Shown: positions 1 to 64,000 of the stretch, piece by piece | Layout of the letters: every line of letters starts with the position of its first letter | How positions within the stretch are numbered: position 1 is the stretch's first letter | Source: Sediminibacterium sp. Gen4 | Lineage (GTDB): Bacteria > Bacteroidota > Bacteroidia > Chitinophagales > Chitinophagaceae | Assembly: GCA_013391385.1 (NCBI GenBank) | Contig: JACBFI010000002.1 | Location: 124,001 to 188,000 of the forward strand | Direction: 5' to 3' | Length of the DNA stretch: 64,000 nt | Position numbers and translations under genes: made by a program | The notes under the pieces: model-generated | The model's database searches: none | The model's input: the letters and a program-made list of their open reading frames with translations, nothing else | Told to the model about the DNA's origin: nothing

Positions 1-1501
1 CCTTGCAAAAGGATACACATTTAAAAGTGATACAGATACAGAAGTCTTATTAAACTTTATCGAAGACATCAAAATCAATAATAATTGCTCTCTTGAAGAA
101 GCATTACGAATTGCATTGAAACGGATCGTAGGTGCATACTGTATTTTGCTGATTTCAAAAGATGATCCTGAAACCATTCTGGCAGCAAGAAAAGGTAGTC
201 CACTCGTAATCGGCATTGGTAAAGGCGAACATTTTCTTGCCAGTGATGCTTCTCCCATTATTGAATACACCAAAGAAGTGGTGTATGTAAATGATTATGA
301 GATCGCCATTGTTCGTCCGGATGAATTGATCTTAAAAAACCTGGGTAACGAGAAACAAACACCATTCATTACTAAGCTAGACATGGAACTAGCCGCTATT
401 GAAAAGGGCGGTTATGATCATTTCATGCTCAAGGAAATCCATGAGCAACCGGATACTATTTTCGACTGTTTGCGCGGAAGACTACTTCCTCAAACCGGAC
501 AGATCATTATGAGTGGTGTAGACAATCATATTGAAGCATTAAAAAATGCACAACGTATTTTGATTGTTGCCTGTGGAACCAGTTGGCATGCTGGTTTAAT
601 CGCTGAATACCAAATTGAAGAATTATGCCGTATTCCGGTTGAAGTGGAATATGCTTCTGAATTCAGGTACAGAAATCCCGTTGTCAACAAAGGTGATGTT
701 ATCATTGCCATATCACAAAGTGGTGAAACAGCAGATACTTTAGTGGCTTTGGAAAGTGCCAAAGAAAAAGGGGCATTCATTTTTGGGGTTGTTAATGCTG
801 TGGGTAGTAGTATCGCCAGACTGAGTCATGCAGGTGCCTATACACATGCCGGGCCTGAAATTGGTGTGGCAAGTACCAAGGCGTTTACCGGACAATTAGC
901 TGTGCTTACCATGATGGCATTAAAGATTGGTTATGCAAAAGGCACCATTGATGAGAAACGCTACCTCGGACTTATGAAAGAATTGGAAGCAATTCCTGAG
1001 AAAGTAAAAGAAATTCTTGCTGATACTTCGAATATCCAGCGCATAGCTGCTAAATATAAAAATGCCAGTGATTTTCTTTTCTTAGGACGGGGATACAATT
1101 TCCCTGTTGCATTAGAAGGTGCATTGAAACTGAAAGAGATTTCATATATCCATGCAGAAGGATATCCTGCAGCAGAAATGAAGCATGGTCCTATCGCCCT
1201 CGTAGATGAAAAATTACCTGTCGTATTTGTGGCAACAAAAGATTCGTACTACGAGAAAATTGTTTCCAACGTTCAGGAAATTAAAGCAAGAAAAGGAATG
1301 GTAATAGCTGTTGCAACACAAAACGACGACATCATACCCGGCATGGCAGATGATGTCATGTTTGTTCCTGATACTGATGAAGTGATTGCTCCATTATTAA
1401 GTTGCATACCACTGCAATTGCTGAGCTATTATGTGGGTGTTGAAAAAGGTCTGGATGTAGATAAGCCAAGAAACCTTGCCAAGAGTGTTACGGTTGAATA
1501 A
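1..1501 (+). CDS. glmS: Glutamine--fructose-6-phosphate aminotransferase (isomerizing), 5' truncated by the window edge
   Basis: GlmS makes glucosamine-6-phosphate from fructose-6-phosphate and glutamine, the entry to UDP-GlcNAc for peptidoglycan and LPS. The reading frame is open from base 2, so the gene begins before the window. About 499 codons are visible against a usual length near 610; the missing part includes the catalytic N-terminal Cys. Visible: end of the glutaminase domain (SDTDTEV, bases 38-58), two SIS sugar-binding domains (CGTSWHAG; SQSGETADTL; LEGALKLKEISYIHAEGY; AAEMKHGPIALV) and the family-typical C-terminus LAKSVTVE. An internal TTG at 116 is not the start. A DUF4954 gene follows after 60 bp on the same strand and may be cotranscribed. 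Confidence 0.97.
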   Translation, partial: LAKGYTFKSDTDTEVLLNFIEDIKINNNCSLEEALRIALKRIVGAYCILLISKDDPETILAARKGSPLVIGIGKGEHFLASDASPIIEYTKEVVYVNDYEIAIVRPDELILKNLGNEKQTPFITKLDMELAAIEKGGYDHFMLKEIHEQPDTIFDCLRGRLLPQTGQIIMSGVDNHIEALKNAQRILIVACGTSWHAGLIAEYQIEELCRIPVEVEYASEFRYRNPVVNKGDVIIAISQSGETADTLVALESAKEKGAFIFGVVNAVGSSIARLSHAGAYTHAGPEIGVASTKAFTGQLAVLTMMALKIGYAKGTIDEKRYLGLMKELEAIPEKVKEILADTSNIQRIAAKYKNASDFLFLGRGYNFPVALEGALKLKEISYIHAEGYPAAEMKHGPIALVDEKLPVVFVATKDSYYEKIVSNVQEIKARKGMVIAVATQNDDIIPGMADDVMFVPDTDEVIAPLLSCIPLQLLSYYVGVEKGLDVDKPRNLAKSVTVE

Positions 1502-1561
1502 AAGAGTACAATGCTGTTTCATTCTAAAATGATACGGCAGTAATGACAAATCATCTGCAAC

Positions 1562-3790
1562 ATGCCACAGAATAAAATATTAAAAACCCCATTATCGTCA
1601 CTGGGTTATCAGTTCGTCGCTGCACCTTTCTTACCAAAGGGAAAAGATGAGTATTACCTACGCAATATGCAAAACCGCAATGGTATTGTATATCGCACAC
1701 TGAATGCTTATGAAATTGAGGTTTTGGTAAGAAATCGAAATACAAGCGATGACTGGAATAAAATATTGGTGTCCGATGCTTTCAATCCTGAATTGGTAAA
1801 AAATTGCAAATTCTTTGGACTGGTTCGCATTGGTAAGCTCGAACCATTTTGTTTGGGTTTTAGTGATTTAAAAGTGCCGGTCGGACTATACAACTCCACC
1901 ATCATCAGTTGTGATTTTGGGGATAATGTATGTATTGACAATGTCAATTATTTATCGCACTATATCATAGGAAGTGAAGTTATCATTACCAATGTCAATG
2001 AACTGGTTTCTACCAATCATGCCAAATTTGGAAATGGCATTATCAAGGAAGGAGAATCAGAAGATGTAAGAATATGGATGGAGATCTGTAATGAAAATAC
2101 CGGTAGAAGGGTATTGCCTTTTAATGGCATGTTGGCCGGAGATGCTTTGTTATGGAGTAGAGATAAAGATGATAAAGTATTACAGGACAAGTTCAGACAA
2201 TTTACCGAAGCTCGTTTTGATAACAAAAGAGGCTATTATGGAAAAATAGGCGACAGATCAGTGATTAAAAACTGTAGCATCATTAAAGATGTTTGGATTG
2301 GTACGGATGCCTATATCAAAGGTGCCAATAAACTCAAAAATCTCACGATTAACTCAGGAGAAGAAGGCAGAACTCAAATTGGTGAAGGATGTGAAGCCGT
2401 GAATGGTATCATTGGCTTTGGCTGTAAAATGTTTTATGGCGTAAAAGCTGTTCGTTTTATAATGGCTTCTCACTCACAATTGAAATATGGCGCTAGATTG
2501 ATCAACTCCTACCTTGGACATAATGCCACTATCTCTTGTTGTGAAGTATTGAATTCATTGATCTTTCCGGCACATGAGCAACACCATAATAATTCATTTC
2601 TCTGTGCTGCACTGGTGATGGGACAAAGTAATATTGCTGCCGGTGCTACCATCGGATCCAATCATAATAGCAGAGGTGCAGATGGTGAAATTATCATGGG
2701 TCGAGGATTCTGGCCGGGATTGTGTGTGAGCCTAAAACACAATTCTGTTTTTGCCGGATTTACAATTTTAACCAAAGGCGATTATCCTTCGGAGTTACAC
2801 ATAAAAGTACCCTTCTCATTAGTAAGTAATGATGTAAGTAATGATCAACTATTGATCATGCCAGGATATTGGTTTTTGTATAACATGTATGCACTTGCCA
2901 GAAATGCGTGGAAGTATGTAGACAGAGATAAACGAACTGATCGTGTACAATTGATTGAATATGATTATCTCGCTCCAGACACCATCAATGAAATGTTTAC
3001 GGCACTTGCCATTATGGAAGAAGCTACAGGTCATGCTTATCATAAAGCCCAACATACAAGTCAGAAAGCATTGAGCAAAGAAGAAGCTATTGTAACCGGG
3101 AAACAATTACTCCTTAGTGCCGACAAAATCGTAGATCAATTGGAAATAACAGTAGATGGTTTTGAAAACAGTAAGAGAAAAGTAATCTTATTAAAAACCA
3201 GAACTGCATATCATTTATTCAGAGACCTGATTCGTTACTATGGCGCATTGCATGTAGTTGAAATGGTACAAGATCAGCAGATACGAACGATCGAAGGCAT
3301 TCAAAAAATGATCCCTGCTAAAAATAGCAGAAACGAATGGGTGAATCTGGGTGGACAACTCATTCCTCAAGTAGAGCTTACACAATTGAAAGAAAAGATC
3401 AAAACAGGGAAGATAAAATCCTGGGAAGATGTTCACCAAGCGTATCAACAAATGGGAAGTCGATATAGCAAGCAAAAAGCATTACATGCACTGGCTGCTT
3501 TGGAAGAAATAGAAGAGCTTTCACTTCGAAAATTAACGCCTCAAGTATTCAAACAATTATTAGACCACACGGTAACCGTAAAAGAATGGATGACCAAAGG
3601 CATTCATGAATCCAGAGCCAAAGATTATCAAAATCCGTTCAGAAAAATGGTCTATGAAAGTTTTGCAGAAATGAATACTGTTATTGGTAAACTGGAAGAC
3701 AATGGTTTCATTCAGCAGCAAATGAAAGAACTGGTATCATTTAAACAGAGGATACAATCAGTTAAAAAATCATTCAAAATAAAAGCATAA
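1562..3790 (+). CDS. DUF4954 family protein with left-handed beta-helix (hexapeptide) core
   Basis: A 742-residue protein that I assign to DUF4954 from its overall sequence. Residues of roughly 85-450 show the irregular I/V-G-x-x hexapeptide-like periodicity of left-handed beta-helix acyl/nucleotidyltransferase relatives (for example VCIDNVNYLSHYIIGSEVII; IIGFGCKMFYGVKAVRF; AAGATIGSNHNSRGADGEII). The C-terminal 250 residues are predicted helical and charged. No signal peptide, so cytoplasmic. Its function is unknown to me. Position just after glmS, together with a fold common in amino-sugar acyl/uridylyltransferases, suggests sugar-nucleotide metabolism, but this is inference. It ends in a strong hairpin terminator shared with the convergent gene. 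Confidence 0.8.
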   Translation: MPQNKILKTPLSSLGYQFVAAPFLPKGKDEYYLRNMQNRNGIVYRTLNAYEIEVLVRNRNTSDDWNKILVSDAFNPELVKNCKFFGLVRIGKLEPFCLGFSDLKVPVGLYNSTIISCDFGDNVCIDNVNYLSHYIIGSEVIITNVNELVSTNHAKFGNGIIKEGESEDVRIWMEICNENTGRRVLPFNGMLAGDALLWSRDKDDKVLQDKFRQFTEARFDNKRGYYGKIGDRSVIKNCSIIKDVWIGTDAYIKGANKLKNLTINSGEEGRTQIGEGCEAVNGIIGFGCKMFYGVKAVRFIMASHSQLKYGARLINSYLGHNATISCCEVLNSLIFPAHEQHHNNSFLCAALVMGQSNIAAGATIGSNHNSRGADGEIIMGRGFWPGLCVSLKHNSVFAGFTILTKGDYPSELHIKVPFSLVSNDVSNDQLLIMPGYWFLYNMYALARNAWKYVDRDKRTDRVQLIEYDYLAPDTINEMFTALAIMEEATGHAYHKAQHTSQKALSKEEAIVTGKQLLLSADKIVDQLEITVDGFENSKRKVILLKTRTAYHLFRDLIRYYGALHVVEMVQDQQIRTIEGIQKMIPAKNSRNEWVNLGGQLIPQVELTQLKEKIKTGKIKSWEDVHQAYQQMGSRYSKQKALHALAALEEIEELSLRKLTPQVFKQLLDHTVTVKEWMTKGIHESRAKDYQNPFRKMVYESFAEMNTVIGKLEDNGFIQQQMKELVSFKQRIQSVKKSFKIKA

Positions 3791-3795
3791 AAAAA

Positions 3796-3828
3796 GGTAA
3801 CCATTCTTTCCTAAGAAAGATGGTTACC
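3796..3828. terminator. Bidirectional hairpin terminator between convergent genes
   Basis: A 14-bp stem (ggtaaccat/atggttacc plus ctttc/gaaag, one bulged T) with loop CTAA. It is flanked by an A-run on the left and a T-rich stretch on the right, so it can serve the DUF4954 gene (plus) and the barrel gene (minus). Confidence 0.85.
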
Positions 3829-3858
3829 CTGTTTTAAAATCCTGATGGATATTGGATC

Positions 3859-4449
3859 TTAAAACCGCAAACCTAAACCCAGCTGTATTTGCTGGTTAGT
3901 CCACTTATCTTTATTATCGATATCGTTGATATTTTGTAATCCGATATTATATCTACCGTATATACGAAGGAATTTAAAGTTCAGTTGCCCTCCCGCTACC
4001 ATGGAAAAATCACCGGATTTAAAGGCAGACTCACCATTTTGAAGCAAAGTCTTATCCTGATTCAATAATATCCCAAACTGAGGACCTACATTCAAAGTAA
4101 GGATGCCGGCTACAGAATAGCGCAATAGAATGGGAATAGATAAATAATCCAGTTTGATATTCTCATTGTTATTAAACGGGTTAATTTGTGTAGAATAGAG
4201 CGTATTGAAATTGCTTCTCTTTGTGCTTGTTTGGCTCCAAAGTACTTCCGGTTGAATTCCCCATTTTCTATTAAGATCCAGCTCTAAAAAGCCCCCAACA
4301 TGATAAGAAAGGTCAAATCCGTCTTTAAATGATTGACCGGATATCTTATTGAGGTTGGTTCCCAGTTTAACACCGGCGCGCGCTCCCTGAGCATTGACCA
4401 ATTGGATGGTACTGAACAATAAAATGGCTGCTACTAATAACTTCTTCAT
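3859..4449 (-). CDS. PorT-family outer-membrane beta-barrel protein
   Basis: 196 residues. An N-terminal signal peptide (MKKLLVAAILLFSTIQLVNAQG, probable cleavage after Ala20) is followed by ARAGVKLGTNLNKI, typical of the OMP_b-brl_2/PorT-like group. Alternating hydrophobic beta strands run to a terminal QLGLGLRF, and the final Phe fits the BAM recognition signal. The length suits an 8-stranded barrel. It is expected in the outer membrane; no substrate or partner can be read from the sequence. It is convergent with DUF4954 and shares the terminator at 3796-3828. Confidence 0.85.
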   Translation of the reverse strand: MKKLLVAAILLFSTIQLVNAQGARAGVKLGTNLNKISGQSFKDGFDLSYHVGGFLELDLNRKWGIQPEVLWSQTSTKRSNFNTLYSTQINPFNNNENIKLDYLSIPILLRYSVAGILTLNVGPQFGILLNQDKTLLQNGESAFKSGDFSMVAGGQLNFKFLRIYGRYNIGLQNINDIDNKDKWTNQQIQLGLGLRF

Positions 4450-4565
4450 AAGGTTTATTTTAATACTTCTTCCTTTTCAAGCACCGTGCCAAAAATCATG
4501 GACAAGATGCAAATCAGGCTCGTAACGCTGCTCAACCATTTATTATTGTATTTGTTTAACGTTAT

Positions 4566-4841
4566 ATGGAAGTTTTAACAGATCAGGAAATAGATCGTAT
4601 CATAGAAATGGCCTGGGAAGACCGTACCCCTTTTGAAGCCATTTTATTCCAGTTTGGCCTAAAGGAAAAGGAAGTAATCGAACTGATGCGTGCCAACAGC
4701 AAAAAAAGCAGTTTTAAAATGTGGCGCAAAAGAATGGCAGGCAGATTCACCAAACACTCAAAATTGAGAACGGAAGGTATAAGCAGATTCAAATGCGCAC
4801 GTCAAAGAACCATCAGCATGAACAAAATCAGTAAACGGTAA
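4566..4841 (+). CDS. TIGR03643/DUF2805 family small protein
   Basis: 91 residues, basic toward the C-terminus. The N-terminal segment LTDQEIDRIIEMAWEDRTPF and the pattern FGLKEKEVIELMR...FKMWRKRM are those of the TIGR03643 (DUF2805) family, found widely in Bacteroidota and other marine or freshwater bacteria. There is no signal peptide, so it is probably cytoplasmic; the helical, Arg/Lys-rich composition would allow nucleic-acid binding but no function is established. It lies alone between a divergent barrel gene and a DUF2911 gene. Confidence 0.8.
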   Translation: MEVLTDQEIDRIIEMAWEDRTPFEAILFQFGLKEKEVIELMRANSKKSSFKMWRKRMAGRFTKHSKLRTEGISRFKCARQRTISMNKISKR

Positions 4842-4876
4842 CAGATTATCCTATTACTTTGCCTGAAACACCATCT

Positions 4877-5452
4877 ATGCGTATCCTTTTTGCACTAGTT
4901 TTTTCTTTAGCTTTCTCATCGCTCATTGCCCAACACCAGCACCTTTCAGGTGACGGTTATGCTGATAGTGTTAACAAGGGCTTGATTGCTAAGGATACTA
5001 TGAAAGGCAGTCCGAAAAGAGTAGCCATGAAAACCATTGGAGATACGCATATTCATATCGAATATGGGTCTCCGGGTGTAAAAGGAAGAATGATTTGGGG
5101 CGGATTGGTAGCTTATGATCAAGTATGGGCAACAGGAGCACACAATGCTACCTCCATTGACTTTTCGACGGATGTAACCATTGGGGGAAAGAAAATTACC
5201 AAAGGGAAATACGCTCTTTTTACGATCCCGGGTAAAACTGAATGGACCATCATCATCAATACCAACTACCAACAACATCTTGCCGATGCATACAATGCTT
5301 CAGAAGATATCGTACGTGTTAAAGTAAAACCCATTAAAAAGCCCCAAGTAACCCAACGACTCACCTACTCAGTAGTACCTTCCGGTAAAGACGCAGGTGT
5401 GATGATTGAATGGGAATATTTGAAAGTAGTACTGCCAATAAAAGTGTCTTGA
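4877..5452 (+). CDS. DUF2911 exported protein
   Basis: 191 residues from the ATG at 4877. A longer frame opens with TTG at 4859, but the ATG places a standard signal peptide (MRILFALVFSLAFSSLIAQ) at the N-terminus. The mature part carries DUF2911 hallmarks: IEYGSPGVKGRMIWGGLVAY, WATGAHNATSIDFSTDV, GKYALFTIPG and WTIIINTN. It is expected to be periplasmic; the family role is unknown. Its TGA stop lies at the first unit of the heptamer array that fills the next intergenic space. Confidence 0.85.
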   Translation: MRILFALVFSLAFSSLIAQHQHLSGDGYADSVNKGLIAKDTMKGSPKRVAMKTIGDTHIHIEYGSPGVKGRMIWGGLVAYDQVWATGAHNATSIDFSTDVTIGGKKITKGKYALFTIPGKTEWTIIINTNYQQHLADAYNASEDIVRVKVKPIKKPQVTQRLTYSVVPSGKDAGVMIEWEYLKVVLPIKVS

Positions 5453-5610
5453 GTGAGTTGTGAATGGTGAATGGTGAATAGTGAGTAGTTAGTAGTTAGT
5501 AGTTAGTAAATCATTCTACTAAATAGTCAATACTTTCTCTATGGACTATTAACTGTGGACCATCAACTACCTGCTATGAACCATTGGCTATGAACTATGG
5601 ACCATGGACT
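5452..5610. repeat. Heptamer-periodic inverted repeat, site A
   Basis: The left arm (5452-5507) is eight contiguous 7-mers drifting from agtgagt through ggtgaat to agttagt. The right arm (5541-5610) is ten 7-mers of the type atggact/atgaacc, whose complement is RGYNNAT-like, so the arms can pair imperfectly. The left arm starts at the last base of the DUF2911 stop codon. The right arm ends within the stop codon of the convergent metallophosphoesterase. A 33-bp spacer separates the arms. Confidence 0.85.
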
Positions 5611-6862
5611 ATCCCCCCAACTCAATCACCGTAATCTCAGGCAATATCCCCACTCTTCCGGGGTAACCAATAAAGCCGAATCCACGATTGACGTACAATT
5701 TTTGTTTGCCCTCTTCATATAAACCAGCCCATTGTTTGTACATCCACTGAACAGGGCTCCACTTGAAATAAGGGTTCTCTAATCCAAATTGCATGCCATG
5801 GGTATGTCCGGATAACATCAGATCAACATCGGAATATTCGGTTCTGATTTGCGCATCCCAATGACTGGGGTCATGACTCAATAATATTTTAAAAGGGATC
5901 TGTTCCGTTCCCGGATATGCTAAATCCATTTTACCATATTTGGGAAAACGCCCTTTAGCACCCCAGTTTTCGATTCCAAGTAAAGCTATTTGTTGACCTT
6001 CTTTTTCAAATGCCACGTGTTCATTCATGAGTAAGCGCCAGCCCATATCCGCATGTGTTTTTTTCAAAGCTTCCAGATTGGCGGCTTTTTCTTCGCGAGT
6101 AGGCCAGGAAACATAATCACCATAATCATGATTACCCAAAGTACTGAACACTCCCATAGGAGCTCGAAGACGAGCAAAAACAGACTTGTATTCTTCCATT
6201 TCAGAAGCCCGGTCGTTAACAAGGTCACCGGTAAATACGATGAGATCAGGTTTTTCTTGAAGGATCATATCAATGCCATGTTCTACTGCTTTTTTATTTT
6301 GAAAGCTGCCACTATGGATATCACTGATATGAACCATTTTCATTCCGTGAAAAGCTTCAGGAAGATTGGGAAATGAAAGTTTCAGTTTTTTAATCTGATA
6401 ATTGTATTTATTACTGAATCCATACAATAAAGTACCAAACAAGGAACCCCCCATGCCCAATCCCATCCAGCTTAAAAATGTAGAACGCGGTATACCTCCA
6501 CCATTATCGCTCATGTACTGAGCACCGGTACCCGGAAATATTTTACTCATCAACCATAGGGCTATACGTCTGAGATCATCTGTCAAAAAGAAAAGTGCGG
6601 CTATGAGTTTGGCAAAAAATAATCCAACCAGTATGGCAAAAATATAATTCCGGTAAAATTTAGAGTTCTGTAAGAGCTGTATATAAGGGAAAGATAACAG
6701 CGCAAGCAATGTAACCACTGAAAGTACCCAATATCCAATATGGATGATCAACCGGGTTTTGTCGGATAGAGTCTGTGTGACCGTTCTGACCGCCTGGAAT
6801 ACATAAAAATCAAGTAAAAGCATGATGAGGGCTATCACCCAGAGAGTACCGGCATTACGCAT
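5609..6862 (-). CDS. Membrane-anchored calcineurin-like metallophosphoesterase
   Basis: 417 residues. Residues 1-150 contain about four hydrophobic segments (for example GTLWVIALIMLLLDFYVF). The C-terminal catalytic domain has the metallophosphoesterase motifs in order: HISDIHSG, FTGDLVND, LGNHDYGDY, LLSHDPSHWD and LMLSGHTHGMQFG, which supply the Asp, His and Asn ligands of the two-metal centre. It resembles the YaeI/YkuE group, which acts on lipid-linked or periplasmic phosphoesters; the substrate here is not determinable. The start at 6862 is the first ATG. The TAG stop lies at the end of the heptamer array, so the repeat provides the end of the gene. Confidence 0.9.
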   Translation of the reverse strand: MRNAGTLWVIALIMLLLDFYVFQAVRTVTQTLSDKTRLIIHIGYWVLSVVTLLALLSFPYIQLLQNSKFYRNYIFAILVGLFFAKLIAALFFLTDDLRRIALWLMSKIFPGTGAQYMSDNGGGIPRSTFLSWMGLGMGGSLFGTLLYGFSNKYNYQIKKLKLSFPNLPEAFHGMKMVHISDIHSGSFQNKKAVEHGIDMILQEKPDLIVFTGDLVNDRASEMEEYKSVFARLRAPMGVFSTLGNHDYGDYVSWPTREEKAANLEALKKTHADMGWRLLMNEHVAFEKEGQQIALLGIENWGAKGRFPKYGKMDLAYPGTEQIPFKILLSHDPSHWDAQIRTEYSDVDLMLSGHTHGMQFGLENPYFKWSPVQWMYKQWAGLYEEGKQKLYVNRGFGFIGYPGRVGILPEITVIELGG

Positions 6863-7011
6863 GAGAAAGTTTTAATGTGTAGACGTACAGTGAATAAAAA
6901 TATTGCATTTTACATGAAGCCATAGAATGACCATCAAAAACCACTCATTCTTAACAAATTAACCCCCAAACAGTTGAATCTGCTTCACACAAAAAATTGC
7001 CCGATAAAACC

Positions 7012-7046
7012 ATTGGCCATGGACTATGGACCATATGCTATTCTTA
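7012..7046. repeat. Heptamer repeat, single-arm copy, site B
   Basis: Five consecutive 7-mers (attggcc, atggact, atggacc, atatgct, attctta) of the ATNNRCY type lie in the divergent spacer between the metallophosphoesterase and UPF0173 genes. No partner arm was seen, so it looks like half an element. It sits about 35 bp upstream of a candidate promoter. Confidence 0.7.
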
Positions 7047-7082
7047 TGGATAAGATTCTTTCAAAAGATGTCTTTGAAACCG

Positions 7083-7090
7083 TATTTTTG
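7083..7090 (+). promoter_or_regulatory. Candidate -7 promoter element for the UPF0173 gene
   Basis: TATTTTTG matches the Bacteroidota TAnnTTTG -7 consensus exactly. It lies 23 bp before the ATG at 7114. No convincing -33 TTTG box was found. Confidence 0.5.
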
Positions 7091-7113
7091 GCGTCCTTCA
7101 AAGAAATGTGGCT

Positions 7114-7794
7114 ATGAAATTGACTTATTACGGACATTCCTGTTTTCAAGTGGAAATCAAAGGAAAAAAGATCCTTTTTGATCCCTTTATTACCTATAAT
7201 GAGCTAGCGAAAGATGTGGACGTCAATAGTATTGAAGCCGACTATATCTTTTTATCGCATGGGCATGCGGATCATATTGCTGATGCTGTTGGTATTGCAA
7301 AAAGAACCGGCTGCACAGTGGTGAGTGCATGGGAAGTTCATGAATGGATCACCAAACAAGGTATTGAGAAATCTCACCCGATGAATACGGGGGGGAAATG
7401 GAATTTTGATTTCGGAACGGTGAAATGTGTAGTTGCACAACACAGTAGCAGTTTACCGGATGGTAGTTATGGCGGTAACCCGATGGGGTTTCTATTCATG
7501 ACAGAAGAAGCTAATTTTTACTACAGCGGCGATACTGCACTTACATTGGATATGCAATTGATTCCTTCTTGGACTCAACTTGATTTCTCTGTGCTGCCCT
7601 TGGGTGATAATTTTACCATGGATGTCGATGATGCTGTTCGTTGTGCTGATTTTGTGCAATGTAACCGTGTAGTTGGCGTACATTACAATACATCCGGGTT
7701 TATTAAAATTGATACGGATGCTGCAGTACAAGCATTCAAAGCGGCAGGAAAAGAATTATTATTGCCGGGTATCGGAACAACCATTGACCTTTAA
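7114..7794 (+). CDS. UPF0173 metal-dependent hydrolase (metallo-beta-lactamase fold)
   Basis: 226 residues from ATG 7114; an in-frame GTG two codons upstream (7108) is a weaker choice. The N-terminus MKLTYYGHSCFQVEIKGKK and the metal motif LSHGHADHIAD define the UPF0173/YtkL-type branch of the metallo-beta-lactamase superfamily. Further metal ligands are likely in AQHSSS, YYSGDTALT and VGVHYNT. It is cytoplasmic, a predicted two-metal hydrolase, with physiological substrate unknown. It lies 39 bp upstream of parA on the same strand, so it may share transcripts with the chromosome-partitioning genes. Confidence 0.9.
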   Translation: MKLTYYGHSCFQVEIKGKKILFDPFITYNELAKDVDVNSIEADYIFLSHGHADHIADAVGIAKRTGCTVVSAWEVHEWITKQGIEKSHPMNTGGKWNFDFGTVKCVVAQHSSSLPDGSYGGNPMGFLFMTEEANFYYSGDTALTLDMQLIPSWTQLDFSVLPLGDNFTMDVDDAVRCADFVQCNRVVGVHYNTSGFIKIDTDAAVQAFKAAGKELLLPGIGTTIDL

Positions 7795-7833
7795 AATATA
7801 AATATTCCGTTTTGCGGAAGCATAAGAATCATT

Positions 7834-8634
7834 ATGGCGAGAATAATCGGAGTTGCCAATCAGAAAGGGGGTGTAGGTAAAACTACTACTGCTATTAATG
7901 TTGCCGCCAGTTTAGCTGTGCTGGAATTCAAAACATTATTGGTGGATGCAGATCCACAGGCCAATAGTACCACCGGTGTTGGATTTGACCTGCACAATAT
8001 TACCAGCAGCTTATACGATTGCATGGTCAATAACGCCATTGCTGCTGACGTGATCCTGAAAAGCGAAATCCCGAACCTTGATATCATTCCATCACATATT
8101 GACTTGGTAGGTGCTGAGATTGAAATGATCAATTATCCGAACCGTGAAAACGTAATGAAAGGGATTTTAGATGCGGTAAAAGATCGCTACGATTTTATCA
8201 TTATCGACTGCTCCCCTTCTTTGGGATTAATCACCGTGAATTCATTGGTAGCTTCCGACAGTGTGATCGTACCTGTTCAATGCGAGTTCTTTGCATTGGA
8301 GGGATTGGGAAAACTACTCAATACGATTAAAATTGTACAAAGTCGTCTCAATCCTGAATTACAAATTGAAGGTATTTTAATGACGATGTATGATGGTCGT
8401 TTGCGTTTATGCAACCAAGTGGTAAGTGAAGTAAGAAGACATTTTGATGAAATGGTTTTTTCTACCATCATTCACAGAAATACCAGACTGAGTGAATCAC
8501 CGAGTGTAGGTAAACCCGTAATCCTGTATGATGCCGAAAGTAAAGGCGCCATCAACTACTTAAATCTAGCCAAAGAAATCTTACAGAACAATGGCTTGAC
8601 TAAGATGTCGAATGAAGAGAGAATTATTGAGTAG
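7834..8634 (+). CDS. parA: Chromosome-partitioning ATPase ParA/Soj
   Basis: 266 residues. The deviant Walker A motif is at residues 11-17 (KGGVGKT in GVANQKGGVGKTTTAINVAA); Walker A' DADPQANSTTG and Walker B FIIIDCSPSLGL follow. This is the short chromosomal Soj type without an N-terminal DNA-binding domain. It forms ATP-dependent dimers on nucleoid DNA and is driven by ParB-parS complexes to separate replicated origins. parB follows after 87 bp that are largely occupied by inverted repeat C; the TAG stop of parA lies within the left arm of that repeat. Confidence 0.96.
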   Translation: MARIIGVANQKGGVGKTTTAINVAASLAVLEFKTLLVDADPQANSTTGVGFDLHNITSSLYDCMVNNAIAADVILKSEIPNLDIIPSHIDLVGAEIEMINYPNRENVMKGILDAVKDRYDFIIIDCSPSLGLITVNSLVASDSVIVPVQCEFFALEGLGKLLNTIKIVQSRLNPELQIEGILMTMYDGRLRLCNQVVSEVRRHFDEMVFSTIIHRNTRLSESPSVGKPVILYDAESKGAINYLNLAKEILQNNGLTKMSNEERIIE

Positions 8635-8697
8635 CATATAGGTTATAGCTAATGGCTTATCCTTAATAAAACTATTCGCTATGAACTATATGCTACT
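8630..8697. repeat. Heptamer-periodic inverted repeat between parA and parB, site C
   Basis: Left arm 8630-8655 (agtagcatat, then gttatagctaat-like 7-mers) pairs with right arm 8672-8697: the outer 10 bp (agtagcatat/atatgctact) are perfect and the next 14 about 11/14. Words are of the RGYNNAT family. The parA stop codon TAG is inside the outer stem. The hairpin could attenuate or process the parAB mRNA. Confidence 0.85.
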
Positions 8698-8721
8698 AGC
8701 AAAAAATGAAAAACGATTACC

Positions 8722-9645
8722 ATGACCAACCCAAAACAAAATAAAGAATTGATCGGTAAAGGACTTCGTTCTTTGTTGCAGAATATTGATGCTGATCTCA
8801 AAACCACCAGCGGTGCTTTGAAAACAGATGTTGTGGAACAGGTAACAACGATCAATAGGATTGCATTGAGTGATATTCAAATCAATCCTAAACAGCCTAG
8901 ACGAGACTTTGATGAGCAGGCTTTGAATGAATTGGCAGAGTCGTTGAAAATTCATGATATCATTCAACCTTTAACTGTATCTAAGTTATCTAGTAATAAA
9001 TACCAATTGATTGCAGGTGAACGTCGTTTCCGGGCTGCAAAAATTGCCGGATTGAAAGATGTTCCCGTGTATATCCGTCAAGCCAATGATCAGCAATTAT
9101 TGGAATTGGCATTGCTGGAAAACTTACAACGTGAGAATCTGAATGCCGTTGAAATAGCATTGAGTTATAAGCGAATGATGGATGAGTTAAACTATACGCA
9201 GGAACAGGTAGCAGAAAGAATGGGAAAAGAAAGAAGTACAGTTACCAACTATATTCGTTTATTAAAATTACCTCCAGACATTCAGCTAGCTGTTCGTAGC
9301 GGACAACTTAGCATGGGGCATGCAAGGGCTTTGATTAATATTGACACCATTGATAAACAACTTTTTGTTTACAAGGAAATTCAACAGAAAGGTCTGAGTG
9401 TTCGACAAACAGAAGAATTGGTCAGAAAAATGTATCAGGCAGAGAAAGCCGATACTGTTAAAATTGCTGCAAAAACCGATCTGCCACCGGCTTACAAAAA
9501 GATTGAGGATAACTTAGCATCTCATTTCGCTACCAAGGTGAAAATGGTTCATAATAAAAAGGGCTATGGCAGTATCACCATCGAGTATTTTTCACTGGAA
9601 GAACTGAATAAAATTCTCGAAGCCATGAATGTAACGGTGAGTTAA
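8722..9645 (+). CDS. parB: Chromosome-partitioning protein ParB (CTPase, parS-binding)
   Basis: 307 residues. An N-terminal tail that would contact ParA (GKGLRSLLQNID) is followed by the ParB N-terminal CTP-binding domain with GERRFRAA at residues 99-106, preceded by IQINPKQPRRDFD and followed by LLENLQRENLNAVE. A helix-turn-helix comes next (YTQEQVAERMGKERSTVTNYIRLLKLP, approx. 155-181), then a C-terminal dimerisation region. It loads on parS as a CTP-dependent clamp and recruits ParA and SMC. I saw no parS-like 16-mer in the window. A DUF5683 gene starts 7 bp downstream. Confidence 0.95.
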   Translation: MTNPKQNKELIGKGLRSLLQNIDADLKTTSGALKTDVVEQVTTINRIALSDIQINPKQPRRDFDEQALNELAESLKIHDIIQPLTVSKLSSNKYQLIAGERRFRAAKIAGLKDVPVYIRQANDQQLLELALLENLQRENLNAVEIALSYKRMMDELNYTQEQVAERMGKERSTVTNYIRLLKLPPDIQLAVRSGQLSMGHARALINIDTIDKQLFVYKEIQQKGLSVRQTEELVRKMYQAEKADTVKIAAKTDLPPAYKKIEDNLASHFATKVKMVHNKKGYGSITIEYFSLEELNKILEAMNVTVS

Positions 9646-9652
9646 TCAATAC

Positions 9653-10318
9653 ATGAGTGTATTTCGTTTATTCATACCACTATTATTCACTTGTTGTACG
9701 GCAACTACTCTTTTAGCACAGTCTGATAAAGAGCAAATGGCTGCTACCCAACTCATCGGGCGGGATACCAGCATTTCTTTAAAAGACAGTACACAAAAAA
9801 TTGCTACTGCAAAAAAACATATTCCCAAAATCGCCACCAGACGCTCATGGTTAATACCGGGCTGGGGACAAGCATACAATAAGCAGTACTGGAAAATACC
9901 GGTTGTATATGGCATTCTAGCCATCCCCACAGTAGCCTATGTGTACAACAACAGTATGTACAAAAAAACAAAGTTTGCTTATGAAGCTTTGTTCAAAGCA
10001 CAATTACCCCCTCCGAATAATGATAGTACTGATTTCCGATTGATTGATCCGCAACTTCGTGGACTCAGTATCTCGTCAGTACAGAGCTATCGAAATACTT
10101 TTCGCCGAGACAGGGATTATTCAATTCTTTGGTTCCTATTGGCATGGGGACTTCAGGTAGCAGATGCTACGGTGTTTGCTCATTTAAAAGAATTCGATGT
10201 GAGTGATGATCTGACCATGCAAATCAGTCCCACTTTTAACCCACAAACAAGAACACCCGGTTTTGGATTGGTGATGAGTCTGAAAAATCCCGACAAAAAG
10301 CCCAAGCAGGTGCGCTAG
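9653..10318 (+). CDS. DUF5683 membrane protein
   Basis: 221 residues. A signal-like N-terminus (MSVFRLFIPLLFTCCTATTLLAQ) is followed by a polar linker and the DUF5683 core: RSWLIPGWGQAYNKQYWKIP, then a hydrophobic segment (VVYGILAIPTVAYVYNN) and a second one (YSILWFLLAWGLQVADATVFAHL). It is probably in the envelope. In many Bacteroidota this gene follows parB and precedes dapB, as here, where it starts 7 bp after parB and likely shares its mRNA. No biochemical function is known to me. Confidence 0.85.
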   Translation: MSVFRLFIPLLFTCCTATTLLAQSDKEQMAATQLIGRDTSISLKDSTQKIATAKKHIPKIATRRSWLIPGWGQAYNKQYWKIPVVYGILAIPTVAYVYNNSMYKKTKFAYEALFKAQLPPPNNDSTDFRLIDPQLRGLSISSVQSYRNTFRRDRDYSILWFLLAWGLQVADATVFAHLKEFDVSDDLTMQISPTFNPQTRTPGFGLVMSLKNPDKKPKQVR

Positions 10319-10384
10319 GATCCGTCTTGATTAAAATTTGTTTCTTCCCGATTTACAAATAAGTTTGCTGCAAAAGCAGAGATC

Positions 10385-11101
10385 ATGAACATTATTCTGG
10401 TAGGGTATGGAAAAATGGGTAAAGCCATTGAAGAAATTGCAGTGAAGAAAGGCCATACCATTTCCTTAAAGATAGACATCAATAATGCCGAAGAATTAAA
10501 TGCCGCCAATGCTGCTAAAGCAGATGTAGCCATTGAATTTACAGGTCCGCATAGTGCTTTTGACAATGTGATGAAATGTCTTGAACTCGGAATACCTGTT
10601 GTTTGTGGTTCTACCGGATGGCTGGAGCGTTATGAAGAAGCCAAAAAATATTGTGAAGCCAATAATGGAACGCTTATCTATGCCAGCAACTACAGTATAG
10701 GAGTGAATTTATTCTTTGAAGTCAACAAGCAACTGGCAAAATTGATGAGTCAACATCCGGATTATCATGTTTTCATGGAAGAGATTCATCATACACAGAA
10801 AAAAGATGCTCCCAGTGGTACAGCTATTACATTGGCTGAGCAAATAATGGAATCCATGCCTCAAAAGAAAAAATGGATCAATGAATTTTCCAATGACCCA
10901 TCCGTTTTGTCTATTGTCTCTGAAAGAATCGATCCTGCACCCGGCACACATAAAATAAAATACAGTTCAGCCATTGATGATATTGAGATCATTCATACCG
11001 CACATAACCGGGCTGGTTTTGCCGGAGGTGCCGTTCTTGCTGCAGAATATGCAGCTGTTAATAAAGGTATTTGGAGTATGAAAGATGTATTGGGACTTTA
11101 A
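10385..11101 (+). CDS. dapB: 4-hydroxy-tetrahydrodipicolinate reductase
   Basis: 238 residues, slightly short for the family but complete. The N-terminal Rossmann motif is VGYGKMGKA (residues 6-14). Catalytic and substrate-binding segments are EEIHHTQKKDAPSGTA (residues 132-147: His135/His136, Lys140 and the DAPSGTA loop) and AHNRAGFAGGAVLAAEY. It reduces 4-hydroxy-tetrahydrodipicolinate in the diaminopimelate/lysine pathway; dapD, a later step, lies at 40319. It is the last gene of the parA-parB-DUF5683 series, 66 bp after DUF5683. Confidence 0.95.
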   Translation: MNIILVGYGKMGKAIEEIAVKKGHTISLKIDINNAEELNAANAAKADVAIEFTGPHSAFDNVMKCLELGIPVVCGSTGWLERYEEAKKYCEANNGTLIYASNYSIGVNLFFEVNKQLAKLMSQHPDYHVFMEEIHHTQKKDAPSGTAITLAEQIMESMPQKKKWINEFSNDPSVLSIVSERIDPAPGTHKIKYSSAIDDIEIIHTAHNRAGFAGGAVLAAEYAAVNKGIWSMKDVLGL

Positions 11102-11189
11102 TCACACCCCCCAATGGTATTAAAAACTACATTCTACTGTTTTTTTTATATTTTGTATCAGGGATAGGACTCCTGTAAAATGGTACCAC

Positions 11190-11600
11190 ATGTTATCTAA
11201 AAAAACACAATACGCGTTTAAAGCCCTTACCTTTATGGCGGAGCGCAAAAAAGAAGGTCCGATTCTGATTGCCGAAATTGCTAGTAAAAAGAAAATCCCT
11301 TTAAAATTTCTTGAAAATATTTTACTAGAGCTGAAAAAAGCCGGGTTATTAGAAAGTAAGAAAGGTAAAGGCGGAGGATACTTTTTTAATATAGAGCCAA
11401 ATAAAATCCCCCTGGCTACAGTTATGCGTTTAATTGAAGGTCCAATAGCCTTACTGCCTTGTGTAAGTCTCAATTTCTATGAAAAATGTCACGACTGCAA
11501 TGAGAGAAAATGTGGTCTGAATAAAGTGATGATTGAAGTTCGTGATAATACCTTGAAAGTATTGGAAAACAAAACTGTTGCCGATCTGGCAGTATTATAA
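11190..11600 (+). CDS. Rrf2-family transcriptional regulator with four cysteines
   Basis: 136 residues. The N-terminal winged helix is typical of Rrf2/IscR/NsrR: LSKKTQYAFKALTFMAE, then IAEIASKKKIPLKFLENILL and the wing KGKGGGYFF. The C-terminal half has cysteines at 91, 100, 103 and 108 (LPCVS; KCHDC; KC), the region where family members bind an Fe-S cluster, though the spacing is not the IscR C-x5-C-x7-C pattern. It is thus a candidate redox, iron or NO sensor. A barrel gene starts 24 bp downstream and is a plausible cotranscribed partner. Confidence 0.88.
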   Translation: MLSKKTQYAFKALTFMAERKKEGPILIAEIASKKKIPLKFLENILLELKKAGLLESKKGKGGGYFFNIEPNKIPLATVMRLIEGPIALLPCVSLNFYEKCHDCNERKCGLNKVMIEVRDNTLKVLENKTVADLAVL

Positions 11601-11624
11601 ACAAACCTCTAAAACAAAACTGAA

Positions 11625-12362
11625 ATGAAAAAATTGCTTTTTTTATTACTGTGTATCCCTTTTATAAGTGAAGCACAGGTTCCTATTCTTAGCGGGAAAA
11701 ATATTTTTAAACTGAATGCAAGTTCATTAGTGGCTAAGAACTTTCATATTACTTATGAGCGCAAATTAACCGGTCGTGTCTCTGCTTCTTTAGGTTTCAG
11801 AACCATGGGAAAAAGTACTGTACCATTTAAAAGTGTACTTGAAAATGTATTTGATGGAACAGATTTTAATATCAATGATTTCAAAATCGGTAATACGGCT
11901 TTCACCCCTGAAGTTCGATTCTATCTTGGCAAAGGCAACTTAAGAGGTTTTTATGTTGCTCCATACATGCGTTTTGCATCTTTTGATATTACTGCACCAA
12001 TAAACTATACCTATAATAGTGGTTCAGGTAGCACAACGGAATCAGCACCAATGTCCGGTAAAATCACATCTACCAGTGGGGGTATTATGTTTGGTACACA
12101 GCATAGAATATTTAAGGTATTGACATTGGATATTTGGATTATTGGTGGACACTACGGAAGTAGTAAGGGTACACTATCTGTTGTAAAAACTTTTGCAACA
12201 CAGCAAGAAAGAGATGCGCTACAACAAGAATTGAACAGTATTGATGCACCTCCTTTTAAATTTAAAAATGCAACCGTAACATCTACGGGTGCTAGCATTC
12301 AATCAGACGGACCATGGGCAGGTATTCGTGGGCTGGGTATTAACCTCGGTTTCAGATTCTAA
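11625..12362 (+). CDS. Outer-membrane beta-barrel protein (DUF3575-like)
   Basis: 245 residues. A signal peptide (MKKLLFLLLCIPFISEAQ) is followed by amphipathic strands such as FHITYERKLTGRVSASLGFR and FYVAPYMRFASF, with the terminal strand GLGINLGFRF ending in Phe. The size fits an 8-10-stranded barrel; assignment to DUF3575 is tentative. It lies 24 bp after the Rrf2 regulator and is followed by a clear terminator, so the two form a small unit. Substrate unknown. Confidence 0.75.
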   Translation: MKKLLFLLLCIPFISEAQVPILSGKNIFKLNASSLVAKNFHITYERKLTGRVSASLGFRTMGKSTVPFKSVLENVFDGTDFNINDFKIGNTAFTPEVRFYLGKGNLRGFYVAPYMRFASFDITAPINYTYNSGSGSTTESAPMSGKITSTSGGIMFGTQHRIFKVLTLDIWIIGGHYGSSKGTLSVVKTFATQQERDALQQELNSIDAPPFKFKNATVTSTGASIQSDGPWAGIRGLGINLGFRF

Positions 12363-12384
12363 AAAAAGTACAGTGTTATAAAAG

Positions 12385-12415
12385 AATAGCCGCAAACTAA
12401 CAAGTTGCGGCTATT
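12385..12415 (+). terminator. Rho-independent terminator after the barrel gene
   Basis: A perfect 11-bp stem aatagccgcaa/ttgcggctatt with a 9-nt loop, followed by TTATTG. It lies 23 bp after the barrel-gene stop codon. Confidence 0.85.
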
Positions 12416-12509
12416 TTATTGTTTACCCCCCGGTAAATGATGAGCATTATTAACCTGCCATCATATTCTATGATACAACTCTACTTAGTTTCGTTGCTTG
12501 ATCCTACAG

Positions 12510-13460
12510 TTATTTTTTGAGATTTTTAAGCATATCCTCCGTCATCTTTGCCAAATCAAATTCAGGTTTCCATCCCCAATCAAGGGTGGCCACACTATCA
12601 TCTATACTCTGAGGCCAGCTATCTGCAATCTGCTGTCTATAATCCGGAGCATAATTCATAGTGAAATCCGGTATATGTTGAACAATTTCAGCACCGATTT
12701 CTTTAGGCGAAAAACTCATTCCAGATAAGTTATAGGATGTTCTGACCGATATTTTTTCTGCAGGCGCTTCCATTAACTCCAATGTAGCCCTGATGGCATC
12801 GGGCATGTACATCATCGGCAAATAAGTGTCTTCCTTGAGAAAGCATTGGTATTTCTTGTGCTCCAATGCTTCATGATAAATTTCAACTGCATAATCTGTA
12901 GTACCACCACCGGGTGCAGATTTATAGCTGATCAAACCGGGGTATCTCAAACTACGTACATCCACCCCATATCGTTGAAAATAATAATTGCACCAGAACT
13001 CACCTGCATACTTACTGATACCATATACCGTTGTGGGTTCAATAATGGTTTGTTGCGGACAATTTTGCTTGGGGGAAGTAGGACCAAATACGGCAATACT
13101 ACTCGGCCAATAGACTTTGGTCAATTTCTCTTCACGCGCAATATCCAGTACATTCAATAAGCCTTGCATGTTGAGGTGCCAGGCCAGATTTGGATTTTTT
13201 TCTCCTGTTGCAGAAAGTATCGCTGCTAATAAATAAATCTGGGTGATATTTTGACGAATCACCTGCACATGCAACATCTCTTTATTCATCACATCCATAC
13301 TCACATACGGACCAGTACCTTCTAATAATGGGTTTTGTTCACGCAGATCTGAAGCGATGACATTATTATTTCCATACAGCTTTCGCAACGCCAATGTCAA
13401 TTCCACCCCAATCTGACCCGAAGCTCCGATGACTAAAATTTTTTCTTTTTGCTGAGACAT
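12510..13460 (-). CDS. NAD-dependent epimerase/dehydratase, L-threonine 3-dehydrogenase-like
   Basis: 316 residues from ATG 13460 (MSQQKEKILVIGASGQIG); the frame extends 17 codons further upstream but that part looks non-coding. An extended SDR: NAD motif GASGQIGVE near the N-terminus, catalytic Ser in YWPSSIAVFGP and YxxxK in YGISKYAGE. The sequence LRYPGLISYKSAPGGGTTDYAVEIY is characteristic of the SDR-type L-threonine 3-dehydrogenase, which oxidises threonine to 2-amino-3-ketobutyrate. No kbl ligase gene is adjacent, so the specific activity is probable rather than certain. It diverges from kdsA across a heptamer-repeat region. Confidence 0.88.
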   Translation of the reverse strand: MSQQKEKILVIGASGQIGVELTLALRKLYGNNNVIASDLREQNPLLEGTGPYVSMDVMNKEMLHVQVIRQNITQIYLLAAILSATGEKNPNLAWHLNMQGLLNVLDIAREEKLTKVYWPSSIAVFGPTSPKQNCPQQTIIEPTTVYGISKYAGEFWCNYYFQRYGVDVRSLRYPGLISYKSAPGGGTTDYAVEIYHEALEHKKYQCFLKEDTYLPMMYMPDAIRATLELMEAPAEKISVRTSYNLSGMSFSPKEIGAEIVQHIPDFTMNYAPDYRQQIADSWPQSIDDSVATLDWGWKPEFDLAKMTEDMLKNLKK

Positions 13461-13504
13461 GCAATCATTTTTTAGAGGAACAAAGAAAGAGAAAAAAGGG
13501 GAAT

Positions 13505-13644
13505 AGTCCATGGTCCATAGTCCATAGCAAATGGTTCATAGCTGATGGCTTATGGTTGATAGGCAATAGTTCCTGACACTGATGATTGCTCAGTTATACC
13601 CCATGGACCATGGACTATAAGCTATGGACTATCGACTACTAACC
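13505..13644. repeat. Heptamer-periodic inverted repeat, site D
   Basis: Left arm 13505-13574: ten 7-mers (agtccat, ggtccat, agcaaat, ggttcat and variants) of the RGYNNAT type. Right arm 13603-13644: six 7-mers of the complementary ATNNRCY type. The 14-mer agtccatggtccat (13505-13518) recurs inverted and perfect at 13603-13616. It occupies the divergent spacer between the SDR gene and kdsA, where promoters must also lie. Confidence 0.85.
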
Positions 13645-13682
13645 CAACAAATCCCTAATTTCGCCATTCAAACAACCGTAAT

Positions 13683-14507
13683 ATGATTCCAGGCTTTTTG
13701 ACAGAGCTTTTTAAGCACCAGCAGTATGATCACAATAACTTTTTTCTGATTGCAGGTCCATGTGTGGTGGAAAGTGAAGAATTGGTGATGGAAATAGGTG
13801 AAAAGGTATCAGGTATTTGTAAGAACCTGGGTATTCCTTATGTGTTCAAAGCAAGTTATAGAAAAGCCAACAGAACCAGTGCCAGTTCGTTTACGGGAAT
13901 CGGCGATGATAATGGTTTATCACTGATTAAAAAAGTGGGCGATACTTATCAACTACCCACTACTTCTGACATTCATGCACACGATGAAGCGGCTATGGCT
14001 GCTCCATATATAGATATACTTCAGATACCGGCTTTCTTATGCCGACAAACAGATTTACTATTAGCTGCCGCTGACACGGGAAAAATCGTCAACGTGAAGA
14101 AAGGACAATTCCTCAGTGGACCTTCCATGAAATTTGCAGTAGACAAAATCAAATTTGCCGGTAATGATAAGATCCTGCTAACCGAACGCGGAACAACTTT
14201 TGGTTATCAGGATTTGGTGGTTGATTACAGAAATATTCCCTGGATGCAAGAACATGGTTGTCCAGTAATTATGGACTGTACCCATTCCTTACAGCAACCC
14301 AACCAAACAACCGGTGTCACCGGTGGCAATCCACAACTGATCGGTACCATTGCAAAAGCCGCAATTGCTGCCGGGGCTGATGGGCTTTTCATAGAAACAC
14401 ATCCCAATCCCGCCATCGCGAAAAGCGATGGTGCTAACATGTTACGACTTGACCTCCTTGAGCCATTGCTACAGGAACTTGTTCGTTTGAAAAAAGCAGT
14501 GGTGTAG
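13683..14507 (+). CDS. kdsA: 3-deoxy-8-phosphooctulonate synthase
   Basis: 274 residues, normal length. It condenses phosphoenolpyruvate and arabinose-5-phosphate to Kdo-8-phosphate for LPS inner core. Motifs: IAGPCVVES near the N-terminus, FKASYRKANRTSASSFTGIG, LTERGTTFGYQDLVVDYRN, PVIMDCTHSLQQPNQTTG and FIETHPNPAIAKSDGANML. The Asn at FKASYRKANRTS (the position occupied by Cys in metal-dependent forms) resembles the metal-independent class, an inference from memory of the family. A heptamer inverted repeat begins within 5 bp of its stop. Confidence 0.95.
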   Translation: MIPGFLTELFKHQQYDHNNFFLIAGPCVVESEELVMEIGEKVSGICKNLGIPYVFKASYRKANRTSASSFTGIGDDNGLSLIKKVGDTYQLPTTSDIHAHDEAAMAAPYIDILQIPAFLCRQTDLLLAAADTGKIVNVKKGQFLSGPSMKFAVDKIKFAGNDKILLTERGTTFGYQDLVVDYRNIPWMQEHGCPVIMDCTHSLQQPNQTTGVTGGNPQLIGTIAKAAIAAGADGLFIETHPNPAIAKSDGANMLRLDLLEPLLQELVRLKKAVV

Positions 14508-14511
14508 GAAG

Positions 14512-14650
14512 AGACAAGAATGAAGAATCAGGGTACAAGAAAGCTTCAAGTTACAGGCAGCAAGCGACAAGCTATAAAAAAACCAACGCTTGATGCTTGT
14601 GGCTTGCAGCTTGTAACTTTCTTGAATCCTGTGTCTTTATTCTTGTGTCT
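14512..14650. repeat. Heptamer-periodic inverted repeat of a second word family, site G
   Basis: Left arm 14512-14572 is built of 7-mers such as caagaat, gaagaat, caagaaa, gcgacaa. Right arm 14595-14650 uses gcttgtg, gcttgca, gcttgta, tgtgtct. The complement of the right arm aligns to the left over most of its length (for example acaagaa and gcaagc shared). It has the same 7-bp step and the same placement just after a stop codon as the other sites, but different words. It lies between convergent kdsA and the PspC gene. Confidence 0.8.
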
Positions 14651-14658
14651 TACCCTAG

Positions 14659-14880
14659 TTACCAATTTCTCAGAGGGTTTCTTCTTCCGGCGAGGATATA
14701 GTTTTTGATATTGATCCAAAAGGCAAGGATCATGTAGATGATGACAGGAGATCCCATGGTTAAGAAAGAGATATAAATAAACCACATCCTGATACGGGAG
14801 CTGGCGATACCTAATTTTTCTCCAATTGCGGTACACACACCAAATGCCCTTACTTCAAGAAATTCTCTGATCTTTTGCAT
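14659..14880 (-). CDS. Small PspC-domain membrane protein
   Basis: 73 residues from ATG 14880 (MQKIREFLEVRAFGVCTAIG). A longer frame exists upstream but this start matches the family. It is one PspC domain: the GVCTAIGEKLGIASSRIRMWFIY core followed by a hydrophobic segment (ISFLTMGSPVIIYMILAFWI) and a short basic tail. PspC proteins are inner-membrane stress-response components; single-domain copies are common in Bacteroidota and their partners are not defined here. It is convergent with kdsA. Confidence 0.85.
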   Translation of the reverse strand: MQKIREFLEVRAFGVCTAIGEKLGIASSRIRMWFIYISFLTMGSPVIIYMILAFWINIKNYILAGRRNPLRNW

Positions 14881-15146
14881 ATATGATAGTTGAATGGGGG
14901 CTTTGTATGGCAAATTATACAAATTTTAGTGAAAAAGGTTTAAGAATATAGCCTGTAGGTCGTAAGTCTGAATGAAACAGTCAAAGGCCATTGATTTCTG
15001 TCTTTGCCCCCACCCTATTTTTCCGTAAATTCGCGCAGATTTTAGTCAACAATACATCTGTTTGAATCAACTTATTCTCTGGAAATTTTCCATAGTGAGT
15101 TTTCAAACTGGATATCAGAAATCATACATCTTTAAATCGTAGACCC

Positions 15147-17414
15147 ATGGCATTTGACATTGAAATGATCAAGAAAGTGTATGCTGAGATGCCTGCCAAG
15201 GTAGATGCTGCACGCAAGGCGCTCGGTCGCCCTTTGACACTGTCTGAGAAAATCCTTTTTGCGCACTTGCACCAGGATCAGCAACTCAGTAATTTTGAAA
15301 GAGGTAAATCCTATGTTGATTTTGCACCAGACCGTGTTGCTATGCAGGATGCTACCGCACAAATGGCGCTCTTGCAGTTCATGCAGGCGGGTCGCCCAAA
15401 AGTAGCGGTTCCTTCAACTGTACACTGTGATCACCTCATTACTGCCAAATTAGAAGCTAAAAAAGATCTGGAAGTAGCCAATGCAGAAAGCAAAGAGGTT
15501 TTTGACTTCCTCGCTTCTGTTTCCAATAAATATGGTATCGGATTCTGGAAACCAGGCGCCGGAATCATTCACCAAGTGGTATTGGAAAATTATGCATTTC
15601 CGGGTGGTATGATGATCGGGACTGATTCTCATACCGTAAATGCCGGTGGTTTGGGCATGATTGCCATCGGTGTGGGTGGTGCTGATGCCTGTGATGTCAT
15701 GGCAGGTTTACCATGGGAATTAAAATGGCCCAAACTGATTGGTGTGAAACTGACTGGTAAATTGAGTGGATGGACAGCCCCTAAAGATGTGATCCTGAAA
15801 GTGGCAGGTATTCTCACCGTTAAAGGTGGAACCGGGGCCATTGTAGAATATTTTGGTGAAGGTGCAACAGCGATGAGCTGCACAGGTAAAGGAACCATCT
15901 GTAATATGGGTGCCGAGATTGGAGCCACTACTTCTACATTCGGTTATGATGATAGTATGAGTCGTTACCTGAAAGCTACCGGTCGCGAAGAAGTAGCTGT
16001 GATGGCAGATGGCGTGAAAACTTATTTAAATGCAGACCCTGAAGTATATGCTTCTCCTGAAAAATATTTTGATCAAGTCATTGAAATCAACCTCAGCGAA
16101 TTGGAACCTCATTTGAATGGTCCATTCACTCCTGATTTAGCTACACCTATTTCTAAAATGAAAGAAATGGCTGCAGCCAACGGATGGCCTACCAAGGTAG
16201 AAGTGGGTTTGATCGGTAGCTGTACCAACAGTTCTTATGAAGATATTAGCCGTGCAGTTAGTCTGGCGCGTCAGGTAAAAGAAAAAGGATTAAAAACAAA
16301 AGCACAGTACACGATTACGCCGGGTAGTGAGCAGGTGCGTTATACGATTGAGCGTGATGGCTTTTTGGATATCTTCTCTGAAATCGGCGCTACTGTTTTC
16401 GCCAATGCTTGTGGACCTTGTATTGGTATGTGGGATCGCGTAGGTGCGGAAAAGGCAGAAAGAAATACCATCGTCCATTCTTTCAACAGAAACTTCGCAA
16501 AGCGTGCTGATGGTAACCCGAACACATTGGCATTTGTTGCTTCACCGGAATTGGTAACCGCACTTGCTATTGCGGGTGATCTTACTTTCAATCCCATCAC
16601 AGACACTTTGACAAATGAAAAAGGTGAACAAGTGAAATTGGATGAACCGAGTGGACAAGAATTGCCGCAACGTGGTTTTGCAGTAGAAGATGCGGGTTAT
16701 CAGGCTCCGGCTGCTGATGGAAGTGGTGTACAAGTGGCTGTAGATCCAGCTTCTAAACGTTTGCAGTTGTTAGATCCTTTTGCGCCTTGGGAAGGAACAG
16801 ATCTGAAAGGATTGAAACTACTTATCAAAGCAAAAGGAAAATGTACAACGGATCATATTTCAATGGCAGGTCCATGGTTGAAATTCCGTGGACACCTTGA
16901 TAATATCAGTAATAACATGCTGATTGGCGCATTGAATTTCTTCAATGAAAAAACAGACCTGGTAAAAAATCAACTCACCGGAGAATATGGTCCTGTACCT
17001 GCTACCCAGCGTGCTTACAAAGCAAAAGGCATTGGATCTATTGTTGTGGGTGATGAGAATTATGGTGAAGGGTCATCAAGAGAGCATGCAGCTATGGAAC
17101 CACGTCATTTAGGTGTTCGTGCGATATTGGTGAAATCATTTGCCCGTATCCATGAAACCAACCTGAAGAAGCAGGGTATGTTGGCACTCACTTTCAATGA
17201 TAAAAATGATTACGATAAGATTCAAGAAGATGATACCATTGATATCGAAGGATTGACAAATTTTGCACCAGGTCAGCCACTTACGATTGTGTTGCATCAT
17301 GCAGATGGGAGCGTTGATAGAATCAGCGTAAACCATACTTACAATCAACAGCAGATTGAATGGTTTAAGGCAGGTGGTGCTTTGAATATCATTCGTAAAC
17401 AAGTAGCAGGATAA
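15147..17414 (+). CDS. Aconitate hydratase
   Basis: 755 residues, the length of the mitochondrial-type aconitase common in Bacteroidota. It interconverts citrate and isocitrate in the TCA cycle in the cytoplasm. The 4Fe-4S ligands are Cys359 ([10 protein letters not shown]), Cys422 and Cys425 ([10 protein letters not shown]). Substrate motifs include [22 protein letters not shown] and, in the swivelling C-terminal domain, [19 protein letters not shown]. The gene stands alone with a 266-bp upstream region and a perfect terminator, so it is probably monocistronic. Confidence 0.96.
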
Positions 17415-17433
17415 TCACTAGGCTATTATATAA

Positions 17434-17465
17434 AAAAAGCTCCGAAAATTTTCGGAGCTTTTTTG
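17434..17465. terminator. Symmetric rho-independent terminator after aconitase
   Basis: A palindrome with core agctccgaaaa/ttttcggagct, flanked by A-run and T-run. It can function on both strands. It lies 20 bp past the aconitase stop and before a minus-strand gene group. Confidence 0.9.
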
Positions 17466-17539
17466 CAACAAATTGGACTAGTATATAACAATACTTACGT
17501 GAGCCTGTTCTTTCATAATTAACGATAATTAGGAAATAA

Positions 17540-18028
17540 TTAAACATCTTGCCAAATATTCAAATAAAATCGTCGATTTATTAATATCATTAATAGGTCT
17601 TTACAAATGATTCTCCTTTGATCGTTATTAAAATTATAGTTATATCGATTTGCAGCTTCCCGAAATACGTTTGAAGTAGACAAATTATTGGTTATTCTCG
17701 AAATGCTATAAAAGAGATTCTCGATCTTTATCCCATCAACAGTATCATCTGAATTATATATTTTATAAAGATGAAGTTGAGATCTAATTTGTTTTAAAAG
17801 ACTTTCTTTAGCATTTTCGATTTTATTTGACTTAATTAATAGCGTGATGGCTTTTATATTAATTGGCTTAACAACTTTAAGTGAAGATATATTTGAGGTA
17901 TCCCATTTTTCAATAATTTCTAATTTTTTCATTAATGGATAACATTTTTTACAAAAGCCTTTGCCTATATGTTTCCATTCTTCTGTACCGCAATGTGTAC
18001 ATTTATCATAATACCTACTCCAATTCAT
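17540..18028 (-). CDS. Uncharacterised protein with N-terminal zinc ribbon
   Basis: 162 residues from ATG 18028 (MNWSRYYDKCTHCGTEEWKH); an earlier ATG at 18085 would overlap the upstream gene by 47 bp, while 18028 leaves a 10-bp gap. The first 30 residues hold two CxxC pairs (KCTHCG and FCKKCY), a probable zinc ribbon. The rest is helical and Lys/Asn/Ile-rich with no family I recognise. It is the last of three closely spaced minus-strand genes in a strikingly AT-rich block, which may be of foreign origin. Confidence 0.65.
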   Translation of the reverse strand: MNWSRYYDKCTHCGTEEWKHIGKGFCKKCYPLMKKLEIIEKWDTSNISSLKVVKPINIKAITLLIKSNKIENAKESLLKQIRSQLHLYKIYNSDDTVDGIKIENLFYSISRITNNLSTSNVFREAANRYNYNFNNDQRRIICKDLLMILINRRFYLNIWQDV

Positions 18029-18038
18029 TATCTCTCTT

Positions 18039-18647
18039 TTACACTTTTGATAATAACTCTGTCTTTTTGCTAATAAACTCATCATCAGTTAATATTCCTT
18101 TTTGTCGAAGTTCATTTAACTTCTCAATTTGAATAAATATGTCACTTGATGATTCACTTTTTGATTGACTTATCTGATTTGGAAGAGCTACATTAATTTC
18201 GACATTTTTCCTTTCTGATATTTTCAAAAAACTACTTATTGCTATAATTGTATAAGTCGAAATAGATACTATTGCTCCTATTTTTAATTCTATTTGACCA
18301 AGTTTATCCTTTGCAATGAAGTAAGAAACTAAAAGCATAAATATTCCCATAACTGACATTAATGCCAAATGAATATATTTTTTTAGAAATAAAATCATTA
18401 CTCCACAGATAATAGAACCAATCAGAAATAGTTTAATTTCTATTGGTACATCCCGTGATTTTACAATATCAGCACCATTTATATTGTCTCCTCCACAACC
18501 TATAAAAGGTAAAAATATAATAGAAATGATAGCTACCAGAGAAAGAACTTTTGAAGTTAATGTATAACTGTATTTACTTTCAAGAACTTCATTTTCTTCT
18601 GATGAAATATTCTTAATTCCTAAAATATCATTAATATCATTACTCAT
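18039..18647 (-). CDS. Membrane protein with C-terminal SHOCT domain
   Basis: 202 residues. Four hydrophobic segments are visible (approx. 32-52 VLSLVAIISIIFLPFIGCGG; 72-88; 93-112; 123-142), then a polar Ser-rich linker and a C-terminal SHOCT module (IEKLNELRQKGILTDDEFIS...LLSKV). SHOCT is a short oligomerisation domain at the ends of many membrane and signalling proteins. Function unknown. It lies 10 bp before the zinc-ribbon gene and 4 bp after the small membrane-protein gene, so the three are likely one operon. Confidence 0.7.
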   Translation of the reverse strand: MSNDINDILGIKNISSEENEVLESKYSYTLTSKVLSLVAIISIIFLPFIGCGGDNINGADIVKSRDVPIEIKLFLIGSIICGVMILFLKKYIHLALMSVMGIFMLLVSYFIAKDKLGQIELKIGAIVSISTYTIIAISSFLKISERKNVEINVALPNQISQSKSESSSDIFIQIEKLNELRQKGILTDDEFISKKTELLSKV

Positions 18648-18651
18648 ACTT

Positions 18652-18849
18652 TTAACTTTTAGATTGTCTAGTGTAGAGATTAATAAAAAAAATTATAAAG
18701 CCAATACTTGACAGAAGTAATAAAACATTCATAATTTTTGACACATCGTTTGAATGGCGTATAACTTCATAAGAGGCAAGCATATAGTATAAACTTGCGA
18801 TTGCTTGAAGTATAGTTGCAATTATTGCAATTAATGTAACAGATTTCAT
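18652..18849 (-). CDS. Small two-helix membrane protein
   Basis: 65 residues: MKSVTLIAIIATILQAIASL forms the first hydrophobic helix, then a short polar turn (RHSNDVSKI) and a second helix (LLLLSSIGFIIFFINLY) with a charged C-terminus. No family recognised. It is the first gene of the AT-rich three-gene minus-strand set, 4 bp upstream of the SHOCT gene. The short length lowers certainty, but start, spacing and composition are coherent. Confidence 0.55.
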   Translation of the reverse strand: MKSVTLIAIIATILQAIASLYYMLASYEVIRHSNDVSKIMNVLLLLSSIGFIIFFINLYTRQSKS

Positions 18850-19048
18850 TGTTGATTAAATTAATAATTAAGGAAATATCATTTTGTAACTATTCAAAAT
18901 ATTTATGGCATATACTTACATTAATTTCTTAAACAAAATAGACATCCCTTTCCGCAAATGCAAGTGTCTCGCCCCTACCAAAAAAGAACTGTTCATAAAC
19001 AGGGGATAACCAGAACTTCTCAAGCATTCACAAACAATTATCATTGAA

Positions 19049-19537
19049 ATGAATGTTACAACAATAACTGTACTTACTTTCACCGAGTCTATTGAAAATC
19101 TATTATTTAGAACTATGATTTGGGAAATATTGACCGTTGCAGGATTGGCTACTTTTGAAGTATATGCAGCAATACCAGCCGGTTTCGCTTTTGGGCTTCC
19201 GGCATGGACCATTTTTCTTTCCAGTATGTCGGGCGGACTGGCAGGTGTGTTTATTGCCACATTTTTGGGAGATAAGATCAAAAAAATCCTAGCAAAATAT
19301 CGTAAACCCAAGCCTGAAAAGCCCAAAACCGGACTGATCTACACCCTTTGGGAAAAATATGGCATTATCGGATTGGGATTCTTTGGTACCATGACTGTGG
19401 GTGCCCCTGTTAGTATAGGTGTTGGAGTAGGCTTCAATGTCCCTTTACAAAAACTACTGGTATGGTGCTGTATAGGCGTAATTACCCGCTGCGCTTTGTT
19501 TACGGCGATTGGGTATTATGGGCTTAAGTTGTTTTAG
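19049..19537 (+). CDS. Small multidrug export (Sm_multidrug_ex) family membrane protein
   Basis: 162 residues; ATG 19049 is used, and an internal ATG at 19112 is possible. It has about four membrane segments with Gly/Pro-rich motifs (VAGLATFEVYAAIPAGFAFG; SGGLAGVFIATFLGD; GLGFFGTMTVGAPVSIGVGV; CCIGVITRCALFTAIGYYGL), a pattern I place in the Sm_multidrug_ex (COG2426) family, whose transport role is only nominal. The TAG stop is part of the first heptamer of repeat E. Confidence 0.75.
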   Translation: MNVTTITVLTFTESIENLLFRTMIWEILTVAGLATFEVYAAIPAGFAFGLPAWTIFLSSMSGGLAGVFIATFLGDKIKKILAKYRKPKPEKPKTGLIYTLWEKYGIIGLGFFGTMTVGAPVSIGVGVGFNVPLQKLLVWCCIGVITRCALFTAIGYYGLKLF

Positions 19538-19635
19538 TCCATGGCAAATGGCGTATGGTTCATTGCCTATAGCAGAAACTATTCTCTACCATAAACTACT
19601 ATGAACCATACGCCATGAACTATTTGCTATGGCCT
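19536..19635. repeat. Heptamer-periodic inverted repeat, site E
   Basis: Left arm 19536-19577 (agtccat, ggcaaat, ggcgtat, ggttcat and others), right arm 19591-19635 (atgaacc, atacgcc, atgaact, atttgct, atggcct). A perfect 14-bp inverted match joins 19550-19563 and 19601-19614. The right arm carries one extra 7-mer. The left arm starts inside the TAG of the exporter gene and the right arm ends inside the stop codon of the convergent UspA-like gene. Confidence 0.87.
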
Positions 19636-20362
19636 AAATCGTCAACAATAACAAAGACATATTAGACTGCATCAAAATCCTTTCCAGTCTTTGCTCGCGC
19701 ATAAAATAGCTGGATAAAGCACCCATCTTAACGGTCGGAATATTCTGCGACTGCATCATTTCTGAAAAATTGGATAACTTTTTCTCTACGGCGTTGAATT
19801 GATATACCAATGATGAAGGAACTTGCTGCTGATTGGATGCAGGGGCATCTAATAAAGAAACCGCGTCAGACATTTCTCGTGCTGTATGAAATGCTCTTGT
19901 TTCCGGCTGTAATAATTCTTCTGAAATATTCGCGAGATCAGATTTTGCGATGTACATCACTGCACAACGTGAACGACATAACATTCTGAAAACATCCAAT
20001 CCCGTTGATTTACCTGTTTCATACCATTCTTCTCTTGAATAAAAAGCAATATCACACCCAAACTCCTGAATATATTGCTTGAATACTGCTGGCGAATCGC
20101 CAAAAATGCGATCAATACTGTACCCTTTTACAATAGCACTGTTTTCTTCTTCGATCTTACGTATAGCTTCGAGAGAACTACTTGAAAACTGATACCCGTG
20201 TGATTGTCTGCCTAGAGTCATTAAATCACTCTCATTATCAGGTATAGGTACTACCTGCAGAAAAGTGCAATGAAACCCTTCTGTTTTATATAACCTTGTA
20301 GCCAATCGAAACAGATTTACCGCATGTTCAGTACATCTCGTTGGGATAATAATCTTTTTCAT
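19634..20362 (-). CDS. UspA-like protein
   Basis: 242 residues. The N-terminal 140 residues follow the universal-stress-protein fold: MKKIIIPTRCTEHAVNLFRLATRLY at the start, a central VVPIP strand and IFGDSPAVFKQYIQEFGCDIAFYSREE. The usual GxxG-9x-GS ATP motif is not evident, so ATP binding is doubtful. The C-terminal 90 residues are helical and polar (AVEKKLSNFSEMMQSQ). Probably cytoplasmic and stress-related; not assignable more precisely. Convergent with the exporter gene across repeat E. Confidence 0.6.
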   Translation of the reverse strand: MKKIIIPTRCTEHAVNLFRLATRLYKTEGFHCTFLQVVPIPDNESDLMTLGRQSHGYQFSSSSLEAIRKIEEENSAIVKGYSIDRIFGDSPAVFKQYIQEFGCDIAFYSREEWYETGKSTGLDVFRMLCRSRCAVMYIAKSDLANISEELLQPETRAFHTAREMSDAVSLLDAPASNQQQVPSSLVYQFNAVEKKLSNFSEMMQSQNIPTVKMGALSSYFMREQRLERILMQSNMSLLLLTI

Positions 20363-20556
20363 ACCTGTAGTTTTTTATGTGATGATGACAGATAATACTG
20401 TATCATCTGCAAACCTACACTGCAGGCATTGGGATGAAATAAGAAGTATATTAAGAGACAGTTAGAAGTTTTTAAGAGTAGGATTAGAAAATTACAGAAA
20501 TTCTAATGCGGCTCTAACAACCTTTTTAAAAAGACTGTCTACCCCCCAAAATAGGG

Positions 20557-21921
20557 CTATGAACGAATAGGGAAACGCATTTCAGCCCTTGTACCGGCAC
20601 CTTCCATTGAAGTAAAACGAATCTCACCCCGATGTATGCGGATGATTTTCTGTGCCAGTGGCAGACCTACACCATAACCCTTATAGGCAGAAGTATTGGA
20701 TGCTCTAAAGAATGGATCAAAAATATAACGCAGTTCCTTTTCAGGAATTCCAATTCCCCTGTCTTCCACAACTACAATACATTGTGATTCTGAAGCGTGC
20801 AGTGAAATGGTTACTTTCCCATTATTGGAGTATTTACAAGCATTTTGCACCACATTGGTAATCGCAAGTTTTAATAAATTTTGATTTCCGTAAATGGTAA
20901 TGTATTCAATGTCTTCAGGCAAACTCTCAAAATTGATCCGTATATGATTACCCGGATCGGTAAAATCCACCAACTTTTTTACTGATAAGATCAATTCATC
21001 CAAGCGGATAGATCCCATGAATTCTTCCTTCACGCTATTACCTGCCTGTGCCAATTCCAATAAGCTGGTAGTGAGATGATGCAATTGATCAGCTTCACGT
21101 GCAATAACCGATAATGCTGCTCGATACTCCTGAGGGTCTCTCTCTTTGCTCAATGCCAGCTCTGCTTCCCCAAGAATGGCTGTGAGTGGTGTTCTCAACT
21201 CATGAGACAGCTTATTCACAAAATTTCTTTGGGTTTCAAAAGAAGTCTCTAAACGATCCAGCATATCATTAAAGGTTTGTGTGAGATCACTGATCTCTCC
21301 TTTTGATGGCTGTTCCGGTAATCGCATATCCAAATTGGTGACACTGATTCTTTTTACCCTTTGAATAATATTAGAGATGGGATTAACGATCTCGGCAGAA
21401 AAAAGCATCCCAACAACAAATACAATGATTACTGCCAATATGATTCCCAATACCAGATTTTGACGCATATCCCTTAATCCTTCCTCACCATAATCATTAC
21501 GGGCAGACATCATCACGATGTATCGCTTTCCGCTGTACTTATACGGTATGAAAGAATAATAAGTTAACCCACGAATGAATTGAACTGTTTTACCGGCATT
21601 CAATTGCTCTTCAAAATCGGGCGGTAGCGTGATATGATGCGAAGTCAGGAATAATGAGTCTGGGATCTTGTCAAAAAAGTATTCCTTCTCGTCAGGCAAA
21701 CGCTGCAAATGTTTTTGACGGATCTCATTGTATACATCAGGTCCCAGAATTCCTTCTTCATAATGTGCTTGGGCAGCAATACCCCCTCGAACAGTTAAGC
21801 GATGAAAAAACTCTCTATCTATGGAACGTTTTGAGAAATGATAAATAAAAACACTGAGCATCAAAATAATGACACCTGTAAGTAAAGTAAATAAGGTGGT
21901 GATCTTATTACGGATGTTCAT
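20557..21921 (-). CDS. Sensor histidine kinase of an OmpR-type system
   Basis: 454 residues. A membrane helix at approx. 9-30, periplasmic sensor region 31-155, second helix approx. 156-176 (LVLGIILAVIIVFVVGMLFS), HAMP 177-230, HisKA with His240 (NKLSHELRTPLTAILGEAEL) and HATPase with N-box NVVQNACKYSNNG, DRGIGIPEKE and GYGVGLPLAQKI. It autophosphorylates and passes phosphate to the regulator encoded just upstream. Its ATG overlaps the regulator stop codon by 4 bp (ATGA), so the two are translationally coupled. The ligand is unknown. Confidence 0.93.
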   Translation of the reverse strand: MNIRNKITTLFTLLTGVIILMLSVFIYHFSKRSIDREFFHRLTVRGGIAAQAHYEEGILGPDVYNEIRQKHLQRLPDEKEYFFDKIPDSLFLTSHHITLPPDFEEQLNAGKTVQFIRGLTYYSFIPYKYSGKRYIVMMSARNDYGEEGLRDMRQNLVLGIILAVIIVFVVGMLFSAEIVNPISNIIQRVKRISVTNLDMRLPEQPSKGEISDLTQTFNDMLDRLETSFETQRNFVNKLSHELRTPLTAILGEAELALSKERDPQEYRAALSVIAREADQLHHLTTSLLELAQAGNSVKEEFMGSIRLDELILSVKKLVDFTDPGNHIRINFESLPEDIEYITIYGNQNLLKLAITNVVQNACKYSNNGKVTISLHASESQCIVVVEDRGIGIPEKELRYIFDPFFRASNTSAYKGYGVGLPLAQKIIRIHRGEIRFTSMEGAGTRAEMRFPIRS

Positions 21922-22607
21922 GAAGCATTCTCTTTCATCATGTAACCCATACCAATCATCGTATGTATGAGTTTGTCATTTTTGTTTTTATCAATCTTCT
22001 TACGAAGGTAATTGACATATACATCCACCACATTGGTACCCAGATTAAAGTCAATATCCCATACATTTTCCAGAATCTCCATTCTAGACAATACCCTAGC
22101 TTGATTTTTCAAGAAAAACTCCAATAATTTATATTCTGTGGAAGTCAGGGAAATGGCTTCTTCACCTCTGAAAGCTGTTTTAGTGTCTGTATCCAAACGC
22201 AGATCCGATATTTTTAAGATATGAGCATCCGATACTATGGTATTACGGGTCATACGCCGTCCTAAAGCATTGACCCTTGCCATCAGTTCTGTAATCTTAA
22301 AAGGTTTTACCATATAATCATCTGCACCGCTATCAAGACCGGTGACAATATTTTCAGTACTTCCCAATGCTGTCAACATCAGTACGGGAATAGAAATACC
22401 TTGCGACCGCATTTCCTTACACACCTGAATACCATTGACGCCGGGTAACATAATATCCAGTATCACCATGTCGAAATCATGGTTCCGCACCATTTGCAAG
22501 CCGGTATTTCCATCCATTGCAACACTTACTTCAAATCCAATTTCCTTCAACCCCCTCTCAATCAATGAAATAACGGCAGCTTCATCTTCTATCAACAGTA
22601 TCTTCAT
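21918..22607 (-). CDS. OmpR/PhoB-family response regulator
   Basis: 229 residues. Receiver domain with acidic pocket IEDE (7-9) and phosphoacceptor Asp51 (MVILDIMLPG), Thr in LMLTALGS and Lys in DDYMVKPF. The C-terminal winged helix is of the OmpR type (DTKTAFRGEEAISLTSTEYKLLEFF; LGTNVVDVYVNYLRKKID). It is first in a two-gene operon with its kinase. It diverges from an oxidoreductase gene with a 150-bp shared upstream region. Confidence 0.94.
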   Translation of the reverse strand: MKILLIEDEAAVISLIERGLKEIGFEVSVAMDGNTGLQMVRNHDFDMVILDIMLPGVNGIQVCKEMRSQGISIPVLMLTALGSTENIVTGLDSGADDYMVKPFKITELMARVNALGRRMTRNTIVSDAHILKISDLRLDTDTKTAFRGEEAISLTSTEYKLLEFFLKNQARVLSRMEILENVWDIDFNLGTNVVDVYVNYLRKKIDKNKNDKLIHTMIGMGYMMKENAS

Positions 22608-22757
22608 TTGTTTACATGCTTATTGCACACCAACAAAATAAGAATTTTTGAAAGAAAACCCTGAAACACTTTAAATTGATAACTGTTCGAATCTTGTTGA
22701 ACTTTTAACATCTCGGACAAAAACCAAGTATAAACAAGCGTTAATTGAGATATCATC

Positions 22758-23801
22758 ATGAAAAAAATCAGAGTTGCATTATTGTCGTTTGGGATGTCGG
22801 GTAAAGTATTTCATGCCCCTTTCCTTCAACAGCATCCCGGTTTTGAGCTGTATGCTGTTTGGGAACGAACCAAATCTGACTCCATTGAAACCTATCCGGA
22901 TATTACCATTGTTAGATCACTCGATGCCATCCTGGAAGATAATAGCATTGACCTGGTGGTGGTGAATACACCTACAAATACACATTATACCTATGCCAAA
23001 AAAGTATTGGAAGCCGGAAAATCAGCCATAGTCGAAAAGGCCTTCACAACAACCGTTTCAGAAGCCCAAACACTTGCCTCATTAGCACAAGAAAAAAAAT
23101 TACACTTATCTGTCTATCAAAACAGACGATGGGATAGCGATTTTCAAACGGTCCAAAAAATTGTTCAGGACGGTGTATTGGGCGAATTGAAAGAAGTATC
23201 TGTTCGTTTTGATCGTTTCAAAAACACTGTTGGTAATAAATTACACAAGGAACAACCCGGACCGGGAGCGGGTTTATTGAATGATTTAGGACCTCACCTG
23301 ATTGATCAGGCATTGGTGCTATTCGGAATGCCCGAAAAACTATTCGCTGATATCAGAATACTTCGAGCTGATTCTTTGGTAGATGATTATTTTGATCTCT
23401 TATTGTATTATCCTTCCTTAAGGGTTCGATTGACATCAAGTTTATTGGTGAAAGAACCATTACCCGCTTTTGTGTTGCATGGAAGCAATGGATCTTTCAT
23501 AAAAACGCGTGGTGATATTCAAGAAGCAGACCTTATTGCCGGGAAACAACCCGGTACTGTCAACTGGGGTATCGAACCCGAAAGCAATGATGGATTATTA
23601 CATACCCTGATAAATGGAAAAGACAGCAAACAAACAGTGAGAACCCTGCCCGGTAATTATGGTACGTATTATGAAAAAGTGTATCAGTCTATGATCCATA
23701 ATACAGTACCACCTGTAACCGCCGATGAAGGCATTCGTGTCATGCAAATATTAGAAGCCGCAGTCAAAAGTCAGGAAACACAAACAGTCGTAACCTTGTA
23801 A
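22758..23801 (+). CDS. Gfo/Idh/MocA-family oxidoreductase
   Basis: 347 residues. The N-terminal Rossmann domain begins IRVALLSFGMSGKVFHAPFL, with VVNTPTNTHYTYAKKVLEAGK and the catalytic-loop equivalent VEKAFTTT (EKP in many relatives). The C-terminal beta-sheet domain includes SVYQNRRWDSDFQTV and LNDLGPHLIDQALVLFG (the D..PH..D active-site pattern). It is a cytoplasmic NAD(P)-dependent oxidoreductase of sugars or related polyols; close relatives are E. coli YdgJ/YhhX-type enzymes. A hairpin terminator follows. Confidence 0.9.
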   Translation: MKKIRVALLSFGMSGKVFHAPFLQQHPGFELYAVWERTKSDSIETYPDITIVRSLDAILEDNSIDLVVVNTPTNTHYTYAKKVLEAGKSAIVEKAFTTTVSEAQTLASLAQEKKLHLSVYQNRRWDSDFQTVQKIVQDGVLGELKEVSVRFDRFKNTVGNKLHKEQPGPGAGLLNDLGPHLIDQALVLFGMPEKLFADIRILRADSLVDDYFDLLLYYPSLRVRLTSSLLVKEPLPAFVLHGSNGSFIKTRGDIQEADLIAGKQPGTVNWGIEPESNDGLLHTLINGKDSKQTVRTLPGNYGTYYEKVYQSMIHNTVPPVTADEGIRVMQILEAAVKSQETQTVVTL

Positions 23802-23823
23802 ATACGTACTGACAAGACATAAA

Positions 23824-23853
23824 AAAAGCCATCCGCCTAGGCAGATGGCTTTT
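23824..23853. terminator. Hairpin terminator between convergent genes
   Basis: Stem gccatc-c-gcc / ggc-a-gatggc with one C-A mismatch, flanked by A-run and T-run. It serves the oxidoreductase gene (plus) and could also serve the aldolase gene (minus). Confidence 0.8.
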
Positions 23854-23870
23854 CTATATCTGGATTACCA

Positions 23871-24521
23871 TTACATTTTTTTAGCGTCTTCCAAAAACTT
23901 AGCCAACCCGATATCAGTTAACGGATGTTTCAACAAACCAAGAATGGAATCCAATGGACAAGTACAAACATCTGCCCCTAATTCAGCAGCTTTTGTAATA
24001 TGTAAGGCATTACGAATAGATGCTGCCAGGATCTCAGTCTTAAATCCTTGGATATCATAAATGTGGCGTATTTGACCGATCAGATCCATCCCATCCCAAC
24101 CACTATCATCAATACGACCAATAAAAGGTGAAACATAAGTAGCCCCAGCCTTAGCAGCTAAAATAGCTTGTCCGGCAGAGAATACCAATGTACAATTGGT
24201 ACGAATTCCATTATCTGTAAACCACTTGATGGCTTTAACACCGTCTTTGATCATCGGAACTTTTACTACAATATTTGGATGAATGGCGGCTAGTTTTTTA
24301 CCTTCTTCAACCATCGTAGCAAAATCAGTAGATAATACTTCCGCACTTACATCACCATCCACCAATTCACAAATAGTTTTGTAATGGTTGGCGATGGCCT
24401 CCTCTCCTTTGATGCCTTCTTTGGCCATTAGGGAAGGATTGGTTGTAACGCCATCCAGGATTCCTAAATCATTGGCTTCTTTGATTTGCGCAAGATTACC
24501 GGTGTCGATGAAAAATTTCAT
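23871..24521 (-). CDS. Fructose-6-phosphate aldolase / TalC-type transaldolase
   Basis: 216 residues, the length of the short FSA/TalC transaldolase family. Motifs: [33 protein letters not shown], the Schiff-base lysine in [31 protein letters not shown] and [12 protein letters not shown]. It either transfers dihydroxyacetone in the non-oxidative pentose phosphate pathway or cleaves fructose-6-phosphate; sequence alone does not separate these. It lies downstream of the SRP RNA gene on the same strand. Confidence 0.9.
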
Positions 24522-24571
24522 ATTGATGTATTAAACCCCTCAGTGACTACTTCGGGGAGAAAGAAAAAAAT

Positions 24572-24667
24572 GGCAGGCTACTCACATCGCACCGCTACAA
24601 CCGCCTATCCTTGCTGCATTCCTGCCCTGGGGAGGTTCAGCAGGAGCTGGTCGTGTAAGACCTGCCG
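24572..24667 (-). ncRNA. ffs: Signal recognition particle RNA (small bacterial 4.5S type)
   Basis: On the minus strand, a GGAA tetraloop closed by GCA/TGC sits within CAGGGCAGGAATGCAGCAAG, the conserved Ffh-binding tip of bacterial SRP RNA. Next come GGCGGTTGTAGCGGTGCGAT-type sequences seen in other bacterial small SRP RNAs. The ends pair: GGCAGGU with GCCUGCC over 7 bp. A run of seven U follows directly, as a terminator. An exact TAnnTTTG promoter lies a few bases upstream. It targets nascent membrane proteins with Ffh. The ends are set by pairing and may be off by several bases. Confidence 0.93.
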
Positions 24668-24670
24668 GTG

Positions 24671-24678
24671 CAAAAGTA
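24671..24678 (-). promoter_or_regulatory. -7 promoter element of the SRP RNA gene
   Basis: TACTTTTG on the minus strand matches the Bacteroidota TAnnTTTG consensus exactly and ends 3-5 bp before the paired 5' end of the SRP RNA. Confidence 0.75.
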
Positions 24679-24726
24679 AGGGTTGAGACCTATTTTCCCT
24701 AATTTTTTGAATCATAACACCGATAC

Positions 24727-26007
24727 TCAAAAACCACTGCCGAAATTTCGAGAGTTGAGTCGGGTTACACCCAACAGTTCATCATGCCGACCACTGAATG
24801 GGCGAAAATAAAATAGAATCAAGTATTCATTCTCTGTCTCCCAGTAATTGCCTTCTGTAAGTGAGGGATCAGCTTTTGCAAAACGATCTCGTATATCTTT
24901 TGTCAGATATTGGTAGCTGTAATAACCCTGTTTTAAAAAGAGTGTTTTTTTATAGACTGCTTTTTCTGCATCGAATTCCATTTTTGAACTATCACCGGCC
25001 TGATTACCTGTCATCTCTCCTACCAGAAAAACATCTTTACCCACATAAGGCTTGCCGCCGGATGGTACAAGTGTAAAATCCACTTTTGCATAATCACCTT
25101 GCCACCAGGGATTAATCGATTCTGTGGTGGATATTTCATTCCATCCATTGCGATCACTGAAAAATGCATATCGGAGATCATTTCTTTGTAAATCAGGTCT
25201 GATGTATATATGATGCGGAAATGCAGAGCGATCTACACTTTCTACCCTGTCACTTTCAAAACGAAAACTTCTGAGATCTGCCCATCGAAATTCTTTCCCG
25301 GCAGGAAAAACTGCATCCTGCTCACCATTGTATTCCAATGCATTTCCACGAATAAAACTGGGTTGTAAATTAAAAGCAGCATCAGCCCAACGATTATTCT
25401 GCAAGATCACCAGCTTGGTTTGCTGTTGTGGACTCATGATATTGAGATCTTTGGTGCCAACCGTTACTTGTATTTTTTGATGCGTTCTAATCTGAGAACT
25501 ATTGAATGGCTGCGATATTCTGGCCCCAATATTCACCCTGTCATCCACCACCATGATTCTTTTTGTAAAAGCCAGCTTGGAAGTGTCCCCATTCAAAAAA
25601 ACCTTTAACAGATAATTACCACTTTTAAACGGCATACAATTTCTTTCCGGAAGTAATGCCTGATAATGCATGTACTTGGTCATGGCAATAGAAGACATTC
25701 GATACTGTGTTAAACGATTCTGTGTAAACCCTTTTAAATAATCAAATGGATTCAATAAAGCCGGTTTCCAGTCTGCATTACACAACTCATAGGTGTAAAA
25801 AAAATTTCTCACCGTACCACTGAGATCATCAAAATGTAATTCCAGCAAATCGCTACTACCTAAGCGAATGAGTGGAACAGATTGCTGATCATTTTGCTGA
25901 AACAGTTTTACAGTTTGTATCCCTTCCATATAAATACGATCGGGTTCACGCTGTGCAGTTACAGAACAGGTACTGAGTAAGAAAAGAAGAAAATAAAGCT
26001 GTTTCAT
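24727..26007 (-). CDS. DUF5103 exported protein
   Basis: 426 residues. Signal peptide MKQLYFLLFLLSTCSVTAQ, then the DUF5103 pattern near the N-terminus: EGIQTVKLFQ, LIRLGSSDLLELHFDDLSG, FFYTYELCNADWKPA and LNPFDYLKGF. Beta-rich throughout, suggesting a periplasmic or surface protein. The C-terminal part (FLVGEMTG; KKTLFLKQGYYSYQYL) resembles a carbohydrate-binding-like beta-sandwich. The family is restricted mainly to Bacteroidota and its function is unknown. Confidence 0.85.
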   Translation of the reverse strand: MKQLYFLLFLLSTCSVTAQREPDRIYMEGIQTVKLFQQNDQQSVPLIRLGSSDLLELHFDDLSGTVRNFFYTYELCNADWKPALLNPFDYLKGFTQNRLTQYRMSSIAMTKYMHYQALLPERNCMPFKSGNYLLKVFLNGDTSKLAFTKRIMVVDDRVNIGARISQPFNSSQIRTHQKIQVTVGTKDLNIMSPQQQTKLVILQNNRWADAAFNLQPSFIRGNALEYNGEQDAVFPAGKEFRWADLRSFRFESDRVESVDRSAFPHHIYIRPDLQRNDLRYAFFSDRNGWNEISTTESINPWWQGDYAKVDFTLVPSGGKPYVGKDVFLVGEMTGNQAGDSSKMEFDAEKAVYKKTLFLKQGYYSYQYLTKDIRDRFAKADPSLTEGNYWETENEYLILFYFRPFSGRHDELLGVTRLNSRNFGSGF

Positions 26008-26099
26008 GTGACAAGATGATGGTGTAATAATACAAAGACTTTTATTAGCAATAGGTAAACATACGGGATTGCCCTGCCATTCGTATTTTTACCAAAATC

Positions 26100-27338
26100 A
26101 TGCCATTGGGATTTTCATTTGACATAGCCAAACGTATTGCCTTTAACAGACAGCGATCTTTTTCCAGATTCATTATACGTTTATCTATTGCTGCCACCAC
26201 ATTAAGTGTAGCGGCGATGATCCTCACACTGGCATTTGTTAATGGTTTCCAACAAACAGTGGCTTCTAAAATTTTCAGCTTCTGGGGACATATCAGGGTA
26301 CAGCACTATGAAGCAGGGAAATCGCTGATTGCAGAAGAAACACCTTTTACCTACGATAGTAGCATCAGCCATATTATTCAGACTGATAACAATATCCTGA
26401 GGGTACAGGCTTTTGCTACCAAATCAGCCGTTATTGAATCAAAAGGTGAGATTGAAGGTGTTTTGTTAAAAGGTATTGATCGCGGATATGATAGTTCTGA
26501 ATTGAAATCTTTTTTTACAGCCGGTAATTGGCTACAATTTGAGGATAGTAATTACAGTAAACAGATCATTGTTTCAAAAGCGTTAGCTGATCAGCTCAAT
26601 ATCGGATTGAATGATACTTTGAAAGTTCATTTCGTTTCTTCCATCGATGATAGTAGAACCTATCGTAAACTACAAGTAACAGGTATTTACAAAACCGGGA
26701 TTGAAGAATATGATAAATTATTCGTGATCGGTGATATCCAATTGATCAGGCGTATCAATGAATGGAGGGACGATCAGATAGGCGGGTATGAAGTATTTAT
26801 AGAAGACTACACAAAAATGGATTCTGTGAGTCGGCACCTATCAGAACAGCTACCTACCGAATGGATGAGCAGAACCATTCGTGAAGTATACCCGAATATA
26901 TTTGACTGGCTGAATATTCAAGATGTGAACCGCGATGTGATTTTTATTGTGATGTCGGCAGTAGCTATTATTAATCTTATTACTTGTTTACTCATTCTTA
27001 TTTTGGAAAGAACAAGAATGGTGGGTATTCTCAAAGCATTGGGAGCCGGTAACTGGACCATTCAGAAAATATTTCTCTACCACGCGTCAGTGATTACAAT
27101 AACCGGTATAGTGTTGGGACTACTACTGGGTATTGGTATTTGTGTATTACAGCAGTTAACAGGTTTTATCAGGTTGGACGAAACCTCCTATTATGTTCGT
27201 GAAGCACCTATGATCATTATATGGTGGCAGGTCTTAGCCATAACTGTGGGAACCGCTATTGTATGTTATGCTTCACTGATTATTCCTTCACTGCTGATAA
27301 GAAAAGTCAATCCGGTAAAAGCCATACAGTTCAGGTAA
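26100..27338 (+). CDS. FtsX-like ABC transporter permease (LolC/LolE-type)
   Basis: 412 residues. Topology fits LolC/E: one N-terminal helix (RLSIAATTLSVAAMILTLAFVNGF), a large periplasmic MacB-like domain (approx. 55-275), then three helices including SAVAIINLITCLLILILERT and the coupling-region motif RMVGILKALGAGNWTIQKIF, ending VNPVKAIQFR. Such permeases work with an ATPase to release lipoproteins from the inner membrane or move other envelope substrates. No ATPase gene is adjacent. The stop codon directly abuts that of the convergent SpoU gene. Confidence 0.88.
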   Translation: MPLGFSFDIAKRIAFNRQRSFSRFIIRLSIAATTLSVAAMILTLAFVNGFQQTVASKIFSFWGHIRVQHYEAGKSLIAEETPFTYDSSISHIIQTDNNILRVQAFATKSAVIESKGEIEGVLLKGIDRGYDSSELKSFFTAGNWLQFEDSNYSKQIIVSKALADQLNIGLNDTLKVHFVSSIDDSRTYRKLQVTGIYKTGIEEYDKLFVIGDIQLIRRINEWRDDQIGGYEVFIEDYTKMDSVSRHLSEQLPTEWMSRTIREVYPNIFDWLNIQDVNRDVIFIVMSAVAIINLITCLLILILERTRMVGILKALGAGNWTIQKIFLYHASVITITGIVLGLLLGIGICVLQQLTGFIRLDETSYYVREAPMIIIWWQVLAITVGTAIVCYASLIIPSLLIRKVNPVKAIQFR

Positions 27339-28064
27339 TTAATGAGGTTTTTTGAATTGGGATAATAAAATACCCAATGCCACTGCAGCATTCAAAGATT
27401 CTGCCTGTCCGGTTCTAGGTATTGTGATACGATGATTGATCAAAGACTGTAGATCCTCCCTAATTCCTTTAGATTCATTACCGATCATTAATATGCCTGT
27501 ATGTGGGGGCTGAATTTCATACATCGATTGTCCATCCAGCACAGCGCCGTATATCGGTACTTCTTGCTTACTAAGCAGAGAAACGATATCGCGATACCAA
27601 ACTTTCACCCGCATAAAACTTCCCATGGTAGACTGAATCACTTTTGGATTGTACAATTCAACTGTATCCTCACTGGCGATGATCTGATCAATCCCAAACC
27701 AATCTGCAATACGAATGATGGTACCCATATTGCCGGGGTCTTGTATGCCATCCAATACCAGTGTTAACTTATGATTCCATTGGGGTTCATCCGTAAGTTC
27801 CGGTTGCTGAACAATGGCCAGCACCTGATTCGGGGTTTGCAGAGAACTGATTTTCTCTAATTCCTGTTCTGAAATACTGGTAAACGGATAATTTCCCTCA
27901 GGCTTTACCCACTGGTCTGTAGCATAGATATTTTTAACAGGATAACCTTCCGTAATGAGCTCCTGAACCAATTTCACGCCTTCAACGATAAATAACCGCT
28001 CAGCCGTTCTTTGTTTTTTGTGGCATAAAGATTGAATATATTTGAGCTCATTCTTGCTTAACAT
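27339..28064 (-). CDS. TrmH/SpoU-family RNA 2'-O-methyltransferase
   Basis: 241 residues. An N-terminal substrate-binding domain (KKQRTAERLFIVEGVKLVQEL) is followed by a SPOUT knot with the three motifs LDGIQDPGNMGTIIRIADWF, LMIGNESKGI and IPRTGQAESLNAAVALGILL. It transfers methyl from SAM to ribose in rRNA or tRNA; the target cannot be read from sequence. The N-terminal domain makes an rRNA methyltransferase of the RlmB/TsnR type most likely. Its start codon is 5 bp from that of the divergent tamL-like gene. Confidence 0.92.
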   Translation of the reverse strand: MLSKNELKYIQSLCHKKQRTAERLFIVEGVKLVQELITEGYPVKNIYATDQWVKPEGNYPFTSISEQELEKISSLQTPNQVLAIVQQPELTDEPQWNHKLTLVLDGIQDPGNMGTIIRIADWFGIDQIIASEDTVELYNPKVIQSTMGSFMRVKVWYRDIVSLLSKQEVPIYGAVLDGQSMYEIQPPHTGILMIGNESKGIREDLQSLINHRITIPRTGQAESLNAAVALGILLSQFKKPH

Positions 28065-28069
28065 TGATT

Positions 28070-30460
28070 ATGCTTTTGATCGGAAAAAGAGTTGTTTTAG
28101 AATATGGCATCTTGACTGTATTGTTAATGATCCTGCTCAATTCCTGTTCCGTTCAGCAACGTACAACCGTAAAAAACTATCCTGTCAACAAGCCTTTCGT
28201 TTACAGCAACAAGATCAATATCATCAACGAACTTCCCAAAGATGAGAAAAAACGGTTAACTTATGAACTAGAGAATTATTGGGATGATAGCTTACAAGTA
28301 AGACTGATACAGAGATATCTGGTTCGGTATCGATTAAACAAACCCCCTGTATTCGACAGCAGTAATCTTGATCGATCGATCAATTTCATGAAGGCTTATC
28401 TGAATAGTCAGGGTTATTTCTATCCAAATTTCAAAGACTCTGTTTTTGTTGATACTGTCAAAGATCAATTACGTACAAATGTGATCATGGAGATATCAAC
28501 AGGAAAGAATATCACCATTGATTCTGTTTCCTATAGTTTCCAAGACTCTGCTTTAAATGCATTGGTGCAATCTGAAATTTCGAAAAGCCTGTTAAAAAAA
28601 GGTGGGCGCTATACCAAACAAGTGATTGGTGACGAACTGGACAGACTTACCACTTTATTTCGTCAAAATGGTTACTACAATTTTAGCAGAGATGACCTGA
28701 GAGCTGTGGTGGATACATTGGACAAAGAACTGCTACAACTAACACTAGACCCCTTCAAACAGGCACAACTGATTGCTGATGCTGCAAAGAAGAGAAATGA
28801 AAATCCTAGTTGGGATATCAATATTACCACAACCGGAAATTTAACCGATTCAACAGGTTTGAATCAATTCAGCTTTGGGAATATTTATTATTATCCTGAA
28901 ACAAAGCTCTATGATATCCCGGATAGTGTAAGAAGGAAAACTGATTTTATTGTAGATACTTTCAGGAGTGGTATCATGAAATACAAGCAAGGTATATTCC
29001 GATTTAGACCCATGCGAGACCATACCTACTTTAAACGCGGGGATAAATATAATGAAGCAGATTACTTTAAAACCATCAATACACTCGGACAACTAGGTGC
29101 CTGGCAACAGGTAGACGCTATTCTGGAACCCAGAAATAAAGATTCTTTGGATGTTCATGTATTCTTGGTACCCGCCATCAAACAATCTGTAGCAACAGAA
29201 TTGGAAGGCAGTCGAAATTCGGGTGATGTTATTACCGGTAATACACTTGGTATCTCCATGAATCTTAGCTACAACAATAAGAATCGATGGAAACAAGCCA
29301 TACAGCAACAAACTGTTTTGAGAACGGGGGTAGAATTAAACTTATTGAATCAAGCCAATAACCCAGTCTTTCAGACTTTTTTAGTGAGCGCAAGCCATAC
29401 TTATGCTTTCCCTCGCATTCTCACTCCATTTCGCAATTGGGGTAGTTCACAAAAGATAGAAAATAAAAAAACCTTACTGACCCTTAACGGATCCTATATT
29501 GACAGAAGAAACTTTTATAAAGTGAACTCATTTACAGCCAGTATTGGCTATGAATGGAGAAGCAGAAAAAGAAATGGAGATCATTTGTGGTTGTACAAAC
29601 CCCTGAATCTGGAATTGTATGGTATCACGAGGTTAGCAGGACTTGATGATTTGATTCAGAAAAACCCTTTCCTACAAGCTTCTTTCAATGAGGGCAATAT
29701 CGTGAGTCAAAGTTTATCATTCATCAGCACCAGTACCGGTAGATTGAATAGAAATAGAAGCCACTACTACAGAGTAGGTATTGAAGAAGCGGGTGGATTA
29801 TTTGGGTTGTTACCCGGATTGAGAAATAATATTTACCGGTATATCAAAACCGAAACAGAATATCGTCAGGTAACACGTTATGATCAATCAGAATTGGCTT
29901 ATCGTGCATTTGCAGGCGTAGGATATAATTATGGTAATGACCCGCGTATCGGCAGAACCTTACCTTTCTTTAAACAATTTATCGCAGGTGGCCCATACAG
30001 TATGCGTGCATGGGGACTCAGACAATTGGGCTTGGGCAGTTCTGTTTTTAGTGATACTGTTAATAGTACTTATCGTGATCGTTTTGGAGATGTTCAGTTA
30101 GAGGGTAATATCGAATATCGTTTTACGCTATTATCATTAGGATCATTCAAAGTAGGTAGTGCTTTTTTTGCTGACATTGGTAATATCTGGAATATCAAAA
30201 GAAATGATCAGGATCCAGACTCAAAATTTTCTTTCAGCAATCTGGCTCGCGATTTAGCCATAGGTGTAGGTACCGGATTAAGATTCGATTTTTCTTATTT
30301 CCTGATTCGATTTGATTTTGCTTACCGTGTAAAAGACCCTGCCAGAAATAGGAACGGAGGATGGATGAGTATCAAAGATTTTGTATGGTCTGAAACAAGG
30401 GCTTCCGGACTCAAGATCAATAATATGGCTTTACAATTTGGTATTGGTCTACCCTTCTGA
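28070..30460 (+). CDS. tamL: TamA/BamA-family outer-membrane lipoprotein, TamL-like
   Basis: 796 residues from ATG 28070 (a TTG two codons earlier, 28064, opens the frame). The N-terminus is a lipoprotein signal (LLMILLNSCSVQQ, lipidated Cys at about 26). Next come POTRA-like domains (for example LNRSINFMKAYLNSQGYFYPNF) and a C-terminal 16-strand barrel of the Omp85 superfamily, with FIAGGPYSMRAWG near the barrel and the terminal strand ALQFGIGLPF. Omp85 proteins insert barrels or move substrates across the outer membrane; a lipidated TamA relative is the TamL form of Bacteroidota. No tamB gene is seen in the window. Confidence 0.85.
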   Translation: MLLIGKRVVLEYGILTVLLMILLNSCSVQQRTTVKNYPVNKPFVYSNKINIINELPKDEKKRLTYELENYWDDSLQVRLIQRYLVRYRLNKPPVFDSSNLDRSINFMKAYLNSQGYFYPNFKDSVFVDTVKDQLRTNVIMEISTGKNITIDSVSYSFQDSALNALVQSEISKSLLKKGGRYTKQVIGDELDRLTTLFRQNGYYNFSRDDLRAVVDTLDKELLQLTLDPFKQAQLIADAAKKRNENPSWDINITTTGNLTDSTGLNQFSFGNIYYYPETKLYDIPDSVRRKTDFIVDTFRSGIMKYKQGIFRFRPMRDHTYFKRGDKYNEADYFKTINTLGQLGAWQQVDAILEPRNKDSLDVHVFLVPAIKQSVATELEGSRNSGDVITGNTLGISMNLSYNNKNRWKQAIQQQTVLRTGVELNLLNQANNPVFQTFLVSASHTYAFPRILTPFRNWGSSQKIENKKTLLTLNGSYIDRRNFYKVNSFTASIGYEWRSRKRNGDHLWLYKPLNLELYGITRLAGLDDLIQKNPFLQASFNEGNIVSQSLSFISTSTGRLNRNRSHYYRVGIEEAGGLFGLLPGLRNNIYRYIKTETEYRQVTRYDQSELAYRAFAGVGYNYGNDPRIGRTLPFFKQFIAGGPYSMRAWGLRQLGLGSSVFSDTVNSTYRDRFGDVQLEGNIEYRFTLLSLGSFKVGSAFFADIGNIWNIKRNDQDPDSKFSFSNLARDLAIGVGTGLRFDFSYFLIRFDFAYRVKDPARNRNGGWMSIKDFVWSETRASGLKINNMALQFGIGLPF

Positions 30461-31162
30461 GTTCTCTTTAAGCTTTGTTATTTCCTGCTCAAAGGATTCG
30501 ATACTGTGTGCATCTTCCACAGAGAAAATACCTATTCTGGTTCTGCGCAAACTACTCATATAACCTCCAACACCTAATGCTGCACCATAATCGTTGGCCA
30601 GACTTCTGATATAAGTACCTGTGGAACAAACAACCCTAAAATGAACAACCGGCAATTCAATTTTTTCAATCGTAAACTGATGGATCGTAACAGGACGGGG
30701 CTCTAATACAACATGCTCCCCCTTTCTTGCCGCCAGATAAACCGGTTTCCCATCTTTTTTTATGGCTGAATGGGCAGGAGGAACTTGCATGATAGGTCCT
30801 GTAAATGATTTTGTAGCGTTGTGTATTTGTTCTTCTGTAAGGTGAGTGATGTCTTTAATGTTTTCGGGCGGCGATTCTAAATCATAAGTTGGGGTTGTGG
30901 CACCTAAGGTAAAAGTGCCCGTGTACTCTTTCTCCATTCCCATATACTCATTGATCTTCTTCGTAAACTTCCCGGTACAGATAATCAATAAACCTGTAGC
31001 CAAAGGATCAAGCGTGCCAGCATGTCCAACTTTTGAAATACGTGTGAGTATACGTACTTTCTTAACAGCATCGAAGGAAGTCCACTCCAATGGTTTATCC
31101 AGCAAAATGACTTTGCCATCAAGGTAAGGTTGTAATGCAGGATGTATTTCTTTTTGTCGCAT
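30449..31162 (-). CDS. truB: tRNA pseudouridine(55) synthase
   Basis: 237 residues. TruB makes pseudouridine 55 in the T-loop of tRNAs. Motifs: ILLDKPLEWTSFDAVKKVR, catalytic Asp52 in KVGHAGTLDPLATGLL, then EYTGTFTLGATTPTYDLES and CSTGTYIRSLANDYG. The length is short, lacking the C-terminal PUA domain of E. coli TruB, as is usual in Bacteroidota. Its 3' end overlaps that of tamL by 12 bp, convergent. proS ends up to 36 bp upstream on the same strand. Confidence 0.95.
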   Translation of the reverse strand: MRQKEIHPALQPYLDGKVILLDKPLEWTSFDAVKKVRILTRISKVGHAGTLDPLATGLLIICTGKFTKKINEYMGMEKEYTGTFTLGATTPTYDLESPPENIKDITHLTEEQIHNATKSFTGPIMQVPPAHSAIKKDGKPVYLAARKGEHVVLEPRPVTIHQFTIEKIELPVVHFRVVCSTGTYIRSLANDYGAALGVGGYMSSLRRTRIGIFSVEDAHSIESFEQEITKLKENSEG

Positions 31163-31197
31163 TGGAAGGATGATGTATTTGCACGGATGCAGGGGTA

Positions 31198-32676
31198 CTA
31201 GTAAGCTCTCGCAAATAAAACCCTTTGAGCAGAAGGCTTTCCGCTAAGGATACAAACACCTTCTTCCGCTGAATTATCCAGTGGTATACAACGTATCGTA
31301 GCCTTGGTCAATTCTTTAATCTTGTCTTCTGTTTCACCGGTACCATCCCAATGAGCAGCAATAAATCCGCCTTTGGTATCCAGAAGCTGAACAAATTCAT
31401 CCCAACTATTCGCCGGAGTAATATGCTCATCGCGATACTGTTTGGCTTTGTTGAAAATATTTTGCTGAATCTCCTCTAATAGGTTTTGGATATAGTTGGA
31501 AAGTCCATTCAACGAAACAGTATTCTTTTCCTTGGTATCTCTTCTGGCTATTTCTGCTACATTGTTTTCAAGATCACGTGCGCCGATGGCCACACGAACA
31601 GGAACACCTTTCAATTCATATTCTGCAAATTTCCATCCCGGTCTGGCATTATCACTGTCGTCGTACTTCACAGATATACCCAAGGTCTTGAGTTCTTTCA
31701 TTAACTGATGTACCCGTTCATCGATCTGTGCTTTCTGCTCCTCTCCTTTAAAAATAGGAACGATCACCACTTGTAATGGTGCAATACGTGGAGGTAATAC
31801 CAATCCACTATCATCACTATGAGCCATCACCAATGCACCAATCAAACGGGTACTTACGCCCCAGCTTGTAGCCCAAACATATTCCAGTTGATTGTTTTTA
31901 TCACTGAATTTTACATCAAATGCTTTTGCAAAGTTCTGGCCCAGAAAATGGGAAGTACCTGCCTGTAATGCTTTTCCATCCTGCATCATCGCTTCAATAC
32001 AATAAGTGTCTTCAGCACCTGCAAAACGTTCATTAGGTGTTTTCACACCCTTGATTACCGGAACAGCCATCCAATTTTCTACAAAATCGGCATATACATT
32101 CAGCATTTTGACGGTTTCTTCAACCGCTTCATCTTTGGTAGCATGTGCTGTATGACCTTCCTGCCAGAGAAACTCTGCAGTACGAAGAAATAATCGAGTT
32201 CTCATTTCCCACCTCACCACATTTGCCCATTGGTTCACCAAAATCGGAAGATCACGGTAAGATTGGATCCATGTTTTATAAGTATTCCAAATAATAGCCT
32301 CACTGGTTGGACGCACTACGAGCTCTTCTTCCAGTTTCGCTTCAGGGTCTACAATGAGTTTTCCTTTATTGGAAGGATCTGTTTTCAAGCGATAATGGGT
32401 TACAACCGCACATTCCTTAGCGAAACCTTCTGCATTCTTTTCCTCTGCTTCAAATAAACTTTTGGGAATAAAGAGCGGGAAATAAGCATTCTGATGACCT
32501 GTTTCTTTGAACATCCGATCCAATACATCACGCATATTCTCCCAAAGTGCAAAACCATAAGGCTTGATGACCATACAGCCTCTCACGGCACTATAATCTG
32601 CCAAACCACCTTTAATAATAAGGTCATTGTACCACTGAGAATAATCTTGCGCTCTGGAAGTGATTTCCTTACTCAT
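31198..32676 (-). CDS. proS: Proline--tRNA ligase, short (archaeal/eukaryote-like) type
   Basis: 492 residues. Class II aminoacyl-tRNA synthetase. Motif 2 is visible as [28 protein letters not shown], with [12 protein letters not shown] before it and [14 protein letters not shown] in the active site; the anticodon-binding domain starts near [14 protein letters not shown]. The protein lacks the YbaK-type editing insertion and has the C-terminal extension of ProS type 3, including [17 protein letters not shown]. It charges tRNA-Pro. Divergent from a lipoprotein gene. Confidence 0.95.
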
Positions 32677-32815
32677 AATAATATTATAATTCTCTTAACA
32701 AAATAGATTGCTTACAGTTGTTAGTTGGCAAACAAATTGCCGCTATTTACAGGAAGTCTATAACAGCGCAAATGTATGTAACTTCACATTATATAACCTT
32801 CTCAATCCTGATGTT

Positions 32816-33604
32816 ATGAAAAGAATGCTACTTGGATCATTGCTCACCATCGGACTCCTTTCAGGATGTTCAACGGCATACCAGAGCGGACAAACACCTG
32901 ATGATGTTTATTATTCACCCGGCAGAGATGGCGGCAGTAAGCGTGAAGAAGAGAAGGTTAGAGAACAGCAGGAACGCTATGAAGAATATATCAGCAGTCA
33001 GGATGATCGTTATTTACGTATGAAAGTAGCGAACAGAAACCGTTGGGCTGGTATTGATGATTTTGATTATTGGTACGACAGTCGCTATGACTTTGGCAGA
33101 TTTAATCATTTCAGTAATTGGAATAGTTTCTATACTTGGAATAATCCCTGGAACAATCCATGGAACCCTTCTTTCAGCTATGGATTGTGGAGAATGCAGC
33201 CCGGACTTGGGTTTGGATGGGGATGGAATAATCCGATGTATACGGTGATTGCTTATGCTTCCCCTAAATTCTATAGTGGTGGACGCACTTCCGGAAGTAA
33301 TCTTTCCGCCTATCGCAATACAAAAGGCTTCAGTAACATGAATAGCGGCTTTTACAACCCGAAAACAGGATCATTCATGAATTCCAATAATGCGTCATCC
33401 AGCAGTTTTGGAAGTTTATTGAAGCGTGTGTTTACTACCAGTCCCGGCAATTCCAGCTCAAGTTTTGATAGACCTGTAAGAAGTTTTTCAAACAGTAGCA
33501 GCGGATCTTCTGCAACCCCAAGCAGTTCTGCGGGTGGTAATAGTGGCGGTGTAAAAAGCTCTGGTAGTAGTGCCGGCTCTGGTCGCGGAGGCAGGGGTAA
33601 TTAA
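32816..33604 (+). CDS. Putative lipoprotein with Trp/Asn-rich and Ser/Gly-rich regions
   Basis: 262 residues from ATG 32816; the frame is open from 32708 but only this start gives a lipoprotein signal (MKRMLLGSLLTIGLLSGCST, Cys18). After a Glu/Arg-rich helix (KREEEKVREQQERYEEYI) lies a repetitive aromatic segment (WNSFYTWNNPWNNPWNPSF; GFGWGWNNPM). The C-terminal 100 residues are Ser/Gly-rich, ending SGRGGRGN. No domain recognised. Likely anchored in the outer membrane. Its upstream region is shared with divergent proS. Confidence 0.8.
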   Translation: MKRMLLGSLLTIGLLSGCSTAYQSGQTPDDVYYSPGRDGGSKREEEKVREQQERYEEYISSQDDRYLRMKVANRNRWAGIDDFDYWYDSRYDFGRFNHFSNWNSFYTWNNPWNNPWNPSFSYGLWRMQPGLGFGWGWNNPMYTVIAYASPKFYSGGRTSGSNLSAYRNTKGFSNMNSGFYNPKTGSFMNSNNASSSSFGSLLKRVFTTSPGNSSSSFDRPVRSFSNSSSGSSATPSSSAGGNSGGVKSSGSSAGSGRGGRGN

Positions 33605-33632
33605 TTTTTACACTTCAGGCAATAATTGATTC

Positions 33633-33647
33633 AGGTGTTGTACACCT
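33633..33647. promoter_or_regulatory. Short perfect inverted repeat upstream of the FadL-like gene
   Basis: AGGTGT-TGT-ACACCT, 6-bp arms around a 3-bp centre, 33 bp before the start at 33680. It could be an operator or a weak hairpin; there is no T-run, so a terminator is unlikely. Confidence 0.3.
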
Positions 33648-33679
33648 TATACTAAACCTATATCCAAACAGATTGTAAC

Positions 33680-35209
33680 ATGAAAATATATTTACTATCC
33701 CTGACATTGATGCTTACCTTACTAGCATCCGCACAAAACCCGGATTATTCATTACGAACTGCCTGGTTCACCCAAAATGGCTCTGCGAGAAATATTGCAA
33801 CCGGTGGTGTGATGGGATCTTTAGGAGGCGAAATCACAGCCAACCACGTGAACCCTGCAGGTATTGGATTATTCAAAACCAATGAATTTGTTTTATCACC
33901 CGGATTCTTATTGAACAATAACAAATTCAAATATCGCGGTTCTGACACCCTTAATAATAAGAATAGTTTTGGGTATGGTGCTTCCGGCGTTATTTTGAGC
34001 ACGGGCGTTAACAGAAAAAGTAAATGGACCAGTAGTGCGTTTGCCCTTTCCGTAAACCAATTAGCCAGCTATAATAATCGGATTCAATTCAAAGGATTCA
34101 ATAACATGAGTTCATTCTCAGAACAGTATCTGGAAGAATTGACTCGTGACCTTGCAGATACCAATGCTGCATTAAGCAATTATATCTTTGGGTCTTCTCT
34201 CGCTTTTAGAACCTTTTTGGTGGATACTGCGAATAATGCCAGTGGTAACTTTATTGGTTATCAGAGTTTGGTGCCGATTTCAACCGGTGTGAATCAATCT
34301 TATGATGCCACTACAAGAGGTGGATACCATGAAATAGCACTTGGAGTAGCAGGCAATATGGAAGATAAAATGTATGTGGGCGGTAGCCTTACCATTCCTG
34401 TTATTAGCTATTCTCGTGATCTGGTATATCGTGAAACAGATGCTACCAATGACCCGAATAATCAATTTAGTAGTTTTGAATTCCGCGAAACATTCACTTC
34501 TCAAGGATTAGGTATTGGTGCAAAAATTGGTACCATTTATAAACCGAAAGAACATTGGAGAATTGGCTTTGCATTTCATACACCACAATTCATCACATTT
34601 AAAGACAGAGTACGTGCTTCTATGACTGCTAATACTGAGAGTTATGCAGGTATCCGTTCTGAAAACAGCGACAACCTCAATAGCGGTAACCCAGGCAATA
34701 GCAACTACAATTTAGTTACCCCTTGGAGAGCTATAGTAAGTGCCAGTTATGTTTTTAGAGAAATTAAGGACACACGCCGACAAAGAGCATTCATCAGTGC
34801 AGACCTTGAATATGTGAATTATCGCGGCTCAAGATTTTCTGCTGAAGACAAGAATGACCAAGCACTCGTAAATTATTACAACCTATTAAATGATGTCATT
34901 AAAGACACATACAAAGGAAATATCAATTTCCGTTTAGGTGGTGAACTAAAGCTTCATACGATTATGTTTCGTCTAGGTGGAGCCTATTATGGTAGTCCAT
35001 ACGCAGAAGAAGAACTAAAAGCCAATCGTATTTTGGCAACCGGAGGTGTGGGTTATCGCGATAAAGGTATTTTCATTGATCTTAGCTATGCACATGCTTT
35101 CAATCGTGATGTTCAGTTTGCATATCGACTCAATGATAAACCCAACACATTTGCCGAACAAACCGGATCAAGAGGTTCTGTAATGCTTACACTTGGATTT
35201 AAGTTTTAA
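33680..35209 (+). CDS. OmpP1/FadL/TodX-family outer-membrane transporter
   Basis: 509 residues. Signal peptide MKIYLLSLTLMLTLLASAQ, then the FadL-like N-terminal hatch: YSLRTAWFTQNGSARNIATG, GSLGGEITANHVNPAGIGLF. The barrel strands run to the terminal VMLTLGFKF (final Phe). FadL relatives take up hydrophobic compounds such as long-chain fatty acids or aromatics; the substrate is not inferable. The stop codon shares two bases with the stop of convergent miaA (TTAA reads as stop on both strands). Confidence 0.87.
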   Translation: MKIYLLSLTLMLTLLASAQNPDYSLRTAWFTQNGSARNIATGGVMGSLGGEITANHVNPAGIGLFKTNEFVLSPGFLLNNNKFKYRGSDTLNNKNSFGYGASGVILSTGVNRKSKWTSSAFALSVNQLASYNNRIQFKGFNNMSSFSEQYLEELTRDLADTNAALSNYIFGSSLAFRTFLVDTANNASGNFIGYQSLVPISTGVNQSYDATTRGGYHEIALGVAGNMEDKMYVGGSLTIPVISYSRDLVYRETDATNDPNNQFSSFEFRETFTSQGLGIGAKIGTIYKPKEHWRIGFAFHTPQFITFKDRVRASMTANTESYAGIRSENSDNLNSGNPGNSNYNLVTPWRAIVSASYVFREIKDTRRQRAFISADLEYVNYRGSRFSAEDKNDQALVNYYNLLNDVIKDTYKGNINFRLGGELKLHTIMFRLGGAYYGSPYAEEELKANRILATGGVGYRDKGIFIDLSYAHAFNRDVQFAYRLNDKPNTFAEQTGSRGSVMLTLGFKF

Positions 35210-36129
35210 ATAACCGCATCAATACCCTGTTCCAGCAGTATTTTTTGAATCTGCAATACAGGATCTGCAGCAGCATTTACCCAGTGAATGCTGCTGTCTT
35301 TTTTAAACCAAGTCATTTGTCTTTTTGCATATTGTCGGGTATGCTGTTGAATCAATTCAATAGCTCTATCATAAGAAATACTCCCATCTAAATGATCAAA
35401 TAACTCCTGATAACCTACAGTTTGTAAAGCATTCAAATGCTTAAAGGGATACAATGCTTTGACTTCATCAAATAACCCTTGCTGCATCATTTGTTCAACG
35501 CGTAGATGAATGCGTGTATTCAATTCAGCTCTTTCCATTTCAAGTCCGATCTTCACCATTCGAAATGGTCTTTCAACTTTTTTACCGATTCTAAAGCTGG
35601 TAATCGATTTACCCGTTCCTTCTAGTATCTCAAGTGCACGTAATAATCTATGTGGATTTTGTTGTTCAGCGATTTGCCAGAAAAGTGGATCACGCTTGGC
35701 CACTTCCTGTTGCAACCATGCCAACCCATTTGTAGCATAACTCTGATTGAGTGCTTGTCGGATGGAGGGATCTATTTCGGGCATATCATCGATACCCTCA
35801 CAAAATGCTTTGATATATAAACCCGTACCTCCGGTTACAATTAATTTTGAGTGCTGTTTAAAAATAAAGGCTGCTTTTTCGAGCGCATAGGTTTCATAGA
35901 TACCCGCATTCACTTCTTCATGAATAGAATGTGATGCAATAAAATGATGAGGCACTGTTGAAAGTTCTTCAGCAGAAGGACGAGCCACCCCAATATTCAT
36001 TTCACGATAGCATTGTCTGGAATCTGCAGATAATATTTCTGTTTGGAATAACTGTGCCAATGCAATGGCAGCAGCAGTTTTACCTACAGCCGTTGGACCA
36101 ACAATCAATATAGCTGTATGTGAAGACAA
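35206..36129 (-). CDS. miaA: tRNA dimethylallyltransferase
   Basis: 307 residues with a TTG start: an in-frame stop lies two codons upstream and no ATG precedes the P-loop, so TTG 36129 is the only plausible start. P-loop GPTAVGKT (residues 11-18), DSRQCYREMNIG, TGGTGLYIKAFCEG and the tRNA-contacting RQYAKRQMTWFKKD. It adds dimethylallyl to A37 of tRNAs reading UNN codons. It ends within the stop codon of the convergent FadL-like gene. Confidence 0.95.
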   Translation of the reverse strand: MSSHTAILIVGPTAVGKTAAAIALAQLFQTEILSADSRQCYREMNIGVARPSAEELSTVPHHFIASHSIHEEVNAGIYETYALEKAAFIFKQHSKLIVTGGTGLYIKAFCEGIDDMPEIDPSIRQALNQSYATNGLAWLQQEVAKRDPLFWQIAEQQNPHRLLRALEILEGTGKSITSFRIGKKVERPFRMVKIGLEMERAELNTRIHLRVEQMMQQGLFDEVKALYPFKHLNALQTVGYQELFDHLDGSISYDRAIELIQQHTRQYAKRQMTWFKKDSSIHWVNAAADPVLQIQKILLEQGIDAVI

Positions 36130-36172
36130 TGATTAGGTATATATCTTGATAACTGCTTAAAAGATGGAATGA

Positions 36173-36736
36173 TTAAAAATCTTCTTCAGTACTTTCTTCA
36201 GCTCCAAAATCATCCCCATCAGACTCACCATCCTCTCCTTCTTCACCAAAGCCATCTGATGCTTCTGCAAGGTCATATTTCTCTTCTATATCAGCGAATT
36301 TATCGCCTAAAAGACTTTTTGTTCCATACTGTTGTGGACCAATCCCTTCAACCCTGGATATAGCCGGGTAGCTGAGTTTAGCATTCTCTTCTTTACTCAC
36401 ATTGATCAACTCTACTAAAAAAGCCCAGTTTTTTGTAAAATCGTAGAGATAAATAAATTTTTGATTGGTATCACGAATCTCACTACCAATGGTGGTATCA
36501 CTCATGAGCAAGGGCTCTGCAACATAAGATTTATCATATCGTTCAAAACTGATCTCACGACCACGTTGCCAATTATCATTACTCCTAAAGAAAGTAGCCT
36601 GATGCTTCTGATCAAATTCATAAGCTTTCAGGATCGCAAAATGCAAATCGATAAAGTATTGTGTATGCTTGATCACAATATCGCGGTATACCGCATCATC
36701 TTCCTCTAAATAAACCCTGAATTTCAGAATTGCCAT
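36173..36736 (-). CDS. pRiA4b ORF-3-like (IS1096 passenger TnpR-like) domain protein
   Basis: 187 residues. The N-terminal 140 residues fit the plasmid pRiA4b ORF-3 family: VYLEEDDAVYRDIVIKHTQY, DLHFAILKAYEF, FIYLYDFTKNWAFLVEL. The C-terminus is a strongly acidic tail (Glu/Asp/Gly-rich, about 35 residues). Despite the family name there is no transposase, terminal repeat or other element nearby, so it is an ordinary chromosomal gene here. Function unknown. It lies between miaA and cca on the same strand, 43 bp upstream of miaA. Confidence 0.8.
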   Translation of the reverse strand: MAILKFRVYLEEDDAVYRDIVIKHTQYFIDLHFAILKAYEFDQKHQATFFRSNDNWQRGREISFERYDKSYVAEPLLMSDTTIGSEIRDTNQKFIYLYDFTKNWAFLVELINVSKEENAKLSYPAISRVEGIGPQQYGTKSLLGDKFADIEEKYDLAEASDGFGEEGEDGESDGDDFGAEESTEEDF

Positions 36737-36807
36737 TCTAAATGCTTAAGTCTTTTATAATATGTACAACAACACTTCAGTTGTCATCAGAAACGCTAAA
36801 ATACAAT

Positions 36808-38226
36808 TTATTCAACGGCCTCCAAGTTCAGTTCTTTCCCCTTTTCTAACATAAATTTTTTTGCCGCTTCATATTCATTAGGAATAACCCCATCCAATAT
36901 GGCTTCACGTATGGCATCTTTGATGATGCCTACTTGTCTGCCCGGAGTTAACCCAAATGTTGTCATGATCATTTCCCCGGTGATAGGTGGTTGCCAGTTT
37001 CGAATACGATCCGCATCCTCCACTTCCAACAACCGCTCTTTTACCAGTTCAAAATTTTGGAGATACCTTTTTACCTTATGCTTGTTTTTACTGGTGATAT
37101 CAGCAGAACACAGCATCATTAAAGCATCAATATCTTCACCCGCATCAAACAACAATCTTCTTATCGCACTATCGGTGATATTTTCTTTTGTAAGACTGAT
37201 AGGTCGCAAATGCAGCAATACCAATTGCTGTACCTGTTTCATCTTTTCATTCAACGGCAGCTTCAATTTCGTGAAGATTTTAGGAACCATTCTAGCGCCT
37301 ACTACTTCATGTCCATGAAAAGTGAAACCATGACCTTCTTCAAATCTTTTAGTAGCAGGCTTTCCAATATCATGCAAAAGCGCTGCCCATCTCAACCATA
37401 GATCATCAGTTGATGCTGCCATATTATCCAACACCTGCAGGGTATGATAGAAATTATCTTTATGACCCAACCCATCAATATACTCAGCTCCATGAAGATC
37501 TACCATTTGAGGAAAAATCTTGTGTAACAACCCTGTTTTGAATAAAAGATCCCATCCAACCGAAGGCTTTTCGCAGAGCATGATCTTATTCAACTCATCG
37601 GTAATCCGTTCTTGGGAAACAATACTGATGCGATGTACATTGGCAGTGATAGCAGCCAATGTTTCTGGTACAATGGTATAGTTGAGTTGTGCCGCAAATC
37701 GAATCGCCCTCATCATGCGCAAAGGATCATCACTGAATGTTTGTGAAGGTTCCAATGGCGTTACAATGATCTTATCCTGAATGGCCTTAATGCCGTTAAA
37801 TGGATCGATGAGTGAACCATAATCCACTGCATTCAAACTGATAGCCATTGCATTGATGGTAAAATCACGTCTATTTTGATCATCTTCAATGGTTCCCGGA
37901 GCTACTTCAGGTTTGCGACTATTTTGCGCATAACTTTCTTTGCGTGCACCCACAAACTCAATTTCCAAATCATCGATTTTGATCTGCGCTGTTCCGAAAT
38001 TTTTGAAAAAGGAAACATAAGGTTTGGGATGAAATGCCTCAGCAACTTTATGAGCGAGGCTGATACCATCCCCAATACAAACAATATCAATATCCTTGGT
38101 AGCACGCCCAATGATTTTATCACGCACAAAACCGCCTATCAGGTAACAGGGCATATTAAGCGATGCCGCTGCTTTTCCTATCTGCTGAAAAATAAGTGCT
38201 TCTTTATCGGTACAAACAATATCCAT
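36808..38226 (-). CDS. cca: CCA tRNA nucleotidyltransferase with HD domain
   Basis: 472 residues from ATG 38226 (a TTG three codons earlier is less likely). The nucleotidyltransferase head has [22 protein letters not shown] (the GG and DxD motifs) and [11 protein letters not shown]. Next is the RNA-binding/neck region ([16 protein letters not shown]) and an HD domain with [15 protein letters not shown]. It adds or repairs the tRNA 3' CCA. This fits the tRNA-Leu gene at 49860, which has no encoded CCA. Confidence 0.94.
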
Positions 38227-38257
38227 GCGGGGCAAAGGTAACTTGTTTCCTTGTTTA

Positions 38258-39253
38258 TCAGGAACTGAGACTATTCAATAACTGTTCAGTTTGGATCGAA
38301 CGGGCACACTTGAAATGTTTTTCCGGACAAGTTTGATGTCCATGTAATCCGCAAGGTCTACAGGAAAGACTTTCTATCGTCTCAATAATATGGCTATCAT
38401 CAGAAAGTGGACCATAACCAAACCCCGGTATTGTTGAGCAATATACCGCCGTTACAGGTGCATTCATGGCAGAAGCGAAATGCATGGGTGCTGAATCATT
38501 GACATAACTCATGACTGCATTTTTCATCAAAGCAGCTGATTCTAGAAAAGACAATTGTCCACTAAGATCGGTTGCTTTATTTCCAGATTGTATCCGTATT
38601 TGGTCACAAAGGTTTTTATCACCGGGTGCTCCGAGTAAATAAATGGTATAGCTCTCCGGGAGTTGCCGAATCAAGTCCACCCACTGATCTGCAGGATATT
38701 GTTTCGTGAACCACACAGATGCCGGTGCAATACAGATATAAGGTCTGGTCTGATACATCTTTACTTTTTCAAAAGCTTTAGCTGTGGGATACAAAACAGG
38801 TTTAGCAGGATGCTCATCTGTAAATGAAAGGATCAATGCATGATTTCTTTGGATTTCATGATGGTCATCAGCTCGCCCAGAGAAATGATGAGGAATGATA
38901 TCCGTGAAGAAAAAACGAAAGGGATTTTTATCAAACCCTATTTTCCTGGAAGCACCGGAAAAAGCAGTCAGGAAACCGGTAGCGAAATAACGTTGAACAT
39001 TGATGACGATGTCATATCTATTTTGTCTGATCGTTTTCAATAATTGAAAAAGATGCCGATACTTAGCAGACTTTTTATTCCAGATCAATACCTCGTGTAA
39101 AAAAGGATGTCCATCAAATAGTGATTCATTCCCTTTTCTTACCAAAATATCCAATGCTGCATCAGGATAATGTTGATGAAGCTTTTCCAATAAACCGGTG
39201 GCCAGTACCACATCGCCAATAAAAGCAGTTTGAATAACCAGAATACGCTGCAT
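38258..39253 (-). CDS. Glycosyltransferase family 9 (heptosyltransferase-like)
   Basis: 331 residues. N-terminal GT-B domain starts [20 protein letters not shown], followed by [19 protein letters not shown]. The C-terminal nucleotide-sugar domain has [35 protein letters not shown] and the heptosyltransferase signature [20 protein letters not shown]. Such enzymes add heptose or related sugars to the LPS inner core at the cytoplasmic face. With kdsA (13683) it indicates a Kdo-containing LPS core. It ends 31 bp upstream of the cca start on the same strand. Confidence 0.88.
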
Positions 39254-39290
39254 GACACAAAGCTAATACAAAGGAACTTGCGTAGATAGT

Positions 39291-39506
39291 TTACTCGTAT
39301 TCGAGTTCATTGCTGAAGAATTCCCAGTCGAACAATAAGTAGGTAGAAATAAGTTGTCTAAGCCCCCTTCTTTTTCTTCTTTCTGAAACCTTGGTCTGAT
39401 CGAATTTAGCAGAGCTAATGGCATGACGCTCTAGCCCCAGATTGAGGATGGCCTGTAGAAAGGGCTGCATTTTCTCATTAGGAACATCTAGTATTACGCG
39501 TGCCAT
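39291..39506 (-). CDS. Small uncharacterised basic protein
   Basis: 71 residues: MARVILDVPNEKMQPFLQAI, a possible strand-helix start, then a Lys/Arg-rich centre (KVSERRKRRGLRQL) and an acidic aromatic C-terminus (DWEFFSNELEYE). No signal peptide or membrane segment. The N-terminal 'V-L-V-P' strand could suggest a small dimeric fold, but I recognise no family. It lies 37 bp upstream of the glycosyltransferase on the same strand, after a 151-bp AT-rich spacer. Confidence 0.6.
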   Translation of the reverse strand: MARVILDVPNEKMQPFLQAILNLGLERHAISSAKFDQTKVSERRKRRGLRQLISTYLLFDWEFFSNELEYE

Positions 39507-39657
39507 AGTTTTTGCTTACTTTAAGTTTGCATTTTATTACAAGAAAAGCAATTAAAAGTTCAACAAACTTTTTGCCAAAAACACTCAAAAACAAGCTAAA
39601 ATGCTCAATTACAGCTAATTAACAAATTTTGTGATTTTCACACAGGTTTATGCACAA

Positions 39658-40236
39658 TTAGGAGCGAATGATGATCAATTCGCCATTTTTATCCCATCGT
39701 ACCACTGAAGAGGGTTTATAATAGTTATCATCTGATTGTCGGTAACGAACCACATAATCCACCCCTTCTTTGATCAAGGGATCGATATCCTGAAAGGATC
39801 TGGGCGCCGGATAACCTGAAAGATTTGCAGAAGTGCTGACAATCGGCTTCCTAAACCGCTTGATCAGGTGTTTACAAAATGAGTCTGAAGTGATGCGTAT
39901 GGCAACCGATCTATCATCTGCCAATAATTGATCTGCAAGTCCCACCCCACCTTCATACACCACCGTAATCGGTTTACTCACCCCTTTGATGTAATCAAAT
40001 ACCTGTAAATCGGGTTGTGTAACATACTGAAGTATTTCTCGCTCATCTGCCATCAAAATCACCATCGGCTTATGATCCGGACGTTGTTTTAACCGATAGA
40101 TCTTTTCTACAGCCATTTCATTGGTAGCATCACATCCTATTCCCCAAATGGTATCCGTGGGATAGAGGATGAGTCCACCTGCATCCAGTATCTCTAAACA
40201 AGCATCAATATCATGTTGAAATGGCAGCATTGTCAT
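39658..40236 (-). CDS. Sua5/YciO/YrdC-type threonylcarbamoyl-AMP synthase
   Basis: 192 residues from ATG 40236 (ATG 40230 also possible; the TTG at 40248 is not needed). Family motifs: GGLILYPTDTIWGIGCDATN, RLKQRPDHKPMVILMAD, DRSVAIRI and PIVSTSANLSGYPAPRSFQDI. The single YrdC domain makes threonylcarbamoyl-adenylate from Thr, bicarbonate and ATP for t6A37 of tRNAs. A YciO-like paralogue role cannot be excluded. It is divergent from dapD. Confidence 0.9.
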   Translation of the reverse strand: MTMLPFQHDIDACLEILDAGGLILYPTDTIWGIGCDATNEMAVEKIYRLKQRPDHKPMVILMADEREILQYVTQPDLQVFDYIKGVSKPITVVYEGGVGLADQLLADDRSVAIRITSDSFCKHLIKRFRKPIVSTSANLSGYPAPRSFQDIDPLIKEGVDYVVRYRQSDDNYYKPSSVVRWDKNGELIIIRS

Positions 40237-40295
40237 TGCAATGTACAAATTGTGCCCAATATGACTTTCAAGCCCTATACTTTCTCACGAACCTG

Positions 40296-40303
40296 TATGT
40301 TTG
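40296..40303 (+). promoter_or_regulatory. Candidate -7 promoter element of dapD
   Basis: TATGTTTG matches TAnnTTTG exactly and lies 15 bp before the dapD ATG, which would give a very short leader of about 6-10 nt. Confidence 0.5.
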
Positions 40304-40318
40304 CAAAAATTTTAGGTA

Positions 40319-41131
40319 ATGGAACTGAAAAAACTCATTGAAGAAGCCTGGTCGAACAGGGAGTTATTACAAAACAGCACATATAGTGATGCGGTGAGAG
40401 CCGTCATTGAAGAGGTAGACAAGGGAAGATTAAGAGTGGCATCACCGGAACAAGAGAAATGGGTGGTGAATGAATGGGTAAAGCAAGCCATTTTAATGTA
40501 TTTCGGTATCCAACAAATGCAAACCTGGACACTGCCGCCGTTTGAATTCTATGATAAAATGTTGCTGAAAAGCAATTATAAAGAATTGGGTGTGAGAGCC
40601 GTTCCGCATGCTGTTGCACGATATGGTGCGTATGTGGCTCGTAATGTGGTATTGATGCCCAGTTACGTCAATATTGGAGCTTATGTAGATGAAGGTTCAA
40701 TGGTAGATACTTGGGCAACAGTAGGTAGTTGTGCGCAAATAGGTAAAGGTGTACACTTGAGCGGTGGTGTAGGCATTGGTGGTGTATTGGAACCATTACA
40801 GGCTAGTCCGGTAATCATTGAAGACGGTTGCTTTATCGGCAGTAGATGTATTGTAGTAGAAGGTGTGATTGTTGAGAAAGAAGCGGTTTTAGGTGCCAAT
40901 GTGGTACTCACACAATCCACTAAAATCATCGATGTAAGCGGCAATGAACCTATTGAATACAAAGGAAGGGTTCCTGCCAGAAGTGTGGTTATCCCGGGCA
41001 GCTATACCAAGAAATTCAATGCCGGCGAATACCAAGTAAGCTGCGCACTCATCATCGGACAACGCAAAGCCAGCACAGATTTAAAAACAAGTTTGAATGA
41101 TGCGTTGAGAGATTTTAATGTGAGTGTTTAG
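40319..41131 (+). CDS. dapD: 2,3,4,5-tetrahydropyridine-2,6-dicarboxylate N-succinyltransferase
   Basis: 270 residues. N-terminal helical domain (MELKKLIEEAWSNRELLQ) then a left-handed beta-helix: MPSYVNIGAYVDEGSMVDTW, VGSCAQIGKGVHLSGGVGIG, VIIEDGCFIGSRCIVVEG, KEAVLGANVVLTQSTKI. C-terminal strand SCALIIGQRKAS. It transfers succinyl from succinyl-CoA to tetrahydrodipicolinate in the succinylase branch of lysine/DAP synthesis, downstream of dapB (10385). The stop codon is inside the first heptamer of repeat F. Confidence 0.95.
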   Translation: MELKKLIEEAWSNRELLQNSTYSDAVRAVIEEVDKGRLRVASPEQEKWVVNEWVKQAILMYFGIQQMQTWTLPPFEFYDKMLLKSNYKELGVRAVPHAVARYGAYVARNVVLMPSYVNIGAYVDEGSMVDTWATVGSCAQIGKGVHLSGGVGIGGVLEPLQASPVIIEDGCFIGSRCIVVEGVIVEKEAVLGANVVLTQSTKIIDVSGNEPIEYKGRVPARSVVIPGSYTKKFNAGEYQVSCALIIGQRKASTDLKTSLNDALRDFNVSV

Positions 41132-41209
41132 TCCTTAGCCAATAGCAAATGGGTTATAGCGTATCGAAGTAAAGATTTGCTATCAACCATATGCTATAAC
41201 CCATTTGCA
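41130..41209. repeat. Heptamer-periodic inverted repeat, site F
   Basis: Left arm 41130-41164 (agtcctt, agccaat, agcaaat, gggttat, agcgtat), right arm 41175-41209 (atttgct, atcaacc, atatgct, ataaccc, atttgca). Segments 41144-41164 and 41189-41209 are inverted matches at 19 of 21 positions. The left arm starts in the TAG of dapD and the right arm ends 5 bp before the GTG start of the EamA gene. Confidence 0.87.
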
Positions 41210-41214
41210 AAAAA

Positions 41215-42144
41215 GTGAACCCATCATCCTCCAAAATCAACACCCTCGGTTTCCTCATCACCATCGGTGGTGCTATCTTCTTTTCTACGAAAGCCATTTT
41301 TGTTAAGTTGGCTTTTCAGGATACCAAAGTGGATGCGGTGACTTTGTTGTGTTTGCGAATGCTCTTCTCGCTACCCTTTTATATCGGTGCCGCATGGATT
41401 GCGCATAGAAAAGAGGGTGTGGTTAAACTTACGCGAAAGCAATGGGGATGGGTATTGACCATGGGTATATTCGGCTATTACTTGAGTAGTCTATTTGATT
41501 TCATCGGACTGCAATATGTATCAGCAGGCTTAGAGCGATTGATTCTTTTTCTATATCCCACATTTGCAGTGCTGATCAATACTTTTTACTTCAAAACAAA
41601 ACTGAGTCGCATACAGGTATTGGCATTGCTATTAACGTATATAGGTATTGGAACTGCTTATTGGGGTGAGATCAGATCAGCACAATATGGACCTCAATTC
41701 TTCTATGGATCATTCATGATCTTTTTATGTGCTGTCACTTATTCATTTTATTTGGTGGGTACTGGTAGACTCGTAAACGCAGTTGGCGCCACCCGATATA
41801 CGGCTTATGCTATGCTGGCTGCCAGTGCCGGCATTTTCACACACTTCCTGCTCACACATCCTGTTCAGAATGTGGTTATGACTTCATCATTGGCAGGTTA
41901 TGGAATCGCACTTGCCATTATTGCCACTGTTTTGCCTTCATTTATGATGAGTGTTGGCATGAAAAAAATAGGTAGTAATAATGTGGCTATTATTACCAGC
42001 ATCGGTCCCGTATCCACTATTCTACAAGCCCATTTTTTCTTAGGTGAAACCATCATACCTGAGCAAATATTGGGTACCGCATTGGTAATTGTAGGTGTTA
42101 TACTCATTGGATGGCAATCAAAAATTGCTACTGAACCCAGTTGA
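41215..42144 (+). CDS. EamA-family (DMT) transporter
   Basis: 309 residues with a GTG start just after repeat F. Ten hydrophobic segments in two EamA halves: first begins FLITIGGAIFFSTKAIFVKLAF and includes GLQYVSAGLERLILFLYPTF; second begins QFFYGSFMIFLCAVTYSFYLVG and ends GTALVIVGVILIGWQS. These inner-membrane carriers export or import metabolites such as amino acids; the substrate is unknown. It may be cotranscribed with dapD through the hairpin, which would fit an amino-acid-related role, as inference. Confidence 0.87.
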   Translation: MNPSSSKINTLGFLITIGGAIFFSTKAIFVKLAFQDTKVDAVTLLCLRMLFSLPFYIGAAWIAHRKEGVVKLTRKQWGWVLTMGIFGYYLSSLFDFIGLQYVSAGLERLILFLYPTFAVLINTFYFKTKLSRIQVLALLLTYIGIGTAYWGEIRSAQYGPQFFYGSFMIFLCAVTYSFYLVGTGRLVNAVGATRYTAYAMLAASAGIFTHFLLTHPVQNVVMTSSLAGYGIALAIIATVLPSFMMSVGMKKIGSNNVAIITSIGPVSTILQAHFFLGETIIPEQILGTALVIVGVILIGWQSKIATEPS

Positions 42145-42261
42145 TCTTCCTTATTTTTTACCGACATTTTCCCGCCACTTACCGCCCCCTCACCCCTTAT
42201 TACCTATTTCCACTTTTGCAAGGATTATGGCAGCATTAGTTTCGTACTAAATATTCATGGT

Positions 42262-43020
42262 ATGAAAAATAATGGTTACGATATCAGAAACTATAACGAC
42301 AGATTTTTTACCGGTGTGGTTATGATCATAGTAGGTGGTGCTATCCTTTTGAAAAGATTGGGCGTACCATTTCCGGGTTGGCTCTATGACTGGTCAGCAA
42401 TTGTAATTTTGATTGGCCTGATCTCAGGTATCAAAGTAAGGTTTAAAGGTGTATCATGGCTCATCTTTATAGCGATCGGTGCATTCTTTATGCTCGATGA
42501 GGTTGTTAAAGACAAAAATATTCGTCCGTATATCTGGCCTGTCCTCATAATAGGTATCGGACTCATTTTATTATTCAGACCTAAAAGAAAAACCATCAAT
42601 ATTCAAGATGTAGAAGAGGGTTTAGCTCCCACCATCATAGAAACAAAGCCCTATGATACGGAAGTAAATACTGCAATAGATGATTATATTGACTGCACCT
42701 CTGTTTTTGGAGAAGTGAAGAAGATGGTTACATCAAAAAGTTTCAAAGGCGGAGAGATCGTATGTTTCATGGGAGGTTCTCAAATCAATCTTACACAGGC
42801 AGATATACATGGACCCATTTTTTTAGAAGTGACGATTGTATTTGGAGGCACTAAAATAGTGGTACCCCCTAATTGGGAAGTAAGATCTGAATCTGTAGCT
42901 GTGTTTGCGGGTATTGAAGACAAAAGAAATTTACTGCCCGGCAGCAGATTCGACCCTAATAAAGTACTGATCATAAAAGGCACTTCCGTATTTGGTGGCA
43001 TTGAGATCAAAAGTTTTTAA
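42262..43020 (+). CDS. LiaF-like membrane protein (DUF5668 plus cell-wall-active antibiotics response domain)
   Basis: 252 residues. N-terminal four hydrophobic segments (FFTGVVMIIVGGAILLKRLG; WSAIVILIGLISGI; WLIFIAIGAFFML; YIWPVLIIGIGLILLF) match the DUF5668/LiaF transmembrane module. The C-terminal 110 residues form the LiaF-type beta-helix: CTSVFGEVKKMVTSKSFKGG, FMGGSQINLTQADIHGP and VFGGTKIVVPPNWEV. LiaF proteins inhibit an associated kinase in Firmicutes. Here it starts a four-gene group with DUF4288, a LytS kinase and a LytTR regulator. Confidence 0.85.
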   Translation: MKNNGYDIRNYNDRFFTGVVMIIVGGAILLKRLGVPFPGWLYDWSAIVILIGLISGIKVRFKGVSWLIFIAIGAFFMLDEVVKDKNIRPYIWPVLIIGIGLILLFRPKRKTINIQDVEEGLAPTIIETKPYDTEVNTAIDDYIDCTSVFGEVKKMVTSKSFKGGEIVCFMGGSQINLTQADIHGPIFLEVTIVFGGTKIVVPPNWEVRSESVAVFAGIEDKRNLLPGSRFDPNKVLIIKGTSVFGGIEIKSF

Positions 43021-43038
43021 ACCTAACCTCTTTCAATC

Positions 43039-43398
43039 ATGGAATGGTATCTTGCCAAACTCGTGTATCGCTTTGAGCCAACAACAGCCAATGATGCAGT
43101 TCATTTTGAAGAACAGATCAGATTGGTGGAGGCTGAAGATGAATTACATGCTTTCCACAGAGCACAGCAAATAGGTAGTCAGGAAGAATGTCATCTGGAA
43201 TATGAAAATGGGGTGCCTATTCACTGGTATTTTATGGATGTTACAGAGCTCTTGAAGTTGCATAGCATGATGGATGGTGCTGAGATATTATCCCAATCAC
43301 ACAAAACAACTGAACCGGAAGCGTTTCAGAAAAATATCAGGTTAAAAGCAGGATATTTGTTAGCCAACTGTACTGATCAATTCCTTCAATCCAGATAA
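43039..43398 (+). CDS. DUF4288 family protein
   Basis: 119 residues. The N-terminus MEWYLAKLVYRF, followed by HFEEQIRLVEAEDELHAFHRAQQIG and FMDVTELLKLHSMMDGAEI, is characteristic of DUF4288, a small cytoplasmic alpha/beta family of unknown role. It is tightly linked: 18 bp after the LiaF-like gene and 3 bp before the kinase gene, so it belongs to the same operon and may be an accessory of this signalling system. Confidence 0.82.
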   Translation: MEWYLAKLVYRFEPTTANDAVHFEEQIRLVEAEDELHAFHRAQQIGSQEECHLEYENGVPIHWYFMDVTELLKLHSMMDGAEILSQSHKTTEPEAFQKNIRLKAGYLLANCTDQFLQSR

Positions 43399-43401
43399 CG
43401 C

Positions 43402-44463
43402 ATGGTTACATCCATCACAAAAGGGCGAAGTTTCTATCTTGCTTTTACTTCCTGGTGGGTAGTGTGGACTGTCATTCATGTATGGGTTTTGGATGAATAC
43501 CAAATTAAACTATTTTCTGCCTTAACCGATGCGTTTATTTCTAATTTTTTGTTGGCTTCTTTCTGCTTACTTGTCGTTAATAACATGCAATACTATCTTC
43601 CTCGAAAAGAAAGGTATTGGTATATTCTTATTGTGAGTCTGGTATTGAGCAGTATGTATCTTTTTATCAGCAGATTGATTCTTCGTTTTATTTTCAAGGA
43701 AGATGACATGTACCTGAACTTACTCAAACAATCATTTTACATCAGGTATATCACCGGCTTTTTGATGATTGGTTGTATGTCAATGATCAGTTTGTTATGG
43801 TATACCCTCAAAGAGCAACAAGAAAATGAACAAAGAAAAGAGGAAGCAGAAAAAATTGCGAAAGATGCTGAGTTATTGAAACTCAGACAACAATTACAAC
43901 CGCATTTTTTATTCAATAGTTTGAACTCGATCAGTGCACTTGCAGGTAGCCAGCCCGAGAAAGCAAGACATATGATTCAACAATTATCAGATTTTTTACG
44001 CGGCACATTAAAAAAAGAAGAGCATCAATTGGTGAGTCTGCGTGAAGAGATACATCATTTACAATTGTACCTTGATATTGAGAAAGTACGTTTTGGCCAT
44101 CGCTTACAAACAGTTTTAGAAATTGATGAAAAAGCAGCAGACATGCTAATTCCGGTTCTGTTGTTACAACCTGTTGTAGAGAACGCTATTAAATTCGGAT
44201 TGTACGACACAACGGAAGAAGTATTGATCCGTATTATAGCTACTACAAAAGATGATCAATTATTAGAGATAATGATACAAAATCCATTTGATCCTTTAAC
44301 CTCAGTTCATACACACGGTACCGGTTTCGGACTGGCTTCTATTGCCCGAAGATTGTATCTTATGTATGCACGTCAGGACCTGATCAGAACAGAAAAACAG
44401 GAACAATTATTTTCAACCTATATTATTATCCCACAGTTGAATCATGAAAGTAATCATCATTGA
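43402..44463 (+). CDS. LytS-type sensor histidine kinase
   Basis: 353 residues. Four membrane helices with no large extracytoplasmic domain (approx. 13-31, 46-62, 74-92, 115-135), a coiled coil (KEQQENEQRKEEAEKIAKDAE) and the His_kinase domain with His168 in LRQQLQPHFLFNSLNSISAL. The ATPase has VVENAIKFGLYDTTEE and GTGFGLASIARRL. This is an intramembrane-sensing kinase. Overlaps its LytTR regulator gene by 20 bp; forms an operon with the LiaF-like and DUF4288 genes. Confidence 0.93.
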   Translation: MVTSITKGRSFYLAFTSWWVVWTVIHVWVLDEYQIKLFSALTDAFISNFLLASFCLLVVNNMQYYLPRKERYWYILIVSLVLSSMYLFISRLILRFIFKEDDMYLNLLKQSFYIRYITGFLMIGCMSMISLLWYTLKEQQENEQRKEEAEKIAKDAELLKLRQQLQPHFLFNSLNSISALAGSQPEKARHMIQQLSDFLRGTLKKEEHQLVSLREEIHHLQLYLDIEKVRFGHRLQTVLEIDEKAADMLIPVLLLQPVVENAIKFGLYDTTEEVLIRIIATTKDDQLLEIMIQNPFDPLTSVHTHGTGFGLASIARRLYLMYARQDLIRTEKQEQLFSTYIIIPQLNHESNHH

Positions 44464-45181
44464 TGACGAGCCCCTCGCCAGAGGTATCGTAAAAGAATAT
44501 TTACAATCCTACCCTGATCTTCAGGTAGTACAGGAATGTGGTGACGGATTTGAAGGGGTAAAAGCCATTCAACAATACCAACCCGACCTGGTAATCCTTG
44601 ATATTCAAATGCCTAAAATCAATGGTTTTGAGATGCTGGAGCTGATTGAAAATCCGCCGGCTATTATTTTCGCAACCGCATTCGAAGAATTTGCGATCAA
44701 AGCATTTGAAACGCATGCTATTGATTATCTCTTGAAGCCATTTAGTAAAGAGAGATTCCAAAAAGCAATAGAAAAATGGAAACAGACTGAAAGTGGAACG
44801 CAGCAACATATAACCCATGAATTGATGGATGCTGCTGCTATATCACCTCAACAACAGCATCGAATTGTTTTGAAGGATAATGGAAAAATAAAAATCATTC
44901 CAACACAACAGGTACAATATTTTGAAGCGGCAGATGATTATGTGAAAATCCATACAGCAGATGGTGTTTTTCTAAAAAACAAGACCATGCAATTCTTCGA
45001 GCAGAAAATGGATACCGGTAATTTTGTGAGAATACATCGCTCTTACTTAGTCAATATACACCTGATTAGTAGAATAGAGCCCTATGAAAAAGATAGTCAT
45101 CTCGCCATTCTTAGTATTGGCGTTAGATTGCCGGTAAGTAAGACCGGATATGTAAAATTGAAAAATGTACTGGGGATTTAA
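44444..45181 (+). CDS. LytTR-family response regulator
   Basis: 245 residues. Receiver domain with IIDDEP at 5-10 and phosphoacceptor Asp53 (LVILDIQMPKING), Thr in FATAFEEFA and Lys in DYLLKPFSKERF. The C-terminal LytTR DNA-binding domain has QVQYFEAADDYVKIHTADGV and FVRIHRSYLVNIHLI. It binds short direct repeats in promoters. It is the last gene of the LiaF-like/DUF4288/LytS operon. The 9-bp space to the convergent response regulator leaves no room for a terminator. Confidence 0.94.
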   Translation: MKVIIIDDEPLARGIVKEYLQSYPDLQVVQECGDGFEGVKAIQQYQPDLVILDIQMPKINGFEMLELIENPPAIIFATAFEEFAIKAFETHAIDYLLKPFSKERFQKAIEKWKQTESGTQQHITHELMDAAAISPQQQHRIVLKDNGKIKIIPTQQVQYFEAADDYVKIHTADGVFLKNKTMQFFEQKMDTGNFVRIHRSYLVNIHLISRIEPYEKDSHLAILSIGVRLPVSKTGYVKLKNVLGI

Positions 45182-45189
45182 TCCAATGC

Positions 45190-45609
45190 TTAATTAGACC
45201 TGTCTTTGAAAGAAAATTTCTCGGCTGTTTCAACAATGATATCAGGAATACTGGAAAAGTCTTTGGCTTTATCTAAAAAATAATCAGCTCCTGCCTGCAT
45301 ACATTCATTTCTATAGCCGGATAGTGTATTGTTCGTGAGTATAACCACAATTGGGTCAATAGACTTATTAGCACGGATGTCTTTCAACATCTGCAAACCG
45401 TTTTTACCGGGTAGATTAATATCCAGAAAAATTAATGAGGGATTGTATGCTTCGATCCATTGATTCGCTTCTTCTGCACTGGTGGCTGTTCTTACTTCTT
45501 GTATCTGTTCCATGCCAGCCAATAAATGCTGAACACGTTGCAGAATAAATTCTGAATCGTCCACCAATAATATTTTCAGCATCTTCCCTATCATAACAGA
45601 TACAGACAT
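45190..45609 (-). CDS. Single-domain CheY-like response regulator
   Basis: 139 residues from ATG 45609; ATGs at 45594 and 45582 are also possible, the last giving MLKILLVDDSEFILQ, the commonest family start. Numbered from 45609, acidic pocket DD17-18 and phosphoacceptor Asp63 (LIFLDINLPGKNG), Thr in VILTNNT and Lys in DYFLDKAKDF. No output domain, so it acts by protein-protein contact or phosphorelay. The cognate kinase is not evident. A pair of hairpins lies directly upstream. Confidence 0.9.
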   Translation of the reverse strand: MSVSVMIGKMLKILLVDDSEFILQRVQHLLAGMEQIQEVRTATSAEEANQWIEAYNPSLIFLDINLPGKNGLQMLKDIRANKSIDPIVVILTNNTLSGYRNECMQAGADYFLDKAKDFSSIPDIIVETAEKFSFKDRSN

Positions 45610-45626
45610 GGTTCAAAAGTTTTAAA

Positions 45627-45674
45627 GAGCTTTGCAGGAAGATACCTGCAAAGCTCATACAGCTTGTGGCTGTA
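45627..45674. promoter_or_regulatory. Tandem hairpins upstream of the CheY-like gene
   Basis: First stem: perfect 12 bp, gagctttgcagg/cctgcaaagctc, loop aagata (45627-45656). Second: 6 bp, tacagc/gctgta, loop ttgtg (45658-45674), followed on the plus strand by TTTTT. They lie 18 bp from the 45609 start, so may form a structured leader of the minus-strand gene, or a plus-strand terminator that would stop transcription coming from the LytTR operon. Confidence 0.55.
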
Positions 45675-45883
45675 AGGTTTTTCCAGGACAATAAGTTAAT
45701 GTCAACCACAATAGGCGACAGTTTTGGATTTAGATAGGGATAGAGGAATTTTAAAAAGATAATCGGCTACTGGTGGGGGAAAGCTCGATCATACAAAGGA
45801 CAATCAATACATCTGTTCTTCCAATACCATGAACTGTGAAATCAATGTAGTGATTATACTACACAAAATCTGTTATTTCACGC

Positions 45884-46510
45884 TTATACGATATTATTCT
45901 GAATGGCATATTTCACCAACTCAGCATTGTTATGCAGTTTCATTTTATCCATGATCCTGGCTCTGTAAGTACTGATGGTATTCACATTCAGGGATAGTAT
46001 TTCTCCAATTTCAGAGATACTTTTTCCCATTACAATCATTTTAAATACTTCAAATTCACGATCTGATAATTGTTCGTGTGGTGCACGCTGGTCTTTTTGT
46101 TCCAGAGAACCTGCCAGTACTTCTGCAACTTCGCTGGTAATGTATTTGCGACCGCTGAGAATTTGTTGTACCGCTTTTACCAATTCATAGGGTGCACTTT
46201 CTTTTGTGAGATAACCGGAAGCTCCTGCTTTGATGGCTCTTACTGCATATTGCTCGGGGGTATGCATGCTTAACATCAGAACGGGGGTATTGGGAGCGTG
46301 TTCTTTGATTTGTTTGAGAATTTCAATACCAGAGTAACCCGGCATGCTGATATCAGAAATAATGATATCCCATTTTTCACTGATTGCTTTTTTGAATAGA
46401 TCAGCAGAATCAGCTACGTCTTGTACTTCAGCCAATGGCATGGCTTCCATCAAAATCTTTCGCAAACCTTCTCTGATTAAGCTGTGATCATCTGCAATCA
46501 AAATTCTCAT
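45884..46510 (-). CDS. NarL/FixJ-family response regulator
   Basis: 208 residues. Receiver with IADDHS (5-10), phosphoacceptor Asp53 (IIISDISMPGYSG), Ser in LMLSMHTPEQ and Lys in GYLTKESAP. The LuxR-type helix-turn-helix spans approx. 144-205 (LSDREFEVFKMIVMGKSISE; LNVNTISTYRARIMDKMKL). No kinase is adjacent. A 598-bp non-coding region lies upstream and a 274-bp region downstream, so it is transcribed alone. Confidence 0.94.
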   Translation of the reverse strand: MRILIADDHSLIREGLRKILMEAMPLAEVQDVADSADLFKKAISEKWDIIISDISMPGYSGIEILKQIKEHAPNTPVLMLSMHTPEQYAVRAIKAGASGYLTKESAPYELVKAVQQILSGRKYITSEVAEVLAGSLEQKDQRAPHEQLSDREFEVFKMIVMGKSISEIGEILSLNVNTISTYRARIMDKMKLHNNAELVKYAIQNNIV

Positions 46511-46748
46511 GGATATCTCCTTTTCAGTAAGTAATGGTTGTCTGTATTTTCAAAAATACACATCTATTCGTTCTATACACGGATTATTAAATGAGATTAT
46601 TGTTTTGACAGACATAAATATTTTGATAAACATCCGATAACATCTTATCAAAAACAATGGTTGAAGTATCCTCCATTGTAAAAAACGGTTGACGCTACTA
46701 GAAAAATACTTCTTTTTTAAGAAGAAAAGAAATTTGTACGCAATGAAA

Positions 46749-46787
46749 CAAAAAAAGAGAGTGGGGCAACTGGTTGCCCCACTCTCT
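46749..46787 (-). terminator. Strong terminator, minus strand
   Basis: A perfect 15-bp stem agagagtggggcaac/gttgccccactctct (46756-46787) followed on the minus strand by a T7 run. It would end transcripts of the kinase-CheY pair at 47109-49749, though 320 bp beyond the CheY stop. Confidence 0.8.
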
Positions 46788-46843
46788 GGTCTTTACTACA
46801 AGGTATAGGATTAATATGCTAAAGGAGATTGGATCGAAAGAAA

Positions 46844-46872
46844 AATGTAATAAGAGATTATTACATTTTTTT
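46844..46872 (+). terminator. Rho-independent terminator, plus strand
   Basis: A 9-bp stem aatgtaata/tattacatt with loop agagat, followed by seven T. No plus-strand gene lies directly upstream, so it implies a short plus-strand transcript or decay of a former gene. Confidence 0.6.
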
Positions 46873-47108
46873 GGTTTTTTGGATATCGGCGAAATAACCC
46901 TTTCGAGTCATTTACTATATGCAAGATACGTTCGTGTATGGCGAAGTGGGGAGTTTATTTCACTGATTTATGCCGTTTAAAACACGGAATTTTAGTTATA
47001 ATTTTGAGCGGCAATATTCTATAAAATATTTTAAAATATTCATTATCAATATTTTATAGAGGCAAATACATTAATATTCAATAAATTATACATTCAAACT
47101 ACAGAGGA

Positions 47109-47513
47109 TCAACTACAACGTGCCACAATATCTTTGATTTTACCCTCATCCAAAGGCTTGGAGAATATATCGGTTACAATAGCGTACGTTTTCGCCTTAT
47201 CAATATCTTCATAGTATACCGAAGATGTAAACATAATAATGTGGATCTTTTCAAATCCCGGTCTTTTGAGCTTCTCAAATTCAGCCAAAAACTCCCATCC
47301 ATCCATTACGGGCATATTGATATCCAACAAAATGATATCTGGCAAGAGTTCCGGCTGATCGGCTCTTGCATGTAGAAAATCAATAGCTTCCTGTCCATTC
47401 AACGCCGTATCAATTTGGGGAGAAGGCAAGTATATCTTCAACATTTCCCTACTCAGAAAGTTGGTTACATCATCATCATCAACCAGCAAAATATGATGAG
47501 CAGGTTTACTCAT
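47109..47513 (-). CDS. Single-domain CheY-like response regulator partnered with the NMT1-sensor kinase
   Basis: 134 residues. The acidic pocket is DDDD at 12-15, phosphoacceptor Asp64 (IILLDINMPVMDGWEF), Thr in IIMFTSSVYYED and Lys in DIFSKPLDEG. This is the Rcp1-like branch of receivers often found beside PAS-type kinases. Its start overlaps the end of the kinase gene by 8 bp, so the two are coupled. It has no output domain; it probably works as a phosphate shuttle or sink. Confidence 0.93.
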   Translation of the reverse strand: MSKPAHHILLVDDDDVTNFLSREMLKIYLPSPQIDTALNGQEAIDFLHARADQPELLPDIILLDINMPVMDGWEFLAEFEKLKRPGFEKIHIIMFTSSVYYEDIDKAKTYAIVTDIFSKPLDEGKIKDIVARCS

Positions 47514-49749
47514 AGGATAATTTTTTTTTCTTCAGGAACACATGAAACATGCTACCCTTATTCACAATACTTTCAACAGCTATTTTTCCTTCCAATGCTT
47601 CTATTTGGTTCTTAATAATATACAATCCCAAGCCTTTTCCGTCTTTATTGTCATGAAAACGCTGATATAGGCCAAATATTTTGTTCCCATATTTTTCTAA
47701 ATCAATACCCATGCCATTGTCTTTCACATACAGGATCACAAATTCTCCGTCTTCTTCAGTGCTGACAGTAATTTCAGGGGCTTGGTCGGGCTTTCGATAC
47801 TTGATGGCATTGGTTAATAAATTTAATAAAATACTATGTAAAACTTTTCTGGAAAAAAAGATAGAAGGGGCTCTTGAAAAGTCGGCATGAATCACAGCTT
47901 CTTTTAAACGTATTTCCTCTGAAATTAATTCCAATACTTTTTTTAATTCCTGATCAAAATACAAGACCTCATCTTTTTCTGCCATATTTGCCCGGGACGA
48001 TAAAATTTCATTAAGGTCATTCAATGTGGCATGCAATCTTTCTACACTCATTTCCATTTTTTCTAGAAAGACATGGTTTCGTTCTGATAAATGTTCTTTG
48101 TCAAACAGACTCAGTAAGCTGATCAGATTCGCAACTGGGGCGCGTAAATTATGAGATGTGATATAAGCAAATTGCTGTAACTCTCGATTGCTATGCATTA
48201 ACTCCTGCGACAATTGCCTCAACTCAATTTCTTTTTGTTTTATATCATCAATGTCTAAATGTATTCCTGATAATCGAATAGCCCTACCCGTTTCATCACG
48301 TTTACTGGCTTTACTCATGGTGAGTATCCACTTCCACCTACGATCCTTTGTACGCATGCGGATCATGGCCTGATATATTTCACTTTTCCCTTCCAGATGA
48401 TCATTCAGCAATTGCATGAGCCCCGACTTTTCATTGGGGTGTAATAGCTGTTCGAAAGTGGTAAAACTATTCTCTAGTTCATCAGGTTCATACCCAAGCA
48501 TCATTTTCCATTGATCATTAAAGTAGACATCATTGCTTATAATATCCCAATCCCATATACCCAATCCAGCTGCTACAGTAGCCATTTCGAGTCTTTGTTC
48601 GCTAATGCTCAGCAATTGTTGTGCATGGGCTCTTTCAATAATTTCTGCTTCTAATTCTTCTGTTCTTTTTTTAACCGCTTTACGAAGCGAAAACCCATAC
48701 AATACCGATATCAGCAGTAAAGAAAGAACGATGATGGAGATATAAACCGCATTTTTAAAAAACTTAGAACTTACTTTCTGCGTACCATCATATAAAAATC
48801 CGGTGAGGTCTGGTGAATTCTGAATTAAACCTAGTCGACTATGAATTTCTATGATATGTCTCCATCGACCTTCATTCATATGACCGATCTCAACAAGATC
48901 CGGTAATATCAATTTACGCATGGCTTCTGCCTCTACCAATAAATCATCTTTGGTAACACCTCGCTCTTTTACCCCCGGCAAACTGAGAATATAATCTGCC
49001 ATCTCACTGGTATGACTCATAGCATACGCCCAACCTTTAAAACTGGCTTCGGTAAATTTTTGAACCAATTGCGGTTCTGATTCCGCTATTTTTTTTTGGG
49101 TAAATAATACATCTCCATAAAAATCAATCCCATAATTGATCGGGAGTATATATGAAGGGTCTACACCCAGTTTTCGAAGCTGATTTACCTCTACTGAAAT
49201 ATAAGCAGTGATAGCATCTGCTTTATCCTCTATCAGGTCAGTATTTTTCCAACTGTGTGATAATAATTTCAATGAATCAGGCGCTATTCCTTCGCGAAGA
49301 AATACGGCTTTCAATTCTGTCCACCCCTGATCCGGCGATGCCATCAAACGCTTACCAATTAAATCGGAAGGAACATGTATATTTTTCTCTTTGAGTGATA
49401 AGATAGTATAAGGGGAATGTTGAAAGATGGCACCCAAAGCTACCAGCGGTTTTCCATTGGCATACTCAACCACCAGATCGGAACCCGTAATACCAAAATC
49501 TGCTTCATTATTCAAAACCTGAGGTACGGGTGCATGCATGGGATCTCCGGGTATCAGCTTTACTTTGAGCCCTTGTTCCCGATAATATCCTTTTTTTTCT
49601 GCTGCATAATACCCTGCAAACTGAAATTGATGCCACCATTTCAATTGAACACGAACGGAATCATCTGCTGCGAATAATTGGGAGAGACTGATGAGAATCA
49701 GCAAAAAAATAATGCTATGTCTACAATAGGTGGGGCGTCCTTCAAACAC
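47506..49749 (-). CDS. Hybrid-architecture sensor kinase: NMT1/THI5-type binding domain, TM, PAS, histidine kinase
   Basis: 747 residues. Signal peptide 1-27; periplasmic NMT1/THI5-like solute-binding domain approx. 31-300 (VQLKWWHQFQFAGYYAAEKK; DFGITGSDLVVEYANGKPLV; LMASPDQGWTELKAVFLREG); membrane helix 333-354; coiled coil; PAS domain approx. 385-505; HisKA with His533 (AYITSHNLRAPVANLISLLS); HATPase with LLNLLTNAIKYRK, DNGMGIDLEKYG and GKGLGLYIIKNQ. A binding-protein fold in place of a usual sensor implies recognition of a small molecule, possibly a pyrimidine or similar nitrogen compound, as inference from the family. Coupled to the CheY gene at 47109. Confidence 0.9.
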   Translation of the reverse strand: MFEGRPTYCRHSIIFLLILISLSQLFAADDSVRVQLKWWHQFQFAGYYAAEKKGYYREQGLKVKLIPGDPMHAPVPQVLNNEADFGITGSDLVVEYANGKPLVALGAIFQHSPYTILSLKEKNIHVPSDLIGKRLMASPDQGWTELKAVFLREGIAPDSLKLLSHSWKNTDLIEDKADAITAYISVEVNQLRKLGVDPSYILPINYGIDFYGDVLFTQKKIAESEPQLVQKFTEASFKGWAYAMSHTSEMADYILSLPGVKERGVTKDDLLVEAEAMRKLILPDLVEIGHMNEGRWRHIIEIHSRLGLIQNSPDLTGFLYDGTQKVSSKFFKNAVYISIIVLSLLLISVLYGFSLRKAVKKRTEELEAEIIERAHAQQLLSISEQRLEMATVAAGLGIWDWDIISNDVYFNDQWKMMLGYEPDELENSFTTFEQLLHPNEKSGLMQLLNDHLEGKSEIYQAMIRMRTKDRRWKWILTMSKASKRDETGRAIRLSGIHLDIDDIKQKEIELRQLSQELMHSNRELQQFAYITSHNLRAPVANLISLLSLFDKEHLSERNHVFLEKMEMSVERLHATLNDLNEILSSRANMAEKDEVLYFDQELKKVLELISEEIRLKEAVIHADFSRAPSIFFSRKVLHSILLNLLTNAIKYRKPDQAPEITVSTEEDGEFVILYVKDNGMGIDLEKYGNKIFGLYQRFHDNKDGKGLGLYIIKNQIEALEGKIAVESIVNKGSMFHVFLKKKKLSYE

Positions 49750-49859
49750 TTTGATCGTATTACTTACTCAATATACTTTTTTTTTAGTTCTGCGTATGAT
49801 TGAACAAAAAATTTGGTGCACAGATAATAAAAAAGAGACAATGGTAATTGTCTCTTAAG

Positions 49860-49943
49860 TGCCCAGGACTGGATTCGAACCAGCACACCCGTGAAGGCGC
49901 TGCGACCTGAACACAGTGCGTCTACCAATTTCGCCACCTGGGC
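49860..49943 (-). tRNA. tRNA-Leu(CAG)
   Basis: Minus-strand cloverleaf of about 84 nt. The acceptor stem GCCCAGG pairs with CCTGGGC. The D-arm contains GGTAGACGC, the anticodon stem-loop is CTGTG-TTCAGGT-CGCAG with anticodon CAG, a long variable arm typical of class II tRNA follows, and the T-loop has GGTTCGAATCC. The discriminator A is encoded but CCA is not, so CCA is added by the cca product (36808). It reads CUG. Confidence 0.96.
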
Positions 49944-50044
49944 AGGTGTTTATGAACGATCAAGCCGCTGTTTCAGGGCTGCAAATATAATGGCAAAGCA
50001 TGCTTTTGGCAAAGTAAATTTTAGAAATGCACCATCGGAGGAAA

Positions 50045-51028
50045 CTAAAGCACCATTAAACTACAGCCTCTGATATCACTATGGTCTAATCGTCCCCAAA
50101 CTTCAAACCTGCCATCTTCATATACCCGACCTACATCTTCTGTGGTAATAAAAGAGCAACTGTACACATTAGCCAAATCAATCAATTGTAGCACTCCTTT
50201 ACCTGTTTGCCCTTTTCCCAAAGGATCTTCCTCATCTCTTGCCATGACTTTCAACCAGGGCGGACATTCAAAAATGCCATCAGCTTTTGAATAGGCCTGA
50301 CTTAATAATTCAGTCATACCATATTCAGAATGGATATAAGACAGCCCTAGTTGTTGTGCTAAAAAGCCATGTACCTCTGCTCTGGTCATTTCTTTTCTTC
50401 TTCCCTTCATACCTCCAGTCTCCATTACAATGGTATGTTTTAATTGCTGGGGAAATGCAGTAGCAAAATCCAATAAACCAAAAGTGACTCCAAGTAAAAG
50501 CGTTTTCTGTCCGAATGCCTCCAATTCTTTCAGCGTATGGTCTAATTCCTGATGATTATACAGATAAAAGCCGCTGTGAGGGTGTTGGGTCATTTGTATC
50601 AATTCTTCCGCCATCATCACCAAGGAAGAATGTTGTCTTTCAAGATATGCGGGTAAAAGAGCCAGTATACACCACTCATCAATCTTACCATAGAACCTTT
50701 CAAAACCGTTGATAAAACTTTGTCGGTACAGATGCATATCCCTTACCCAATGCCGGCTGTTTTGTGTTTGCGTGGTACCACTACTTTCAAAGAAATGAGC
50801 AGCATCCTCACCTGTTAACACCTTTTTTTGCTTAAAAAAAGATACAGGCAACGAGGGAATTTGTTCCGGTGTCTTTACTGTATGCGGATCGATACCCAGT
50901 AATGCACACCATTGATGATATACCGGATTATACTGGTACTGAAACCGGAAAATATCCATGCACACTTCATCGAAATGGTCAACAGAAAGAGAGAAAATAT
51001 TGTTAACATCGAAGGGTAAACCGGTCAT
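50045..51028 (-). CDS. LuxE/PaaK-type acyl-protein synthetase domain protein
   Basis: 327 residues. The ANL-related adenylating core is visible as FESSGTTQTQNSRHWV (P-loop-like SGTT), VMETGGMKGRRKEMTRAEVH and LSYIHSEYGMTELLSQAY. The C-terminal region TTEDVGRVYEDGRFEVWGRLDHSDIRG matches LuxE relatives, which activate fatty acids as acyl-AMP and transfer them to a protein Cys. No luxCD-like genes are present. In Bacteroidota such genes often sit beside sugar or lipid modification genes; here the role is open. Divergent from a lipoprotein gene with a 28-bp gap. Confidence 0.85.
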   Translation of the reverse strand: MTGLPFDVNNIFSLSVDHFDEVCMDIFRFQYQYNPVYHQWCALLGIDPHTVKTPEQIPSLPVSFFKQKKVLTGEDAAHFFESSGTTQTQNSRHWVRDMHLYRQSFINGFERFYGKIDEWCILALLPAYLERQHSSLVMMAEELIQMTQHPHSGFYLYNHQELDHTLKELEAFGQKTLLLGVTFGLLDFATAFPQQLKHTIVMETGGMKGRRKEMTRAEVHGFLAQQLGLSYIHSEYGMTELLSQAYSKADGIFECPPWLKVMARDEEDPLGKGQTGKGVLQLIDLANVYSCSFITTEDVGRVYEDGRFEVWGRLDHSDIRGCSLMVL

Positions 51029-51056
51029 CTATTGTGATGTTTTAACTAAATTTGAT

Positions 51057-51515
51057 ATGAAAGCAGTACGAATGAAGGCAAAATTATTGATAATAAGCAC
51101 AATTCTGCTGGCAGTTGCTGCCTGTAAGAAAGATACCTATACCACAAAGCCTCAGTTGACGTTTAAAAGTGTCAATGGTACCAGTTTTGGCCTCAATTCA
51201 GCCATTATCTTTTCTATTGAATTTACAGATAAAGAAGGTGATATTCAGGATAGCATTTGGGTACAAAAAGTGACTAAGACAAATGGATGTACCAATTTCA
51301 GTGATCGTGTGAAAATACCTTCCTTCACAGCTACCAATAACCTGAAAGGTACTTTTGAGATTGGTTACAGCACCGGTAATATCCCCAATAGTAATTATAC
51401 TGTAATTCCTATTTGTAGCAGAACCGATACTTGTTTTTTCCGCTTTTGGGCCAGTGATCTTGCAAAAAACAAAAGTGATACCGTCGTATCACCTGATATT
51501 ATCATCAGAAGATGA
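51057..51515 (+). CDS. Putative lipoprotein
   Basis: 152 residues from ATG 51057 (ATG 51072 also possible; the open frame reaches back to 50958 only across the divergent LuxE gene). Lipoprotein signal LLIISTILLAVAACKKD with Cys at about 22. The mature part is beta-rich, with LTFKSVNGTSFGLNSAIIFS and DKEGDIQDSIWVQKV, resembling an Ig-like beta sandwich, and contains two further Cys pairs. No family recognised. Its stop overlaps the start of the UbiA-like gene by 4 bp (ATGA). Confidence 0.75.
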   Translation: MKAVRMKAKLLIISTILLAVAACKKDTYTTKPQLTFKSVNGTSFGLNSAIIFSIEFTDKEGDIQDSIWVQKVTKTNGCTNFSDRVKIPSFTATNNLKGTFEIGYSTGNIPNSNYTVIPICSRTDTCFFRFWASDLAKNKSDTVVSPDIIIRR

Positions 51516-52471
51516 TCTTGCAGTCATCAGCTGCATGGGTTGTACATACTATGGTGAAAACACTTGAAAGATTATTCCATACTTTTTTCTTCGGTAATTA
51601 TTTTTATGGCATTTGTGCCGTAGCATTATCGATAGAAGCTTCTTTACAACAAGGTTATTCACTCAATCATCCATTTTGGTATATCCTACTTTTTGTAGGT
51701 ACTGTTATCTATTATACCATTGCCTACCTACAGGAAAAAAATAGCACCAGTATCAATCCGAGAACCATTTGGTACAAAGAACATCAGGCTTGGATCAGAA
51801 AATCGCAATGGATGCTCCTATTCATAGCTGTGATTACCGGGTCTTATTTACTTTTTCTATATGGTTCAGGTATTCAGTTTGTCAAAACCTGGCAATGGAT
51901 CATTATACTAGCATTTCCTACACTCGCAGTTTGGTATTATGGCGACGCGATTCCTTGGTTTCGTAAAACAAGCTTACGATCTAAAGGGTGGATCAAACCC
52001 TTTGTCATCGGTTTTATATGGGCCGGAGTGGTAAATGTCTATCCCGCCATTCTTTCCGCTATAGAAAACAAGAGTAGTTATGAACCTGACGCCTTTCACT
52101 TCTTGCTATTTCTCAAAAATGGTATGTTTATCGCCATGTTATGCATCCTTTTTGATATCAAAGATTATGCTACTGACTATAACGAAGAGCTGAAAACATT
52201 TGTAGTGAGATTCGGGCTGCGGAAAACCCTTTTTTACATCATTATACCACTGACAGCCATTGGTTTGGGTACTTTTTTGACTTATGGCATAGTACATCAT
52301 TTTCCACTCTTTCGAATGCTCATCAACACTATCCCCTTTATTTTGTTGATAATTGTCACCTATCACATGCACCGTCGTAAAAGCATTCTCTATTATCTTG
52401 CAATCATTGACGGGTTAATGCTGGTGAAAGCAATTTGTGGTATTGGCGGAAGTTTGATACAGCACACTTAA
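51512..52471 (+). CDS. UbiA-family-like prenyltransferase membrane protein
   Basis: 319 residues; ATG 51512 overlaps the upstream stop, and ATG 51551 (MVKTLERLFHTFFFG) is an alternative. About eight membrane helices. The second Asp-rich motif of UbiA proteins is seen as LFDIKDYATDYNEE (approx. 210-223), followed by FVVRFGLRKTLFYI. The first NDxxDxxxD motif is not clear, since the corresponding region reads NSTSINPRTI, so it may bind a different or no prenyl diphosphate. Function uncertain. Coupled to the lipoprotein gene. Confidence 0.65.
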   Translation: MILQSSAAWVVHTMVKTLERLFHTFFFGNYFYGICAVALSIEASLQQGYSLNHPFWYILLFVGTVIYYTIAYLQEKNSTSINPRTIWYKEHQAWIRKSQWMLLFIAVITGSYLLFLYGSGIQFVKTWQWIIILAFPTLAVWYYGDAIPWFRKTSLRSKGWIKPFVIGFIWAGVVNVYPAILSAIENKSSYEPDAFHFLLFLKNGMFIAMLCILFDIKDYATDYNEELKTFVVRFGLRKTLFYIIIPLTAIGLGTFLTYGIVHHFPLFRMLINTIPFILLIIVTYHMHRRKSILYYLAIIDGLMLVKAICGIGGSLIQHT

Positions 52472-52500
52472 ACAGCAATCCTCATTTTAATTGAAGCACT

Positions 52501-53622
52501 ATGGCAAAAGTAAAAAGCGTTGCAAAGACAAAATCAAAATCAATCCTGACAGACAAATCCATTGATTTTCTAAAAAAATACATCAACACCCCCTCTCCCG
52601 TTGGCTTTGAAAGCAGTGGTCAAAAAGTTTGGTTGGATTATGTGAAACCTTACACAGATAGTTTCTTTACAGATCCTTATGGAACAGCGGTGGGTGTCAT
52701 TAATCCGACAGCACCTTTCAAAGTAGTGATTGAAGCCCATGCTGATGAAATCAGTTGGTTCGTGAATTATATCAATGACCAAGGATTGATCTATTTAAAG
52801 AGAAATGGTGGTGTAGATCATCAGATTGCACCTGCGATGCGAGTTTTTATACATGGTAAAAAAGGACCGGTGAAAGCAGTCTTTGGTTGGCCTGCTATTC
52901 ATACCCGCCTCAGTAATCCCGATACAAAAGAACCACAACCCAAAGTAGATAACCTTTGTTTGGATTGTGGTGCACGCAATAAAAAAGAAGTAGAGGCTTT
53001 GGGTATACATATCGGCGCAGTAGTTACCTATCAAGAAGGTTTTGATGAATTGGCCAATGACTTTTATATCGGTCGTGCTTTTGATAACCGTATCGGTGGA
53101 TTCATGATTGCTGAAGTTGCGCGACTGCTACATGAAAACAAAAAGAAACTGCCCTTTGGTTTATATGTGGTGAATGCTGTTCAAGAAGAGATTGGATTAA
53201 GAGGTGCTGAGATGATCGCTAGAAGAATTAAACCTGATATTGCCATTGTAACTGATGTTACACACGATACCAGCACTCCCATGATCAGCAAGATCATTGA
53301 GGGTGATATCCAATGTGGCAAAGGTCCTTCACTGGCTTACGCTCCTGCTATTCATAACAAATTGTTGAAAATAGTGGAAGATGCAGCAGAGAAAAACAAA
53401 ATCCCTGTTCAATTCAGAACATTGAGTAGAAGTACCGGAACAGATACGGATAGTTTTGCTTATGCCAATGATGGATGTCCGTCAGTATTGATTTCAATAC
53501 CATTAAGATACATGCACACCACTGTGGAGATGTTGCATAAAAATGATATTGAAGAAACCATCAAACTGATGTACCATACGCTTTTAACATTAACACCTAA
53601 AACAAACCTGAGTTATCTTTGA
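52501..53622 (+). CDS. M42-family metallopeptidase (glutamyl aminopeptidase/endoglucanase-like)
   Basis: 373 residues. Two-metal aminopeptidase motifs: VIEAHADEISWFV (first His and Asp), FYIGRAFDNRIGG (Asp), NAVQEEIGLRGAE (Glu pair), VTDVTHDTS (Asp) and MHTTVEMLH (last His). N-terminal YINTPSPVGFESSGQKVW is typical. It forms large self-compartmentalised particles in relatives and trims short peptides in the cytoplasm. Its TGA stop lies at the first unit of repeat H, which separates it from the amidotransferase gene. Confidence 0.92.
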   Translation: MAKVKSVAKTKSKSILTDKSIDFLKKYINTPSPVGFESSGQKVWLDYVKPYTDSFFTDPYGTAVGVINPTAPFKVVIEAHADEISWFVNYINDQGLIYLKRNGGVDHQIAPAMRVFIHGKKGPVKAVFGWPAIHTRLSNPDTKEPQPKVDNLCLDCGARNKKEVEALGIHIGAVVTYQEGFDELANDFYIGRAFDNRIGGFMIAEVARLLHENKKKLPFGLYVVNAVQEEIGLRGAEMIARRIKPDIAIVTDVTHDTSTPMISKIIEGDIQCGKGPSLAYAPAIHNKLLKIVEDAAEKNKIPVQFRTLSRSTGTDTDSFAYANDGCPSVLISIPLRYMHTTVEMLHKNDIEETIKLMYHTLLTLTPKTNLSYL

Positions 53623-53703
53623 TCTATGATTTCTTGATCTGTGATTTCTTGATTTTTTTATTCTTCAGAAAATCAAGAAATCACAGATCAAAGATCAAAA
53701 AAT
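53620..53703. repeat. Inverted repeat with 7-8-bp units, site H
   Basis: Left side repeats gatctat/gatctgt plus gatttctt; the right side is its complement. A perfect 21-bp stem joins 53636-53656 and 53669-53689 around a 12-nt loop. The array begins in the TGA of the M42 peptidase gene and ends 7 bp before the amidotransferase ATG. It can form a strong hairpin; T-runs lie within the stem rather than after it, so terminator activity is uncertain. Confidence 0.88.
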
Positions 53704-53710
53704 CCCCCCC

Positions 53711-54556
53711 ATGTGGTCTGAGAAAAAACAAATAAGAGTAGCCGTACTGGATCTGTATGAAGGTCAGGCCAACCAGGGTATGCGTTGTATTAAAGAGATT
53801 GTTCACAATTGGGCTTCTGATAAAGGTTTTGATCTTGTTTACGAGGAATTCGATGTTAGACAAAAGCTGTCCGTCCCCGATACTTCATTTGATATCTATA
53901 TCTCTAGTGGGGGTCCGGGCTCACCTTTAGAAACAGAAGGCTCTGCATGGGAAGCCGCTTATTTTGGTTGGCTGGAAAGCATTGAAGCTTTCAACAAAAC
54001 CGCAGTTGATTCCGATAAAAAAAATGTATTCTTTATCTGTCATAGTTTTCAATTGGTGTGCAGGCATTATGGAATTGGCAATGTATGTAAAAGGCGATCC
54101 ACTGCTTTCGGTGTATTTCCTATTCATATGTTGGATTCGGGTACCGAAGAGCCGGTATTTGATGGACTGAGAGATCCTTTTTATTCTGTGGATAGTCGAG
54201 ACTATCAAGTTATTGAACCGGATATCCGTAAGCTTACGGCGATGGGGGCATCGATATTGGCGATTGAAAAAAACAGACCACATGTACCTTATGAACGTGC
54301 AGTGATGGCCATCCGTTTCAATGATCATTTTATTGGCACCCAGTTTCATCCGGAAGCTGATGCCGTGGGCATGCACATGTATTTAATGAGAGAGGATAAA
54401 AAGAAAACGGTGATTGATAACCATGGAGAAGCCAAATGGCAAAGCATGGTGGAGCAATTACAGGATCCTGAAAAAATACTCTTCACTTACCATACCATTC
54501 TACCTAATTTTTTGAATCAATCTGTTCAGGAAGCAATCTTTTCACAACAAGGTTAA
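53711..54556 (+). CDS. Class I (type 1) glutamine amidotransferase-like protein
   Basis: 281 residues. The triad of class I amidotransferases is complete: nucleophile Cys110 in VFFICHSFQLV, and His213 with Glu215 in GTQFHPEADAVG. The oxyanion region SSGGPGSPLE is also present. A C-terminal extension of about 60 residues follows. It would release ammonia from glutamine for a partner ligase. The partner may be the ATP-grasp-like protein encoded 75 bp downstream, which is inference from proximity. No GMP synthase or carbamoyl-phosphate synthase gene is near. Confidence 0.88.
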   Translation: MWSEKKQIRVAVLDLYEGQANQGMRCIKEIVHNWASDKGFDLVYEEFDVRQKLSVPDTSFDIYISSGGPGSPLETEGSAWEAAYFGWLESIEAFNKTAVDSDKKNVFFICHSFQLVCRHYGIGNVCKRRSTAFGVFPIHMLDSGTEEPVFDGLRDPFYSVDSRDYQVIEPDIRKLTAMGASILAIEKNRPHVPYERAVMAIRFNDHFIGTQFHPEADAVGMHMYLMREDKKKTVIDNHGEAKWQSMVEQLQDPEKILFTYHTILPNFLNQSVQEAIFSQQG

Positions 54557-54631
54557 ATTAAAGTTTATCTCACTGATTCCCTTTCAGGTATCAAAAGGTT
54601 TTTTTACTTTCAAAGACCTAATTTCATTTGT

Positions 54632-55831
54632 ATGGTACCTTCAATCAGACAGGCTTTCAACCAACAGTTTACTACAGAGCAATACAAAGCATATTTGGAA
54701 GAATTGAATAGTAAGTTTCCAGGTGCGATTGAGTTTCGGGTGGCTGAAACGCCGGTATTTGTTGACCGAAGTTTCAAAGAAAAAATATTATCTGCCTGCG
54801 AGCATATTGTGGATGTGATCACTCAATTCAATTTTAAAACATTGAGTTCACATGCCATTCCTGCTGATCTAAGAGTACCCAATGAAAACGATCATACCCA
54901 TTTTATTGCTTTTGATTTCGGTGTTTGCGTCAATGAAGACGGAGAATATGAACCCCAGTTGATTGAAATGCAAGGCTTCCCCACTTTATTTGGATACCAG
55001 GTATGGCAAGACGAAGTCACCAGAAATCATTTTCAGGTACCCAAAGGTTACAGCACTTATCTGAATGGATTTGACCGTGATCGTTATTTATCCTTATTGA
55101 AAGAGATCATTCTGGGAAAACACCAACCGGAAAATGTGATATTGTTGGAACTGTTACCCCATCAACAAAAAACGAAAATAGATTTTTATTGTACCAGTGA
55201 ATATACCGGCATCCCCATTGTATGTCTCACTGAATTACAAAAAGAAGGCAATCAATTGTTCTATCGCAATACAGCAGGTGAAAAAATCAGGGTTCACCGA
55301 ATTTATAACCGCATCATTTTTGATGACCTGCAGCAACAAAGCGAAGATATCCGTGAAAAAGGGAAATTAATGCTGGAAGAACTGGATGTAGAGTGGGTAC
55401 CGCATCCCAATTGGTTCTATCGGATCAGTAAATATACCCTTCCGTTTATTGATCATCCTTATGTTCCTAAAACCGTCTTTTTGAGTGAACTTGAAGAAAT
55501 ACCTAAGCACTTGGATCAATATGTTTTAAAACCTTTATTCTCTTTTGCAGGTCAGGGTGTGGTAATTGATGTTACACAAGCAGACATCGATAAAATAACT
55601 GATCCGGAAAACTGGATACTTCAGAAAAAAGTGCAGTATGCAGATGTCATTGACACACCTGATACTCCTGCCAAAGTAGAGCTCCGTATTTTTTATTTTT
55701 GGAAAGAAGGTGAGAGCAGACCTATTGCTACCAATAACCTGGCTCGTTTAAGTAAAGGAAAAATGATTGGTGTTCGTTATAACAAGGATAAAGAATGGGT
55801 GGGTGGAAGTTTAGCTTATTTTGAAGAGTAA
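54632..55831 (+). CDS. ATP-grasp-like protein of unknown substrate
   Basis: 399 residues. The C-terminal 150 residues have ATP-grasp features: QYVLKPLFSFAGQGVVIDV (glycine-rich loop with a Lys), WILQKKVQYADVI, VELRIFYFW and TNNLARLSKGKMIGVR (basic Arg/Asn metal-binding segment). The N-terminal part has LIEMQGFPTLFGYQVWQ, recalling glutathionylspermidine-synthase and related circularly permuted enzymes. It would form an acyl-phosphate and join it to an amine. The substrate is unknown. Same strand as the amidotransferase gene. Confidence 0.7.
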   Translation: MVPSIRQAFNQQFTTEQYKAYLEELNSKFPGAIEFRVAETPVFVDRSFKEKILSACEHIVDVITQFNFKTLSSHAIPADLRVPNENDHTHFIAFDFGVCVNEDGEYEPQLIEMQGFPTLFGYQVWQDEVTRNHFQVPKGYSTYLNGFDRDRYLSLLKEIILGKHQPENVILLELLPHQQKTKIDFYCTSEYTGIPIVCLTELQKEGNQLFYRNTAGEKIRVHRIYNRIIFDDLQQQSEDIREKGKLMLEELDVEWVPHPNWFYRISKYTLPFIDHPYVPKTVFLSELEEIPKHLDQYVLKPLFSFAGQGVVIDVTQADIDKITDPENWILQKKVQYADVIDTPDTPAKVELRIFYFWKEGESRPIATNNLARLSKGKMIGVRYNKDKEWVGGSLAYFEE

Positions 55832-55833
55832 AA

Positions 55834-57402
55834 CTACTTGTGTTTACTCAACAGGTATTTATCGTGTATTACCTGGCTCATGGTTTTCCCATATACTTTA
55901 CTCTCTACCCATGAGATCACATCCAGATAAGCAAAGGATCGGGTTTCAAAGCGACTTTTTTCATACTTCTTGATCTTTTCTAAAAATGAGCGCAATTCTG
56001 TTTTAACCTGTTTGGCGGGTATTTGAAATGAATGTCTCAGAAAACGAAACATCTCTTCCTCTACAATCGTAAGATTATCCATCTTAGCCATAAAACGGTA
56101 AACTGATTTGATCAAAGAACTTTCGATCAAATCAGCATTTCCTAATTCATAATGAGCCATCAAATGTAACAGACGAGCATAACATTGCAGATCATTACGT
56201 AAGTCAACATGATCATTGATGATTCTCCGTAAATAATCAATGCAGGTATTATAATCACCATTTCCGAAATACAAGGATGCTATCTTATAATTGAATACCA
56301 ATACCCGATGCTGATCAATATACAATGCATTATCAGACAACTGCTGTTCTAAATCTGCTACCAATGTCAATCCATCTCGAAAAGTGCCCTGCATCAAATG
56401 TTGATTCAGTTTAGCACTATGGATATAAATAAAACTATGTACCCGGAAAATGTCATGTTTATTCGCAGCTTCACTTTCAGCAAATTGTTCAAACTTTTTG
56501 AGTGTGTGGCTAAAAGCTTTAAAATTTCTTAAATCGAAATGCGCATTGAGTAGGTTATGTAAACCTTTGATATAATGCCCGGTTTCTACCTCAACCATAA
56601 AAGGTTCTTTTTCAAAAAGGCCTAACCATTTTTGACTGTAACGGTAATACATCAGAAAATCCTGACGAATAAAAGCATACCAGCAATAGCTTTGGTACAG
56701 ATACAATCGCTCATAAAACCCATTCATGATATCTGAATTGGGTGGTAGCTGCTGTTTGAAAAAATCTTTGATATCTTTTTCATCCGCTTCATTTCTGGCA
56801 TGACCATTTTTCACATACCAACTATATAACTGCAATGCTAAATTGGATAATTGAGTAATCACCCTTCTTTTTTCATTAACAACATTCGCTTCAGCTGTCA
56901 ATTGCTCAGCCCTGTCTTGCATGCTTCTGGTAATATGCAAGGTCTCAATCTTTTTTTCCAGTGAAATGATCTGAATCAAAAAACTATCCTGATGATACTC
57001 ATGTGCCAATTCTTTTGCCCTATCCAAAATTTTAAGACTCTGATGATACAAACCTTTATTATATAGAATACGTGCATAGTCAATCTGTTCATGCAATTGC
57101 ATATCGATACTGTCATTACTTTTCAATAATCGTAAACTGGAAAGCAATTGACGGTACAAATGGTTTTTGAGATTGGCTAGTTGAGGTTTCGCTATGCCGG
57201 GTATTTTTTTAAGCAGGTTTTTTTCATCAAAATCAGAGAGCTTTTCCAATGCATCAAACAACTGAATGACTTTCAGATCATCTTTGGCTGAATTACGTTT
57301 GATATACAGTTTAAAATGCCTTTTTTCCGCTTTTTGAAGCGATTTGATCAATTGAAATAAGGGGTCTTGCGAACGGTTGGGCATCATATCATTTTTAACC
57401 AA
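55834..57402 (-). CDS. Large alpha-helical repeat protein, uncharacterised
   Basis: 522 residues, nearly all helical with many Tyr, Leu and Lys. TPR-like stretches include RILYNKGLYHQSLKILDRAK and ASLYFGNGDYNTCIDYLRRI. No signal peptide or membrane helix, so cytoplasmic and probably a scaffold. ATG at 57402 is used (57387 and 57384 are close alternatives). I recognise no characterised homologue; similar length helical proteins occur in Bacteroidota. It ends 2 bp from the convergent ATP-grasp-like gene. Confidence 0.72.
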   Translation of the reverse strand: MVKNDMMPNRSQDPLFQLIKSLQKAEKRHFKLYIKRNSAKDDLKVIQLFDALEKLSDFDEKNLLKKIPGIAKPQLANLKNHLYRQLLSSLRLLKSNDSIDMQLHEQIDYARILYNKGLYHQSLKILDRAKELAHEYHQDSFLIQIISLEKKIETLHITRSMQDRAEQLTAEANVVNEKRRVITQLSNLALQLYSWYVKNGHARNEADEKDIKDFFKQQLPPNSDIMNGFYERLYLYQSYCWYAFIRQDFLMYYRYSQKWLGLFEKEPFMVEVETGHYIKGLHNLLNAHFDLRNFKAFSHTLKKFEQFAESEAANKHDIFRVHSFIYIHSAKLNQHLMQGTFRDGLTLVADLEQQLSDNALYIDQHRVLVFNYKIASLYFGNGDYNTCIDYLRRIINDHVDLRNDLQCYARLLHLMAHYELGNADLIESSLIKSVYRFMAKMDNLTIVEEEMFRFLRHSFQIPAKQVKTELRSFLEKIKKYEKSRFETRSFAYLDVISWVESKVYGKTMSQVIHDKYLLSKHK

Positions 57403-57689
57403 AAAACCAATAAAATCAAGTGTTTCAGACAGCCTATTTCATCTTTAAGATAAAAAAGGAAGTGAAAACTTGTCTTTATACCACCAAAATGGTGCACTAT
57501 CTTCGAATGGAAGATATATTTCATATAGCAAGACAATCGAAGTATAACAAACAATCGTAATTAACGCAAAAGCGTTCAAAATATCGGGATATTTCTCCCA
57601 AAAAATTTTTCGTATGGCAAGCAATCGTAGAGGTCGTTCCGTTTCCACGGAGGGACCCTTTTTTTGCAATATACTGAAATATGGAAATA

Positions 57690-58373
57690 TTACTTCCCGC
57701 CAATTTTTTCTTTCGCCCAATTCAGGGCTACCTGTAATTGCTCTTCTCGGGTCAGATCACTATTATCTAAAACAACAGCATCCGCAGCTTGTCTGAGTGG
57801 ACTAAATTCTCTATTACTATCCATATAATCCCTCATTTCCAAATTACGCTTTACTTCTTCAATGGTGATTGCAGGATTTTTTTCAAACAACTCTTTGAAT
57901 CTTCTTTCCACTCTTACGGCCGGATCGGCTGTTACAAATATTTTAAGCTCGGCATCCGGAAACACAGTAGTGCCTATATCCCTTCCATCCATGACAATCC
58001 CTTTTTTCTTTCCCATCAATTGTTGTTGTGCAACACCGAACTCACGTACTTCTTTTAAAGCTGCTACTTCACTCACATGCTCACTCACCACCATCTCACG
58101 AATCAATAATTCAACATTTTCATCATTCAGGTACATATCACTCTGACCTGTTAGCGGATTGTATTCAAAGGATAATGAGATTTCAGAAAGTGCTTCTATG
58201 ACTTTTCGGGTATCTGCATAATCAATATGCTTCCTGAGAAAATAGAGTGTAATAGCACGATACATAGCACCACTATCAATAAAAACATAATTCAACTCCT
58301 TAGCCAATTGTCGAGCCAAAGTACTTTTGCCACAAGATGAGTAACCGTCTAATGTGATAATAATCTTCTTCAT
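57690..58373 (-). CDS. cmk: (d)CMP kinase
   Basis: 227 residues from ATG 58373 (MKKIIITLDGYSSCGKSTLA); the upstream ATG 58388 is unlikely. P-loop at residues 10-17 (GYSSCGKS), then FIDSGAMYRAITLYFLRK, GIVMDGRDIGTTVFPDAELK and VERRFKELFEKNPAITIEEVK, the CMP-binding insert of the family. It phosphorylates CMP and dCMP with ATP in nucleotide salvage and DNA synthesis. Downstream there are 287 bp without a confident gene. Confidence 0.95.
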   Translation of the reverse strand: MKKIIITLDGYSSCGKSTLARQLAKELNYVFIDSGAMYRAITLYFLRKHIDYADTRKVIEALSEISLSFEYNPLTGQSDMYLNDENVELLIREMVVSEHVSEVAALKEVREFGVAQQQLMGKKKGIVMDGRDIGTTVFPDAELKIFVTADPAVRVERRFKELFEKNPAITIEEVKRNLEMRDYMDSNREFSPLRQAADAVVLDNSDLTREEQLQVALNWAKEKIGGK

Positions 58374-58423
58374 GCATGCTGATATCATGCAAAATTGCGG
58401 TAAAAAAACCGATTATTCCATAC

Positions 58424-58455
58424 AAAAAAGGTCGGTAATCATACCGACCTTTTTT
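58424..58455. terminator. Palindromic terminator after the first fasciclin gene
   Basis: Stem ggtcggta/taccgacc with loop ATCA, flanked by A6 and T6. On the minus strand it ends the fasciclin gene transcript 19 bp past its stop. Confidence 0.88.
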
Positions 58456-58473
58456 ACCAATTGACTGACATTC

Positions 58474-59019
58474 TTATCCAGGAAGAACAACGCTGTCAAT
58501 TACATGTATTACCCCGTTACTTTGATATACATTACTGATAGTTACTTCAGCTGTCGACCCTTTTTCATCTGTTAAGATCAATTTTTTACCCTTCATAGAA
58601 GCTTTTAATGACCCACCGGCAACTGTTTTCAATACGGCTGTACCTTTTCCTTCTTTGATCAACTGAGCAATGGCTGCGGCATCATATTTTCCGGCTACCA
58701 CATGATAGGTTAGAATTTTGGTAAGGGTTGTTTTATTCTCCGGTTTCACCAAAGTTTCTACAGTTCCTGCAGGCAACTTTCCAAAAGCAGCATTGGTAGG
58801 TGCAAATACGGTAAATGGACCTGCACTTTGCAATGTTTCAACTAAACCTGCAGCTTTTACAGCAGCCACCAATGTGGTATGCTCTTTTGAATTCACAGCA
58901 TTTTCAACAATATTTTTGGAAGGATACATGGGTGCTCCACCTACTTCTACTGTTTTTTCCTGAGCCATTGCAAATTGTGTACCTAGAATGGCGCAAAGAA
59001 TAAAAAGAATCTTTTTCAT
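58474..59019 (-). CDS. Fasciclin-domain exported protein 1
   Basis: 181 residues from ATG 59019 (MKKILFILCAILGTQFAMAQ); an earlier TTG-type opening is not needed. One FAS1 domain: NIVENAVNSKEHTTLVAAVK, GPFTVFAPTNAAFGKLP (H1-type motif), ILTYHVVAGKYD (YH box) and NGVIHVIDSVVLP (H2). FAS1 domains mediate adhesion; this is a periplasmic or surface protein. A paralogue lies directly upstream on the same strand, 122 bp away, with its own terminator between. Confidence 0.9.
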   Translation of the reverse strand: MKKILFILCAILGTQFAMAQEKTVEVGGAPMYPSKNIVENAVNSKEHTTLVAAVKAAGLVETLQSAGPFTVFAPTNAAFGKLPAGTVETLVKPENKTTLTKILTYHVVAGKYDAAAIAQLIKEGKGTAVLKTVAGGSLKASMKGKKLILTDEKGSTAEVTISNVYQSNGVIHVIDSVVLPG

Positions 59020-59092
59020 AATCTGTTGATTTAATTTTTTGTTTGTTGTACAGACCATATACGACACATGTTATCAATTGGTTTTTATGAAT

Positions 59093-59118
59093 AAAAAAAG
59101 CCTCATAGAATGAGGCCT
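59093..59118 (-). terminator. Terminator between the fasciclin genes
   Basis: Minus-strand stem gcctcat/atgaggc with 3-nt loop, followed by a T7 run. It ends the transcript of the second fasciclin gene 24 bp past its stop. Confidence 0.82.
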
Positions 59119-59141
59119 TATCATTGAATATGTAAGTTTAT

Positions 59142-59708
59142 TTATTGCGTAAGTACTTTATCTATGATATGTATCAGTCCATTGCTTTGTTCATTATCCG
59201 GCAAAAGAATGATCGATTGTTTTCCTTGTGGATCGGTCAAAAAAATTTTCTTTCCTTTTTTGGTTACTTGTAAAACGTCTCCCGATAATGTTGTTAGTGA
59301 TGCCTTGCCATCTGCTTCTTTGATCATTTTTATCAATGCATTCGCATCTAGTCTTCCAGAAACGATATGACTTTTGATCAAACGGTTCAGTTTTTTCTTG
59401 TCTTCATCTGTTGAACTGATGTTTCCCTGCATCAGTTTGGTAAAAGATTCATTGGAAGGCGCGAAAAACGTATAGGGTCCTTGCTTTTGTAACAATTCAA
59501 TTAAATCTGCTGATTGGATGGCCATAACAAGACTGGTATGTTCTCCTGATGAACCTAAATTTTCAACGATATTTTTTTGAGGCGACATTCTTGAAGCAGC
59601 TGAATTAACATTGCCACTTCCTCTAGACTCTATCCCAAATGCCACCAATTGTGCTTGTACTACTAATGTGCTAAAAACAAATAAAAGAGGAAATACTAAT
59701 TTTTTCAT
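59142..59708 (-). CDS. Fasciclin-domain exported protein 2
   Basis: 188 residues. Signal peptide MKKLVFPLLFVFSTLVVQAQ; FAS1 domain with NIVENLGSSGEHTSLVMAIQ, GPYTFFAPSNESFTKLMQG, IKSHIVSGRLD (the YH box has lost its Tyr: 'SHIVSG') and SNGLIHIIDKVLT. More diverged than the neighbour at 58474 but clearly paralogous: both carry the shared KNIVEN and EHT-LV segments, so a tandem duplication with divergence is likely. Separated from it by a terminator, so expressed independently. Confidence 0.88.
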   Translation of the reverse strand: MKKLVFPLLFVFSTLVVQAQLVAFGIESRGSGNVNSAASRMSPQKNIVENLGSSGEHTSLVMAIQSADLIELLQKQGPYTFFAPSNESFTKLMQGNISSTDEDKKKLNRLIKSHIVSGRLDANALIKMIKEADGKASLTTLSGDVLQVTKKGKKIFLTDPQGKQSIILLPDNEQSNGLIHIIDKVLTQ

Positions 59709-59763
59709 GGTGCATTATTTCCATCTAACTTAATAAGAATTTTACAAAGAGCATGCACTCAGC

Positions 59764-60645
59764 CTAAAAAAGGTCAGGAAAATCTGTAATGATCCCATCA
59801 ACCCCCAATGTACGCAGTTCCTGGATCTTGGTTCGATCATTCACAGTCCATGGGATCAGCTTAACACCCAAATCCCTGCATTGCTTTACCAACAAAGGTG
59901 TCACTAACGAAAAATAAGGGCTATAAATAGTCGGAACAAAACCTAGTTCCTTTAATTGAAGCGCAAATGTTTGGGGATGATTTCCTTCAATCAACAATGC
60001 TGTTGGAATGGATGGATATTTTTGATGGAGGTATTGAAGCGTGCGAATATCAAAAGACTGAATAGTAGTTTTCTCTTGTATTTGTTTGCGATGAATCACT
60101 TCCATGATCAGGTCAACAAATAAGGCCGGAGCAGGATGATATATACCATCGGTAGCAGGCTGAGATTTGGTTTCGATATTAAAAGCAGGTACCGGTTTTC
60201 CCATTTTTGTACAATAAGCCAGAACAGAATCAATCATATCTGATAATAAAGGCTTATAGGTAGCAATCTTTTGTTGTTTAGGAAAACGAGAGAAAGGCTT
60301 TGATCCAACATCATACTTGCGAACAGTGGCATAATCCATCTGAAAAATATTCAGCTTTTTTTCCTCTTCTGCAGTCACATAGCTACCATCAGGTTTGGTG
60401 GTGATATCATGACTAAAAAAAGGTTCATGGCTCAATATCACTTGTTGGTCTGCTGTAATGACTACATCTGTTTCCAAGGTTGTAACACCCAAGTCAATTG
60501 CTTTGAGCATGGCAGGAATGGTATTTTCCGGCATGAGCCCTCTACATCCGCGATGCCCCTGTTTATCGAATGATGATAATTTCGTTTGATTATTTTTTGC
60601 GGAAAAGCAAGAGAGTAAAAGAATCAGCATCCAAGCTTTATTCAT
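59764..60645 (-). CDS. Glycerophosphodiester phosphodiesterase (lipoprotein-like)
   Basis: 293 residues. N-terminal lipoprotein-like signal MLILLLSCFSAKNN with a Cys at about 13; GDPD barrel motifs GHRGCRGLMPENTIPAML (His-Arg and Glu of the active site), TLETDVVITADQQVILSHEP (Glu-x-Asp and His) and VKLIPWTVNDR, LGVDGIITDFPDLF. It splits glycerophosphodiesters to glycerol-3-phosphate in the periplasm or at the surface. Its start codon overlaps the stop of the PaiB-like gene by 4 bp, so they are coupled. Confidence 0.93.
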   Translation of the reverse strand: MNKAWMLILLLSCFSAKNNQTKLSSFDKQGHRGCRGLMPENTIPAMLKAIDLGVTTLETDVVITADQQVILSHEPFFSHDITTKPDGSYVTAEEEKKLNIFQMDYATVRKYDVGSKPFSRFPKQQKIATYKPLLSDMIDSVLAYCTKMGKPVPAFNIETKSQPATDGIYHPAPALFVDLIMEVIHRKQIQEKTTIQSFDIRTLQYLHQKYPSIPTALLIEGNHPQTFALQLKELGFVPTIYSPYFSLVTPLLVKQCRDLGVKLIPWTVNDRTKIQELRTLGVDGIITDFPDLF

Positions 60646-61274
60646 GATCTAAAGAATTGTTGTTTGCGTTTACTCATTTCTTCTGCTACTGCTTTCTCTT
60701 CCCAATTACCGGAACTGAGTTTTGATACAATATTATCGAAACTTTGTTCATCCCTGTTTTGACTCAACTTAAAAACAGCATCTGTTTGCAATAATTTAAT
60801 CTCAAATGCTACAATGGCTTTTGATAAACGACTAATATAATCTTCAGGAAGTTCTTTGTACTGTGAGGGAGAAGAAGGGTTTTGTTCAAAATGAGCCGTT
60901 AACTCTTCCAACATTGCCGGTAATGCTTCGTCGCTGAGTAAATGCATTTTCCCGCGAGCATGAACAGTCATATAATTCCAGGTAGATGCCTGCTTTTTAT
61001 TTTCATACCAGCTTGCGCTAACATATGCATGTGGACCTGAAAATAACACCAGTACATGGTCATTTTGTAAAAAAGCTTGATGATGATCCGTCTGCTTCAT
61101 AAAATGACCTTGTAGATATAGATCACCCTCTCTTTCCTTCACTAAGATGGGAATTTGTGTAGCTACAGGCTCGTTTGAAGCCGATACTCCAATTAGAGTT
61201 GCAAAAGGATGAGCTTTGACGAATGCAATGATTTCATCTTGATTCTTTTCCTGATAACTGGGCAGATGATACAT
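60642..61274 (-). CDS. FMN-binding, PaiB-like protein
   Basis: 210 residues, normal length for the FMN-binding negative transcriptional regulator (PaiB) family. Motifs: MYHLPSYQEKNQDEIIAFVK, FATLIGVSASNEPVATQIPI, LYLQGHFMKQTDHHQAF, LVLFSGPHAYVSASWY and STWNYMTVHARGKM. A split-barrel flavin-type fold. The regulatory name comes from Bacillus PaiB; here it may be an FMN-linked oxidoreductase. Translationally coupled to the downstream phosphodiesterase gene. Confidence 0.9.
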   Translation of the reverse strand: MYHLPSYQEKNQDEIIAFVKAHPFATLIGVSASNEPVATQIPILVKEREGDLYLQGHFMKQTDHHQAFLQNDHVLVLFSGPHAYVSASWYENKKQASTWNYMTVHARGKMHLLSDEALPAMLEELTAHFEQNPSSPSQYKELPEDYISRLSKAIVAFEIKLLQTDAVFKLSQNRDEQSFDNIVSKLSSGNWEEKAVAEEMSKRKQQFFRS

Positions 61275-61361
61275 ACGACGGATCTGATTTAGGTTTCAAA
61301 CAAAATTATTGCACCTCATCCGTTCAGATGTACCATTCATACCATTATGAACGAATCAGCA

Positions 61362-62456
61362 TCATTCAGTTACCTGAACAGTTTGTGTTTTAGGTGCACT
61401 GGCATTCCTGATCGCGATATTACGAACTGCATTGCCCGCAAATTGACGAAGTGCATTTTTACTTACCTCTTCATTTCCGGCCATAGCAGGTGTTCCCAAA
61501 TCGCCACCTTCTCTTATTTCCTGTACCAAAGGAATTTGTCCGAGGAAAGGCAAATCATATTCTTCTGCTAAATTCTTACCACCATCTTTTCCAAACAGGT
61601 AATATTTGTTTTGAGGCAATTCTGCGGGAGTGAAATAAGCCATATTCTCTACCAACCCAATGATAGGAACATTGATTTGTGCTTGTCCAAACATAGCGAT
61701 ACCCTTTTTCGCATCTGCCAATGCTACATTTTGTGGGGTTGTTACAATGATCACACCTGTCACAGGTACGGTTTGCATCAGTGTAAGATGAATGTCTCCG
61801 GTTCCGGGTGGCATATCAATAACTAGGTAATCCAATTCTCCCCAATCTACATCTGTCACAAACTGACGAATTGCACTACTCGCCATGGGTCCACGCCAAA
61901 CCACTGCATTTTTTTCATCTACCAATAATCCAATACTCATCAGTTTGATACCATATTTTTCCAAAGGAATGATCATCCCTTTTCCATTCACCTCTTTCAT
62001 CATCGGACGCTCACCACGAACGCCAAACATAATCGGTACACTAGGTCCATAAATATCTGCATCCATCAAACCTACAGATGCACCACCTTCTGCCAATGCA
62101 AGTGCAAGATTGGCTGATACCGTACTTTTTCCAACACCACCTTTACCACTTACGACTGCAATAATATTTTTGACACCCGATAGCACTTGTTGATTATCCT
62201 TACGGGTAGAGGAAGTATTGGATGTGAAATTCACCGTCACTTTTGCTTCTTTGTCTACCAACAATTTAACAGCGTTTTCACTGGCTGTACGCATCATATC
62301 TTTCATCGGACAAGCAGGTGTTGTCAGTACAATCGTAAAGCTCACTTCTTTATCCTTGATCTGAATATCTTTCACCATATTCAAGGTCACCAAATCTTTT
62401 CCCAGATCAGGTTCTTGTACATTACTCAGTGCACTCAGTATAGCCGCTTCTGTCAT
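61362..62456 (-). CDS. Mrp/NBP35-family P-loop ATPase (Fe-S carrier)
   Basis: 364 residues from ATG 62456 (a GTG precedes it at 62459). N-terminal MIP18/DUF59 domain (ILSALSNVQEPDLGKDLVTL; TTPACPMKDMMR), then the ATPase with VVSGKGGVGKSTVSANLA, LMDADIYGPSVPIMFG and LVIDMPPGTGDIHLTLMQ. It is thought to load or carry Fe-S clusters. The usual C-terminal CxxC metal-binding pair is absent: the corresponding segment reads NMAYFTPAELPQNKYYLFG. Bacteroidota Mrp proteins often have this form as far as I recall. Confidence 0.93.
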   Translation of the reverse strand: MTEAAILSALSNVQEPDLGKDLVTLNMVKDIQIKDKEVSFTIVLTTPACPMKDMMRTASENAVKLLVDKEAKVTVNFTSNTSSTRKDNQQVLSGVKNIIAVVSGKGGVGKSTVSANLALALAEGGASVGLMDADIYGPSVPIMFGVRGERPMMKEVNGKGMIIPLEKYGIKLMSIGLLVDEKNAVVWRGPMASSAIRQFVTDVDWGELDYLVIDMPPGTGDIHLTLMQTVPVTGVIIVTTPQNVALADAKKGIAMFGQAQINVPIIGLVENMAYFTPAELPQNKYYLFGKDGGKNLAEEYDLPFLGQIPLVQEIREGGDLGTPAMAGNEEVSKNALRQFAGNAVRNIAIRNASAPKTQTVQVTE

Positions 62457-62599
62457 CACGCAAGTTTTTGTTAAAAAATCAATTTGGCTGCAAAGTTAAC
62501 CGCTCGCAACCTTACTTTGTCAGAATTAAGGTGAGTTTTCAACAATCTGCATGGCCGGTTGTTGTCGATTTTGGGAAAACCATTTGTATTTTTACCGTG

Positions 62600-63247
62600 A
62601 TGAAAATATTTCTACGATTATTTGTTGTTACTGCCTTCTTTTTGCTGACCATCGAAAAAGCGATGTCACAGCGAAATGAATACCGAGATTCAGTGGTACA
62701 ACTGTATGGCGTGGTAATGACAGCTGATAGTTTAATGGCGATTCCATCCGCTAGCATTATTGTAGAAGGAAAAGGAAGAGGTACCATTACCAATCCGGAT
62801 GGGGTTTTCTCTATTGCCGTACTCAAAGGCGATCGTATTACATTTTCCTGTGTTGGATTCAAGAATAGAAGCATTGAGATTCCCCGTGATCTGCCCGATA
62901 ATCAGTACAGTGTGATCCAATTATTGGTGAGTGATACGGCTTATTTACCTGCAACCATCCTAAAACCCCGCCCTACCAGAGAGCAATTTGAGCGTGATTT
63001 TGTAAACATAAAGATCGCTGATGATGCTTATGAGATCGCCAGAAAGAATACGGATGAGGCTCAACGCCGAATTCTGATCAATAGTTTGCCTGCCGATGGA
63101 AGAGAAGCCATCAATTACCAATTGAGACAACAGGCGAATAAATACTACTATTCCGGACAATTACCTCCGATGAATATCCTAAATCCTGCGGCTTGGGCTG
63201 ATTTCATCAAAGCCTGGAAAAGAGGGGATTTTAAACGCAAAGACTAA
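62600..63247 (+). CDS. Carboxypeptidase-regulatory-like domain exported protein
   Basis: 215 residues from ATG 62600; the frame is open from 62468 but that part is not coding-like. Signal peptide MKIFLRLFVVTAFFLLTIEKAMSQ; a CarboxypepD_reg-like (TonB plug-associated) domain: QLYGVVMTADSLMAIPSASI, IVEGKGRGTITNPDGVFSIA and GDRITFSCVGFKNRSIEI. The C-terminal 90 residues are polar and helical. It is not fused to a TonB barrel, unlike many family members. Periplasmic; function unknown. Confidence 0.85.
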   Translation: MKIFLRLFVVTAFFLLTIEKAMSQRNEYRDSVVQLYGVVMTADSLMAIPSASIIVEGKGRGTITNPDGVFSIAVLKGDRITFSCVGFKNRSIEIPRDLPDNQYSVIQLLVSDTAYLPATILKPRPTREQFERDFVNIKIADDAYEIARKNTDEAQRRILINSLPADGREAINYQLRQQANKYYYSGQLPPMNILNPAAWADFIKAWKRGDFKRKD

Positions 63248-63306
63248 TATTTCGGCTTTATTGCCTGTTTTTTCAACAGATTTTCTTCCATTACAGATAG
63301 CGGCTT

Positions 63307-63314
63307 TACTTTTG
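63307..63314 (+). promoter_or_regulatory. Candidate -7 promoter element of the dehydrogenase gene
   Basis: TACTTTTG matches TAnnTTTG exactly, 22 bp before the ATG at 63337. No -33 element was identified. Confidence 0.55.
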
Positions 63315-63336
63315 CGCATACTTAAAACGATTGTAT

Positions 63337-64000
63337 ATGCCAGTTACGAATGTTAGTGTAATCGGTGCCGGAACCATGGGTAATGGAATAGCGCACGTAT
63401 TTGCTCAAAATGGATTTTCTGTTCAGCTCATCGATGTGAGTGCAGCTCAATTGGAAAAAGCGGTACAAACCATTTCAAAAAATCTAGACCGTCAAATTGC
63501 TAAGGGCGCTTTAACGGAAGAACAAAAGACAGCAACACTGGCAAGACTTCAAACAGAAACAGATTTGGAAAAAGGAGTTTCACAAGCTGATCTGGTAGTA
63601 GAAGCAGCTACTGAAAATGTGGAATTGAAACTGAATATTTTCAAAATGATCGATGAAGCAGCTCCTGCAAATGCCATTCTTGCATCCAATACTTCTTCTA
63701 TCTCTATTACTAAAATTGCTTCTGTTACTAAGAGACCCGAAAAGGTAATCGGAATGCATTTTATGAATCCTGTTCCTGTGATGAAATTGATAGAGATCAT
63801 CAACGGCTATGCTACTACAACAGACATCACAGAGACTATTGTAACACTTAGCAAAACATTGGGTAAAGTTCCATGTGTTGTAAATGATTACCCGGGGTTC
63901 ATTGCAAACAAGATATTAATGCCCATGATCAATGAAGCGATCAGCAGTTTGTATGAAGGCATTGCGGATGTAGAAGCCATTGATACCATTATGAAATTGG
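63337..64000 (+). CDS. 3-hydroxyacyl-CoA (3-hydroxybutyryl-CoA) dehydrogenase, 3' truncated by the window edge
   Basis: About 221 codons are visible, open to the end of the window; the family is near 280-290. N-terminal Rossmann motif VSVIGAGTMGNGIAHVFAQN, then LVVEAATENVELKLNIF, ASNTSSISITKIAS, catalytic His in VIGMHFMNPVPVMKLIEI and the NDYPGFIANKILMPMINEAI start of the C-terminal domain. It oxidises or reduces 3-hydroxyacyl-CoA with NAD(P), in beta-oxidation or butyrate-type pathways. Single domain, not fused to enoyl-CoA hydratase. An exact -7 element lies upstream. Confidence 0.93.
   Translation, partial: MPVTNVSVIGAGTMGNGIAHVFAQNGFSVQLIDVSAAQLEKAVQTISKNLDRQIAKGALTEEQKTATLARLQTETDLEKGVSQADLVVEAATENVELKLNIFKMIDEAAPANAILASNTSSISITKIASVTKRPEKVIGMHFMNPVPVMKLIEIINGYATTTDITETIVTLSKTLGKVPCVVNDYPGFIANKILMPMINEAISSLYEGIADVEAIDTIMKL

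What the first reader, a model, noticed from the sequence alone, without database searches (positions are those of the whole stretch)
5452..53703. A family of drifting 7-bp-period inverted repeats fills eight intergenic spaces
Sites at 5452, 7012, 8630, 13505, 14512, 19536, 41130 and 53620 share one architecture. Contiguous words of about 7 bp change gradually along an arm, followed after a short spacer by a second arm made of complementary words, so each site but 7012 can fold on itself. The commonest word is RGYNNAT (complement ATNNRCY), with a second vocabulary at 14512 and a third of 7-8 bp at 53620. No protein explains them. Heptamer STRRs are known from cyanobacteria, but I know of no described equivalent here. 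Independent drift of words with conservation of step length suggests they arise by slippage or templated extension, not by transposition.
Basis: partly seen in the sequence, partly recalled or inferred. Interest (0 to 1): 0.78.

Follow-up and report, generated by a model that had tools for sequence, protein, structure and literature searches.

The report
Seven-base-step hairpins at gene ends
Many gaps after the ends of genes in this bacterium hold hairpins built from seven-letter DNA words that keep a few fixed letters and are rewritten at the others between related species, and they look as if they are maintained by the two arms copying each other rather than by a jumping element.

Summary
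Spacers of this genome show autocorrelation peaks at 7, 14 and 21; RGYNNAT four times in a row matches 259 times, the reversed-letter control 0 times. Hairpins of about ten heptad vocabularies were found (86 in 849 kb; 66 of 86 abut a stop codon). Arm order is fixed (RGYNNAT first in 22 of 22 two-armed loci here, 21 of 22 in four other genomes). In stems the fixed letters G..AT mismatch in 0.4-4%, the variable letters in 19-38%. In two relatives, orthologous spacers often keep a hairpin while variable letters are rewritten; 2 of 18 loops are inverted; two spacers switched vocabulary. RGYNNAT loci are not copies of one element, and a 99%-complete relative rich in arrays has no REP-type transposase. 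'Gradual change along an arm' is not supported. There is no U-tract and no G-U bias on the transcribed strand, so these are not classical terminators, though in convergent spacers they avoid ordinary terminators. Best reading: DNA-level, self-templating heptad hairpins in the 3'-end niche. The architecture is that of the heptad stem of the Nostoc trnL intron; genome scale, fixed polarity and stop-codon phasing were not met in eight paper searches.

The parts
5452..5611 (.). Heptad array/hairpin filling a convergent spacer; left arm AGTGAGT/RGTGAAT/TAGTTAG words, right arm ATNNRCY words; its right edge is the in-phase TAG stop of the minus-strand gene 5609-6862
   Evidence: (z -1.95, borderline)
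7012..7039 (.). Single arm of four ATNNRCY words in a divergent spacer; no partner arm
   Evidence: z -0.51
8630..8697 (.). RGYNNAT hairpin starting at the TAG stop of gene 7834-8634 (tandem spacer)
   Evidence: (z -5.28)
13503..13641 (.). Long RGYNNAT hairpin between 12510-13460(-) and 13683-14507(+); the orthologous spacer holds a different palindrome in G137 and a short perfect one (25-bp arms) in G127
   Evidence: z -4.16
14506..14650 (.). Hairpin of the second vocabulary (CAAGNNN / NNNCTTG) just after the stop of 13683-14507
   Evidence: z -10.11
19533..19638 (.). RGYNNAT hairpin in a convergent spacer; the TAG stop of 19049-19537 is its first letters, in phase
   Evidence: (z -7.15)
41129..41208 (.). 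RGYNNAT hairpin (stem 41145-41208) in a tandem spacer, after the stop of 40319-41131
   Evidence: z -8.03
53615..53701 (.). Hairpin of the third vocabulary (GATTTCTT / GATCTRT) in a tandem spacer, after the stop of 52501-53622
   Evidence: (z -8.73)

Best explanation
These are palindromic arrays of degenerate 7-nt words that mostly live immediately after stop codons and are maintained at the DNA level by interaction between their own two arms. Shown: the 7-nt step; two complementary arms with fixed order; letters that hardly vary (anchors) and letters that do; placement at gene ends; orthologous arrays that often keep position and folding while the variable letters are rewritten; loop inversion; occasional vocabulary replacement. 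Inferred: during replication the nascent strand switches template inside the hairpin, in register (which re-pairs the arms and can flip the loop) or 7 nt out of register (which adds or removes words); anchors are what allows out-of-register pairing, so only arrays that keep anchors stay alive. The gene end is where such arrays are tolerated and perhaps useful: the first words carry stop codons, often including the gene's own, and the hairpin may serve as a two-sided 3'-end or insulating structure where no ordinary terminator exists. Phase-specific anchor conservation is only partly explained by this and may need a reader.
For: Lag 7/14/21 signal in spacers, not in genes. Hairpin score >=14 (all kinds of hairpin) in 53 of 73 convergent, 84 of 319 tandem and 13 of 81 divergent spacers, 0 of 473 after one letter shuffle each. 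Of 86 heptad hairpins 66 have an end within -20..+12 nt of a stop codon: 20 of 20 in convergent, 46 of 57 in tandem, 0 of 9 in divergent spacers. Orthologous spacers: flanks conserved, arms rewritten, still palindromic; in 12 heptad hairpins that I picked as same-vocabulary pairs, 14 of 23 two-sided changes keep Watson-Crick pairing. Loops inverted between G000 and G127 at L033:14497 (inverted score 15, direct 5) and, less clearly, L033:13245 (11 v 5): 2 of 18 loops tested; arm homogenisation and spacer inversion are published marks of template switching (passages of PMC8604942 and PMC8794818). G.U 80 against A.C 77 on the sense strand argues for DNA-level rather than RNA-level pairing. Among 34 RGYNNAT hairpins no pair of 561 shares 21 nt.
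Against: Pure in-locus copying should treat all seven phases alike, yet RGYNNAT stem mismatch is 0.004-0.041 at anchors and 0.19-0.38 at variable letters (other genomes 0.025-0.065 v 0.105-0.354). 41 one-sided changes against 14 compensated ones, and 8 of 23 spacers with a periodic hairpin in only one species (by eye), show that upkeep is not tight. Words within an arm are hardly more alike than random words. Vocabularies are shared by many loci and several genera and some loci of the poorer vocabularies share 21-31 nt, so exchange between loci cannot be excluded there. Vocabulary switches need an outside source. Many loci in other genomes have one arm only (18 of 40).
Confidence: 0.5

Rival explanations
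1. Selected RNA hairpins: they are transcription terminators, 3'-end stabilisers or insulators, and selection on the RNA stem keeps the arms complementary.
For: Placement right after stop codons and richness in convergent spacers; in convergent spacers heptad hairpins and ordinary terminators avoid each other: 2 of 20 with a heptad hairpin have a terminator against 27 of 53 without, p 0.0013.
Against: No U-tract: TTTT near the 3' end in 7 of 65 tandem dialect hairpins against 14 of 37 other hairpins. No G.U excess on the transcribed strand (80 G.U, 77 A.C of 2100 stem cells). The avoidance is not significant in tandem spacers (5 of 57 v 39 of 262, p 0.29) and in divergent ones the trend is the other way (3 of 9 v 8 of 72, p 0.10). 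Does not explain phase 7 or phase-specific mismatch.
Confidence: 0.22
2. Tandem-repeat slippage alone (as for cyanobacterial STRRs): words multiply by polymerase slippage and then drift.
For: Some arrays hold identical neighbours (TAGTTAG runs near 5484; AGCTCAT runs at C13:21344); gaps between orthologues are common.
Against: Neighbouring words are not more alike than words 2-3 steps away; arms are complementary and of fixed order, which slippage does not produce; anchors and variable letters differ strongly.
Confidence: 0.1
3. A protein or RNA reads the arrays every 7 nt, so the fixed letters are contacts under purifying selection and the others are free.
For: RGYNNAT anchor mismatch is about 5 to 90 times lower than at variable letters, with the same direction in other genomes and a weaker contrast in three other dialects. 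G000-G137: anchors differ at 12 of 364 positions, plain spacers at 0.142.
Against: About ten dialects with different anchors would need as many readers or a very loose one. Anchors were required in the reference species, so the neutral expectation is nearer half the spacer rate (0.07), and in G000-G127 anchors (31 of 350, 0.089) are not below it. Variable letters in G000-G127 change faster than plain spacers (196 of 465, 0.42, against 0.150), which selection on anchors does not predict. In the RGTSAAA dialect (2 spacers, 11-13 words) fixed letters change as much as variable ones.
Confidence: 0.12
4. REP/RAYT-like mobile palindromes spread by an IS200-like (Y1) transposase.
For: In the genus sample of 73 genomes, 9 of 9 with RGYNNATx4 matches have a Pfam PF01797 match (one below the cut-off) against 6 of 64 without; G137 has one too.
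Against: G127, a single-contig genome (99% complete) with 271 three-word matches, has no PF01797 match. RGYNNAT loci share no string of 21 nt between hairpins and have no common ends by eye. Large genomes have more of everything.
Confidence: 0.05

Closest known systems
P6b stem-loop of the Nostoc tRNA-Leu(UAA) group I intron (Class I TDNGATT, Class II NNTGAGT)
   Same: Degenerate heptanucleotide words in both arms pair into a hairpin; length changes in 7- or 14-nt steps; two vocabularies replace each other in one position with a similar fold (passages of PMC4476775 and PMC3488679).
   Different: One locus inside an intron RNA, two vocabularies; here many gene-end spacers and about ten vocabularies. 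The two Nostoc words are not enriched here (x2: 1 and 8 matches in 848,641 bases, reversed-letter controls 3 and 8).
Cyanobacterial STRRs (recalled) and the intergenic TAACTGA repeats of Beggiatoaceae, cyanobacteria and five Bacteroidetes
   Same: 7-nt units, intergenic, patchy distribution (passages of PMC4679880).
   Different: In that paper's main genome TAACTGA sets are direct repeats, mostly just before start codons; here inverted, degenerate, after stop codons. TAACTGA x2 has 0 matches in the 848,641 bases read.
Template-switch (quasipalindrome) hairpins
   Same: Arm homogenisation, compensatory pairs, loop inversion (passages of PMC8794818 and PMC8604942).
   Different: The passages seen concern ordinary inverted repeats without a 7-nt word structure.
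REP/BIME palindromes of enterobacteria (recalled)
   Same: Many short palindromes after genes.
   Different: REPs share a conserved sequence and a RAYT transposase; here G127 has no such transposase and RGYNNAT loci share no long string.

Membership tests
Nostoc-type heptad-repeat hairpin | Both arms built of degenerate 7-nt words that pair | tested here: met
Nostoc-type heptad-repeat hairpin | Words TDNGATT or NNTGAGT | tested here: not met
   not above reversed-letter control
Nostoc-type heptad-repeat hairpin | Inside a group I intron P6b | tested here: not met
   the sites are spacers; at Rfam gathering thresholds the window holds only a small SRP RNA and a tRNA
Intrinsic terminator | Hairpin followed by a U-tract | tested here: not met
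   T fraction after the hairpin 0.23-0.42, TTTT near the end in 7 of 65
Intrinsic terminator | Located just after genes | tested here: met
   66 of 86 heptad hairpins abut a stop codon
Intrinsic terminator | Ends transcription | not testable with these tools
   needs 3'-end mapping or reporters
REP/RAYT element | Y1 transposase in the genome | tested here: not met
   no PF01797 match in array-rich G127; present in G000
REP/RAYT element | Conserved sequence shared by copies | tested here: not met
   for RGYNNAT; some pairs of the poorer vocabularies share 21-31 nt
STRR / simple tandem repeat | Neighbouring units near-identical | tested here: not met
   TRF reports only parts of the arrays
Template-switch hairpin | Loop inversion between relatives with arms kept | tested here: met
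   2 of 18 loops; of five loops with recognisable homology (score >=10) 3 direct, 2 inverted
Template-switch hairpin | Several arm changes made in one event | tested here: inconclusive
   14 two-sided changes keep pairing, but single events cannot be dated at this divergence

The most novel reading that the evidence does not exclude
The arrays are a self-propagating, stop-codon-anchored hairpin: heptads seeded on the gene's own stop codon, whose 5' arms on both strands carry stop codons in shifting frames (because 7 is not a multiple of 3), so each copy is a two-sided read-through barrier that replicates and diversifies itself by 7-nt template switching, with a fixed set of letters needed for that copying. 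Different bacteria would evolve their own dialects of the same grammar.
Probability: 0.15. Interest if true: 0.8.

Novelty: new variant of a known kind. Interest (0 to 1): 0.6.

Why it matters
If right, a large number of gene ends in some Bacteroidota carry a class of palindrome that is neither a mobile element nor a classical terminator, and that shows template-switch evolution in the open: many loci, a built-in phase marker (7 nt), and both arms to compare. It makes the question of why 7-nt repeats are so common in bacteria testable, and it offers a reason why gene 3' ends can differ so much between related species.

Tried and rejected
Gradual drift along the arm: tested, not seen. Copies of one dispersed element: for RGYNNAT, 8 pairs among 57 loci share three words in a row (independent draws 2.9, sd 1.9, highest of 300 simulations 11; Markov chain 45.8), though two-word strings are shared more than under independent draws (186 against 99, highest 159) and less than under the Markov chain (341); between RGYNNAT hairpins no pair of 561 shares 21 nt. 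For the poorer vocabularies this is not excluded: pairs sharing 21 nt or more are 5 of 36 (GATNTNN), 4 of 15 (RGTSAAA), 5 of 28 (GATCTTT), 1 of 1 (GTTGACA), 1 of 15 (GAGCNNN), 0 in CAAGCNN, GAAAYAR and TAGTSAN, and pieces of this genome match many non-orthologous places of G137. RAYT spread: strong association within the genus (9 of 9 v 6 of 64) but no match in G127. Whole-word replacement from a lexicon: in G000-G137 the changes per word (24, 24, 5, 1, 1 of 55) fit independent changes (23.6, 22.8, 7.5, 1.0, 0.0); in G000-G127 too, roughly (8, 17, 17, 13, 3 of 58 against 5.5, 18.0, 21.4, 11.0, 2.1). RNA-stem selection: no G.U asymmetry. Nostoc vocabularies: not enriched. Rfam: no match at the eight sites at gathering threshold. 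A first count of stop codons next to RGYNNAT hairpins (22 of 35) wrongly took in two other dialects by a name prefix; the corrected figure is 19 of 31. Conservation of anchors between species is conditioned on the reference word fitting the grammar; I treat it as weaker than the within-hairpin result, in which each hairpin was counted in both orientations. Stop richness of 5' arms is strong per hairpin (62 v 12) but hairpins of one dialect are not independent: eight of ten dialects go that way, and shuffled 5' arms already hold 1.65 stops per 21 nt against 1.98 observed, so it is mostly composition. The count of 23 orthologous spacers with periodic hairpins was made by eye, and the arm order in G137 (11 of 11 two-armed loci) was read from the rows listed. 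Gene calls are my own simple codon-usage calls, not a curated annotation; dialect classes are regular expressions written after reading, and some hairpins are misfiled (L067:12734 and L068:7967 under GATCTTT).
Full report
What is there. The eight sites were read directly. The common word is RGYNNAT in the left arm and its complement ATNNRCY in the right; site 14512 uses CAAGNNN words and 53620 GATTTCTT/GATCTRT words of 7-8 nt. Six of the eight fold far better than shuffles, 5452 is borderline and 7012 is a single arm. TRF sees only fragments, because the words are degenerate. No Rfam family matches the sites at gathering threshold.

Is it more than chance. The own genome (3.52 Mb, 59 contigs) has 126 + 133 matches of four consecutive RGYNNAT words and none of the reversed-letter control. 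In 541 spacers of 41 stretches (848,641 bases, 19 stretches picked because they held hits) matches between bases 7, 14 and 21 apart are raised (0.312, 0.304, 0.296) and no other lag from 5 to 30 exceeds 0.279; coding sequence shows 0.255 at lag 7. Stretches taken contiguously on three contigs known to hold hits give the same picture. In relatives the signal is patchy: by my z for lag 7, G127 10.9 (280 kb), and in 40-60 kb each G131 3.8, G136 2.6, G017 2.2, and nothing in G010, G037, G064, G061 and G034. RGYNNATx4 is matched in 22 of 120 relatives.

Many vocabularies. Of 473 spacers up to 400 bp, 150 hold a hairpin of score 14 or more, none of 473 after one letter shuffle each. Within the 150, lag 7 stands at 0.43. 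Sorting 176 hairpins of score 13 or more by regular expressions gives 86 in ten heptad dialects (34 RGYNNAT; CAAGCNN 10; GATNTNN 9; GATCTTT/GATTTCTT 8; GAAAYAR 7; RGTSAAA 6; GAGCNNN 6; TAGTSAN 3; GTTGACA 2; TTAGGNN 1), 12 in two families of longer period and 78 others, among them ordinary terminators. 45 of the 86 lie in the 484 contiguous kb, which would make about 330 in the genome if those contigs are typical. CAAGCNN x4 occurs 23 times here and, in the genus sample, otherwise only in G072, which is also rich in RGYNNAT.

Where they sit. Hairpins of score 14 or more of any kind are found in 53 of 73 convergent, 84 of 319 tandem and 13 of 81 divergent spacers; in contiguous stretches 27 of 41, 45 of 181 and 6 of 50. 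Of the 86 heptad hairpins, 66 have an end within -20..+12 nt of a stop codon (20 of 20 convergent, 46 of 57 tandem, 0 of 9 divergent); the 57 tandem ones begin a median 4 bp after the stop and end 49 bp before the next start. Of 50 tandem dialect hairpins (longer-period families included) with room to move, 41 lie in the first quarter of the free space and 3 in the last. Next to RGYNNAT hairpins the stop codon is TAG in 19 of 31 genes against 95 of 623 genes without an adjacent heptad hairpin; of 27 gene ends with a word run within 60 nt, 13 have the T of the stop codon in the T7 position of the array, where 3.9 are expected. Heptad 5' arms hold 1.98 stop triplets per 21 nt, 3' arms 0.85, shuffled 5' arms 1.65; 62 hairpins have more in the 5' arm, 12 fewer, 6 equal, against 17, 18 and 9 for hairpins without a dialect; CAAGCNN goes the other way and GAGCNNN is level. 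Only 29 of 80 5' arms are closed in all three frames (3' arms 10 of 80).

Internal rules. In all 22 own loci with runs on both strands the RGYNNAT arm comes first; so it does in 21 of 22 two-armed loci of four other genomes, while 18 of the 40 loci read there show one arm only and 22 of 40 a hairpin of 14 or more. Both arms obey the word: in stems the fixed letters G, A and T mismatch at 0.004, 0.041 and 0.004, the R at 0.321, Y at 0.189 and the two N at 0.365 and 0.381; other genomes give 0.025, 0.065, 0.049 against 0.354, 0.105, 0.263, 0.300. Three other dialects show the same direction, with one fixed letter each of CAAGCNN and GATGTNN near 0.19-0.20. Words are close to independent draws: neighbours are hardly more alike than random.

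Evolution in place. The closest genomes found are G137 (85% DNA identity at the gene searched) and G127 (84%, one contig). The spacer at 13505 keeps both flanks in all three, but holds three different palindromes; in G127 a short perfect one. Of 86 orthologous G000-G127 spacers examined, a hairpin of 13 or more is in 31 of G000, 26 of G127 and 20 of both, ordinary terminators included; reading that list by eye, 23 spacers have a periodic hairpin in either species, 15 in both (one of them, L034:7338, at score 13 and 12). Two of these changed vocabulary (L032:13531; L034:14143, from the longer-period CTCTGTG family to GTGAAT words). In 12 same-vocabulary heptad hairpins picked from that list, 207 stem pairs are unchanged, 41 changed on one side, 23 on both, 14 of these still Watson-Crick paired, 27 in gaps; 14 ordinary terminators give 201, 15 and 4 (3 paired), 5 in gaps. 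Substitution by phase in G000-G137 (12 spacers) is R 0.26, G 0.04, Y 0.11, N 0.22, N 0.19, A 0.02, T 0.04 against 0.142 in plain spacers; in G000-G127 (17 spacers) 0.36, 0.11, 0.36, 0.51, 0.45, 0.08, 0.08 against 0.150; GATKTNN (3 spacers) agrees, RGTSAAA (2 spacers) does not. The anchors are conditioned on the reference word, so the fair neutral value lies between half and all of the spacer rate. Two of 18 testable loops are inverted between G000 and G127.

How it most likely works. Arm re-pairing and loop inversion with arms kept are known marks of template switching between inverted repeats (passages of PMC8604942 and PMC8794818). The lack of G.U over A.C on the transcribed strand (80 v 77 in 65 tandem hairpins, 2100 stem cells) and the lack of a U-tract argue against selection on an RNA terminator stem as the maker of the pairing. 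Yet in convergent spacers the hairpins avoid ordinary terminators (2 of 20 v 27 of 53, p 0.0013), not clearly so in tandem spacers (p 0.29), so a 3'-end role is plausible.

What it is not. It is probably not a REP/RAYT element: G127 (one contig, 99% complete) has 271 three-word matches and no PF01797 match, although within the genus sample all 9 array-bearing genomes have one. It is not the TAACTGA repeat or the Nostoc vocabulary. It is not simple slippage. That loci are not copies of each other is shown for RGYNNAT only; some loci of the poorer vocabularies share 21-31 nt.

Known relatives. The stem of the Nostoc trnL intron P6b is made of degenerate heptads in two exchangeable classes and varies in 7- and 14-nt steps (passages of PMC3488679 and PMC4476775). 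TAACTGA repeats are described for five Bacteroidetes among others, as direct repeats that in the main genome of that paper lie mostly before start codons (passages of PMC4679880). The eight paper searches listed no title on heptad hairpins at gene ends in Bacteroidota; only listings were seen for the other papers, and the library lacks most subscription journals, so this is weak evidence of novelty.

Noticed in passing
L034:14142-14231, L035:15866-15911, L036:12564-12896, L048, L039 and others (own genome): Two further hairpin families with a longer step (about 9-10 nt: CTCTGTGNNA and TGCCACTGA...CACAGA), in which, as read, both arm orders occur.
   Followed up: partly
G112 (72 forward, 128 reverse), G105, G013, G046: The reversed-letter control pattern (TANNYGR x4) is itself abundant in G112 and present in some other relatives, so other genomes seem to have other period-7 vocabularies.
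   Followed up: no
L466 and L474 (G105), L048:9784-10069 (own genome): Heptad arms enclosing an ordinary terminator-like hairpin, as if the arms had grown around an existing terminator.
   Followed up: no
G115 and G103: RGYNNAT runs on one strand only (42 + 0 and 9 + 0), that is direct arrays without a partner arm at this stringency.
   Followed up: no
L079, L087, L089 (G047, G043, G139), spacers beside the orthologue of window gene 13683-14507: Other members of the genus have repeated words of another kind (GAATATC, GAATAAC) in the same neighbourhood.
   Followed up: no
window 24567-24674 (-) and 49860-49943 (-): Bacteroidales small SRP RNA and a tRNA gene (Rfam gathering hits).
   Followed up: no
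own genome L033:13250 and L034:2413; also L033:14497 and L046:4334, L054:7533 and L066:13689: Different loci share identical 29-31-nt arms of the GTTGACA, GATCTTT and GATNTNN vocabularies, which could be recent copying between loci or the effect of a small lexicon.
   Followed up: partly
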